A stretch of DNA of 64,000 bases, from the NCBI GenBank assembly GCA_963693285.1, contig OY848917.1, positions 2,482,501 to 2,546,500 on the forward strand. The letters run 5' to 3'. The first letter of the stretch is position 1, and every line of letters starts with the position of its first letter. This document shows positions 1 through 64,000 of the stretch, piece after piece. The notes below the pieces were generated by a model, which ran no database searches, was not told the DNA's origin, and was given only the letters and a program-made list of their open reading frames with translations. The position numbers and the translations under genes were made by a program. The DNA is from Xestospongia muta. Its lineage: Eukaryota > Porifera > Demospongiae > Haplosclerida > Petrosiidae.

Positions 1-2
1 TC

Positions 3-659
3 TTAGCTATACCATACACTGTCATTCTCTTGTTTAGTCAATTAATAGAACGGTACATCAACAAAGTTAGATGCTGCCATTTTTGGTCTAAATTTAAGCC
101 GATTTTTGATGCCTATGGTGGTCCTTATAAAGACAAATATCGCTTTTGGACTGGTTTACTTCTTGTTGTGAGGTTGGTTTTACTTTTCTTAGTATCTTTC
201 AGCAACAACAATGACGACATCTTAACTGCTGTTATCACATCTGTTGCAATTCTAGTTGTGATGTCGTATAGTTTTTTGGGAGTTTATGAAAATCACCCAA
301 ATAATATTTTGGAGTTATTTTTTTTCATCCTCCTCATTGTAATATCAGCACTAGCTACGACTACAAATGCTTTAATTGGAACTATTGTCACTTTAATAAT
401 GGCAATAATTGCTTTTGTTGCCATTATAATAGGATATGTTTATTTACGACTGAAAGACACTTTAATAATGAAAAAGTTAGGTTCTTATGTAAAGGTTACC
501 AAGGAGAGAAAAAAAGATGTTAGTACCACTTCAGTGGATAATGACTTACGGTTTGTTTACCCTGAAGATATAACAACATTTGAACTTACAAGACGAGATT
601 CAATTATTTATGAAGATGAACAAGGTGGATTTTATTTCTCTGTTAAAGACAAGGACTAA
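3..659 (+). CDS. 3' end of a multi-pass membrane protein (partial)
   Basis: The reading frame is open from the left edge of the window to a TAA at 657-659, so this is a terminal exon whose protein starts upstream. It begins inside a hydrophobic segment (LAIPYTVILLF) followed by a juxtamembrane stretch containing FDAYGGPYKDKYRFWTGLLL. At least four further hydrophobic segments follow, at about 141-215, 219-290, 303-365 and 370-445. It ends with a charged cytoplasmic-type tail of about 70 residues carrying RRDSIIYEDE. The DAYxGPYKDKxRxWTGLLL signature is familiar from large membrane proteins abundant in sponges and cnidarians, but their function is not known to me. No Met is used as a start because the frame continues upstream. 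It is unrelated to the coiled-coil genes that follow. Confidence 0.75.
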   Translation, partial: LAIPYTVILLFSQLIERYINKVRCCHFWSKFKPIFDAYGGPYKDKYRFWTGLLLVVRLVLLFLVSFSNNNDDILTAVITSVAILVVMSYSFLGVYENHPNNILELFFFILLIVISALATTTNALIGTIVTLIMAIIAFVAIIIGYVYLRLKDTLIMKKLGSYVKVTKERKKDVSTTSVDNDLRFVYPEDITTFELTRRDSIIYEDEQGGFYFSVKDKD

Positions 660-2855
660 TGTATTTTTTACTGTAATTTCAATATTATGTATTTTTAAAA
701 ATGCTTGTATGCTTGCTAAATAATTTTATTTTAAAATTGTCACTCATTCTTTTTTCCCTGTTAGTCCCTTTTACATTTTGATTGTGAATTAATTTTATAA
801 CTGGAATCATTTCAGTCCACATATACACTTGACTCACAGCTGTTATGACTATAACGGATGAAATCATATATAACAGATGCTCTCAAGGATGTCACTTGCA
901 ATATTTAGTCATAACTAACTAATAACTTCGAAAGGAAGCAATACATGGTTATTATAGTACTAGAAATTGTGTTACGGTGTTTCCTAATTTGTTTTACAAT
1001 TATTGTACAACTTCCGGAATAATATTTACTATTAGTGCTCCTGACATACTGTGTGCTTTTAATAGAGTTGTATTTTGCAATTGGCTCAAATTAATGTAAG
1101 TTATTTTCAAATGTTTCATTGCTGCTAATAGTTGTTCCTCCTCTAGCTGGCATATAGTATTACTGATACTTTTTAATTTGAAAATTTCAAGTGGAACTGG
1201 ATAGTGTACCATAAGTGCATGAACACAAACTTTGCCATGACAACTCAAGGAGACTCCATTGAGGCAGGCCTCTGGAGACCTAGTGTCAAGGTCCAAATTT
1301 CATTTACTGAAACAACTGTAGATGTAACTGATATCAAATCTGAGTCATGAATAAACATTTTGATCCAAGCCCTCTGCTCCCATTAATATTCCCTATTTGG
1401 CTTCACAGACAAAACATCTCCTAAGAAAGGGAATCCAATCTTGCGAAAGAGCAACAGACCAGACAATAGGGAATGTATAATCAAGTGGTTGAAGACACCA
1501 GTCACTGGGTAGGGGCCAGCTTCAATGTTCCCCATGCCCTGAGGAAGGAAGATTATTAATATGGATAAATCAATACATGGGAGTTTGTGCAGTTGAGATG
1601 GAATAAAATGTATCAATACAAAGCTAGAATTCTTGATTTTAATGATAGAAGGAGAAGTTCAATGTTAGTGGGAGAGGAGATAACCTTATTAGCAGAGAAT
1701 GTGAAGTTGGTGTACACCAGAATGTCCATCATGATGGTTCTAACCACAATGTTATATAGCATAATTAGGAACGATATCACAAGAATGATATATTTATAGG
1801 ACAATGGTGTACTTGTAACTGGTACATACAGATAAATCACCTAATTAGGGAGAATATTCTTGAAGCAAAAATTAAGACAATTAGATTTTGATGCATAGAA
1901 GACTGAGGATTTGCATGCTAGGAGGCCCAGTGTGATATGCTAGGGACCTAGAGAGTAGAGAGTAAATATGTAGTTGGGAAGATGGTAGTATTTGTAGTTT
2001 GAACAGATGGAGAGGATTGTTGAATTACAATTAATATATAATCGATTATAACTACATTGATAAGGACCTGGAGGTAGAGAAAGGTATACATAGTTGAGGA
2101 GGTGAAATTAGAAGATTAGGCAAATAAGAATGGCTGTAAAAGGGTGCATGCATGGGTACAGGGATCTGAAGAGGTATAGATGAGGAGAGAGGGGAGATGG
2201 AAGGCATAGAACTCATAAGAACAATACTGCAAAGAACCTTCTAGTGCCAAATTGTAGTAAAAAATAAATGCATAATGTACACTCTATGATTTTTTTGTTG
2301 AGTAAATCTTAAAATTTGGCAAAAATCTTGGACAAAGTCCCTTGGTTCCTTCTTCCTCTCTGGACAAGAAGACATGTAGGTTCAACATTCCTATTAATCA
2401 CATGTACTAGTTTTGAGTGAATTTATCTAGTATTGTAATAATTGCCAAAAATTAAAAATTTTGTATGCACTAAATTTTTATCTCACAAGTATAAGTTAAA
2501 TGATGTGACTTGAATAATTGTTAAATTTAGTAGACTAATAGTAACGTTAAGGTACTTGGTTCACTTCAACTTGAATCTTATTATACTAAACACTTGTCGG
2601 TTCAGGTCACATATACAAGCTCAATTATAGCATATCAAGTTTACATTACTCGTCTTATATACACATATAATTTTGTTTGGAAAAATTCTCTATAAGTCCT
2701 CCCTTTTTTGTTTTAGTTATCTCATATAATCCTGTAACTAGTCTCGCGTAGCTAGCCTCTCCCATAAATGAAACGGAAGTCACCAGATCCTCCTATTTCT
2801 TTTAAGGAAGGACTGGTTCGTAAGAAGGGTCGAAGTGTCAGTAAGTTGGTCCAAT
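660..2855. other. Intergenic, with an old dispersed repeat
   Basis: No convincing gene. Minus-strand open stretches at 1000-1296 (98 codons) and 1383-1616 (77 codons) have no match I recognise. They could be remnants of an old coding sequence, because their amino-acid composition is not obviously random. The part at about 1900-2240 (purine-rich, with tagtttgaacagatggag) is a diverged copy of sequence at about 14690-14890. The last 100 bases (cgcgtagctagcctctccc and after) have higher CpG and probably hold the promoter and 5' UTR of the next gene. Confidence 0.5.
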
Positions 2856-5800
2856 ATGTCTCAATTTCAACGCTCCCATGACGAGATAGCTCAAGAGTTA
2901 GAGGAGAAAGAACGCTTACTACAAGATAAAGAGGTCCAAGCACAAGTTTATAAAGAAGAGGCAGAAAGTGCTAATGCCAGGGTATGCAATTATCCTGGTA
3001 AATGTGTTCGTCGGTATTGTATGATAGTTGCACACAGTTGTTATAAGTGGCGCTATGTTTAAACATAGATTTTTAAAAGCTCTTCTTGTTCATTGTTTCA
3101 ATACCTAGCTATCTAATTCACTTCCTTGCTTCATGGAAGAAAAGCGTTTTAGATATACGAAGACTATTGAATGCTAAATATAATTTATATATATAATATA
3201 GTATATTTTATGTATAGGCACTGATGTACGAACAGGAATATTACAAAGAACATGATGAGAAAGAGTTAGCACAAATTCAACATGAATCTCTTGCTAAAGC
3301 TCTTATGGAACAGATTGAGGCTCAAGAGCAAGAAGATCAGTTGTTAGAAGATCTTGCACCTGAGATTCAAGAATATTGGAGACTAAGAGAAGAAGTTAGT
3401 CTGTACTGTTAAAATAGTTATTACATAATTCAATTATAAATAGCATAATAGTAGGTACAGCATAATTTACATGCTACAAGTATGCAGGGGCAATTACATG
3501 AAGGATATGATTGGTTGCTATGATACTGGAATACATAGGAGGATAAGAACCGAGGAATATCCCCAGATCTTGATTGTATTGCATCCTGTTAAAATAATAT
3601 CACCTTAGAGAGTTATGTATATATTCTTAATAATCTACATGGTTTAGTAAATATAAAATAATAACTAGAGTCTGTCTGATGTGAGTTTGACAGCAAGTTT
3701 ATGAATTTCAACAATGAGGGGTGTTATCAACCTATATTTGGTGTGACCTTGTAAGTTTAGTTAGTCTTTTTTGCAAGTGTCATTGAAGCATTTCTTCATT
3801 CTTTTCTGTTACTTCTTTTTTGTTCTTTCTTGCTTTTGCTGTACAAAATATTTTCCATGCATTATTATAATAGTGAAGTCATGTCATAGTGGTATATGAA
3901 GAACGCATTCACTTTATATAAAATTTTTAATTTACTACTTTCCTACAGTATACATATGACATGTATGTTATTCCAAGTATTACTTGGTTCTTTGTTGCTG
4001 ATAACAAACCCTGTTGTTAGTCTGTTCTAACTGTATGCATATTATATATTTGTTTATTATTCCAATTGATATGATTTAGTATTAATCTTGTGATACTGAC
4101 AGGTTATAAGGTTATAGCATATAGAATCTCAATTTAGCAAATTAAGAAAAAACACATGTACCAACTATCAGACAATGACACTGGATAGACTCAGAATGTA
4201 GTTGATGTATTTGACCTTCATAATCAGCTTTATTTCATGACAATGACCATGGTAGTACATCATTCATTGGGAACTACTGGTCATACATAGACTAATATCC
4301 AGAAGCATTGTTTTATTATGTTCATGTTTAATTGTACTGATTGTTTATGTTACTAGACTAACTGTTATGTTACTATCCATGTTTACTTTGGATTGTGTCT
4401 TGTTGACTCCATGGTAGTACATGGTCATCTCTTTTGCTTACAACACGTACATTAATGTCAATTGTTTGTGTGATGTTATAACTCTAATGATTTATAAATA
4501 GAATGAGATCACTGTCTTAAGTATTTGCACTGTCATCTTATGTAGTATTTATGTCAATGATATATATTGTAGTAATTGTTTTGATGAGTCTATAGTATTG
4601 TAAGTATTGTGTGTAAGAAAAGTAATTGTACACTAGATAATATGAACAATTCAATTTTGTATCTAGTGTGACATTACATAGTATTAATGTCAATTGTTTG
4701 TGTGATTTTGTAGCTTTTGATGTGCCATTGCCATAGACAGTTGCACTGTCATTGTGTGTAATGACATTGTGAATGACTGAAGAAACAGTTTATACAAGAA
4801 TATATAAAAGAGAAACAGAAAAACTAACTCTTAATTTTGTATTTGTGTAGCATTGTTATATGTTGTCTCTAATATTGCTGAATACCTGATCATCTAATAA
4901 TAAATACTGTCTGGATATATATATATATAGTTTTAGTTAATTCAATTGACATTTGTAACACTTTTTATCATTATGTTTACATGTTTCATTTTAGTTAAAA
5001 CAAGTACATAAGCTTAATAATCAATTTCAACTCCAATTGAAGGAAGAAATACGACGATCTGATGAATGGCTTCAAAGACTACAGCAACAATCTTGTCCAA
5101 GTGAAGTAGAAAAAGCTAAGAAAGATCTTGAAGCAGCAAACAAAAAGGTAATAATTCATAACAAAATTAAATAAAGTTATATTTTTTGAGTACATTCAAG
5201 GGGTTTTATTAAAGTTATTGATATATTGTGTTTATGTGCCATAGATGGTTGCTTTGATTATTAAATTACACAAGTCTTCTGACTACAAGGAAACAATGCA
5301 ATGACAGCATTTCACAGCCCTGCTTTTTACAAATGAGAAAATCACACTGTAGTAGTGGCTACTATATTGTAAAGATCAATACATAAGAATACTCCTGCTT
5401 TAAAACAGATTTTTTGATGTGCCTATAGATGACCTGTTTTGACATTATAAAATATATAGATATACAGTATATACTGTGCATGTGTTTATTACATTTTTTC
5501 CTATTTGATAGAACAATAAACTTGTTCAAGAAATTGCTTATTTGAAGGATAGCAATAAAGTTAGTCTTTTAGAATATAAATTATTAGTTGTAACAAACAT
5601 GATGATATATTGCACTCTACTAATAATATTAAAATTATGTCATTGACTTGTTTTTTTCAATTATTAATAAATTATAAATTGTTGGTGGTAAGATGTTATA
5701 TCCTGCTGTAAAAATGTAATAATCAAATTTTATATTAATCAAATTTTATATTATGCAGGTTCTCCAACAGGAGAAACAACGAGCAGATACCCAGGTAATC

Positions 5801-8590
5801 ATGTATTATACTTAATTTATCATACCGGGCACACTACAGGATAATGTATGTACCAGATGTCATATATATTATTAATTTGTTTACATATTTGTTTGCATAT
5901 TTATGACCACAAGTTAATTGTCTGCATACATAAAGAATCTTACTTCTATTAAACAATGCAGCAATGACAGCATTTTACAGCCTTGCTTTTTACCATATGA
6001 TAGTAGTGGCCACGATATTGTATTGATCAATACATAGGAATACTCCTACTTTAAAATAAATTTTTTGATGTGCCTGTAGACGACCTGTTTGATATTATAA
6101 AATACAGCATATACTGTACGTGTATTTATTATATTTTTCCTATTTTGATAGAACAGAGAATATGTTCAAGAAATTGCTTATTTGAAGGAAAGCAATCAGG
6201 TTAGTCTTTTAGAATATAAATGGAGAATAAGTTATAACTCTTTGTTAAATTAAATGATATCTGAGATACCTTTAAGGGTACAAACGTTCACAGGGGATTT
6301 ATTTTTTGTGTATTTTTTGGGGAGGGGGGTAGCTGCTCAATCACCGAAATGAAAATCTACCACCTGTATTGAGCCACTCCCCTTTAATTAAAAGTTATCT
6401 CACTTTTATTTCAACTCTAATAATTCTCAAGACTTTAGGGTAATAACATAAAAATTTAGTTCTGTAAATTGCTCTTTGTTACAATCACAGAAGGTTATAA
6501 ATAAATAGTCTGAGTACCAGTCCATGGATAATATGTGATATATTGTTCAAAGATTATAAACCTGTATTAACTGACTTCTACTTATGTATTCAGTTTTATT
6601 TTGTATTTATACATACTATTTAATATCAAAAACTTTATATCCACATTTCAAATTTCTTTTTTATTTTACAAATCAATTAAGTTACCAATGGCTACATTGA
6701 ACTTGTTCACATGAAAATTAATACCTGCAAAATTATAATAATAGTGGGATTTTAAAAAATAGGAAAATTTAAACCCTCAATGTTTGTACCCTTATGGTAA
6801 ATGAATTGTTATGCTGAAAGCAATGAGATATTATCTGTTGTAACAAACATAATGATATATTGCACTGTACTAATAATATTAAAATTACGTCATTGACTTG
6901 AGACTGTTATTTTCAATTATTAATAATTTATAAATTGTTGGTGATAAGATGTTATATCCTGCTGTAAAAATGTAATAATCAACTTTTATATTATACAGGT
7001 TCTCCTACGTGAGAAACAACTAGCAGAAAGCCAGGTAATTATTACGTGTTATACTTAATTTATCATACCAGGTGCACTACAGGATAAAGTATGTGTACCT
7101 GATGTCATATATATATATTATTAATTTATTTACATATTTATGACCACAAGATAATTGTCTACATGCACTACCATCATTGAATTTTATTTTCATTATGCAA
7201 GTGCTATATTAGTGGACATAATTGAATATACCTTAAAAAGAACAATACCACAGCTTCTGCTAACACCTTCAATATTAACACTTTTATGCATTGTTTCATT
7301 TTGTTGTAGAGTGAGACATCACATCAACAATTGTTTACAACTGTGATTCAAAATCAAACTGGTTTTAATGACCCTTTTTTATCGCAAGCATCAGCTGACT
7401 TACAACAACAACTCACAAGCAGTAGAGTTAAAATTCACCAACTAAAAAGGGACAAACAAGAAAGCAATGAACAACTAAGACGAGCTCTAAATGAAGTTGA
7501 AAGGTTTAGGAAAGAGAAAGAAGTCAGTGAGGATTGTTACTTGTCGTGTCAAAGAGATAATGAAGTTCTTCAATATCAAATTGAATGTCTAAAAAGACAC
7601 AATGTGTCATCTCATTATGCTAAAAGCTTCCAAGATGAAATTGATAGACTAAGGAAAGATTGTCAGCACTCAGAAACAGATAATAAATTCTTGCAAGAGA
7701 GGATACAAGAACTGTCTTTAGAAAACGAAAAATTAAAGATAAAAGCTGCAAATATTGATGCTGAACGAAAACAATACCAGGAAGAAAGGGGAAAATGGGA
7801 ACAACAGAATACAATAGTGTTGCTAGAAAAAGCTAAGCTAGAGAGGGAGTTACAAGAGCAACAAGGTCAACATTTATCAACTCCATCAAAAGAGGACCCA
7901 TCTAAGCCTAAAGGTCGTCCTAAGAGAGTATGTTGGAGGGATGTATCTGAGCTTCAATGTGCTGGAAATGAAGATGGTGGATGGAGTGGTGACTCAGCTA
8001 TTAGTGGTGATGTAAAGATACTACAACGAGAACGCCGATATTCTTCTCCACCAACACCTGTGTATGGTATGTCAGCTTCTCAATCATTGAGACCTCTTCA
8101 TCGAACACAGTCAAACGATGAGGTATCATTAACAATGCAACAACGTGATGCATATTTTATCATAATGTACATAAAATTAATTGATGAACTATACTATGTC
8201 ACCATTGACATTCACAGTTTACAGTTTTTTGTAGTAATACTAATTAGTTTACCATTTGTTTTTTATGAGTGTTTTAGGAAGTACAAAGACTAAGAACTGA
8301 ATTAATGGAGATGAAAGCAGAGATACAACAACTTTCAGCTGAAAATCAGTTTTTTAGAGAAAAAATTGGTGACTGCAACTCAGCTTATTCTCAAGCTCAA
8401 GATTCTTTGCCACACATTCATAATAAGGTATAGTACTTTAAACTTTCTGATATCAGTTACATACTTGTTCTAAATAGTTTGAATTACTCAATATGTACTT
8501 ACAATATATAAAATTACTTCTTTGTTACAACAGGAATTTCAGTCCAAGATAGAAGCAATTGGGTATATTCTAAAAGAATTGATGAATTAG
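2856..8590 (+). CDS. Coiled-coil protein CC-A (10 exons, about 547 aa)
   Basis: Exons by splice sites and paralogy: 2856-2981, 3218-3394, 4995-5147, 5512-5559, 5759-5794, 6152-6199, 6999-7034, 7310-8122, 8278-8427, 8534-8590 (TAG). All are phase 0. The start is the ATG giving MSQFQRSHDE, matched by MAQLQRSYDE in CC-C. The protein is almost wholly coiled coil, with no membrane segment. Exon 2 (YEQEYYKEHDEKEL) sits where CC-D has a UBAN-like motif but is degenerate. Exons 4-7 are two copies of a 16+12 residue cassette. The 271-residue exon 8 has a long coil, then a basic/Ser-rich region ending RTQSNDE. Exons 9-10 end EAIGYILKELMN. It is the first member of the array; its nearest relative is CC-C, which has only one cassette. 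Probably a scaffold or adaptor; function unproven. Confidence 0.8.
5512..7034 (+). repeat. Duplicated 16+12 residue coiled-coil exon cassette in CC-A
   Basis: Two successive exon pairs (5512-5559 with 5759-5794, and 6152-6199 with 6999-7034) encode NNKLVQEIAYLKDSNK + VLQQEKQRADTQ and NREYVQEIAYLKESNQ + VLLREKQLAESQ. Each pair is 48+36 nt, phase 0 throughout, giving 28 residues, exactly four heptads. Flanking introns are also similar (for example the stretch before each 48-nt exon), so the unit was duplicated as genomic DNA with its introns. Confidence 0.8.
6273..6794. mobile_element. Non-autonomous inverted-repeat element, intron of CC-A
   Basis: The ends read taagggtacaaacgtt and, reverse-complemented at the right, taagggtacaaacatt. 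The interior has no coding potential. Copies sit at the same intron position in DD-1 (about 20333-20851) and CC-C (about 35997-36504), so it inserted before these genes were duplicated. Family not assigned. Confidence 0.55.
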
Positions 8591-9352
8591 TAGTTATTCA
8601 TTTTGTCTCTTATAATGTAAGTAACAATAACCAACTCTAGATCTAAAATAATTATTTATGTTAAAGTAGAAAATACTTTTAACAAATGGAGACCACACTC
8701 AGCCCCTTCATAAATAAAAGTTATTAAATAAGTCATATACCTTAAATGAAATGATGTTTTAAGGATGTAAAATCTTTCTTCATTTTGACCTTTTTATTGG
8801 TTACATGTAATAGCTTCATTATATGACATTCTTTTACTTTGGATTCAGCATAATGAAAGTAAAATTTTCCTTCATAGTTGGATAAGATTTTTATCAGTAG
8901 ATGTATATATTAATTAATATAATATATTCTAAGATAACAAATTCAGAACCTTTTATTGTTTTACATGTTTAATTTGTTTTTGTTATAGTGACATTGTTCT
9001 TGACATCAACCACTTTCTCCTTCTGGACCTTGTTCATCCTTGTAAAACTCATAGTTTAGGCAAACATTATATTACAAAACTATTTATGTCTAATTTTCTA
9101 CACGTCAGTCTCATTAAATAATTTGCCTATTATTATTACTATGCATACTAAAATAACTCATTATTTAAAGGTTATGTAGTCACGTTTACACCTGCTATGC
9201 CTGATGTGGAGCAGTAGGTTACTGATGTTGTAGACTAGACTATATGACTAATGATCATTGACACAATATGCCCCCAAAGCACTCTGCAGAAAAATTATTT
9301 ATAATTATGCATAATCGTGATGGGGAGGGACTTTAGTCAACGTCACTGTACC
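8591..9352. other. Intergenic spacer CC-A to psi-B, part of the duplicated unit
   Basis: No gene. The spacer is alignable along most of its length with 22610-23400 and 38313-39216, each lying between a CC-type 3' end and the next gene's first exon. The conserved end (gatggggagggactttagtc, 9319-9338) lies just before the first exon in all three copies and is a candidate core promoter or 5' UTR. Confidence 0.55.
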
Positions 9353-12300
9353 ATGAGAATCACTCAACCACCTGACGAACGTGTTCAAGAATTAGAAATA
9401 CTTTTGCAAGCTACACTGATTCAAGCAGAAGCCTATTGGGTAGAGACAGAACAGGCTAAACTGAGGTAGGTTGTTAACGTGTTGAATAGCATTGAGATAA
9501 CATCTCGACATCAGCTGTGTGTTGGTAAGATGTAATGATGGCAGTGACACTTTGTTAGAGCGTATGCTGTCAGAGAATGAGCACAACCAATCAAACGCTA
9601 TAATGTTTATGGTTATCTGTGTGATTAGCATAATTAGAGTGGATTATTCAGGCAACGAGTTTGTGAAGATGCATTTCACAATCATAACTTTTTAAAATTA
9701 ATAGTTTATTGTTATTTATCATTCATTCATGACCACATACAATGATAGCCTTCTTACTGTAGAATATTTTGCAAATGGATTTCAGAATATAAAAAAAGGA
9801 TTATACTATTACTGTTTGTCCACACATCAAACAGCTGTTTGATGTGCTGATTTAATCCATTTTTCATCTTGTTTTTACCCCTTAGCATTTAATGGGGTAT
9901 CTGATAAAGAATAGTCTATGGTCAGAAAAACTCTAAACAAATGATTTTGCCAATATTGACTTTTTTTCAATGCCTCTCCCCTCCCATGTCTATTGATACA
10001 GCTAGCCTAGTACTGGTCATTCTATTTATTCACATACTGAAAGTAAAATTTTCCTTTATTCCATCCCTCACTCCTCCTCTAAATGATAGTTAGTATAACA
10101 GTGTAACACTTGTATTATACTTGTATATACATTGTCCTGGTGTTGTAAGAGTTTGCATATTATATATTTCAAAGTAAAGAGCAATTAAAATTCATTAGTT
10201 GTTTATAATCACTTATCCAATAGTCAACATCAATAATTATTAACATGCAATGAGATATACATATACCTTTAATACAAGTATAACTATCAACCTACATTAT
10301 AATAATGTAGTATGATGTACACATTATATTCCTGAACATGACAATTAAAATAAATAAAAGTAAAAATAAATAAATATAATTATATGTGAATATATTTTCC
10401 TGATATAGAAATCTGGCACTGATCAACATTTATTGATTGTTTTCATCCAATGAAATTATCTTTAACTTCCTAATTTCTTATAATGTACCTTTAATATTTT
10501 AGATTGCTAGTGGAGAATCAAGACATAAAGTTACAAACATTAAGGAAGACCTTCAACAGATGAGAACCTATATTCACAAGCTCAAAGTTCTCTCTCTTAC
10601 ACTGATGATCAGGTATGTATGCCATGTCTGTTTTATTAGAACAATGTCAACAATGTAGAAATAAGAGGCAATAGTATATATTGCTCAATATCATGTTCAT
10701 AAATCATATAGAAAATGTTTGCCAATACTTAGAAGACATTTGCCAACACTTAGAACATGTCTGCTATTGCTTGGAAATTTGTCAAGGAATGTTATTATTA
10801 ATCAATTTTTTCACATCAAATACTATCATGATATTTTCACAAAAACATAATAAATATTTTTAAGCATACAACTTCCTTACTACTTTTATCATGACACCTT
10901 CCAAGTGCCAGTTTCCCAACTCTGGAACACTTCCATATCTCAGAACTCTCGAACAACAAGTTACTATTCAGGACATAATATTTCACTTTTGCCTTTGAGT
11001 CTCTACATGTATTTTGGCTAAAATCACCCTTCAAACTATTAAAACTTTATTAGTAATTTCCAAGTTCTCTCCAATACTGTAATACTCAGTAAACAACTGA
11101 GCTCTCAATAACTGGTTACTCTTCATGTACTATATACTAGCTAGACATCTAGGCCAATAGGATCCATGCAGTTAATTAAGAGTGCATACATACTGAAATT
11201 TAGTTGTGTATGTTACCAGCAATAAAGTGTAAAGGACTTGATAACAAGAACAATATAATCTGAGCAGTTTGACATTGTGCTACTCATCATACTCAAATTC
11301 CATTTAATTTATTGACAATATATCGTACGTTATGATGTTAGAAAAGTTTGTGAGTTTACTTACCTTTTAGCAGAGATGGACACTATTGACATTTCAGTAG
11401 TAATGTAGATATTTGGAATTCTTTTTTGATGCCATTCTAAACTTAGAACAAAACATGACATTATGATCTTTACATTGTTTGATATAATTTAAATCCTTAA
11501 TTTCATAATTATTTTATTGATACAGACTGCAGATGATATACCTAACCAATCTTACCATCAAAAGCAAGATGCAGCAGTTCAATTTAATTACCTTATCCCT
11601 TCATCTGGTAAGGATATATATAAAAGAAATAACATCATTCTCTTGATTTATTACGTATATTATAGTATTTAAAGGATGAATATCAACATGAAGACAGAAA
11701 TGAGCTTGTATTTTTTTATTTTGTTAATGAGAATGGATTTGTTTAGCTTGTATTACAGCCACCTCCTAAAGGATGGAAAATCATACAAATAGTTAAACCA
11801 TGTTTGGTTAGTGATTAATACTAAACTTACTTTTAAAAACTTGTGAACCTCTCCAATAGTTATGGCAATCTAATATTGATAAGTTTGGTTCAACTTTGTA
11901 CCCAATTCCCTCATCATGTCTGTTGTTAGTGTATGCTGATGATAATACCAATGTCCTTCTAAGCATCTTATTTACACTATTCCTTTGATAGGAACTCAAC
12001 CAAGCTATGGAGATAACTATCATATAAAGTTTAAAACACCTTCAGTGTCAGGTAATGATATATATTATTACTAGACTGTTAATGCATGTCACTTTAGAAA
12101 TCCTTCTCTGGAGCTGTAACTTCTAACAACATTAACACTGGTAAATTGTAATTTTATGTCTATATATTTATTTGTTTGAATTCCTGACAGCTATTGACAT
12201 CAGAAAAATGAAGCAGTTAATAATAAACGTTCTCACAAATTGTCATGATACCATTATAGGTGAATTTATGGCAGGGCTAGCCTTCAAAAGAAGTCCAACA

Positions 12301-12447
12301 GAATTCGAAGAACATTTAAAGAAGTTCTTAACATGTTTGAAAATAATTCGGGGCAGTTTTGCTGATGCCTCTAGTGTCCTTCAAGATGAATGGACAGAAA
12401 TTTTTCAAAAAGAACTAAGCCTTCAAGTTAACTTAAAGATGAGCTAA
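9353..12447 (+). pseudogene. psi-B, decayed copy of the CC-ZU5 gene
   Basis: Exon-like blocks match the CC-ZU5 gene: 9353-9465, 10503-10612, 11526-11607, 11666-11806, 11860-12051, 12191-12447. Several lesions disable it. The ancestral start ATG is ATC (a new in-frame ATG lies two codons upstream). A base is lost near the end of exon 1. Two bases are gained in the 10503 block. A TAG lies at 11744-11746 inside the block that should read GFVEL. One base is lost in the 11860 block. The central part of the final helical domain is deleted. All coiled-coil exons between 9465 and 10503 and the whole ZU5 exon are missing. Introns and splice sites are kept, so it arose by DNA duplication, not retroposition. 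The last block still encodes GEFMAGLAFKRSPTEFEEHL. Confidence 0.85.
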
Positions 12448-12835
12448 GCAGTCAATGTGTCAGTATCTAAGTAACTATATACTTTATTGTTAACTAATGT
12501 GATCCTTTAATGATTAATGTTCTTAATAACTTTGTAATAACAGGAAGTGACTAAAGTCATGAAGGAAAACTATCTTTATATGTTTGAACCAAGTTATTAG
12601 TATTCATATATTTCCTGCTATTAATATTTGGGCTAGGTCTTCACAGGAACAGAGTTATGAATTATTCACAAGTCAATATTTACAATTCTCAAGTGGCCCA
12701 CAGTAAAGTGCAGGTAGACAACTGAAGCATAGGTGGATGAGGCACTTATATTTTGGGGGGGCTCACACCATAACTATGTAATGAATATGCAGACACGAAT
12801 GTACCCATAATGCAGAAAGTATGTTTGATATAATT

Positions 12836-13998
12836 AACCTCGCTGTGCGTGGGCGCATAGCGAGGGTACTGTAGTCTGTTTGTGTGTGTGTGTGTGTGTC
12901 TGTTACCAGAGTTGTTTTTTTTGAACTGCTATAACTTGGCAACCGAAGCATTAGCAGCTACCAACGTTTAGCAACGAATAGAAAAGCATGTGGACTTTAC
13001 AACAGTAGTGTCAAGAACATCGTCAAGGAAAACAGAAGCTTAAAACTCGCAAAAGAATTTTCAGGCTGCAGAGGTCAAGTGCCGTTTCTCGAAAAGTAAA
13101 AAACTTAACGTGGAGATTTTTTAGTATGTTGTAAACTATCTCAGAGAAATACGGATCAGCAAGACAGAAGGCCGTTGGTCGAAGTAATCGTTAGAAAAGT
13201 TCTGAAAAATGTTTTGTGGACTTGGAGCGAAGTAACGCATTCAGGAAACGTCTCCAAGCACTGAAAAGACTGCTACTAATAGATAATATATCGATTTATA
13301 TTTGTATCACGGGACGTTTCTAAAGAAGGTTTCATCTTCAAGTTACAATAAATTTTGTATATGAAATATTGATAGATTTTTTCAGGCTGCAGAGGTCAAG
13401 TGCCGTTTCTCGAAAAGTAAAAAACTTAACGTGGAGATTTTTTAGTATGTTGTAAACTATCTCAGAGGAATACGGATCAGCAAGACAGAAGGCCGTTGGT
13501 CGAAGTAATCGTTAGAAAAGTTCTGAAAAATGTTTTGTGGACTTGGAGCGAAGTAACGCATTCAGGAAACGTTTCCAAGCACTGACAAGACTGCTACTAA
13601 TAGATAATATATCGATTTATATTTGTACCACGGGACGTTTCCAAAGAAGGTTTCATCTTCAAGTTACAATAAATTTTGTATATGAAATATTGATAGATTT
13701 TAAAGGGTCATGTAAAGACTCAGAGAAACTTTTCATCACGAAAGTAGCACTTAATCTTGCTTGGGAATTGAATGATACTATCACTTATTCAGTTACTGGT
13801 TCACAAACATGGCAAAGCTAGAAATCAAGCAACAATTAATGAGCATATACAGAATGACAAAGCTTGCCATTTTATAACCACACCTTCTGGAATGTTAATA
13901 AATTTTCTTGCAATAACAACATCATAGCTGGGCCTAAGCTGGCATAGAATTTATAAATAACTTAGAAACTACAGCGAGGTTCGGCACTTTAGTGCCTT
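12836..13998. repeat. Hairpin-bounded element with an internal 321-bp tandem duplication
   Basis: The left end aacctcgctgt (12836-12846) and right end acagcgaggtt (13971-13981) are exact reverse complements. The left end continues into a perfect hairpin (CCTCGCT-G-TGCG, loop TGGG, CGCA-T-AGCGAGG). The right end runs into another (GGCAC-TTTA-GTGCC, 13983-13996). Between them are a (GT)n tract and two adjacent, nearly identical 321-bp units, about 13061-13381 and 13382-13702. No protein is recognised. Confidence 0.55.
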
Positions 13999-14263
13999 TC
14001 ATTACAATCAGTATTACCAACATTAATTTAAAATGTACCAAAGTATTTCCTTTACTCATCATTTACCATAACAAATTCCTTAGCTTTTTCAACAAGATCA
14101 CACTCATTAGTTATGCATTTGTGTACATGAAGGACCAGACATTGTTAAGCCATTTTTCCATCATTGTGGCCTGCAAATATGTCAAAACTTTTGACAGTTT
14201 CATCAACACCAATAAGATTAGCCTAGATTCTTTTTGTGGGGTATGTAGCAAGCAATAAAAATT

Positions 14264-14340
14264 TGGGGGGGCTGAGCCCCCTCTTTCTAAATATTGGGGG
14301 GGGGCTCCAGCCCCTCCAGCCCCCCCCCCCTTCAGCCTCC
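14264..14340. repeat. G-run/C-run tract
   Basis: Runs of 7 to 12 G followed by C runs around gctgagccccc and gctccagcccc form short inverted repeats. It looks like the end of a dispersed element, since the flanking cctcctatgtgaagac has an approximate inverted partner near 12730. Not assigned to a family. Confidence 0.35.
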
Positions 14341-14884
14341 TATGTGAAGACATCAAAACTCATGTGATGAGAATGTTCTCCACATACTGTTGATTTATAT
14401 AATTAAAAGTTAAAGCAACAGTCATAGGAACAATTTACCTCTGATTTGTATTCACCTCATTCTCTTGGGCGACTTTTATATTAATTACAAACTGTACTGT
14501 AGCTCTTCTAATCTCTGAAGAAAATCCTTTTTTTGCTTAATTATAATGAACCTACTAATCTATCTCACCCTATCTAAATCTATTTATTGCATCCGATCCA
14601 CATTTCTTATTACCATGCAGAGAGCCATTAATTCCTACAAATAATTTAGCAAAAATTCTTTGAAGTGAAAAACACTTAGATTATATGAGGAGGAGGTTGA
14701 GAAGACTATGGACTTAGAACGAATGCTAGGATTGAGTATAGGTAGTTGGAATAGAGGTGGCATTAGTAGTTTGGACAGATGGAGTGAATTATTGGATATT
14801 TAAGGGTAGATTTGGTACTTTGTTGATAGGGACCTGAAGAGGAGAGTAGTTGGAAAGAGGTGGAATTGAAAAAGTTAGCCAAAA

Positions 14885-15310
14885 AGTAAGAATTATATAA
14901 ATGTATAATTCATAATATGACATGACAAATTTGAACACCTGGAGCACACTATAAATGTTTAGTCATCAATCATTCCTAATATTGTATCAATAGAAAGGTT
15001 TTGCTCCCATTAGCTATATTTTTATGATGAAATAGACAACTTAGAGAACTTTAATACTGAGAGATAAACTTGTTACAATTGTCCAAAGTGTCAGCAATGT
15101 CAACAGAGCCCATATACATGTTGAAACATTTATAGTCAGAATCATCATGGACATTGAATACCAAATTTCTCCCAGGCCACTCTGATATCATGAATATTTA
15201 CTATCTACTGACCTCATTCTTTCTCGTTTTTGTTTACATCAAATTCCTCTTCAACTTTTTGTTTTAACAACTTAAATATTCATTTCATGTTTAAATGAAA
15301 TTATCAATCA
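14885..15310 (-). pseudogene. Relic of the 54-56 kb minus-strand coiled-coil gene
   Basis: The segment aligns with the 3' UTR/last exon and with the exon-2 end of the gene at 54048-56307. The shared landmarks are gtttagtcatcaatcatt (last codons and stop), a block like ttgtccaaagtgtcagcaatg (intron), and tactgacctcattcttt (donor side of its second coding exon). The repeated exon pairs between these landmarks are deleted. A second relic lies at about 48260-48690. It has no open frame and lies upstream of DD-1, as the other relic lies upstream of DD-2, so it travelled with that duplication. Confidence 0.6.
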
Positions 15311-15361
15311 AGGCTTGCTAACTTGCTAACGTAATAAAACTGTTTTTTACTTGTAGCATTA

Positions 15362-15457
15362 CCGTATTTGCTGGTTGTTAGGTGCATATGGTTATTAAGC
15401 GCATATTTTCTTCCTGTGGAGATACAAGCGCATGCACTTAATAACCAGCATTTACGG
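15362..15457. mobile_element. 96-bp TA-flanked MITE (Tc1/mariner-like)
   Basis: The termini ccgtatttgctggtt and aaccagcatttacgg are inverted with few mismatches over about 25 bp, and TA flanks both sides. The paralogous site near DD-2 (about 48737) reads gcattatatg with a single TA, which is the empty site. The TA target duplication is typical of Tc1/mariner elements. Confidence 0.7.
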
Positions 15458-16211
15458 TATATGTATTGTCATTCAAGACATCAACGATTCATGAATATAT
15501 TTTCTACATGCATGATCATCTAGTTTCCTCCTTTAGCTTGTTTAACAATATTAATGATTTTGTTCTATATAATCATAGTTAGGATTATATGGACTATTGT
15601 GTGTATAAATATAGTTAAAAATGAAGAAAAATTGTCTTAATTTTATTTTTATATATTATTTTTGAGGTTTATTTGTGTTATCAACTTGTTTTGAAAGTAA
15701 CAATTATAATTAGTTATAATTATTAATTGAACAATGAGCAGCAAAGAACTTTGTACAATTTGTTAAATTTAATAGTCTCAATTCAAACCCTAGCTTATAA
15801 TTAATTTATAAATTATAAACTTTTAATTATAAAATTTCATTGAGGCTGAACTTGAAATGATGCATTGATTCTTGTTACAGAAATTATGAACTAAATTATA
15901 CATATCACATATAGAAGCAGCTCTCTGAGACGTCTGGAATAAACACATTTATCAAATGCTTTGTCCATGCCAGAAAATAGTATATTATGTTACATTACTG
16001 AACTCATGCAGTGAGATATAGTGCAAATAGTATTGAAGCATGATGAGTTCTACACACCCATTAGTCTATGACTAGAAATACAGCATATAGCAAACTGCAG
16101 CCATCAGTTGCTGATTATTTTGTACTTGTTATGTATAATTCATATTTGGTTACATGCATAGGCAGAGCTTACTAGTTTTGCATCACGTGATATCTTCTCC
16201 ATTTTGCTACC

Positions 16212-19200
16212 ATGGCTGAGAGCGTTGCCTTAGAAAGTTACAGAAAAGATATTGTTGATGTCTTTAATTCTTACTATGACAAACTTAGCTCAGTGCTTGA
16301 TGGATGTATTGAGTCGTTTGTCAAAAAGGCGTACGCAGCTCAACTCATATCTGAACAAGTCATGAAAGACAAAAACTTCAGTAATGTATTCAGTGAACTC
16401 AAAGTTGGATTGGAGTTAAAAACCACTGAAGCAGATATGTTGAAACACTGTGAATGTATTATTAAAATACTCGAGGACCTTGGTGGACCAGCAGCAATAG
16501 TTGGTAAATACCTTGCTGTTCAACTTACTGGTACGTAAACTATGAGACATTTAGCAGTAGTAGTTATTATATTCATGTAATATTAAAACAGTATCATCTA
16601 TATAAAAAGGCATCATGTGAGTGGGTGTGGTCACTAAATCATAAACCCTTTGTTTCAGGATTACCTTGATCCATGAATGCATTATGTATTAGATTATTAA
16701 TTGTATTAGATACTTGTTAACCTTTTTTTCTACTTGGCATGTTGCATGTGCCAGGCGATCCTATAATTGTTTTGGACTATGTGTTAACTATATATATAGC
16801 AACAAATGACTTGGATATGTACTTGCATATGCTCAGTACTTATAAGCTGACTAACATCATAGAGCATGTGCGTAGATACGTTCCAATGTAACTTGAACTA
16901 ACTTCCTAATCCTGGATTAGAATTTTAGCATAGGCACCTCATGTTACTAACAACATACCATAGCTATGTTTGTTTTTGTCGTTTTAATATATCATTGTAT
17001 GCAAATTTTGAGAGCAACAAATGAAATTATAATTAATGTAACAAACTATAGATGTAGTTACATTATAATCCATTAAGAGCATACTTGTACATTCTTACTT
17101 TTCATTTTAGATTCGCCAAATCTTTTAAACCAGTATGGCCTGACTTATGAGGACATTGATAAAGAGTGTGATGAGGGTCTTTTCATCGAAGTTTCTCAAC
17201 ATGTAGACGACTACATGAAAGTTGGCCATGGGCTTAATTTGCCAGATGAAATACTTACAAATATTTCACAAAACAAGAAAGATGACATAGAAAGAAAGAT
17301 TGCTATACTGTGGGCATGGAAACGGAAAAATGGCAGTGCTGCTACTTGTACTGAACTAGTAAAAGTCTTTTTGAAGTTGGAAGATCGATCAGCAGCAGAA
17401 TACATTTTGAAATATCTTTTAAAGCAGAAAACAATACCTCATCAATCCAACTTTCAATTTCGTCTTAATCCACAGAAAGCGAAGGATTGTTATCCAAATT
17501 GGGATGATTACACAGAGAGTGAGAAGGAAGATGTGAAAAATACACTAATGGACGAAAACCAAGACATACGAGAAGCTTATACTGTTTTCTTTAGCCAAAT
17601 TATGGATTCGTTCATTGAGCGTAAAGTTGACCCAGTGGTTATTCGGTCACTTGCTAATAGCTATAGTCAGGTTCTTTGTGAAGTGTTTGCCACATCCAGT
17701 AAAGATGACAGCATTGCAACAGTGTTTTATGAATTTTCCAGACATTGCACATGGTTCAATTATGAATTGCTTCGAGTAATTGTTAAGATCAAAGGTATTG
17801 ATACTGAAAAAGAATGTCTACAGACGTATGAAGGTGACCATCTCATCCCATATTTGAATCACTCTATTTTTGAGATACCGTGCACTCCATCTGAAGATCC
17901 ATCTCGTACCCATCTCCTTTTTAAAGTATCTGAAGATTTGTGTATAACTGGGAACCAAGTGAAAGCTATTCAACGAAACCTTGCCAAATTACTTGGGTTT
18001 AAACACCGTACTATCTTGCATTTTGAAGATTATAATGAAGGGTGTATTGAATTGGTATTTAGTCTTCCCACAGTGGTGTTAAACAAAAGTCCCCGTGATT
18101 CTCCACTATTGACGTCTATTGAGTGGGAAGAATCAAGGAGTTGTTATAAAGTTACTGTTGATTTACTTACTGTCTTGTAAGTTTTTTTATTAATTTATTA
18201 TTTTTAATCTAAGGTTGTTAGATCATGTTCAGATAAACCAGAGGTATCAATTCTTTGTAATATGTTACAAGATGCCCTCAAACAGCTGAATTTAAAATCA
18301 AAAAACGAAGAGAGTGGTCAGTTCATTCTATTAATTCATAATATTACCTTATGTGTACAGAGTTTGAGAAGTTACTTGATCCTAAAGATTTGAGAAGAGA
18401 GTCAATACAAATAGAACAGTTAGAGCTTGTGTTAAGTGAACAAACAAGTATATAACAGCCATTTAATTTTATTGTATCATTCTATTTCTTATATAGAGAA
18501 ACTGAGAGAAAAAATAAGTGAAAAAGAAGAGTTGATGAATGAACTTACAAGAATTAGAGAAGAGGTTTTTCAGTTAGAAATGAAGGTAGTACATTATGAC
18601 ACTAAAAATACTAAAGTTTGTATTCTTTTTTATTTTGTACATAAATATTTCATGAACAAGAAATCAAACTTTCATAAAATTACATGTACATGATGTTTTC
18701 AGATTAATCCTTGAGTAGAACAGTTGTCTCTTGACCATATAATACAAACTTGCCTATATCTGGTATACATTTTGAAAGAGAAGTATATGCTATATATGAT
18801 ATAACATGTGTACTATGGCTTTATCATAATACAAATATAGTAATCACAAGAGCTAAAATTTTGACAAATGACCAATCAGAAAGTGATCAACACCTGTAAC
18901 TATGGTCAGGGGTGGAGGTTGCCTATAAGAGTAATATAAAATCATGTGTATGATGTATGTTATATCATCAATATTAGAACAAAATTTTAGAAATTTGCAA
19001 CGAGATTTTAAACACTTTTCACAAAGCTAACCATGAAATTGTCCTGAGATAGAATATCTATATATATGAGGTGCATGGGTTTTTATTTTGTTCATATTTT
19101 CTTGTAGTATAAATTATAGCAAACAGTGTATTAAATTAATAATTGCACCAAACAATTAATAAAACTTTTAATGAGCTTTACAATGACGATCCATTTAGAT

Positions 19201-22200
19201 AAATGACTAATAACATCTGAATGGGTACAACTCAAATATTAAGAAATTAATTATATAAGTACCCATATAATATAAATTATGCATTATAAAATTTTGAATA
19301 ATACTATATTTCTTGTCTTTTTTTAGAATGGTGAATTCATTAAAGAAATTGCTGATCTGAAGCAACAAATTCAGGTTAGTGATTATACTAGTACAAATTG
19401 AACATAGACACTTAGTGTGCTTTCTTTCTTGTACAAAAAGGACTACTGTAATAAAAAGGTTTTCTCAAAATGAAGTACATTATTTGTTTCAGAACAATTG
19501 TTGTTCATAACTACCCTTTCTAAACATGTGAACTGAGTAACCATGCCTACCTAATTATGGTGTATATGTGCTTTCTTCATACAACATCAGTATGTTCATT
19601 TTATATATGACATATATACTACTATTACTGCTGTTGATTCTCCCACACATTATACTACATTATCAGAGTCATACAAATGTATTCGTTATCTGTAAGTTCA
19701 TAAAATACATTTTTACAGGTTCTTAATGATCAGAAGAAACTAGCTGATAGTCAGGTAAATATTTATTTATAATAATTTAAAAGTAAAAGTCGATAAGTTG
19801 AACTAGCAGAGAGGTAATAAAAAGAGAGGTAAAAAGGGTAATAATTCATAACAAAAATATAAATAAATTAAAGTTATATTTTTTGAGTACAATCAAGGTT
19901 TTTTATTAAAGTTATTGATATATGGTGTTTATGTGCCATAGTAGGTTGTTTTGATTATTAAATTACACAAGTCTTGTGACTACAAGGAATCTCACTTCTA
20001 TTAAACGATGCAATGACGGCATTTCACAGCCCTGCTTTTTACAAATGAGAAAATCACATTGTAGTAGTGTCTACTATATTGTAGAGATCAATATATAGGA
20101 ATGCTCCTATTTTAAAACAGATTTTTGATGTGCCTGTAGATGACCTGTTTGATATTATAAAATACAGCATATACTGTACGTGTATTTATTATATTTTTTC
20201 CATTTTGATAGAACAGAGAATATATTCAACAAATTGCTTATTTGAAGGAAAACAATCAGGTTAGTCTTTTAGAATATAAATGGAGAATAAGTTATAACCC
20301 TTTGTTAAATTAAATGATATCTAAGATACCTTTAAGGGTACAAACGTTCACAGGGGATTTATTTTTGTGTTTTTTGGGAAGGGGATAGCTGCTCAGCCAC
20401 GAAAATGAAAATCTACCACCTGTATTGAGCATTCCCCTTTTAATTAAAAGTTATCTCACTTTTATTTCAATTCTAATAATTCTCAAGCTTTAGGGTAATA
20501 ACATAAAAAATTTAGTCCTGTAAGTTGCTCTTTGTCACAATCACAGAAGGTTATAAATAAATAGTCTGAGTACCAGTCCATTGAATATATGTGATATATT
20601 ATTCAAAAGATTATAAACCTGTATTAACTGGCTTCTACTTACCTATTCAGTTTTATTTTGTATTTATACATACTATTTAATATCAAAAACTTTATATCCA
20701 CATTTCAAATTTCTTGGTCATTTTACAAATCAATTAAGTTACCAATGGCTACTTTGAACTTGCACACATGAAATTAATACTTGCAAAATTATAATAATAG
20801 TGGGATTTTAGAAAAATAGGAAAATTTAAACCCTCAATGTTTGTACCCTTATGGTAAATGAATTGTTATGTTGAAAGCAATGAGATATTATCTGTTGTAA
20901 CAAACATGATGATATATTGCACTGTACTAATAATATTAAAATTACGTCATTGACTTGAGACTGTTATTTTCAATTATTAATAAATTATAAATTGTTGGTG
21001 ATAAGATGTTATATCCTGCTGTAAAAATGTAATAATCAAATTTTATATTATACAGGTTCTCCTACGTGAGAAACAACTAGCAGAAAGCCAGGTAATTATT
21101 ATGTGTTATACTTAATTTATCATACCGGGCACACTACATGATAATGTATATATATTATTAGTTGTTTACATATTTATGACCACAAGTTAATTGTCTACAT
21201 GCACTACCATCATTGAATTTTATTTTCATTATGCAAGTGCTATATTAGTGGACATAATCGAATATACCTTATAAAGAATAATACCACAGCTTCTGCTAAC
21301 ACCTGCAATATTAACACTTTTATGCATTGTTTCATTTTGTTGTAGAGCGAGACATCACGTCAACGATTGTTTACAACTGTGTTGCAAAATCAAACTGGTT
21401 TTAATGAGCCCTTTTTATCGCAAGCACCAGCTGACTTACAACGACAACTCACATGCAGTAGAGCTAAAATTACACAATTAGAAAAGGATAAACAAGAAAG
21501 CAATGTACAACTAAGACGAGCTCTAAGTGAAGTTGAAAAGTTGAGGAAAGATAAAGAAATTGCCGAGAATCATTACTTGGTGTATCAAAAGGATAACAAA
21601 CTTCTTCAAAATCAACTTGATAGTCTCAAAAGACACAATGTGTCATCTCATGATGCTGAAAACTTCCAAGATGAAATTGATAGACTAAAGGAAGATTGTC
21701 AACGCTCAGAAACAGATAATAAAATCTTGCAAGAGAAGATACAAGAACTGTCTTCTACAAATATTGATGCTGAACGAAAGCAATACCAGGAGGAAAGAGG
21801 AAAATGGGAACAGCAGTTTACAATAATGTTACTAGAAAAAGCTAAGCTAGAGAGGGAGTTACAAGAGCTTCAAGGTCAACATTTATCAACTGCGTCAAAG
21901 GAGGACCCATCCAAGCCTAAGGGTCGTCCTAAGAGAGTATGGTGGAGTGATGCGTCTGAGCTTCGAGGTGCTGAAAATGAAGAGGGTGGATGGAGTGGTG
22001 ACTCAGCTATTAGTGTTGATGTAAAGATACTACAACGAGAACGACGATATTCTTCTCCACCAACACCTGTGTATGGTATGTCAGCTTCTCAATCATTGAG
22101 ACCTCTTCATCGAACACAGTCAAATGATGAGGTATCATTCACAATGAAACAACATGATATGTATATGTTATCATAATGTACATTAAATTAATTGATAAAC

Positions 22201-22609
22201 TATAACCTATGTCACTATTGACATTCACAGTTTACAGTTTTTTGTAATAATGTTAATTTGTTTACCATTAATTTTGTTTTTATGTGTGTTTTAGAAAGTA
22301 CAAAGACTAAGAACTGAATTAATGGAGATGAAAGCAGAGATACAACAACTTTCAGCTGAAAATCAGGTTTTTCGAGAAAAAATTGGTGACTGCAACTCAG
22401 CCTATTCTCAAGCTCAAGATTCTTTGCCACACATTCATGATAAGGTATAGTACTTTATAACTTTCTGATATCAGATACTATACTAGTTTGAAATAGTTTG
22501 AATTACTTAATATGTACTTACAATATATAAAACTACTTCTTTGTTACAACAGGAATTTCAGTCCAAGATGGAAGCAATTGGGTATATTCTAAAAGGACTG
22601 ATGAAGTAG
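16212..22609 (+). CDS. DD-1: helical domain + Death domain + coiled coil (12 exons, about 938 aa)
   Basis: Exons: 16212-16530, 17111-18176, 18222-18316, 18361-18447, 18497-18585, 19327-19374, 19719-19754, 20212-20259, 21056-21091, 21346-22131, 22295-22444, 22553-22609. Phases agree across every junction. The start is ATG in ACCATGG; the upstream frame is closed. Residues 1-106 form an all-helical domain (YRKDIVDVF to LGGPAAIVGKYL). About 115-205 is a Death domain, with the usual helix pattern VGHGLNLPDEILTNI and WAWKRKNGSAAT. About 215-460 is an extension found with Death domains in sponges (EAYTVFFSQIMDSF, CTWFNYELL). The rest is coiled coil with two cassettes, RTQSNDE and the short C-terminus AIGYILKGLMK. 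It is a chimera: the 5' half pairs with DD-2, the 3' half with CC-A/CC-C. Likely a homotypic-interaction adaptor (inferred). Confidence 0.82.
20333..20851. mobile_element. Second copy of the taagggtacaaac element, intron of DD-1
   Basis: Same ends and interior as 6273-6794, at the equivalent intron position, differing by scattered substitutions and small indels. It supports common ancestry of the 3' halves of CC-A and DD-1. Confidence 0.55.
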
Positions 22610-23400
22610 TAGTTATCGTTCTCATACCTTATAATGTAAGTAACGATAACAAACTCTAGATCTAGAGGTACATTTTGAGGTTGAACACAACCTGTAATAA
22701 ATAGAGAGCATATTCAGACTTGCCATAAAATATGAATTATATAATAGTCATATGCCTCAAATAAAATAAACTATGATGTTTTGAGGATTTAAAATCTTTC
22801 TTCATTTTGACCTTTTTATTGGTTACATGTAATAGCTTCATTATATGACATTCTTTTACTTTGGATTCAGTCTACTGAAAGTAAAATTTTCCTTCATAGT
22901 TGGATAAGATTTTTATCAGTAGATGTATATACTAATTAATATAATATATTCTAAGATAACAACTTCAGAACCTTTTATTGTTTTACATGTTTAATTTGTT
23001 TTTGTTATAGTGACATTGTTCTTGACATCAACCACTTTCTCCTTCTGGACCTAGTTCATCCTTGTAAAACTCATAGTTTAGGCAAACATTATATTACAAA
23101 ACTATTTATGTCTAATTTTCTACACATCAGTCTCATTAAATAATTTACCTATTATTATCACTATGCATACTAAAATAACTCATTATTTAAAGGTTATGTA
23201 GTCACGTTTACACCTGCTCTGCCTGATGTGGAGCAGTAGGCTACTGATGTCATGGATTAGAGTATATGACAACTGATCATTGACACAATAACCCCCCCCC
23301 CCCCCCAATGCACTGCAGAATAGTTATTTATACCGGTAATTATATTATAAGCATAATTGTGATGGGGGAGGGACTTTAGTCATCGTCACTCTACAAGAGA
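22610..23400. other. Intergenic spacer DD-1 to CC-ZU5
   Basis: No gene. Collinear with 8591-9352 and 38313-39216. It contains a long C-run at about 23291-23306 and the conserved pre-start block ggactttagtcatcgtcact (23371-23390) shared by the three CC-ZU5/CC-D-type first exons. Confidence 0.55.
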
Positions 23401-26400
23401 ATGGCTCAACTACCTGACGAACGAGTTCAAGAACTAGAGATACTTTTGCAAGGTGCACTGACTCAAGTAGAAGCCTATCAAGAAGAGGCAGAACAGGCTA
23501 AAGCTGAGGTAAATTGTTAACGTGTTAAATAACATCGAGAAAACATTTCGACATCAATTGTGTGCTGGTAAAATGTATGACAGCAGTGACTTGTCCACAC
23601 ATCAAATAACTGTTTGATGTGTGGACATTTAATTCATTTTTCATCTTGTTTGTACATCTTAGCATTTAATAGGGTCTCTAAACAAATTATTTTGTCAATA
23701 TTGAATTCTGTTTTCAAGCCCTTCCCCTCCTATGTCTATGGTTACAGCTATATCGTATATAGCCTAGTACTGGTCATCCTATTTATTCACATACTGAATT
23801 TTCCTTTATTTCATACCACACTCCTCCTCTAAATGATAGTTAGTATAACAGTGTATAATACTTGTATATACATTGTCCTGGTGTTATAAGAGTTCACATA
23901 TTGTATATTTCAAAGTAAAGAGCAAATAAAATTCATTAGTTATTTATAATCACTTATGCAGTAGCCAACATCAATAATTATTAACATGCAATGATATATA
24001 TATATACCTTTATTACAGGTATGTATGACTATCAACCTATATTGTAATAATGTAGTATTGTGTATCTTGCACACGTTATACTGTAAAGAACCCAACTACA
24101 TGTATTCTGAAGTTCCTTCTTTATATATCCTGAAACAGTTCTCCTCAACCTAACATTACATTAATCTATTATTTTAATACCTAAGTCACCAATAACCATT
24201 GATAGTTAATAGTTGTACACGTGGTAATAAAATGATAAAGATACTACAGTTGTTGGTAATATCTAGTAATAAAAACTTTAAGAGTAAAGGGAATATAAAG
24301 TATTCCAATTAGGAATAATACCATTATTGTTATACAAGGACACTTACATAAAACTAAGGTCATTGCTACATACATATATAATTAATACTGTATGTTATAC
24401 ATTGTATAGGCAAGGATATATGAAGATAATTATCATAAATATCCAATAATATAAGATAACCTGTAGCTATAATAGATTGATATAGCTATACTGAAGTGTA
24501 ATGTGATATGGTCATGATGTGTGTATTATCTAAATTGTTAGCGTTTCAATACTCTATTATTTCCATTTAATTCCAAGTTATTTAGAAATTCACTGTAGTA
24601 CATTAAACCTAATATTAATGATGTGTACTAATTTGAGTGAATTTAGCAAATGCTATCATTTTGACAGTATAGCTTAATTTCTTTCAAAATAAACTACATC
24701 ATTTAAGCTATCACATACTGTAAGTTAAATGTATAGTCACATTATAGCCTTAACTTAATATCATGCCTAATTTTTAGCCAGAAATTTTCAGTTTAACAGT
24801 ATCCAATTTTTTTCATTTTAGTGAAGTCAGTCAACAGTATCACTTAGTTATAGAAATTATAATAGGGTAACTAGTAGTGCTTATTTATTCAATGACTGTC
24901 CCACCTACTTTCTGAATTGATCTAGCCTATGTGTCTACCTATGTTATGGGATATACATATACCATTAACAATTGTTTATACAGCTATTATATACATGTAC
25001 ATGTACATATGTCTAGGGTCTGTTGTATTATATGTCAATGTGTATTGAGAAAACATAAAATGTAGGTAATATAGACAATACTATGACAATCACAACACAG
25101 TCTTATGTGTTATTTACAATTTTTTACAGAATAGACAACTCCATCTTCTTAAAGATGAACTGAATATTCAACTTGAACAAGAGAGACAACAATCTGATGA
25201 GTTATTTCAACAAAAACAACTTCAGCTACAACAACAAATGAATGAACTTATAAGAACTAAAGAGGAGCTTGTTCATCTACAAAGAAAGGTCATATTACAC
25301 ATAATGATAGATAGATAGACTAAACATATAGAGCTGTAAGTATATTGTCTTTTAAGATAAAACATGTCTTGTACTTGAGTACATGAACAAAAAAAGAAGA
25401 ATCAAACTTTATATAATTACATTTACTTCGTACTAAATTGTACAGTTTTTTCAGATTACATTGTAAAGCGAACAGCTACTGTCTCTTAATTTACTTTAGT
25501 ACATTTAAGGTATGCATTCTAAAAGAGAGGCTACATTCCATACTATACAGGGGAGTAGGAAGATGAAATTCATAATGGGGGAGGGGGGGCACAACCCTAC
25601 ATGGTGATGTTAGAGCAAACTATAGACTATATTTTGATTAGTACTTTTAAAAGCATTTTTAATGCATGCTATTTTCTCTGACCAGCTACATGGAAATGTT
25701 TTTTAATACAATAATTAAAGCAAACATACAGTTAAAATTGCCAACATAGCTTAATCAACATGATACATGTTTTATATAATAATTAAAGGGAGAGCAAGGC
25801 CCATTGTTAGAAAGTTGGGAGGGCCTAGGCCCCCTTTGCCCTCTGGTTCCTACTCTCCTGCTATAGATCTATCATAACACCAATGCAGTACTAGCTAGCA
25901 GTAGATTTTTGATAATTGACCAAAACAAAAGTAATTAACACCCCAAGCTTGTTTAGGGGTGGAGTTTGTATATAATAAAACTAAGGTATACTATGTAGGT
26001 GTTATATCAGCGGCTTTATGACTATTGTATTAAAACTATCATATTTCCTCAAACAGATGTTGCCCTCAAATAGTAGCCTCCCCTTTCTCTGTGTGGCATT
26101 GAAATTAATGCTGCAGCCTTGAATTGATGTTAATGAAAGTCTTTCCAATGTAATACTTCTTTGTTTTACATTCAGTCTGAAGTTCTAAGTCTTGAAAAAT
26201 TTCATCAACTTTGTGTTTCAATCCTTCCTTTGCCTCATTCCTATCTTTACCTACTAAGTTCACCAAACAACTGGCATCACATACATAATCCTTAGATTGC
26301 TCAGTATAATGTCTAGTCATTTTCTTGACTAAAGAGACTTTCAGTGTTTATTACAAACACCAATGTGGTATTCCATTACAATAAGAGCTTTTATCAGTCA

Positions 26401-29400
26401 AAAAATTATTAAATTTGAGAAACATTTTGAACAATCAGTTCACAACCAAGTAATAACATGTGACATCAACTTATACTTCAATATAAGTAATTGCTTAAAC
26501 TACTGTCAAAGTTCTTGCTATCATATCCAATACAGAGTTCTAAAGTCACAGTTTATTATAAAGGTTCAGAATCAATCCTTTATATTAGTGGTTTTTCTTA
26601 TTCCTATATTTAAATGCAACCTTCAAATAGTCACTTCCTTTGAAAAGTTGCCTCCAACCTTTGACTATAAATTAAAATAGATTTCATGGCTCTTATCCAA
26701 AGAAATACAGTTAATATTTTGAGATGATAAATACTTTTTTCCAGTAAACAGAATAATTTCTGTTGTATGAATTCCAGTAAACAGAATTATTAAATTAATG
26801 ATAGGATTCATTAATTAATAAATGTTTAAATGATGGTTTACCCTGATACAGAAAATGACTTATAACTTGAATGGGTGTGACTCAAGTGTTAAGAAATTAA
26901 TTATATTGCTAAATATATATATTATAAAAGTTTACAATAATGCTATAAATTACACATATATAAGTTTGTTGTCATCCTTTAGAATGGTGAATTCATTAAA
27001 GAAATCACTGATCTGAAACAACAAAATCAGGTTAGTGGTTATACCAGTACAAGTTGAACATTATCTATTAATATACTATTTCTGGTACCACAAACAAGTC
27101 CTCTCAAAATTAAGTCCAGTCTTTATACAAAGGTTGATTTGTGATGCCTTTTTTCATAACTACCATTTGTAAAACATGAATTAAGTAATTGTGTCTACTT
27201 AAATGTGTTTTTTTTCATACATCATCAACATGTGTATTTTACATATAACATGTATGCTATTGTTGGTACTGTTGATTCACATTATACTACATTATACTAC
27301 ATTATACTACATTATACTACATTATACTACATTATCAAAGTCATACAATTAGATATGATAAAAATGATATTTTACAGGTTCTCGATGATAAGAAGAAACT
27401 AGCTGAGAGTCAGGTAAAACAACTTTTTATAATAATCATATGCTACTTTATATGTAATGACCCCCTTTGAAACTACTAGCCTGTTTTAATATTCTGCTCA
27501 TGCTATATGTATAGATAGTCTCAAAATGATGTATTTTAGTATGTCTATAAAAGTTTTAGCTTTCATTGGGATTTTAAGCTGAAAGACAACCTTTTTCGTA
27601 CATTATATGTTGAGTATAACAGCTCAAAAGCAACAATGGGCTGCTGCATGGATGGCTCAAAGCTACAATACCAAAAAATATATAATTAATTTTTAAAAGC
27701 ATGTGTTTGAATGAAATTAAGAACAAATTATATTCATTCTGTTTTTATAACCATACAAATATTTGTATATGTATATACATTTATACTTATATCTTTGTTT
27801 GACCGTTTATAGAGTGAAGCTTCACGTAAACGTTTGTTTGACTCTGTTCTAAAAAATCCAGCAGCTGCTAGAGATCCTTTTGCTTCTCAAGAACTAGCTG
27901 ATTACCAACGACAACTTTATCAAAGTAGAGCCATTAATGAAAACCTTGAAAAAGAAAATCAAGAGTTGCTTCAATTTAAACGGCAGAAAGAGAAACTAGA
28001 AGGCGAGCTACTACATGCTGTTTCTGAGCTGGACCAATTGAGAAAAGTCAAGGAAAAGGCAGAGAAACTATGTTCACTGTATAAAAGAGATAATAAGATA
28101 TTAGGAGATCAAGTTAGCAGTCTTCAAGAGAAAGTAAGACAACAAAATCCTTTACAAGATGATGAAAACAAGCAAGAGGAAATCGATACATTGAGAAGAC
28201 AAGTTACTAAACTTGTTGATGAGAATAAAGTACTGAAAGCATCACTGGATGAACTACTGAAGAAAAAAGATAGTATTAGGATTGAAAGAAAGCAATACCA
28301 GGAGGAAAGGTTGAAATGGGATCAAGAGATAACAAAGTTGCTTCTTGAGAAAGCTAACTTGGCAAGTGAATTAAGAGAGCTTCAAAGTCAACATTTAGCT
28401 TTATCCAAAGAGGATCCATTTCAGATCCAATATCGCTTCTCAAAAGTATCACATGGCAAAGAACAGAACAAGGACTCGGGTATTAGTGGAGAGGCAATGA
28501 GAAGAAAGCTATCAGATCCCTTCCATTCACTTAGACAAAACTATCCTTCATCTGGTTATTGTATGCAATCTTTAGAAGAACATCAACCACTTCTACAAAC
28601 ACAGTCCATTGATGAGGTAATCATAATAATATGTAATCACACATATTTACAGCATCTAGTTCCTTTAAGTATAAACTAGAAATGATTCTAGTGAAAAGTA
28701 TATTAAGAATATCGAGTCAAAGTGATTTCTTCATTTAATAAACACTACTACATGAAAATCACTAAGTAATTCTTTTGAATTTGCATTGAGCTCAGTATGA
28801 CTATATCCCCTTAGCACAATCAAAAACATTGATTGGCCACTCCACTAGGAAGGATTCTTTCGTTGGCATTGCTAATTAACATATTACTTCTCAAACTCTG
28901 TTCTAAGAAAATTGTCTTGACACCCTTCCTTGATAAGAAGTCAGTCAACTGGGAATGAAACTACACTTGTTTAGATATATTATTAATAAATAAAAATAAA
29001 TATCAATAAATTATATGTGAATATATTTTCCAGAATAGGACTCATGCACTGATCAACATTTATTGATTGTTTTCATCCAATGAAATTACCTGTAATTTCT
29101 TAATTTCTTATAATGTGCCTTTAATATTTTAGATTGCTAGTGGAGAATCAAGACATGAAATTACAGACATTAAAGAAGACCTTCAACAGATGAGAACCTA
29201 TTCACAAGCTCAAAGTTCTCTCTCTTACACTGATGATCGGGTATGTATGCCATGTCTGTTTTATTAGAACAATGTCAACAATGTAGAAATAAGAGGCAAT
29301 AATATATATTGCTCAATATCACATTTATAAATCATATAGAAAATGTATGCCAATACTTAATTAGAAGACATTTGCCAACACTTAGAACATGTCTGCTATT

Positions 29401-32315
29401 GCTTAGAAACTAGTCTAGGAATGTTATTATTAAAAAAAACTGTTTCACATTAAATACTATTATGATTATTTTTACAAGAACATAATAATAAATAGTTTTT
29501 TGTAAAGCATACAGCTTCTTTACTACTTCTATCATGACACCTTCCAAGTCTCAGTTTCCCAACTCTGGAACACTTCCATATCTCAGAACTCTCAAACAAC
29601 AAGTTACTATTCAGGACATAATATTTCACTTTTGCCTTTGAGTCTCTACATGTATTTTGGCTAACATCACTCTTCAAACTTTTAAAACTTTATTAGCAAT
29701 TTCCAAGTTCTCTCCAATACTGTAATACTCAGTAAACAACTGAGCTCTCAATAACTGGTTACTCTTCATGTACTCTATACTAGCTAGACATCTAGGCCAA
29801 TAGGATCCATGCAGTTAATTAAGAGTGCATACATACTGAAACTTAGTTGTGTATGTTACTAGCAATAAAGTGTAAAGGACTAGATAACAAGAATAATATG
29901 ATCTGAGCAGTTTGACATTGTTCTACTCACCATGCTCAAATTCCACTTAATTATTGATAATATATCATAAGTTATGATGTTAGAAAAGTTTGTGAGTTTA
30001 CTTACCTTTTAGCAGAGATGGACATTATTGACATTTCAGTAGTTTATAGATATTTGGAATTCTTTTTTAATGCCGTTCTAAGCTTAAAACAAAACATGAC
30101 ATTATGATGTTTACATTGTTAGATATAATTTAAATCCTTAATTTCATAATTTTTTTATTGATGCAGACTGCAGATGATCTGCCTAACCAATCTTACCATA
30201 AAAAGCAAGATGTGGCAGTTCAATTTAATTACCTTATCCCTTCATCTGGTAAGGATATATAAAAAAGAAATAACATCATTCTCTTGACTTATTAAGGTCA
30301 TCTTTATGGTGTTCATATTGCAAAAGAAAGCCTGTACTTAATTCAAGGTGAAAATGCTCAGTCTTTTGAATGGGAAGCTTATGGCATAAGGGTTTATTCA
30401 CCTCCAAATGCTGTTTCTTCGTCTACCACCTGTGAAGTAGCTATAACTGCACTAATTGGAGGTCACTTTGAATTTCCAAAAGGAAGTAAATTAGTCAGTG
30501 CTATATACAATATCTCAATTGCCAAACCCTTACTTGAACCACTTCAATTAGAGATACAGCACTGTGTTGATTTGCAGACACAGTCTCAGGCTCACAGTCT
30601 TTGTTTCGTAAGAGCTTCTCTCACTTCTTCAACGTTACCATACAAATTTTCATATCTGGATGGAGGACATTTTTGTCCTGGAAATCGATATGGTTCCATT
30701 ATGCGTAAGGACTTTTGTGCTGTGGGTATTGTAGCAAAAGAAAATGGGAACTCACATGAAGATTCTGATGATGAAGAAAGTAGTAATAGTGAAGAAAGTG
30801 ATGATCAAATCAGTGACAAAGAAGAAAAGTTAGATCAAGGTGATAGAGACAAAAGGAAGTTAAATCATGTTGATACTGTTGATGAGAGTAGTATAGCTCA
30901 GACACAAATCAGTGACAAAGAAGAAAAGTTAGATCAAGAGGATAGAGACAAAAGCAAGTTAAATCATAGTGATGATGTTGATGAGAGTAGTATAGCTCAA
31001 ACACACATAACTTCTAGTACTATGACTACATATGGTAAAAACTGTCTCAATTCATGCTAAAAAGTGAACATCTTTTTCAATAGGTTCTGATTCTAACATG
31101 TTATATCTTCCTTCCCAAATCCAAGAGCTACCCCACTCTTCATTGACTCAACTTGAAATTAGTTCTCAACGTACATTGGAGTCAACAGAGAAAGGTAACT
31201 GCCACAGTATCTTCTCACAAATAAATACTGTTTTTTCAGAAAAAGCTACTCCTTCTCTATCATTAATATACACTGGGTTGACCTGCTACAAATATAAAGA
31301 TGGTGATTGGATGGTCACTTTTTTTGTTGTAAAAGATCTCAATGCTCTTCTAAAGGTGAGATGTATACTATGCAGCTGTTGAGCTACTGATACTTACATA
31401 CTTTTCTCCTAATATTATAGTATTTAAAGGAAGAATATCGACATGAAGACAGAGATGAGCCTGTATTTTTTAATTTTTTAAATGAAAATGGATTTGTTGA
31501 GCTTGTGTTACAGCCACCTCCTAAAGGATGGGAAATCATACAAATAGTTAAACCATGTTTGGTTAGTGATTAATACTAAACTTACTTTTAAAAAAAACTT
31601 GTGAACCTCTCCAATAGTTATGGCAATCTAATATTGATAAGTTTGGTTCAACTTTGTATCCAATTCCCTCATCATGTCAGTTATTAGTGTATGCTGATGA
31701 TGATAACCCATGTCCTTCTAAACGTCTTATTTACACTATTCCTTTGAAAGGAATTGAACCTGCTATGGAGATAACTATTCATATAAAATTAAAAACACCT
31801 TCAGTGTCAGGTAATGGTATAGATTATTACCAGACTGTTAATGCTTGTCACTTTAGAAATCGAAAGATCCTTCTCTGGACCTGTAACTTCTAACCCAATT
31901 AACACTGGTAAGTTATAATTTTATGTCTATATATTCATTTTTTTTATTCCTGACAGATATTGATGTCAGGAAAATGAAGCAGTTAATAAGAAAAGTTCTC
32001 ACAAATCGTCATGCTGATTTAAGTAACTTACCAAAAGTTTCATTAGGAAAATTAGCTACTGAATTGTTATCTGCTAATCTCATCAGTATTGAAGTACAAA
32101 AGGAACCTACATTTGACGCCATTATAGGTGAATTTATGGCAGGGCTAGCTTTCAAAAGAAGTCCAACAGAATTAGAAGAACATTTAAAGAAGTTCTTAAC
32201 ATGTTTGAAAATAATTCGGGGCAGTTTTGGTGATGCCTCTAGTGTCCTTCAAGATGAATGGACAGAAATTTTCCAAAAGGAACTAAGCCTTCAAGTTAAC
32301 TTAAAGATGAGCTAA
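23401..32315 (+). CDS. CC-ZU5: coiled coil + ZU5-like + C-terminal helical domain (12 exons, about 1015 aa)
   Basis: Exons: 23401-23508, 25130-25288, 26983-27030, 27378-27413, 27813-28616, 29133-29240, 30167-30248, 30297-31034, 31084-31355, 31421-31561, 31618-31810, 31957-32315; the sum is divisible by three. The first ~420 residues are coiled coil like CC-D, without its UBAN-like exon. The 30297 exon encodes a ZU5-like beta domain (WEAYGIRVYSPPNAV, FEFPKGSKLVSAIY, LEIQHC), then a conserved LDGGHF...YGSI block and an acidic 33-residue repeat. Later exons give a second beta-rich region (UPA-like by position only). The final exon encodes the same helical domain that opens DD-1/DD-2 (LISIEV, GEFMAGLAFK, LEEHLKKF). 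ZU5 next to a death-fold partner recalls the UNC5/PIDD order. Function inferred: signalling scaffold. Confidence 0.78.
23593..23626. repeat. 34-bp palindrome in CC-ZU5 intron 1
   Basis: gtccacacatcaaa and tttgatgtgtggac are perfect reverse complements around a 6-base centre. In psi-B the equivalent site (9823-9846) is a gapless 24-bp palindrome; in CC-D it is degraded (about 39605). Confidence 0.6.
24411..24440 (+). pseudogene. Remnant of the deleted UBAN-like exon
   Basis: The 5' end of the exon (gcaaggatatatgaagataa) is present after an AG acceptor, but after about 27 bases the sequence jumps to what is downstream intron in CC-D (near 41415). About 230 bases, including the donor site, are gone. 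Skipping it keeps frame because neighbours are phase 0. Confidence 0.75.
25548..25860. mobile_element. 313-bp inverted-repeat element, intron of CC-ZU5
   Basis: It begins caggggagtaggaa and ends ttcctactctcctg, with ctata on both sides (possible 5-bp target duplication). It has G-rich and C-rich subterminal runs and no coding capacity. The orthologous copy in CC-D is at 42572-42843. The equivalent DD-1 intron lacks it. Confidence 0.5.
26040..26690 (-). pseudogene. Antisense gene relic inside a CC-ZU5 intron
   Basis: Read on the minus strand, the stretch gives broken coding-like sequence, best from 26320 down to 26105 (MTRHYTEQSKDYVCDAS ... KKYYIGKTFI). More fragments lie upstream, with stops. 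A near-identical copy lies in CC-D (about 43030-43690), so it predates that duplication. YYIGKT is reminiscent of GIY-YIG-like proteins, but this is weak. Confidence 0.35.
27281..27335. repeat. 10-bp minisatellite, 5 copies
   Basis: attatactac repeated five times plus a half unit, about 40 bases before the acceptor of the 12-residue exon at 27378. The orthologous intron of CC-D has eight copies (44326-44410); DD-1 has one (19649). Confidence 0.85.
30806..31003 (+). repeat. Two tandem 33-residue acidic repeats in CC-ZU5
   Basis: A 99-nt unit is repeated twice in frame. Each encodes QISDKEEKLDQ, a DRDK-x-KLNH stretch, then VDESSIAQT. It lies in the flexible acidic linker after the ZU5-like domain. 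Confidence 0.85.
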
Positions 32316-33164
32316 GCAGTCAATGTGTCAGTATCTAAGTAACTATATACTTTATTGTTAATTAGTGTGATCTTTTAATGATGACGTTCTTAACAACTTT
32401 GTAATAACAGGAAGTGACTAAGTCATGTAGGAAAACCATCGTTATCATATGTTTGAACCAAGTTATTAAATATTCATATATTTCCTGCTATTAATATTTG
32501 GGCTATATAGGTCTTCACAGGAACAGAGTTAATTATTCACAAGTGATCAGTACGTCATTTCCTAAAAAATAGTGTGGGTGTGGCGCATAGACTTTCACCA
32601 GTAAACTCTATCCTCTTATCTTCGTTGTTTTCTTAGATATAGTTTTGCATTCATTTTAACAATTTGTTTGGTAGGCGCAACTGCTTGAGGTATTATTTAA
32701 TATTAACAATCTGCTATAATTATCCGCCGCAGAAGGTGCGGCAGAACCAGTTTGTATATACCAGACCCTCCTCTCTGAGAAAAAGGGCGGCAACGCCGGA
32801 CTACTATAGGCTGGTGTTGCCGCCCCTTCGCTACTTAGTAACTCGATTATAATGCACCAATCATATGTCACATAAATTTTTTCTTTTTGAAAGCTTTCAA
32901 ATCCTAACTTTTTTAGTCATCTCGTATGTATATATATATATATTATAGACTGACTACTCCTTTGATCCAGTCTTTTCTTTCTCCTCTATTGGTCCTACAA
33001 CTGACACACCTAAACAAAATCTTATTACTTTTCTAATGACAAAAACTTTAGTATGTTTTTACGAAACTTTGTATTACTCTTAATAAACGCGAACATTGAC
33101 ATATACGTTATAATTCGTAGTTAATAACAGGGAGGGGCTACTGCACTGGGTGAACAAGTCCAAG
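32316..33164. other. Intergenic spacer CC-ZU5 to CC-C
   Basis: 32316-32550 matches the DNA 3' of psi-B. No gene is seen. A GC-rich hairpin lies at 32785-32825 in otherwise AT-rich DNA. The region before 33165 (gggaggggctactgcactgg) is the likely 5' UTR of CC-C. Confidence 0.5.
32785..32825. repeat. GC-rich hairpin
   Basis: gggcggcaacgccgg and ctggtgttgccgccc pair over 15 bases. Both mismatches to perfect complementarity become G-U pairs in RNA. The loop is 11 bases. Its GC content stands out from the surroundings. Confidence 0.55.
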
Positions 33165-36100
33165 ATGGCTCAACTTCAACGCTCTTACGACGAGCTAGTT
33201 CAAGAGCTAGAGGAAAAAGATCGCTTACTACAAGCAACACAGATTCAAGCACAAGTTTATAAGGAAGATGCAGAACGTGCTAATGCTGAGGTACGCTTTT
33301 GTCGTTGTTAATGTACTCGCTGGTATAATATGACCTCTTTTGTAGCACATATATCACGCGTTACTTTAGACTAGCTGTAGCTAAAGAAGTGTAATTATTG
33401 TTCTAATAATACACTATATTACTAAACTTTAGTGTATGACTTATACGTACTTTTATATACAGGCACTGGTCTGTGAACTGGAATATTATGAGAAACACAA
33501 AGAGAAAGAGTTATCACAAAGTCAACACGAATCTCTCACTAAAGCTCTTATGGCACAGTTTGATGCTCAAGACCAAAAAGGTCATGTTGGTGGTCAGTTT
33601 AGAAGACCTGTACCTGAGCATCAAGACTATCAGAAACTAAGAGAAGAGGTTAGTCAGTAGACTCAGTACTGTTATGATGTAGCACAGACTTGCTTTAGTA
33701 GCTATTACTTAATTCATTTATAAATAGTATAATAGTACAGCAAATTTACATGCTACAAGTATATACAGGTAATTACATAATGGATGTGGTCTGTTGTTAT
33801 GATACTGGAATACATAGTAGGGACAATCCCATAGCCCTAGTTCTTAGTAGTCCATGGTTACAATACTGAAATACATAGAGGAGGGGACAAACCCAGGGAT
33901 AGCCCCAGGTGTTGACATTTATATTGTAACATGTTGAAATAGTATCTCCCAGGAGAGTTGTGCATTTAGCGATAACATCAAACTAATCTAATTGCCAAGG
34001 TGTATGTACTTCTTTAGAGTGTGATTTTTAATAAACCAAATGGTTTATTAAATATAAAATATTAACTAGACTCTGTCTGATTTGAGTTTGACTGTAGTTT
34101 TGTAGAATTTCAACAATGAATATGTTCTTTATTCTTTTCTGTTACTTCTTTCTTATTCTTTGTTGCTTTTACTACAAAAGATATTTCTATGCATTTTTGA
34201 TACCAGTGAAAACTTTGTGTGAGCATTTGTTAATAATATGCAAAATATGCACAATGTAATTTCTAGTTTACTACTTTACTGAACAGCTAGCACTCCAGTT
34301 TTACATATTACAAGCAGAGTTACATGGTGATGTTGAATGGTACAAGCCATTGCTCTTTAGTTTATTCCTAGCGTGAGATATATGTGTAATACTAAGTTTG
34401 GGGTCAGACTCAAATTGGACAAAGTATAATTTAGATTATGTTCTCAACTCAAGATGTTCATAGCTGTTATGTCCATTAACTTTCATAGAACTGATTGAAT
34501 TGATAAGTATGTTACATTAAAAGCAATTGTATTAGGAATTGTGCAAAGACTTTATGTATTTCAAAAGACTTGTGTACAAGACAGATAACATAATGACTGG
34601 CTAGTTCTCTAAGACTTTTAACTTTAGTTACATATGGTGTGTGAACTAGACATAACATAAGCTTTTAGCAATATGTAATATTACATTGTATGCGATATTG
34701 TTTAGTACATGGTGATCTCCTTTGCTTACAATACATACATTAATGTCAATTTGTCAATTGTTTGTGTAATGTTGTAAACGTTAGAGTAAGTATTTTCACT
34801 GTCATCTTGTGTAGTAATTATGTCTATTATATATAGTATATATTGTAAGTATTGTGTGTACCTAAATAAACAGTTTATATAAGAAAAGTAATTGTACACT
34901 TAACAATGAACAACTCAATTTTGTATCTAGTGTGACATTACAAGTATTAAAGTCAATTGTTTGTGTGATTTTGTAGCTTTAGAGTAATGATGTGTAAGTA
35001 TGATGTGCCATTGCCATAGATATTTGCACCGTCATTGTGTATAATGGTATTGTGAATGCTAAAGAAACAGTTTATACAAGAATATATACAAGAGAAACAA
35101 AACGTGCTAGTATGATGATGTCATTATCCTAGATTTTGCTCTGTCATTGTCTATACAAGAATATTAATTATACAACAGAAATAATACAATTAACTCTCAA
35201 TATGTGTATCATATGTAACATTGTATTGTGTTGTATCCAAATTTGTTGAATATCTAATCACCCAACATTCAATTCTGTCTTCATAAATAGTTTCAGTTAA
35301 CTTAATTGACATTTTTAATGTATTGTATTGTCATTGTTTACATGTTTCATTTTAGGTACATCAGCTTAAACTCCAATTGAGGGAAGAAAAGCAACAATCT
35401 GATGAATTACTTGAAAGACTACAGCAACAACGTCCATGTGTTAACGAACTAGAAAGAACTAAGCAATCACTTGCAGCAGTCAAAAAAGAGGTAATAAATA
35501 TAATAATATATAAGAGAATATAAAGAAAATAAAGTTATAGTTTTTTAATTACAATCAGTTTGTCTATGGACGTTATTGATGTATGATGGTTATGCGTCAT
35601 AGATGGTGGTTTGATCATTAAATTACACAAGTTCTGTGGCTATAAGGAATCTTACTTGTATTAAAAAACACAGCAATGACAGCACTCCACAGCCCTGCTT
35701 TTTATCACATTATAGTAGTGGCTACCGTATTGTATTCACCATATATGTAAGAATACTCCTACTTTAAACAGATTTTCTGAAGTGCCTGTAGATGATTTCT
35801 TTTGACATTATAAAATATATAGATATACAGTATATACTGTGCATGTGTTTATTACATTTTTTCTTATTTGATAGAACAAAGAACTTGTTCAAGAAATTGC
35901 TTATTTAAAGGAAAGCAATAAAGTTAGTCTTTTAGAAAATAAATGGAGAATAAGCTTATAGCTTTTGTTAAATTTAAATGATATCCGAGATACCTTTAAG
36001 GGTACAAACATTCACAGGGGATGTGTTTTTTTGGGAGAGAGATAGCTGCTTCACCACAAAAATTAAAATTACCACCTGTACTAAGCATGCTCCTTTAATT

Positions 36101-38312
36101 AAAAGTTATCTCACTTTTATTTCAATTCTAATAATTCTCAAGCTTTAGGGTAATAACATAAAAAATTTAGTTCTGTAAGTCACTCTTTGTCACAATCACA
36201 AAAGGCTATAAATAAATAGTCTGAGTACCAGTCCATAGATAATATGTGATATATTGTTCAAAAATTATAAACCTGTATTAACTGACTTATTTAGATAATC
36301 AGTTTTATTTTATATTTATATGTACTATTTAATATTGAAAATTTTATATCTATATTTTTAAATTTCTTGGTCAGTTTGCAAATCAATTAAGTTAATGATG
36401 GCTACCTTGAACTTGTACACATGAAATTAATACTTGCAGAATTATAATAACAGTGGAATTTTTAAAAATGGGAGAATTTAAACCCTCAATGTTTGTATTC
36501 TTACGATAAGTGGATTGTTATGTTGAAAGCAATAAGATATTATCAGTTGTAACAAACATGATGATATATTGCACTGTACTAATAATATAAAAATTACGTT
36601 ATTGACTTGAGACTGTTATTTTCAATTATTAATAATAAGTAATAATTTGGTGGTGATAAGATGTTATATCCTGCTATAAAAATGTAATAATCAAATTTTA
36701 TTTTATACAGTTTCTCCAGCGTGAGAAGGAACTAGCAGAGAGCCAGGTAATTATTACGTGTTATACTTAATTTATCATACCAGGCAAACTACAGGATAAA
36801 GTATGTGTACCTGATGTCATATATATATATATTATTAATTTATTTACATATTTATAACCACAAGTTAATTGTCAACATACACTACCATCATTGAATTTTA
36901 TTTTCATTATGCAATTGCTATATTAGTGGACATAATTGAATATACCTTAAAAAGAACAATACCACAACTTCTGCTAACACCTGCAATATTAACACCTTTA
37001 TGCATTGTTTTATTTTGGTGTAGAGTGAGGCATCACGTCAACGATTATTTACAACTGTGATGCAAAATCAAGCTGGTTTTGATGACCCTTCTTTGTCTCA
37101 AGCAGCAGCTGACTTACAACGACAACTCACATGCAGTAGAGCTAAAATTCAACAACTAGAGAAGGATAAACAAGAAAGCAACGAACAACTAAGACGAGCT
37201 CTAAGTGAAGTTGAAAAGATTAAGAAAGAGAAAGAAGTTACCGAGAATCGTTACTTGGTGTATCAAAAGGATAACAAACTTCTTCAAAATCAACTTGATA
37301 GTCTTAAAAGACACAGTGTGTCATCTCATGATGCTGAAAACTTCCAAGACGAAATTGATAGACTAAGGAAAGAGTGTCAACGCTCAGAAACAGATAATAA
37401 AAACTTGCAAAAGAAGATACAAGAACTGTCTTCAGAAAATGAAAAGTTAAAGATAAAAGCTGCAAATATTGATGATGAACGAAAACAATACCAGGAAGAA
37501 AGAGGAAAATGGGAACAACAAAATACAATAACGTTACTAGAAAAAGCTAAGCTAGAGAGGGAGTTACAAGAGCTTCAAGGTCAACATTTATCAACTGCTT
37601 CAAAGGAGGACCCATCCAAGCCTAAGGGTCATCCTAAGAGAGTATGGTGGAGTGATGCGTCTGAGCTTCGAGGTGCTGAAAATGAAGAGGGTGGATGGAG
37701 TGGTGACTCAGCTATTAGTGGTGATGTAAAGAAACTACAACAAGAACGCCGATATTCTTCTCCACCAACACCTGTGTATGGTATGTCAGCCTCTCAATCA
37801 TTGAGACCTCTTCATCGAACACAGTCAAATGATGAGGTATCATTAACAATGAAACAACATGATACATATGTTATCATAATGTACATAAAATTAATTGATA
37901 AACTATAACCTATGTCACCATTGACATTCACAGTTTACAGTTTTTTGTAATAATGTTCATTTGTTTACCATTAATTGTGTTTTTATGTGTGTTTTAGGAA
38001 GTACAAAGACTAAAAGCTGAATTAATGGAGATGAAAGCAGAGATACGACAACTTTCAGCTGAAAATCAGGTTTTTCGAGAAAAAATTGGTGACTGTAACT
38101 CAGCCTATTCTCAAGCTCAAGATTCTTTGCCACACATTCATGATAAGGTATAGTACTTTATATTTTTCTGATATCAGTTACAATACTTGTTCTAAATAGT
38201 TTGAATTACTCAATGTGTACTTACAATATATAAAACCATTTCTTTATTACAACAGGAATTTCAGTCCAAGATGGAAGCAATAGGGTATATTCTAAAAGGA
38301 TTGATGAAGTAG
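33165..38312 (+). CDS. Coiled-coil protein CC-C (8 exons, about 516 aa)
   Basis: Exons: 33165-33290, 33463-33648, 35356-35490, 35875-35922, 36711-36746, 37024-37836, 37998-38147, 38256-38312 (TAG). All phase 0. It starts MAQLQRSYDELVQELEEKDR. Exon 2 (CELEYYEKHKEKELSQSQ) is the degenerate counterpart of the UBAN-like exon of CC-D. One 16+12 residue cassette (NKELVQEIAYLKESNK, FLQREKELAESQ) compares with two in CC-A. The large exon has a long coil, PSKPKGHPKRVWWSD, GGWSGDSAISGD and RTQSNDE. The C-terminus is EAIGYILKGLMK. It has no membrane, catalytic or zinc-binding features. CC-C to CC-D repeats the layout of CC-A to psi-B, showing block duplication. Scaffold or adaptor role inferred. Confidence 0.8.
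35997..36504. mobile_element. Third copy of the taagggtacaaac element, intron of CC-C
   Basis: Homologous to 6273-6794 and 20333-20851 but more diverged; the right end reads gtttgtattcttacg instead of gtttgtaccctta. Same intron position. Confidence 0.5.
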
Positions 38313-39216
38313 TAGTTATCATTCTCATACCTTATAATGTAAGTAATGATAATAAACTCTAGATCTAGAGGTACATTTTGAGGTTGAACACAACCTGTAA
38401 TAAATAGAGAGCATATTCAGACTCTCCATAAATATGAATTATTATATAGTCATATACCTCAAATGAAATAAACTATGATGTTTGAGGATCTGACCTCTTT
38501 CTTCATGTTGACATTTTATCGGTTACATGTAACAGCTCCATTGTATCATATTCTTTTATTTTGAATTCAGCATCTTCATAGTTGAACACATTTTTTTTAT
38601 CGGCAGATGCATTATAGCTACTAAATTACTAATATCATATAGAGCCAATTACACACACTGTCATTATTAACCCTACATGTAATTAAAACAAGTATTAATG
38701 TTAGTCGCCATTTGTACATAACAAAATTGTTAGTTAAGTTTACCTAGCTGTCACACTTTCTAGTAACTTACTAAGACACTGGTATGATCTAAGATAACGC
38801 CAGAACCTTTTTTATTATTTTATATGTTTAATTTGTTTTCATTGTAGTCACATCAACCATTTTCTCCATCCTTCTGGACCTGGTCCATCCTTGTCTAACT
38901 CATTGTTTGGACAAAAGTTATATTATAAAACTATTTATGTATAGTTTTCTATGTTTTAATGCGATCATAAATTATTTGTTGTCAGTCTTGTTAAATACTT
39001 CGTCTAGTACTGTGCATTATTTAAAGGTTATGTAGTCACATTTACACCTGCTATACCTGATGTGGATCAGTAGGTTACTGATGTCGTGGACTAGACTATA
39101 TGACTAATGATCATTGACACAATATGCCCCCCCCAAACCACTCTTCAGAATAATTATTTATAATTATGCATAATCGTGATGGGGAGGGACTTTAGTCATC
39201 GTCACTGTACAAGAGA
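38313..39216. other. Intergenic spacer CC-C to CC-D
   Basis: No gene. Collinear with 8591-9352 and 22610-23400, with a few private insertions around 38560-38790. It ends in the shared block gatggggagggactttagtc before the CC-D start codon. Confidence 0.55.
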
Positions 39217-40047
39217 ATGGCACAACCACCTGACGAACGAGTTCAAGAGCTAGAGATACTTTTGCAAGCTGCACTGATTCAAGTAGAAGCCTATCAAGAA
39301 GAGGCAGAACAGGCTAAAGCTGCGGTTAGTTGTTAACGTGTTGAATAGCATGGAGATAATATCTCGACATCAGCTGTGTGCTGGTATATAAGATTTAATG
39401 ACGGCAGTGACACTTTGTTAGAGCGTATGTGCTTGGAGCTGTCAGACAATGACCAAAGCCAAGCAAATGCTATAATGTTTATGGTTGACTGTGTGATCAA
39501 CATAATTAGAGTGGGTTATTTTCAGGCCACGAATTTGTGAAGATTCTTATTACAAATATAATTTTTTAATATTCATTCATTTTTATTTATCCCATCACTG
39601 TTTGTCCACACATCAAACAGCTGTTTAATTTACTAATTTAATCCATTTTTCATCTTGTTTATACACCTTACCATTTAATGGGATCTCTGATAAAGAATAG
39701 GCAATGGTTGGAAAGCTCTAAACAAATGATTTTGTCAATGTTGACTTCCATTTTCAATCCCTCTCCCCTCCTATGTCTATGGTTATAGCTATCATATACA
39801 GCCTAGTACTGGCCATCCTATTTATTCGCATACTGAAAGTAAAATTTATCTTTATTTCATACCACACTCCTCCTCTGAATGATAGTTAGTATAACTGTAC
39901 TAACACTTGTATTATAGTTGTATATACATTGTCCTGGTGTTGTAAGAGTTTACATATCATATATTTCAAAGTAAAGAGGAAATAAAATTCCTTAGTTATT
40001 TATAATCACTTATGCAGTAGCCAACATCAATAATTATTAACATGCAA

Positions 40048-40085
<38 letters not shown>

Positions 40086-43000
40086 ATTACAGGTATGTAT
40101 GACTATCAACCTATATTATTATTATGTGGTATTGTGTATCATGCACATGTTACTATAAAGAACCCAAGCATGTATTAGTTTAATACCTAAGTCAGTAATA
40201 CCCATTGATAGTTAATAGCAGGTGCGCATGAGTGTCGCGAAGCAACGCGAAGGAACATCAAACTCCCTTAGCCAACTGTTATCGAATCAAGACTTAGAAC
40301 ATATGTCCATATATGGACATAACTGCTACGTGTTTTACGCTTCTGGGCTGTAACCTTTTAGTAGGTGTGCTTTAAATAGATAAATTTAAGAGAAGTCAAG
40401 AAGATGGCCGAGCGACCTTGAACAACATATATCATTATATTCTGACACAAGATAACTCCAAAGTGTTCTGGTGTTCTGTGTGGACAAGGTGTCACAGGCC
40501 AATGTGCCTACTTCCTTGTACCACGCAGCAAGGAAACTACCAAAACGTTCATTACCCTTGTAATAGATGCAAAAAAGCTGGCATAAAGTTCTTTATAAGA
40601 ACTCCAACAACTTCCTTAGCCTGAGACTAATTTTCATGTATTGCCAGAGAACTAGTCTTGTTGAATAAGATGATATATGTTGTTCAACTGTTTCCATCTT
40701 TTTAATGATGAAAGCCTCCATAACCTCCAAGTCCAATTCTTTTAAACGTTTCTTGATATACATAACTTCTTTCTCACTTTCAACTTCTTTGTTTTACTCA
40801 CCATAGATGATTGTATTAATAATCATTGCTCCGTCATGTACTTAGCAGTACTTATGCTACGTAAGTGAATTTTCCTTATATGGAATAATCCTTGACCATG
40901 TTTCGACAATGGTTAGAATACAAATATAGTGGCAGTTTGACGCTCCTTTGCGACGCTCATGCGCTCCTGGTAATAGTTGTATGTGTGGTAATAATGATAG
41001 AGATACTAGGAAATACCAAGTCATATAAAACTAGTAAAGGGATTATAAAAGTATTCCAAATAAGGAAAAATACAATTATTATTATAGTAGGACACTTACA
41101 TAAAACTAATGTCATCACTACATTCATATATAATTAATATCGTATGTTTTACATTTTACAGGCAAAAATATATGAAGATAATTTTCGTAAGGAACGTCAA
41201 CAAAGAGAGCGGTCAAGAACTCAATATGAATCTCTTACTAAAGGTATGATAGCACAGATTGATGATCTGGGACGAAATGGTGGACGATTTGGTAGTCCTG
41301 ATCGTATACCTGAACTTCAAGAAGAGAATGAGAAATTAAGACAAGAGGTTAGCCAGTATAATAGATTACTAATGTACTGTTTAAGTAGACTTGTTAGTTG
41401 CTACTAGTAATTACTAAACAGATATCTAATAATATGGGATAACTTGTAGCTATAATAGATAGAGATAGCTACAAGAAGTGTAATGTGATATGCACACAAT
41501 GTGTGTGTATTATCTGAATTGTTAGCATTTCAATACTCTATTAATTCCAAGTCATTTAGAAATTTACCATAGTACATTAAACCTACTATTAATGATGTGT
41601 ACTAATTTGAGTGAATTTAGCAAATGCTATCATTTTGACAGTATAACGAAATTCCTTTCAAAATAAATTACATTATTTAAGCTATCACATACTGTAAGTT
41701 AATATGTATAATGGCACTATAGTCTTAGCTTAATATCATGCCTAGTATTTTAGCCAAAAGATTAAAGTTTAACACATCCGGGTTTATCCATTTTAGTGAG
41801 GATTGTATGGAAAGTGTCACTTGTTGTAATAGTTATAGAAATTATAATAGGGTCACTAGTAGTACTTGTTTATTCAATGACTGTCCCACCTACTTCCTGA
41901 ATTGATCTACCCTGTGTGTCTATCTATGTTATGGGATATACATATACCATTAACAATTGTTTATACAGCTATTATATACATGTACATGTACATATGTCTA
42001 GGGTCTGTTGTATTATATGTCAATGTGTATTGAGAAAACATAAAATGTAGGTAATATAAACAATACTATGACAATCACAACACAGTCTTTAAGTTAATTA
42101 AATAAATTTCTTACAAGTACCTTATATGGTATTTGCAATTTTTTACAGAATAGACAACTCCATCTTCTTAAAGATGAACTGAATATTCAACTTGAACAAG
42201 AGAGACAACAATCTGATAAGTTATCTCAACAAAAACAACTTCAGCTACAACAACAAATGAATGAACTTATAAGAACTAAAGAGGAGCTTGTTCATCTACA
42301 AAGAAAGGTCATATTACACATAATGATAGATAGATGGACTAAACATATAGAGCTATAAGTATATTATCTTTTAAGATAAAACATGTCTTCTACATGAGTA
42401 TGTGAACAAAGAAAGAAGAATCAAACTTTATATAATTACATTTACTTTGTACTAAATTGTACAGTTTTTTTCAGATTACATTGTAAAGCGAACAGCTACT
42501 GTCTCTTAATTTACTTTAGTACTTGTCCATTTAAGGTATGCGTTTTAAAAGAGGCTACATTCCATACTATACAGTGGAGTAGGAAGATGAAATTCATAGG
42601 GGGGGGCACAACCCTACATGGTGATGTTAGGGCAAACTACACTATATATTGATTAGTGCTTTTTAAAGCATTTTTGTGTACATGTTATTTTCTCTGACCC
42701 GCAACATGGAAATGTTTTTTTAATACAATAATTAAAACATACAGTTAAAATTGTCCAAAGTAGCTTAATCAACATGATACATGTTTTATATAATAATTAA
42801 AGGCGGGCAAGGCCCCCCTTGCCCCCTGGTTCCTACTCCCCTGCTATAGATCTATCATAACACCAATGCAGTAATAGCTAGCAACAGATTTTTGATAATT
42901 GACCAAAACAAAAGTAATTAACACCCCAAGCTTATTTAGGGGTGGAGTTTGTATATAATAAAACTAAAGGTATACAATGTAGGTGTTATATCAGGTACTC

Positions 43001-46000
43001 AATGGCTATTATAGTAAAACTATCATATTTCCTCAAACAGATGTTGCCCTCAAACAGTAGTAGCCTCCCCTTTCTCTGTGTGGCATCGAAATTAATGCTG
43101 CAGCCTTGAATTGATGTTAATGAAAGTCTTTCCAATGTAATACTTCTTTGTTTTACATTCAGTCTGAAGTTCTAAGTCTTGGAAAATTTCATCAGCTTTG
43201 TTTTTCAATCCTTCCTTTGCCCCATTCCTACTAATAAGTTCACCAAACAACTGGCATCACATACATAATCCTTAGATTGCTCAGTATAATGTCTAGTCAT
43301 TTTCTTGACTAAAGAGACTTTAAAGAGTTTATTACAAACACCAACATGGTATTTCATTACAACAAGAGCTTTTATCAGTCAAAAAATTGTTAAATTTGAG
43401 AAGCGTTTTGAACAATCACTTCACAACCAAGTAATAACATGTGACATCAACTTACACTTCAATATAAGTAATTGCTTAAACTACTGTCAAAGTTCTTGCT
43501 ATCATATCCAATACAGAGTTCTAAAGTCACAGTTAATTATAAAGGTTCAGAATCAATCCTTTATATTAGTGGTTTTTCTTATTCCTATATTTAAATGCAA
43601 CCTTCAAATAGTCACTTCCTTTGAAAAGTAGCCTCCAACCTTTGACTATAAATTAAAATAGATTTCATGGCTCTTATCCAAAGATATACAGTTAATATTT
43701 TGAGATGATAAACACTTTTTATAAAACAAATCACTGATTAACTATGATAAAGTTTGTACATACATATATGAGGTTCATATTATTTTTTATTTTGTGTATA
43801 ATTTCTGTTGTATGAATTCCAATAAACAGAATAATTAAATTAATGATTGGACTCATTAATTAATAAATGTTTAAATGATGGTTTACCCTGATACAGAAAA
43901 TGACTTATAACTTGAATGGATGTGACTCAAGTGTTAAGAAATTAATTATATTGTTAAATATATATATTATAAAACTTTACAATAATGCTGTAAATTACAC
44001 ATGTATAAGTTTGTTGTCATCCTTTAGAATGGTGAATTCATTAAAGAAATCACTGATCTGAAACAACAAAATCAGGTTAGTGGTTATACCAGTACAAGTT
44101 GAACATTATCCATTAATATACTATTTCTGGTGCCACAAACAAGTCCTCTCAAAATTAAGTCCAGTCTTTATACAAAGGTTGATTTGTGATGCCTTTTTTC
44201 ATAACTACCCTTTGTAAAACATGGACTAAGTAACTGTGTCTACTTAAATGTGCTTTTTTTCATACATCATCAACATGTGTATTTTATATATAACGTGTAT
44301 GCTATTGTTGGTACTGTTAATTCACATTATACTACATTATACTACATTATACTACATTATACTACATTACACTACATTATACTACATTATACTACATTAT
44401 ACTACATTATCAAAGTCATACAATTAGATATGATAAAAATGATATTTTACAGGTTCTCGATGATAAGAAAAAACTAGCTGAGAGTCAGGTAAAACAACTT
44501 TTTACAATAATCATATGCTAGTTTATATGTAATGACCCCCTTTGAAACTGCTAACCTGTTTTAATATTCTGCTCATGCTGTATGTACAGATAGTCTTAAA
44601 TAATGTATTTTAGTATGTCTATAAAAGTTTTAGCTTTCATTGGGATTTTAAGCTGAAAGACAACCTTTTTCATACATTATATGTTGGGCATAACAGCTCA
44701 AAAGCAACAATGGACTGGCGCATGCATGGCTCAAAGCTACAGTACCAAAAAATATATAATTAATTTTTAAAAGCATGTGTTTGAATGAAATTAAGAACAA
44801 ATTATATTCATTCTGTTTTTATAACCATACAAATATTTGTATATGTATATACATTTATACTTATATCTTTGTTTGACTGTTTATAGAGTGAAGCTTCACG
44901 TAAACGTTTGTTTGACTCTGTTCTAAAAAATCCAGCAGCTGCTAGAGATCCTTTTGCTTCTCAAGAACCAGCTGATTACCAACGACAAGTTTATCAAAGT
45001 AGAGCCATTAATGAAAAACTTGAAAAAGAAAATCAAGAGTTGCTTCAATTTAAACGGCATAAAGAGAAACTAGAAGGCGAGCTACAGCGTGCTCTTTTTG
45101 AGCTGGACCAATTGAGAAAAGACAAGGAAAAGGCAGAGAAACTATGTTCAACGTATAAAAGAGATAATGAGATATTAGGAGGTCGAGTTGGCAGTCTTCA
45201 AGAGAAAGTAAGACAACAAAATCCTTTACAAGATGATGAAAACAAGCAAGAGGAAATCGATACATTGAGGAGACAAGTTACTAAACTTGTTGATGACAAT
45301 AAAACACTGAAAGCATCACTGGATGAACTACTGAAGAATAAAGATGATGATAAGAAAATGTCTACAGCTATTAAGAGTGAAAGAAAGCAATACCAGGAGG
45401 AAAGGTTAAAATGGGATCAAGAAAGAATAAAGTTACTTCTGGATAAAGCTAACTTGGAAGGTGAATTAAGAGAGCTTCAAAGTCAACGTTTAGCTTCATC
45501 TAAAGAGGATCCAGTTCAGATCCAACATCGCCCCACAAAAGTGTCATGGAGTGATCAATCCAGTAGAGGAGGATATAGAGACCAGGGCATTGAACAGAAT
45601 CAGGGCAAGGGTAGTAGTGGAGACGCTTCGAGAAGAAGTCACTACCATTCACATAGACAAAGCTATTCTTCATCTCCTGGTCATCATTTGCAATCTTCAG
45701 AAGAACATCAACCACTTCAACGAACACAGTCCATTGATGAGGTAACAATGCGTTTAATATTATATGATGTATGTATTTATTTCTATTCATAACATCTTGT
45801 GACTTTTATGTATAAACTAAAGATGATTCTACTTGAGTCAAAGCAAATTCATAATTGAATAAACTCCATTACAATATTAAACTAGTATGAGATTTGTTTG
45901 ATCTCAGTACAATTAAGTCTCCATAGCACATTCAAACATTAGTTGCCTAATCTATAAGGAATGGCATGTGATACACAACTACACATTTCTTGACGTTGTT

Positions 46001-47530
46001 AATTAATATTCCTTAAATATTACTTCATAAACTCTGTTTTAACAAATAAGTTAACACCATTCTTTAATTAGAGTACAGATGGGAGTGAGACTACACTTTC
46101 TTAGATGTATTCATGTATATATTTTTATCATTAACATTACACTGATCATCATTAAGTAACTGTATTTAGCCAATAAAATTATATGTATATATATATATAC
46201 ACATATATACTTCTTAAAATTCGTAATTTCTTGTAACATGTAACTTTAATATTTTAGGTTGCTGGTGGAGAATTGGGACAATTAAGACGTGAATTCACAA
46301 TGATGAAGGAAGACCTTCAACAGATAAGAACTGAAAATAGATATCTTCGCGAAAGAATTGGAGATTGTAATTCAGCCTATTCCCAAGTTCAAACTTCTTT
46401 TTCCTACACTGGAGATGTGGTATGTATACTTTGTCTAGAATAGTACCTTCATTTATGACAATGTGGAAATAGATATGCTTTGTCTAGAATAGTACCTTCA
46501 TTTATGACATGTGCAAATAGAAAGCTATTAGAGTGTAGTTAACATAAGTGAAACAATTATTATCATGTCTTTCAAATTACAGAATGTAATGTTTACTTTG
46601 TGAAGACCTCAAATCTTACCTATTATTATTAAGCTTTCATGTTGCTTAATAGTTCTCTATAGTATTTTCATTATACTATTGAAGTACCAACAGTATTAAT
46701 GTAACAATTGGTGAATATTAACCAGTAAACCAGGGACTATATTATAATACAATATCTATTGTTCTTGTAATGCATATAGGAATATCAGGACAAATTGAGA
46801 GCAGTTGGACAAATCTTGAAAGAAATTATGTTTGATGGTCAAAGCAGCTCCCGTCACTCTTCTACTCGGGTAAGTAACTGTGACTTGAATCTGTGTTACT
46901 TTTAGAAACAATAACATCAACAAATCACATAAAGGACTCGTGTACCTGTAATAATGCCACACCCATAGTGTGTGAACATTTAAAATAGGCTACTGTTTCT
47001 AACAGGACTAGGTTTGGTTAATTTATATTGTCGAACACACTTTCATTTGACAAACAGTCCTATACTTTTTTTGGACAATGTGGTTGTACATAAACAATTA
47101 TGTACATAAGGCCTATTCAATGGTCCAAACCATTATTCTCTAATATGTTCATAGCCTGAGTTATAATATTGATTCAAATGACTTAGATCAAACTCTACCT
47201 AAACAAAGTATATGTACACTAAAATACTATGGTTGTTTATAAATTTATAGTTGTAGCAAATGTGTAAGTAGAAAAATGTTGAGTGCTTCTGTTTATGTGT
47301 AAATTCATTGTTAATACATTAAGTTAATAAGTGTGGAAGGAATTAAGGCATGCTAAATTGTTAACACGAAACATGTACACTTATAATATGTAATAAGTAC
47401 TGTATTATTGAGTTACTGTGTGTTTATCTTTATCAAATAGTCTCGTCGTTCAAGACCTCAGCAATACATGGAACCTTTTCCTCCTTCTGACCCATCCTCA
47501 TCTGCTTCCTCATTAGAACAAAATTACTAA
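39217..47530 (+). CDS. CC-D: UBAN-like coiled-coil protein with Ser-rich tail (9 exons, about 577 aa)
   Basis: Exons: 39217-39324, 41162-41347, 42149-42307, 44028-44075, 44453-44488, 44887-45741, 46258-46419, 46780-46869, 47441-47530 (TAA); all phase 0. Exon 2 encodes IYEDNFRKERQQRER, close to the UBAN motif of NEMO/optineurin/ABIN (Y-x-x-D-F-x-x-E-R-x-x-R-E), which binds linear ubiquitin chains. The key Asp before Phe is Asn here. Then come long coil, one cassette (NGEFIKEITDLKQQNQ, VLDDKKKLAESQ), a 285-residue exon ending RTQSIDE, and coil with RYLRERIGDCNSAYS. The tail is SSSRHSSTR, SRRSRPQQYMEPFPP and LEQNY. Its introns are nearly identical to those of CC-ZU5. Predicted cytosolic scaffold; ubiquitin binding uncertain because of the substitution. 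Confidence 0.8.
40219..40969. mobile_element. 751-bp hAT-like non-autonomous insertion in CC-D intron 1
   Basis: The ends caggtgcgcatgagtgtcgc and gcgacgctcatgcgctcctg are inverted with few mismatches over about 23 bp. Flanks are ttaatag and gtaatag. CC-ZU5 carries the empty site (gttaatagttg, about 24207). CAG termini and a 7-8 bp duplication suggest the hAT group. Inside is an 18-bp perfect inverted repeat (40418-40435 with 40670-40687). No transposase. Confidence 0.7.
42572..42843. mobile_element. Second copy of the caggggagtaggaa element, intron of CC-D
   Basis: Orthologous to 25548-25860, with ends cagtggagtaggaa and ttcctactcccctg and the same flanking ctata. Shorter through small deletions. 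Confidence 0.5.
43030..43690 (-). pseudogene. Antisense gene relic inside a CC-D intron
   Basis: Near-identical copy of 26040-26690 at the same intron position. The minus frame is broken by further small indels here (for example near 43225). Confidence 0.35.
44326..44410. repeat. 10-bp minisatellite, 8 copies
   Basis: attatactac repeated eight times (one unit attacactac). Same locus as 27281-27335 in CC-ZU5, which has five copies. Confidence 0.85.
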
Positions 47531-49148
47531 TTTTTCAATTTTCAATAATAATAGTTATACACTGAAAAATGTGCATGTAATTATAATGAACATAGATTGA
47601 TTTTGTAGAATTATCTTATTCATTATTGTATTTATTTTCGTGCATTTTTGGTATTTTTTAAAGTTTTGTCAATGATTGCTATTACTTTTGACAATAATTG
47701 TAGTAAAATGCTAATTAAAAATTTGAACAAATGTTCTTATCATGAATATATAGTGTTGTTCTTAATAATGCCCCTGCTCACTAAACTTCTGTAATATTAC
47801 ATAAGATCACATATATTGACCAATTGTATTTCTACTAAGCTTGTGGTAAATTTAAAATTCAAATTGATCATAATGCAATTAACTTACTTGCTTTATCGCA
47901 ATATAAAATCATCCATGTCAATGTAATATTTTAGTTTTTATAATAACAATATCATTATTGTATCAAAAATAATATATATGCTATAGCCAGCTGGCCTGTC
48001 AACAACAATATAGATCATTTAAAAACAATTATAATGCCCTTAATGATCTCATATTACAAAGTAACACAATATATAACTATAATTAACAGTAGAAGAAACA
48101 ACATTGCTATTAAGTACAGAGACAAAATAAAATGATAACAAATGTGTTACTTTATATGAAATGACAGTTATATGAACTATAAATCACCTCTTTAAAAAGT
48201 GACAATCACTAAAATGCTAATTTAAAAGAAAGAAAAGAGCACTGCAAAAATTTCTTACCAGTGCAAAAAATTTGAAGTAAGAATTATATAAATGTATTAT
48301 TCATAATATGACGGCACAAATTAAAATTTGCACCTGGAGAAAATGTTTATAGTCATTAATCAATCTTTAACTATATCAACAGAAAGGTGTTGCTCCTATT
48401 AGCTAAGTTTTTTATGACAATATAGGTAACTTAAAGAACTTACTGAGAGATAAACTTGTTACAATATACAATTGTCCAAAGTGTCAGCAATGGTTGACAA
48501 GTCCACATACTTGTTGAAACATTTAGTCAGAATCATCATGGATATTGAAGAACAAAGTTTCTCCCAGGCCACTCTGATGCCATAAGTATTTACTATCTAC
48601 TGAGCTCATTCATTTCTATTTTGTCTACATTAAATTCCTCTTCAACTTGGGCATTTAATTTAAAATTCATTTTGTGTTTAAATAAATCATTGATGAAGGG
48701 TTACCAAGTAAAAAGCAGGGTTTTTTACCTGTAGCATTATATGTCTTGTAATTCAAGACATCAGCAATTCACGGACTCATTTTTTACATCATAATGTAGT
48801 TCTTTGTTTGACAATATTAATAATTTTGTAATTATAGTTAGGATTATATGGACTTTTGCTATTTTATATACTATTTTTTTAATTACTAGTACTCGTATTG
48901 TCAACTTCTTTTGAAAGTAACAGCAAAGAACTCAGTGCAATTTTGTTAAATTTAATAGTCTCAATTCAAACCCTAGCTTATAATAAATTTATAAATTATA
49001 AGTTTTTAATGACAAAATTTCATTTAGACTGAACCTTGAAATGATGCATTCTGATAAGTCCATGTAATATTATTCATATTGCTTATGTACATTGCTGAAC
49101 TTATATAGTAGCTTTGCATCACGTGATATCTTGTACAATTTTGCTACC
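47531..49148. other. Intergenic, CC-D to DD-2
   Basis: 47531-48250 is AT-rich with no gene and resembles the DNA 3' of DD-2 (52910-53950). It is followed by the gene relic at 48260-48690 and a conserved DD upstream region with gcatcacgtgat (E-box) about 20 bases before the DD-2 ATG. Confidence 0.5.
48260..48690 (-). pseudogene. Second relic of the 54-56 kb minus-strand gene
   Basis: Aligns with 14885-15310 and with parts of 54000-54150 and 54960-55200. It has the same internal deletion of the repeated exon pairs, so the deletion preceded duplication of the DD block. Confidence 0.6.
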
Positions 49149-52100
49149 ATGGCTGAGAGCGTTGCCTTAGAAAGTTACAGAAAAGATATTGTTGATGTCT
49201 TTAATTCTTACTATGACAAACTTAGCTCAGTGCTTGATGGATGTATTGAGTCGTTTGTCAAAAAGGCGTACGCAGCTCAACTCATATCTGAACAAGTCAT
49301 GAAAGACAAAAACTTCACTAATGTATTCAGTGAACTCAAAGTTGGATTGGAGTTGAAAAGCACTGAGGCAGATATGTTGAAACACTGTGAATGTGTTATT
49401 AAAATACTTGAGGACCTTGGTGGACCAGCAGCAATAGTTGGTAAATATCTTGCCGCTCGACTTACTGGTACGTAAACTATGAGGCTCTGACATATTTAGC
49501 AGTTTCTATATTAATGTAATATTTATATAAGGGAATTCATCCTAAAGACATCATCTGAGTAGGTGTGGTCAATAAATCTTAAACCTAGATTTCAGGATAG
49601 CCTAGATCCACATAAGCTGCATATTAAATTATTACATGTATTAGATATTGGCAGTGTCTATTCGTCCAGCAGGAAATGTATACTTTGTTGTGTATTAAAC
49701 TGATCCCCACCCCTTAAACCTTTATACAACAAAGTATACATTTCCTGCCGGACGAATAGACACTACATTAGATATTCGTTAACCATTTTTCTGCTTGACA
49801 TGCTGCATGTGCCAGGTGGTCTTATAATTGTTTTAGACTATATGTTAACTATATATACAGCAACAAATGACTTGGATATGTACTTGCATGTGCTCATCAG
49901 TACTTATGAGCTGACTAACGTCATAGACCATGACCATAGATACACTACAACACAACTTCCTTGTCCTGCTTAAGATTTCATCTTAGGTACCTAATGTTAC
50001 TAACGATATATCATAGGTATATCTGTCTTCATCAATCTAATATATCATTGTATACAACTTTTGAGAGCAATGAATGAAATTACACAGCATCTTTTAGCTG
50101 CCCATGCATATAACAGTGACTGATATATAATGCATGAAGCTTTTCACTAGCTTGGTCGTCTTTATTTTTAGCATTCTATAGCTATTAGTCTTTCACTAAA
50201 ACTGCTGCTAGTCTTGTAATCTTTGTAGCTCCAGTCAGTGTTTCACTGTGAAGTTATTAGCTTCAAAAACAAAATATAGGATGATTTTTTAATTAGTCTT
50301 GTTTCTTATATATATATATATTTATGACTTCAGTAATGTAACAAACTATAGATGTAGTTACATTATAATCCATTAAGAGCATACTTGTACCTTCTTACTT
50401 TTCATTTTAGATTTGCCAAATCTTTTAAACCAGTATGGCCTGACTTACAAAGACATTGATAAACATTGTGATGAGGGTCTTTTCATGGAAGTTTCTCAAC
50501 ATGTAGACGACTACATGAAACTTGGCCATGGGCTTAATTTGCCAGATGAAATACTTACGAATATTTCACAAAACAAGAAAGATGACATAGAAAGAAAGAT
50601 TGCTATAATGTGGGCCTGGAAACGAAGAAATGGCAGTGCTGCTACCTGTACTGAACTAGTAAAAGTCTTTTTGAAATTGGAAGATCGATCAGCAGCAGAA
50701 TACATTTTGAAATATCTTTTAAAGCAGAAAACAATACCTCATCAATCCAACTTTCAATTTCATCTTAATCCACAAAAAGCAAAGGATCGTTATCCAAATT
50801 GGGATGATTATACCGAGAGTGAGAAGGAAGATGTGAAAAATACACTAATGGACAAAAACCAAGAGATACGAGAAGCTTATACTGTTTTCTTTAGCCAAAT
50901 TATGCGTTCATTCATTGAGCGTAAAGTTAATCCAATGGTTATTCGGTCACTTGCTAATAGCTATGGTCAGGTTCTTTGTGAAGTGTTTGCCACATCCAGT
51001 AAAGATGACAGCATTCCTACAGTGTTTTATGAATTTTCCAGACATTGCACATGGTTCAATTATGAATTGCTTCGAGTCATTCTTAAGATTGAAGGTAATG
51101 ACGTTGAAAAAGAATGCTTACAGACATATGAAGATGACTATCTTATCCCATATTTGAATCTCTCTATTTTTGAGATACCGTGCACTCCATCTGAAGATCC
51201 ATCTCGTACCCATCTCCTTTTTAAAGTATCTGCAGATTTGTGTATAACTGGGAACCAAGTGAAAGCTATTCAACGAAACCTTGCCAAGTTACTTGGGTTT
51301 AAACACAGTACTATCTTGCATTTTGAAGATTATAATGAAGGGTGTATTGAATTGGTATTTAGTATTCCCACTGCAGTGTTGAATGAAAGTCTTCGTTTTT
51401 CTCCAATATTAACATTAATAGAGTCGGAAGAATCAAGGAGTTGTTATAAAGTTACTGTTGATCTCCTTACTGTCTTGTAAGTGTTTTTTTTTATTAATTT
51501 ATTATTTTTAATCTACGTTGTTAGATCATGTTCAGATACACCAGAGGTATCAATTCTTTGTAATATGCTACAAGATGCCCTCAAACAGCTGAATCTAAAA
51601 TCAAAAAATGAAGAGAGTGGTCAGTTCATTCTATTAATTCATAATATTACCTTATGTGTACAGAGTTTGAGAGGTTACTTGATCCTAAAGTGTTGAGAAG
51701 AAAGTCAATACAAATAGAACATGAACAAACAAGTATATAACAGACATTTTATTTAATTATATTATTCCATTGTTCTTATGTAGAGAAACTGAAAGAAATA
51801 ATAAATGAAAAAGAAGAGTTGATGAATGAACTCATGAACACTAGAGAAGAGTTTGTTCCGGTAGCAATGAAGGTACTACATCACGACACTAAAAATACTA
51901 AACTTTGTATTTATATTTTGTACATAATCAAATTATTAACAAAGAAAGAAGGATCAAACTTTCGTATAATTACATGTACATGATGTTTTCAGATTGATCC
52001 TTGAGTTGAACAGTTGTCTCTTAACCAAATAATACAAACTTGCCTATATCTGATATACATTTTGAAAGAGAAGCACATGCTATATATAACGTGTATACTA

Positions 52101-52909
52101 TGGTTTTATCATAATACCAGTAAAGTAATCACAAGAGCTAAAATTTGACAAATGACCAACGGCACCAACAAGAAAGTGATCGACAACACATATGACTATT
52201 CTTAGAGGTTGGGATTGCATTAACATGTAAATGTAATATAAGGTCAAATTGTATAGGTACGAGGTATAATATCCATTGTTCTTATAATACATATAGAAAT
52301 TTCCAGACAAATTAAGAGTAATTGGACAAATCTTGAAAGAAATGGCATTTGGTAGTCGAAGCAGTTCCCGTCGCTCTTCCTCTCAGGTAAGTAACTGTGA
52401 TGTAAATCTGTGGTATTTTTGAAACAATAGCACCAATAAGTCACATAAAGGACTTGTGTACCTGTTATAATGCCACACCCAATTATATGATCATTTTACA
52501 TAGGTTACGGTTTCTAACAGGACTAGGTGTGGTTAATTTATATTGTCGAACACACTTTTATGTGACAGGCAGTTCTTTAATTTTTTTGGCCATGTGATAT
52601 GTACATAAACAATTATGTCCATAAGGGCTATTCATGTCCAAACCATAGTAGAAATTGTTGAGTGCTTCTATTTATGTGTAAATTCATTGTTAATACATTA
52701 AGTTAATAAGTGTGAAAGCAATTAAGGCATGTTAAATTGTTAACATGAAACATGTACACTTATAATATGTAATAAGTACTGTATTATTGAGTTACTGTGT
52801 GTTTATCTTTATCAAATAGTCTCGTCATTCAAGACCTCAGCAATACATGGAACCTTTTTCTCCTTCTGGCCCATCCTCATCTACTTCCTCGTTAGAACAA
52901 AATTACTAA
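49149..52909 (+). CDS. DD-2: helical domain + Death domain + short coiled-coil tail (7 exons, about 605 aa)
   Basis: Exons: 49149-49467, 50411-51476, 51525-51619, 51664-51732, 51784-51872, 52297-52386, 52820-52909 (TAA); phases agree. The frame is open a further 57 bases upstream, but the ATG shared with DD-1 (ACCATGG, MAESVALESYRK) is chosen. It has the same N-terminal helical domain, Death domain (LGHGLNLPDEILTNI, WAWKRRNGSAAT) and extension as DD-1, differing by scattered residues. It lacks the whole coiled-coil body with cassettes and large exon. A short coil runs straight into the CC-D-type tail (LRVIGQILKEMAF, SSSRRSSSQ, SRHSRPQQYMEPFSP, LEQNY). Exon 4 is 18 bases shorter than in DD-1. 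A chimera of a DD 5' part and a CC-D 3' part; likely a Death-fold adaptor (inferred). Confidence 0.82.
49651..49766. mobile_element. Foldback MITE in DD-2 intron 1
   Basis: Two 39-base arms (49653-49691 and 49726-49764; agtgtctattcgtcc at the left end) are inverted with one mismatch around a short spacer. attagatatt flanks both sides, a 9-10 bp target duplication. The DD-1 intron shows a single attagata site. The long duplication suggests the Mutator group. Confidence 0.65.
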
Positions 52910-53341
52910 TTTTTCAATTTTTCGATAATAATAGTTATTCACTGAAAGTGTGCATGTAATTATAATGAACATAGATTGATTTGTGTAGAATTATCTTATT
53001 CATTATTGTATTTATTTTTATGCATTTTTGATATTTTTTAAAGTTTTGTCAATGATTGCTATTACTTTTGACAATACCGGTAATTGTAGTAAAATGTTAA
53101 TTAAATATTTGAACACAACGTAATTATGATGAATATATAGTACAATTTTAATATGTCTTTAGCTATCTAAACCCTCCATGTAATAACACTCAATACCACA
53201 TGTATTGGACCAACTATTATTCTACTAAAGTTGTAGTAAATTCTGCATGAAAAGTAGGTGTAAATATGATACTCAAGGATATGCATCTGTATCATATGTG
53301 TATTTCATATATGATATTTGCTCATATATGGTACACATATG

Positions 53342-53378
<37 letters not shown>

Positions 53379-54047
53379 ATTAGTGAATAAAGGTGTCTCA
53401 TATATATATACATACATGATGCATATATGATTAGTGCATAGTCTTTATACTAATTTATAGTGTTACACATATAAGTACTGTAAAAACTATATCATGTATT
53501 AGACCTCATACATGAGATAGGTATGATAAAAATTCACACATGAAGTAAATGCATTATTTCATGCAGTGAAATTTGAATTTTATTAATAATTGTTGTATCA
53601 AAACATCAAATCATCTATTACGTCGACATAAGATGTTAGTTTTATAATAACAATGTTATTACTGTACCAAAAAATAATACATAATATAGCTAGCTGACCT
53701 GTCATCAATAATAGATCAATTTATATAAAAACAATTATAAAACACATAATTGTGATTTTGCCTTTCAAAGGAAGACAATACATTAATAAAATTAACAGCA
53801 GAAGAAACAACATTGCCATTGAGTACATAAAACCAAAACAATGTACTACTTTATATAAAGTGACATGTATGAGCTATAAATAACCTCTTGAGAAATATTA
53901 TAAGCACCAGAATGCTAATTTAAAGGAAAGAGAAGAGCACAATAAAAGTTATTACCAGTGCACAAAAACTGAAGTAAAAAATAATTTATTATTCATAATA
54001 TGACAAGACAAATTTAAAATTTGCACCTTGAGCACATTATAAAATGT
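52910..54047. other. Convergent intergenic region
   Basis: Lies between the 3' ends of DD-2 (+) and the minus-strand coiled-coil gene. No gene. It holds AT-rich simple repeat, with (AT)n then (GT)n near 53340-53380 and further tatata-type repeats to about 53440. The first part resembles the DNA 3' of CC-D. Confidence 0.5.
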
Positions 54048-56307
54048 TTAGTCATCAATCATTTCTTTAACTATATCAATGGAAGGAGTACTGCTCCTTT
54101 TAGTAGTGCTTGGACCTTGAAATGAACAATTTGGAGAACTTTGATATAGAGAATCAAAATCAGATCTATCGTTTAGACTTTTGTATGGTGGCTGTAAAAA
54201 AAGGGCATGTTACCTTTACTTAATGGTTATTTACAATGTTTTATTTGTAGTCAGTACAAAACAATTAATTGCTCTTACTGTTTTATAGCAGTGTGCCATT
54301 TTAATTGTAAAAATTGTATGAATAATGAACAGTCATACAAAATAATGTATTTTAACATACCATTTGTAACTGGTCCAAAGGAATAGGAGATGAATGGACT
54401 TTTCTTAAAAAAGCATTTTCATGTTCCAACTTAGATATTGCTTCCTAAATATTAACAAATATATTTATTGGACGGTATTTTTAAAACAAATCACCTGATA
54501 CATTTTATGGCATTCAGAAACTCTCTTATCTGTATCAAATATAAACTGTTCTGTATTTTGACTTGACATAGTATTGAAGTCATATATATCATGTATATTT
54601 TTGTATGGTGGCTGCAAAAATAAAGAGCAATTATAATTGAACATACAAAATTTATTGAGTCCACACTAGAACTCTAATGTAAATTTTAACACACCATCTT
54701 TATCTTGTCTAATGGAATTGGAGATGAATGGACTTGCTTTAAGAAAGCAATTTCATATTCCAATCGCGATACTTTATCCTACATGACTAATTTTAATTAT
54801 CTTAATTTTATTAACAAAGCTACCTGGTATGCTTTATGACATTCAGCAAGTCTTTTTTCAAAATCTTCTTTCTGATGTTGAAATAACTGGATAAAATACA
54901 TTGAGACCATTATTACAGAGATAATTACTGAATACATTCAAACTGATTACATAAAAGTTAGAGCAAAAATTACTACAACATTTAATTGTCCAAAGTATCA
55001 GTAATGCATTGTCTGATGGAGTCCATATACTAGTTGGTATATTTATTCAGAAACATTGAAGAACAGACTTATACCAAACCACTGTGATATCACATATATT
55101 TCCTCCTATCTACTGACCTCATTCTTTTCTTTTTCTTTTCGCCTACATTCCTCCTCCACTTGTTCCAATTGAGCTTTTAACCTTAAATCTTCATTTTGGG
55201 TTGTTTAATAAAGACAATTTAGCTTGTTTATATCTCTGTGTAGTTCTTCTTTTTTCTCTAGCAAGTTTTTTAGTGACAATTCTAATGTTCTAGCTTTTAA
55301 ATCTGCTTCCTCTTTTTCAATCATTAGCTTGTTTATTATAAAGTCCTGAGATTTAACTTCATTATGAGATTCACTTAGAGCTTTTTCTAATTCATCGATA
55401 ATAACTTGACTTGATGGGTCCACTAAAGACACAGCATGTACCTACACACAATGACATGATAATGATAACACGCAAACTATCATAGCATCTATTTAGTAAA
55501 GCAATTACAACACAAAAAGTGTTAATAATGTTACATATGCCAAGTTACTATATAGGAGAACAGCTACAAGAAGAGGATAAATTATTTTTTAAATCATAAA
55601 ATGTAAAGATGTTAGCTAAAACATCTGAAACACAACCAAAGTGAGAATGGTAACAAGGTATAGCCAGGATTATACAATTTAATTCTCATGAATGTAATAA
55701 GTGAAATATCACCATGCATGGTAAATGCTTGAATGAGGTTGTGAGACTCTAGTTTTTATACTGTGTGGTTATTATGTGGGAATTTCTATATATACTACCA
55801 TTGCTACTGTTGTTTTTTTTTTAACATTTACAGGCCTCTACCACCATTGTTATGTTTCACTAATTTTTCAGAATTTTTTTAATTACTAGTCTGTGTTCTA
55901 ATAAAATGTATGCATTTTTCGTGTGTGTGTCTGTTCATCACCACTCCTTCTCTCCATTTTGTTTCCTTATTATATGTAAATAAAATGTTATGTAGCACTT
56001 CAACAATTGTGCAAAAATAATTTTTAACACGCAGCTTTATGGAGCTATTATAGATGATAACAAAAAAGAAAAGGTACAATGAACATCAGGACATCCTTAC
56101 ATAGGTAGTACGTTTGCCTGCCATATATATATAATATTATTATTTTGAAATGTATATATATATCTGTAAAAATCTATAACATGCACAAACCTGATCTCTA
56201 CTCATCACCTCACCAGACCATTTCTTAATTCCTTCGCGTATCTTTTTAAAAGTAGCTGTCCTTTTTCTCTCATTTCCTGTGTTGTTGACATGGTTTCCTT
56301 CAGCCAT
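54048..56307 (-). CDS. Coiled-coil gene with duplicated exon pair and an in-frame stop (7 coding exons)
   Basis: Coding exons, 5' to 3': 56307-56191, 55441-55118, 54886-54824, 54778-54695, 54611-54495, 54444-54361, 54191-54048. All are phase 0 with GT-AG ends, about 310 codons. It starts MAEGNHVNNTGNERKR. The second exon is a strong coiled coil but has TAA at 55207-55205, after which the same frame continues as coil for 29 codons to the donor. As it stands, translation would stop after about 117 residues, so this may be a recent pseudogene, a null allele, or a truncated product. The 3' half repeats: ECHKAYQ/ECHKMYQ, then a 28-residue exon with VHSSPIPLDKIKM / VHSSPIPLDQLQM, then an exon starting PPYK. 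No family recognised. Degenerate copies lie upstream of DD-1 and DD-2. Confidence 0.6.
54361..54778 (-). repeat. Tandemly duplicated exons
   Basis: The 28-codon exons 54778-54695 and 54444-54361 share the pattern SxLExExAFLxxVHSSPIPLD. Each is followed by an exon beginning PPYK (54611 and 54191) and preceded by one ending ECHKxYQ. The unit was duplicated with its introns. Confidence 0.8.
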
Positions 56308-57106
56308 CTTGAAATATTAATACATAGCAAATCTTTATTGATGACAACCAAAAAGAACAGAATGTATAACATCCATACATAGCCATACAAAAAATAACAA
56401 TTTTATAGCTGCTATATATTAACCTCATGACAAGCAAATAAAAATCTAGCCAAAAATAGCTATACTTTTTAACACTTATATAGTAGTTAATAAAGATACG
56501 TGCATTATAGATGATACGCAATTCTTCATTATACAATATTCTATGAAACTTCATTTAGCTCTCACATAGCATTAGCCAACAATGGTTAAATAGTAGCCTT
56601 AATGGTTTAATACTAGAGTTTTGGACTATAGGCCAACATGATGTGTTAGGCAAAACATTTTAATAAATACCTATTGCCTTTTGAAGTAGCAGCATTAGAG
56701 TAATTAGTGACAGAGTAATTTACTCATATCCTGTTATGTACTCTCTATGTTACATTATTAGATATGGTATGCTATGAATCTTAATTTTACTCTTAGTGTA
56801 TGTTGATATGTCAATTAGGATATAGTACTGTCATTCATTGCCATGTAGTAATGTTATTTTCTGCTAAAAGTTTGAAAAATGTGTTTGTTTAGAATAAATG
56901 TATCGACACAACACACACATGGATACACATGCAGTTATAAAAATAAGGATTACCAGGTAAGCAAAGTAAATTGTGAAATAGTAAGAAGAGTGCCAATAGA
57001 TAAAAAAATAACATGATTTAACTGAACTTTAATTGTATGCTTATTACCCAGGAACTAGTAAGCTTTAAAAGCTTAAGAATTGGCGTTTCCTAATTTTGAT
57101 TTATGA

Positions 57107-57148
<42 letters not shown>

Positions 57149-57631
57149 ATATTATTCAACTTTTATACTTATAGCCTAACCCTACTGTAATATGTCAACA
57201 ACAATATCACAATTAAGCCACAATAATCACAGTAGTTTTCCTCACCTGTTTTTTCTAGCGACAGGATTTAGGCTCTGAGAGATGTGTTTTTCGACCAGGT
57301 CACACCTCTACCTAGTGGGAGAGGCCGAATACTAAATCCCCGTGTATACTCATATTGTAATATGCAAGTAAAGAAAATTGTTTTGTTTGTAACAAAATAG
57401 ATACAATTTATCTACAAAAAGTAAACATGTTTCAAAAATATGGTATATACATTTGTAAATAGATGAGCATTACAAGTCCTCATGGACTGAGTGTACTAAA
57501 TAGTGGCAAATCATGATAAGATTCAAATATTTTAAAAGATAGAGACGCTTGTAAAAATTATTTAACAATTAACAAGTATGTTCATTCAATAATGAATGCA
57601 ATGTTGCTAAAATACAATAACAATTTCCCCC
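56308..57631. other. Region between the two minus-strand genes, with a candidate first exon
   Basis: Mostly AT-rich with (AT)n(GT)n near 57105-57150. The segment 57246-57345 has markedly higher CpG and GC. On the minus strand it ends in AAACAG|GTGAGG, a good splice donor. An acceptor-like ttcaag precedes the ATG at 56307, so this is a candidate non-coding first exon and promoter of the gene at 54048-56307. Confidence 0.45.
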
Positions 57632-60600
57632 CTATAAAAGGTCATTTCTTTTAAGACAGAACTCGATATGTCTCTTGAATCTCTGTTTTTCATTGATAGG
57701 ATATGATTTCCCACATTTTTGACACTTAAAGTTAGGTTCATAAGGGAGTAAATTATTACCAACTTCATCAAGTACTTCGGTAGTAGTCGGACGCTTCATC
57801 ATTTCATGAGAATCTTGTCTTAAAACTTCTTCTGTGGTTTGTATTAGACTGTTACTACTTGTGCTATAATTTTTATCTTCATTTTCTACTTCTGCAGAAG
57901 CCTCTTCCATAAAGTGACGCATTTTAGGTTTATAAACTCCTTGGTGTTCCATTTGTTTCTTCTTAGCTTTCTCTACCTCTTGTAATGCTTCATTGGCTAA
58001 ATATTCTTTTCTCTTTCTTTGTTCTTCTAATTGTTTAAGTCTGTCCTTTTCTTGCCAGTGCAGTTGTTGCACATCATGTTCTCTCTGTCGTTCAACTTGC
58101 CAAACAAATTGCTGACAGATAGTCACTTGAGGACGATCGTAACTACTACTGTTGCTCTGAAGTGAGCTTGTTAAACCAGGTGGAGTAGGTGCAACATCCA
58201 GTATTCTGAGATACACTGGCGGTAAAGTGGACATCAGTTTTGATAGTTGGTTATTTGCTTGCTCAAGTTTTTTTTCAATATTCTAAATATTTGTGAGAAA
58301 ATATTTAATAATAGCAAAGTATATCCTGTACATTTCTAGTAAAATATTCCCGTAAAGGCAGATTATAACAAAAAATGGGAATTTTGAAAAATAATCACAA
58401 TGCTAAGTAAACAATGAACTGACTGCCATTTCTAAGGAAGTAGGTGGGATGAACATATCCAGTTGTGTGCTAACAGTTAATGTTGTTTTCAAAAGCTCAA
58501 TTTCTACAGAAGAATATATTAAATACAATTCACAGTCTACTTATTTTTTTCCTTATTTTCAGGAAACAATATACACAAGTATAACTTTCTCTGGTTACAT
58601 TGGCTAACACACCAAAACATTTTAGCTCACTTGGTATATCTTTAATAAATGTAGCAAATGCTTGTCAAAAACACAGTACACATTATAGATGTTTGATGCT
58701 CTTTCCTCTTCATACATGTACTTTATGCAGTGTTAAATAATACGGTCTTTGTGAAAACTAAACTACTGTAGAGTATTATCTTACTTGACACATTGTGCTT
58801 TGTTTGGAAGGGTTAAAAGATATATATTTATTTGTTGCATATACTGGGAGTAGATGGTGGAAAATTTTTTTATTTAAACATATGGTTTTTTAGGAAATTT
58901 TTTCAGGGAGGGGCTAACCAATGTTTCAAGAAATAGAGGGGGGCGTAGGTTGGAGCTAAAATACATAAAATAAAAATTAATGTACTTTGCTGCAAGCTCA
59001 AGGGGGGAGGGACAAAATCATTTGCAGGGAGGGCAAAATGCCCCCTCAAACATCCTAAAAAAACATGAAACATCTCATTATTATCATGGTTGTTTCAATT
59101 AACACTTAACAAATAACTGTTAAATAAACATTTACTGTTAGTTAGCTGTTAGCTGGTTCTTATAGCAAATAATTTCAATTTGTGGATCAATACACTATTG
59201 TTGTTATTAAGTAAACTCACCTTTGTTGCTTCAATTTCAGAGAATAACTTTGCCACTTTCCTCTGTAACTCAGACACCTAGAAGGAGGAGGCATACACTT
59301 GATTTAAGACACACTTGTTTAAAGGCTAATGTAAATCTGAATAACTAAAAATATACTATTAATATGGAGTATACTGAGTAATGAACTTTTCCGTCAATAG
59401 AAAGCGAAGATTTTAATTGTCCAAGTAATCTTACGACTGTTATGATAACATGATAGTTACGTTTGAACATTAGCAAAAGTTTTGGAGTGACTACAGAATA
59501 CTATGCTTATTTATAGAAAACATAAAGCTTGTCCATTGTCATGTTCCTCATTGTAGGCATAAATTAAATTCGTTGACTGTGATATGTGCTAAGTAGCTAT
59601 TCATTGCTTTTAATTCTTACTTAAACTAACAAAATGGAGGTAGATATATATCTGTCTATGTAAAAACAACCACAGGCTGGTTTTGAACTGATTTGGATGC
59701 TTGTATTTCTTGTATCATAAACGTAGGTACAGATGTATGTGTGTAGGTCAATGGTGTGTTATAGCATGGCTTTACAGGTCTATATGTGTTCTATAAACCT
59801 GCCAATAAGGTAAATTGTAATAATATTGTCTGAGGGTGATATCTTTTACAATCTGATATAATTTATCATAATATTCATACTAACCTGCCATTATCCCCTT
59901 CATAAAATTAGCATGTGACTATCGAGCAATAACTTTTAAAACTTTGAAGTTGACAAATTATATAACACATAGGGAGACCATCGATAATGACAGAACCAAT
60001 AATATTGTCATGATATCAATATAAACCTGCTACTCTGATGCATTTGAAGAAGGAGGTAGTTATTTAAGCTCTAAGGTTTTATACAATTTAAAATTTAAAT
60101 TATATATATGTGTTATATCAACCCAACACTCCAATTCAATATAAAAAGCCTGAAACATAAATTATGGATATACGCAATTAGCCCAAACAATTAAAGAAGT
60201 CATTTAATACCTACAGCTAATCAATGCTATGTTAGATATTTATAAAGAAGTAATACAAAGTTATTATGAAAAAAGAGGATTGATTACCTGTTGTTGTTTT
60301 CTAGCTAACTCATTTTGTAATTTGGCTAAGCTGGTCTTTAATCTTTCACACTGATGACAGTAAGATTTAACTTGTGAAGTTGGCACCTGTTTCTCTTCAT
60401 CCCACTTGTCAACTTTGTCTCCTTTGCTTACAAACGAAGTCGCCCATTTTTCCAGTTTTGCATTCTGTTCTTGTAACATTTTTACTTTTTTTTGAAGGGC
60501 TTCTATATCCTCATCTTGTGCTTGTTGGCTATTTCTACGAGCCAGAGAATGCTGTCTATCATGGAGTGTTTGGTCCAGTTGTATTTGTAAGTCATATCTA

Positions 60601-62030
60601 ACACTTTGACTTTGAGTTAATTGATCTGTTAGCTCTGAATGAAGCCTTTCTCTGTCCCTTCTCTCTTGTTCAAAGTCTTCTTTATAACCAGCAGCCTACA
60701 AGTAAGTAAAAATTCAAAAAGTACAAAAAATATCAACAATCATTACTTCACAATCTTAGATGTCCAAAATTCAATTTATAAACATTTTAAAATAAATGTT
60801 GGGTTAATACAAGCTTGTGTGGTCCATCTATGGTAAATGGACTCCATGATAATTAAACACCAGAAAATATTAATTCATTTTTTAAGAATTTGTTAAAAAT
60901 GTAGTGACATACCTCTAATCAAACAAGAAATACTAACAAGATAGGAATAACTCTTGTGGCTAAGAGTTGACTTGATTACCACATTACAGTATGGAAGACA
61001 CTAACAAAAGGATTAATTCACAGCCAAAAAACTAGACATCTGATAGCTTTATGGTAGCTAGTTAACTCTATACTTAATATATAATATGGACCATTGGGGT
61101 GACGTGTATGATCCCATAAAAGGTATTTTTATCAAGTTGACAAAAGCAATTCCTTATACATAAATATAGACTACTATTACTCATTGTATTTTATACTTAC
61201 CTCTAGTTTGGCAATTTTTAATTGTTCAGTAAGCTCATCAATTTTCAACTGTTTTTCTTCATCTACTGCAGGATGATTCTCATGTAAAAGATCCATAGTT
61301 TTCTTTAGTTGTTCTTCTAAACCAACTATTATGGCATCCTTTCTGTCAATTTCTGCACTAAGTACTAGCAGCTCCTAAACAAACAATTAGTAGACAGTAT
61401 GCTTTTAATTAGTTTCAATATTTATATAGCACATAATGGTAAGGAAAACAGTTACATTTTGTGTATACTGTAGTCCAATTTTATACATGATTTTAGACAG
61501 GTGCAGTTGAAACAGATGCTGACTAGTTTTTATGAGTCAGGTCTATTGCATAAGAGAAGTGATGTATGTAAATGCAATACTCATACACTGAATGTACTAG
61601 CATATATTAACACTCTAGTAAAACCCATATTGGGATAGAATTATAAATAATTAGAGTCAATAGTCTAGACAACTAATGAACTAACGACTTGAACAAACCA
61701 TTACGTGTGTACATACGTTGTAGATCTGTTAAGATATCCTATTTATCACTACAGAGATCGATAATGAGTTTGGAATAATAAACTGATTGGTAAAAATAAC
61801 ACACCACTATTTGCTGTGTAAGAGATGTGATGTATGTAAATATTTAATCAAACTTAATTTATTTAATTTGTTAAGTCATTTTGAAATAATGTAAAGGTCA
61901 TGCCTGGATATAATTGATTATTTTAAACTGCTGTCAAATATTATAAAGCATGACAGAACTACCAAATACTGCAATCTACCTTATTTTTAGCATCAATAGC
62001 TTTCTTGTAATCTTCAAGATTTTCCGTCAT
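57632..62030 (-). CDS. NEMO/ABIN/optineurin-like protein: UBAN motif, coiled coil, C2HC finger (5 coding exons, about 446 aa)
   Basis: Coding exons, 5' to 3': 62033-61980 (candidate ATG at 62030), 61374-61201, 60695-60288, 59277-59221, 58282-57632 (TAG). All phase 0. At residues about 76-93 it reads GYKEDFEQERRDRERL, matching the UBAN motif (D-F-x-x-E-R-x-x-R-E-x-L) that binds Met1-linked ubiquitin in NEMO, optineurin and ABINs; the Asp-Phe pair is intact. Coiled coil lies on both sides. The C-terminus has CQKC, then HIEFC 14 residues later, a C2HC finger placed like that of NEMO and optineurin. Length is close to NEMO (about 420). Expected role: ubiquitin-sensing scaffold in NF-kB or autophagy signalling. 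Which of the three families is closest cannot be settled by eye. The start is uncertain; a non-coding first exon may lie at 62838-62900. Confidence 0.75.
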
Positions 62031-62033
62031 CGC

Positions 62034-63036
62034 CTAAAATTAGAAAAATAGTTATGTCTTTATCTTAAGAGGATCACTTCATAGTTTCTCAAAACCATTG
62101 GAAGTCAGGCAATAACTGTGGTTCAATTTACTGCTATACATGGATAGAATCTAGTGTTATGTGCTAACAAATTAATCACAAACCCACCCTTTTAAATTAC
62201 CATATTTGGAATCTATATACATATCTACATGTAATATATGACACTAATTGGTTATAAACACTTTCATTGTGCATATGTATTTAAAATAACAAAAAACAGA
62301 TAAAGATGTTGTTCTTCAAAACATTATGTTGTTTGTGAACAAACGACAAACAATTACTCCATATTACACTATCCAATGTCAATATCTAAACACTATTATT
62401 ATTTAAAAAGTGTCAATGAGGAATACTTCAAAATTGAAACATCCATACTACTTCATGAGGCCAGAAAGAGACAACGATTTCTCTAGATTTAGCTGCAGCT
62501 TATAAGTGATGCGCTATAGTTTATATAAATTATTAGTATAGTTTCATTCTTACTTATTTTTACATTAAAAGTCTCCAATTCCTCAGATCCCGTCTTTCAA
62601 GCCACGCCAGCAGGTGTGGTTGATACTGCCCTTTTTACAATCACTAATTAATTTCACTTTTTACAGCATTTTGTAAGTAATGATTATCAATTATAGATAA
62701 CTGTACAAAGTAAGAAAGTGTTTGTTCAGACTACTATGTAAGAGATCATCCCAATGTTGCTATATATGCACATATTATATATAGCTACTGAAATTATAAC
62801 TAGCCATTAGCGACAGCTAAAGTCTGTTCGCATTCACCTTGCCGCCGGAAATTAGTAGTGAGTGAAGTAGTATACATAACACATACCACACCATCACAAA
62901 TGAAATGTTTGTGGTGGGTGATGTTCTTTTAAGTTACACACGTAAAAAAAATTTCTTGCCAAATCTTTAAGTTAGAATTATATCTACATTAAGTTGTAAA
63001 AAATTATTAATAAAATTTGAAATAGTTTATCTAGCA
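62034..63036. other. Upstream region of the UBAN gene and 5' side of the transposon
   Basis: On the minus strand, 62838-62900 ends in CGGCGGCAAG|GTGAAT, a likely splice donor in locally GC-rich DNA, so it is a candidate first exon and promoter. The rest is AT-rich without genes. The left end of the transposon that contains the transposase at 63037 should lie here, but I could not identify a terminal repeat. Confidence 0.4.
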
Positions 63037-64000
63037 ATGGATCAAGGAAGCAGCTCATCTTCCTTCATTAATCAAGACCCACAGCCCATACATAAGGTAG
63101 GTAAGAAACCTGGGAAGGGGGTTAGATTGACATCACAAACCAAATATGTTATTGAAAATGTAAGGCAGTTCTTTGAGAAAGAGAAAAGAAAAGGAAGCTC
63201 AATTAAGAGAGAGAGAATTGTAGAACGTACAGCAGAGGCTACAGGTGTATCAATAAGAAGTGTGCGTAACATTGATAATGAATATATTTCTCAAGAAGAT
63301 TAATTACTGACTCTTGTTAAATGATACACAACATCTAGGGTACGTGTGAATCCAGACTCTTTTAATAAAGAAGTAATAGGACGTACTGTTCATAGCTTTT
63401 ACACACACCAACAATATCTCATATTGACTACTATTTTAGCTAAATTGAAAGAGGATGGAGTTTTTGGAGGTGGTACGTTTTGTCTATGGAAGGTTCTGTG
63501 AGAGTTGGGGTTTTCATACAAGAAATGAGACAATAAACAATATATATATGAACAACATAATATACTGGAACAAAGACACACATACTTGCAAACAATACGT
63601 AAACTAAGAAATGACAACAGGACAATAATCTATACCGACGAAACATGGGTAAACACACATCACTGTAAAGAACATATTTGGGTAGACATTGATGGTAAAG
63701 AAGGATGGAAGGTGCCAAGTGGGAAAGGTCAATGATTGATTGTGGTTCATGCTGGTGGAGTGGAAGGTTGGGTTTCTGGTGCAGACTTGGTTTTTAGATC
63801 TAAGACAAACTCAGCAGACTATCATGATGAAATGAACTCAGAACACTTTATAGAATTGTTTACACAACAGCTAGTTCCAAACATTCCACCTACATCTGTG
63901 ATAGTTTTAGACAATGCTTTGTACCATAACAAACAAAAGGACAAACCTCCAACAACTGCAAACAGAAAAGATGATATTAAAAGATAGTTAGACAAACATA
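63037..64000 (+). pseudogene. Broken DDE transposase (IS630/Tc1-mariner superfamily), partial
   Basis: An intact N-terminal frame at 63037-63303 (MDQGSSSSSFINQDPQPIHK) has a helix-turn-helix-like part (RIVERTAEATGVSIRSVRNI). Shifted frames after it carry the catalytic region: IYTDETWVN (first Asp), WVSGADLVFRSK, and VIVLDNALYHN (second Asp). Stops interrupt it, for example within 63470-63540, at 63734-63736 and near 63985, where KR-stop-LDKH replaces an expected Trp. The third catalytic acid lies beyond the window. TDETWVN and LDNAxYHN are typical of DDE_3-type transposases. Inactive by inspection. Confidence 0.8.

Follow-up and report, generated by a model that had tools for sequence, protein, structure and literature searches.

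The stretch of Xestospongia muta DNA analyzed here (the window; 64,000 nucleotides) carries a tandem array at positions 2856-52909 that comprises one pseudogene and six intact genes, whose proteins are 516 to 1032 aa long. All seven lie on the + strand. We built the gene models by hand from three-frame translations and comparison among paralogues; in each of the six intact models, introns are bounded by GT-AG, phases are consistent, and internal stops are absent, in agreement with the original prediction of six genes and one pseudogene. The genes are ordered G1-G2, G3-G4, G5-G6, and then G7, forming three tandem alpha-beta pairs followed by a seventh gene. Exons E1 to E8 are common to the coil genes. 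The alpha genes (G1, G3, and G5) finish with a short stop exon, and the beta genes are G2, G4, and G6.

G1 (2856..8590; 547 aa), modelled from its GT-AG junctions, lack of internal stops, and exon homology, consists of an E1-E3 arm, duplicated E4/E5 exons, the core exon E6 (7310-8122), E7 (8278-8427), and the short stop exon (8534-8590). G5 (33165..38312; 516 aa) is likewise an alpha-coil gene, with its core E6 at 37024-37836 and its short stop exon at 38256-38312. The third alpha-coil gene, G3 (16212..22609; 938 aa), opens with a CARD-like exon (16212-16530), an exon encoding a Death domain and a possible TRADD-N-like segment (17111-18176), and link exons (18222-18585). These are followed by E4/E5-type coil exons, core E6 (21346-22131), E7 (22295-22444), and the short stop exon (22553-22609). 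Its extra E4-type (19327) and E5-type (19719) exons look like counterparts of beta-gene exons, which marks a point in G3 where parts that differ in origin meet.

Among the beta-coil genes, G4 (23401..32315; 1032 aa) passes from E1 to E3, having lost E2 except for a truncated remnant at 24410. Core E6 (27813-28616) and a shortened E7 (29133-29240) come next, and then an exon at 30167-30248, a ZU5-like exon (30297-31034), further exons (31084-31907), and a C-terminal CARD-like exon (31957-32315). G6 (39217..47530; 577 aa) has its core E6 at 44887-45741 and ends in Ser/Arg tail exons (46780-46869 and 47441-47530). G2 (9353..12673, its end being placed at about 12.67 kb) is a beta-gene pseudogene that can be described in pieces: its frame is broken twice, at the end of E1 and in an E7 remnant (about 10503); E2-E6, and thus the core coil, are missing, as are the ZU5 exon and the exon after it; and its CARD-like exon (12145-12444) is truncated by an internal deletion. 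G7 (49149..52909; 605 aa) is composed of CARD-like, Death, and possible TRADD-N parts, short link exons, and a Ser/Arg tail, and has no core coil. These models reproduce the five predicted combinations of termini, namely, UBAN-like/short, UBAN-like/tail, deleted-UBAN/ZU5, DD/short, and DD/tail. At E <= 0.001, a protein database yielded no related protein for G6 (best 7991 candidates by common words scored) or for G3 residues 1-470 (5967 candidates scored).

A coiled-coil body had been predicted for all seven units; we found the core exon E6 in five of them (G1, G3, G4, G5, and G6), whereas G7 and G2 lack it. In genome searches covering 158,027,690 bases in 28 contigs (C1 being the contig that carries the window), the core coil exon had five matches, all inside the window (23 of 23 candidates scored). 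The array coils fall into two deep lineages, alpha and beta: core Ks is 0.12-0.17 between alpha genes (three pairs) and 0.07 between beta genes (one pair), but 1.28-1.76 and saturated between alpha and beta genes (six pairs). Because of this saturation, the common origin of the cores rests on 39-46% amino acid identity together with shared exon order. Heptad support for the coils is patchy, with 1 to 6 of 32 to 49 windows per coil-bearing gene reaching p <= 0.01 and 0 of 14 in G7.

At the DNA level, repeat blocks of 1.5 to 4.3 kb recur within the array at 84-92% identity. Between units 1 and 2 the alpha blocks are 89.2% identical, and between units 2 and 3 they are 86.7% identical; the beta core block is 91.1% identical, and the corresponding values are 92.1% for the ZU5 block (G2 versus G4), 88.0% for the CARD-Death block (G3 versus G7), and 83.7% for the tail block (G6 versus G7). 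These identities put the repetition above chance. As we read the alignments, the modules differ in the stretch between the E7 of a beta gene and the E4 of the next alpha gene. The array is modular, with a shared coil that bears alternative signalling modules at its N- and C-terminal ends as the original prediction supposed, but the modules do not mix freely, since they sit within three alpha-beta pairs and differ between a beta core and the next alpha core.

The Death domain of G3 (17167..17433, + strand) scores 34.9 bits against Pfam PF00531 (cut-off, 22.6), so this part of the original prediction is confirmed by profile. A copy lies in G7 (50467-50733, + strand), and PF00531 matches 12 of 12 aligned copies of the Death exon. 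The CARD-like exon of G3 is 95% identical in amino acids to its copy in G7 (49149-49467). This region had been described as a helical domain; the label understates a CARD-like death fold, supported by a predicted fold of the CARD helical-bundle type and by a profile match, that is N-terminal in G3 and G7 and C-terminal in G4. An hhalign comparison of the CARD-like family with CARD gave 60.4%, and controls gave at most 0.9%. Pfam CARD was not among the best 25 families listed for 17 aligned members, none of 50 PF00619 genome matches among those listed overlapped a CARD-like family match as judged by eye, and a profile search of the PDB with the family returned no CARD and nothing informative.

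Besides the Death domain, the Death exon (exon 2 of G3) encodes about 250 more residues, the last 88 of which (17911..18174, + strand) possibly recall TRADD-N. A Gly-Cys pair is invariant in this segment in 12 of 12 aligned copies, and TRADD-N is described as having, in its turn, Ser or Cys together with a small residue (PMC8195603). The segment also shows a beta/alpha pattern of secondary structure, in an AF2 model of poor quality (pLDDT 47); a fold search with this model of the Death exon was dropped because that confidence was too low. The TRADD-N profile PF13820 had no matches in the segment and none in the controls, so its silence does not establish that TRADD-N is absent. A PDB profile search with the segment returned STAT5 alone, at E 1.2 or worse, and no TRADD.

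Both exons recur throughout the genome. With 114 of 157 candidates scored, the Death exon has at least 113 matches; among those listed, the best outside the window is 67% identical over the whole exon length. The CARD-like exon has at least 150 (150 of 327 candidates scored). Examples of loci where a CARD-like exon stands 5' of a Death exon, both on one strand, are C1:15498673/15500338, C3:1600394/1601170, and C9:6412681/6410513. Downstream of the Death exon, three other loci have a similar link exon and beyond it different C-termini, which are either helicase-like frames (AAA_11, 51.7 bits, in the one frame scanned) or coil segments plus a repeat-like frame that we take to encode leucine-rich repeats, a reading that Pfam did not confirm. 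The CARD-like/Death/possible TRADD-N cassette is a genome-wide module, unlike the core coil, which was found in the window only.

The same holds for the second cassette, found at the C-terminal end of G4. The predicted ZU5 domain (30299..30757, + strand) falls short of the PF00791 cut-off of 21, scoring 17.3 bits with the exon, 15.9 with the open reading frame, and 13.3 with the whole protein, but homologues about 50% identical elsewhere in the genome exceed it. Two of these, at C7:6981104 and C6:2363287, are matched by the window exon at E of about 1e-42 to 1e-39. At E <= 1, PF00791 matches 8 of 11 aligned ZU5 copies, the window copy best, and a PDB profile search with the ZU5 exon gave no matches; support for a ZU5 domain in G4 is indirect. 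The exon has at least 150 genome matches (150 of 398 candidates scored), and for each of the best seven outside the window, a same-strand CARD-like exon follows 1.1-1.5 kb downstream, which makes the ZU5-like/CARD-like cassette a genome-wide module as well. The C-terminal CARD-like domain of G4 (31957..32312, + strand) aligns with the N-terminal CARD-like exon and with the genome copies. The cut falls at HF/S in PIDD and at SF/S in CARD8/NLRP1 (PMC3210808). In the place of this self-cleavage site, G4 has Asp-Phe-Cys (30710-30718), and HFS is present in 3 of 10 other aligned ZU5 copies. Cys can serve as the nucleophile in other self-cleaving proteins (PMC3210808), so G4 may still cleave itself. 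The UPA profile PF17217 had no matches in G4 or in the controls, so the absence of UPA is not established.

The paralogues also allowed us to look for selection, using Fisher tests in which the share of synonymous sites is taken as 0.235. For the G3-G7 pair, Ka/Ks is 0.25 in the CARD-like exon (p 0.06) and 0.29 in the Death exon (p 2.8e-5); together (p 1.6e-5), these exons are under purifying selection. Between G1 and G5, Ka/Ks is 0.87 in E2 and 1.02 in E3, and constraint is not evident (together, p 0.43). The core of G4 and G6 has a Ka/Ks of 1.47, which is not significant (p 0.075); positive selection on this core was considered and dropped for that reason. With Ka exceeding Ks without significance in the G4-G6 core and the G1-G5 arm unconstrained, function of the coil is not proven.

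These values bear on the possibility that the array is a by-product, that is, a mosaic of the kind that a repetitive genome ordinarily throws up through gene conversion, tandem duplication, and unequal crossing-over, with mostly short-lived combinations and no combinatorial signalling. The unconstrained E2 and E3 of G1 and G5 fit such an origin, as do block identities that point to recent turnover, the decay of one of seven units into a pseudogene, and the loss of E2 from G4. However, six models are open with intact splice sites, and the CARD-like and Death exons are held by purifying selection; we regard the by-product account as a serious contender that is nonetheless somewhat unlikely. A different objection is that the units are alternative first, middle, and last exons of one or a few large genes joined by splicing. 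Because coil exon borders are in phase 0, joining exons of different units would leave the reading frame intact, and the gaps are short (0.76-0.91 kb from alpha to beta and 0.85 kb between G4 and G5, the remaining two being about 1.6 and 3.5 kb). Every intact unit, however, is provided with an ATG exon and a stop exon of its own, and AATAAA or ATTAAA occurs less than 200 nt past the stop in six of six genes, weak evidence in DNA of 31% GC. On balance, we consider splicing across units improbable.

The source of the coil is suggested by what adjoins the array. The UBAN ubiquitin-binding motif reads D-F-x-x-E-R-x-x-R, and we placed the array on it by our own alignment. The five residues are D, F, E, R, and R in a neighboring gene, N, F, E, R, and R in G6 (41168-41212, + strand), E, Y, K, H, and K in G5 (33469-33513, + strand), and E, Y, E, H, and K in G1 (3224-3268, + strand), the motif being decayed in the last two. 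This neighbor (57635..61374, - strand) has partly modelled exons, with the motif exon at 60695-60267 and a Cys/His-rich end at 57635. Its match to Pfam CC2-LZ (19.2 bits; cut-off, 35.3) and to the TNIP2 UBAN structure 5h07 (E 2.1) are weak, so its name as a UBAN-type gene rests on the motif. Searched against the genome at E <= 1, the neighbor's UBAN exon matches 14 places, every one of them in the 2.25-3.25 Mb interval of contig C1; the 13 besides the neighbor were examined in eleven stretches of DNA. Within a block at 2.54-2.77 Mb are eight motif-bearing UBAN exons, the neighbor included, with D in seven and N in one, along with another match that does not include the motif part; two matches at 2.25 Mb are decayed, and one further match yielded no frame that passed our filter. 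The E2 exon of the array starts at the same point relative to the motif as the neighbor's UBAN exon, and within the window the arm matches the neighbor weakly (tblastn E 0.009). When the E2 exon of G6 was searched against the genome, the three array copies were the sole matches, and no UBAN protein came up for the G6 arm in the PDB. From motif, exon start, and the weak tblastn match, it is likely, though no more than that because the E2 search reached array copies only, that the arm descends from the adjoining UBAN cluster.

The UBAN-like N-terminus of the original prediction shares its motif context with UBAN proteins, and G6 keeps F, E, R, and R, but the key aspartate is absent (N, E, and E) from all three copies that retain E2. 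Substitutions D311N, E315A, and R319Q are described as impairing ubiquitin binding by NEMO (PMC11854354), as is D485N/D472N in ABIN1/TNIP1 (PMC11940065). Judging from these residues, the UBAN-like N-terminus of the array has probably lost ubiquitin binding. That the arm still reads polyubiquitin, making the array a set of ubiquitin-sensing adaptors, is suggested by the four residues kept in G6 and seems highly improbable given Asn or Glu at the Asp position, the effect of the matching changes in NEMO and ABIN1/TNIP1, and an aspartate retained in seven of eight cluster exons.

The explanation we favor, to which we assign an even chance, is that the locus is an offshoot of the UBAN cluster in which a coil was joined to death-fold cassettes and recruitment is based on pairing. 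Coiled-coil genes of UBAN type (NEMO/ABIN/optineurin-like), arranged as a tandem cluster, would have been the origin, and an alpha-beta coil gene pair would have duplicated to give three units. Exon cassettes found genome-wide would then have been joined to the coil between the beta core and the next alpha core, the N-terminal CARD-like/Death/possible TRADD-N cassette in G3 and G7 and the C-terminal ZU5-like/CARD-like cassette in G4. If the coils pair within their lineage, pairing could set the number of CARD-like or Death domains gathered. Contact between CARD and coil in CARD9 and CARD11 is described as holding the protein inactive, and once this interface is disrupted the CARD can template Bcl10 filaments (PMC6624267). 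By analogy, we infer that G3 (alpha) and G4 (beta) might act as death-fold-bearing scaffolds, that G1/G5 (alpha) and G6 (beta) might be coil-only partners that tune, dilute, complete, or block the scaffolds, and that G7 might be a coil-less competitor for partners. The likeness to fast-evolving immune-adaptor loci drawn in the original prediction is reasonable, though inferred.

A bolder version, which we hold doubtful, is that CARD-coil scaffolds were built here independently from a decayed ubiquitin reader, with coil type serving as the partner address and coil-only or coil-less paralogues setting the threshold. Alpha would pair with alpha and beta with beta, and the death-fold members would nucleate assemblies. 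If this bolder version is true, the array is a natural experiment in assembling death-fold adaptors. The locus itself shows the modular construction of such adaptors at close range, with cassette copies, young mosaic products, and a related UBAN cluster all legible in one genome. It opens to testing how CARD-like and Death modules join a coil, and whether the gain of death-fold ends accompanied the loss of ubiquitin binding.

The array resembles several known systems in part. In Amphimedon, lineage-specific expansions of Death-like plus TRADD-N proteins, 357 in number, are reported, and the C-termini named there are ankyrin, SH3-LRR, kinase, MATH, SH2, PDZ, caspase, PNPase, and HD, a series without a coiled coil (PMC8195603). 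Those expansions and the array share a constant N-terminal Death-superfamily unit, a variable C-terminus, and very large expansion within one genome; in the array, however, the variable part is a UBAN-type coil, the arrangement is local, and TRADD-N is only possible. With the NEMO/ABIN/optineurin UBAN family, the array shares the exon start relative to the motif, the motif context, and the neighboring cluster, but its three E2-keeping copies lack the aspartate and it has new terminal modules. Unlike the CARD-CC proteins (CARD9 and CARD10/11/14), in which the coil directly follows the CARD, G3 has its CARD-like domain separated from the coil by a Death domain plus some 250 aa, and the CARD-like domain of G4 is C-terminal. 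CARD-CC homologues are reported only in species bearing Bcl10, which the authors of that study did not find outside planulozoa (PMC5978004). G4 recalls the FIIND-CARD of NLRP1/CARD8 and the ZU5-UPA-DD of PIDD/UNC5 in running from a ZU5-like domain through further exons to a C-terminal death-fold-like domain; it differs from them in having Asp-Phe-Cys for HF/S or SF/S, a coil upstream, and a UPA undetected by a profile that was silent in controls too.

A constant death-fold unit with a variable C-terminus is already published for Amphimedon; a coil/UBAN version did not turn up among the top-ranked papers of the literature searched, in which subscription journals are thinly covered. In another sponge, Dysidea avara, 128 Death and 39 CARD genes are reported (PMC12909245). 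Separately, the + strand of the DNA studied here has one site that fits a kB-like pattern, at 14299.

The first exons of all three beta genes (the pseudogene G2 and the genes G4 and G6) are preceded on their 5' side by an identical stretch of 18 bases, GGGGAGGGACTTTAGTCA, whose copies begin 5 bases before window positions 9327, 23370, and 39186, respectively. This stretch is perhaps a promoter element common to the three genes. Also in the window, we observed a tandem repeat pair at 13058-13701 with a period of 321 bases and 98% identity, and a kB-like pattern at 14299, the sole match on the scanned + strand.

Elsewhere in the genome, at the locus G000:C3:8685154-8691153, a copy of the Death exon found in G3 and G7 is followed downstream by two stretches of helicase-like frames, and the one stretch scanned matched AAA_11 at 51.7 bits. 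At the self-cleavage position, three copies of the ZU5-like exon (L023, L024, and L025) carry HFS, whereas the window copy, in G4, carries Asp-Phe-Cys.

Another coiled-coil gene is seen as open frames on the minus strand at window 54051-55441, with one frame bearing a faint likeness to E7, the exon following core exon E6. UBAN-type exons form a cluster at G000:C1:2.54-2.77 Mb (L069-L075 together with window 57635-61374, minus strand). Eight of its exons show the UBAN motif (D-F-x-x-E-R-x-x-R), and the key first residue is Asp in seven of these and Asn in one. Decayed UBAN-type exon copies (L076 and L077) lie at 2.25 Mb.
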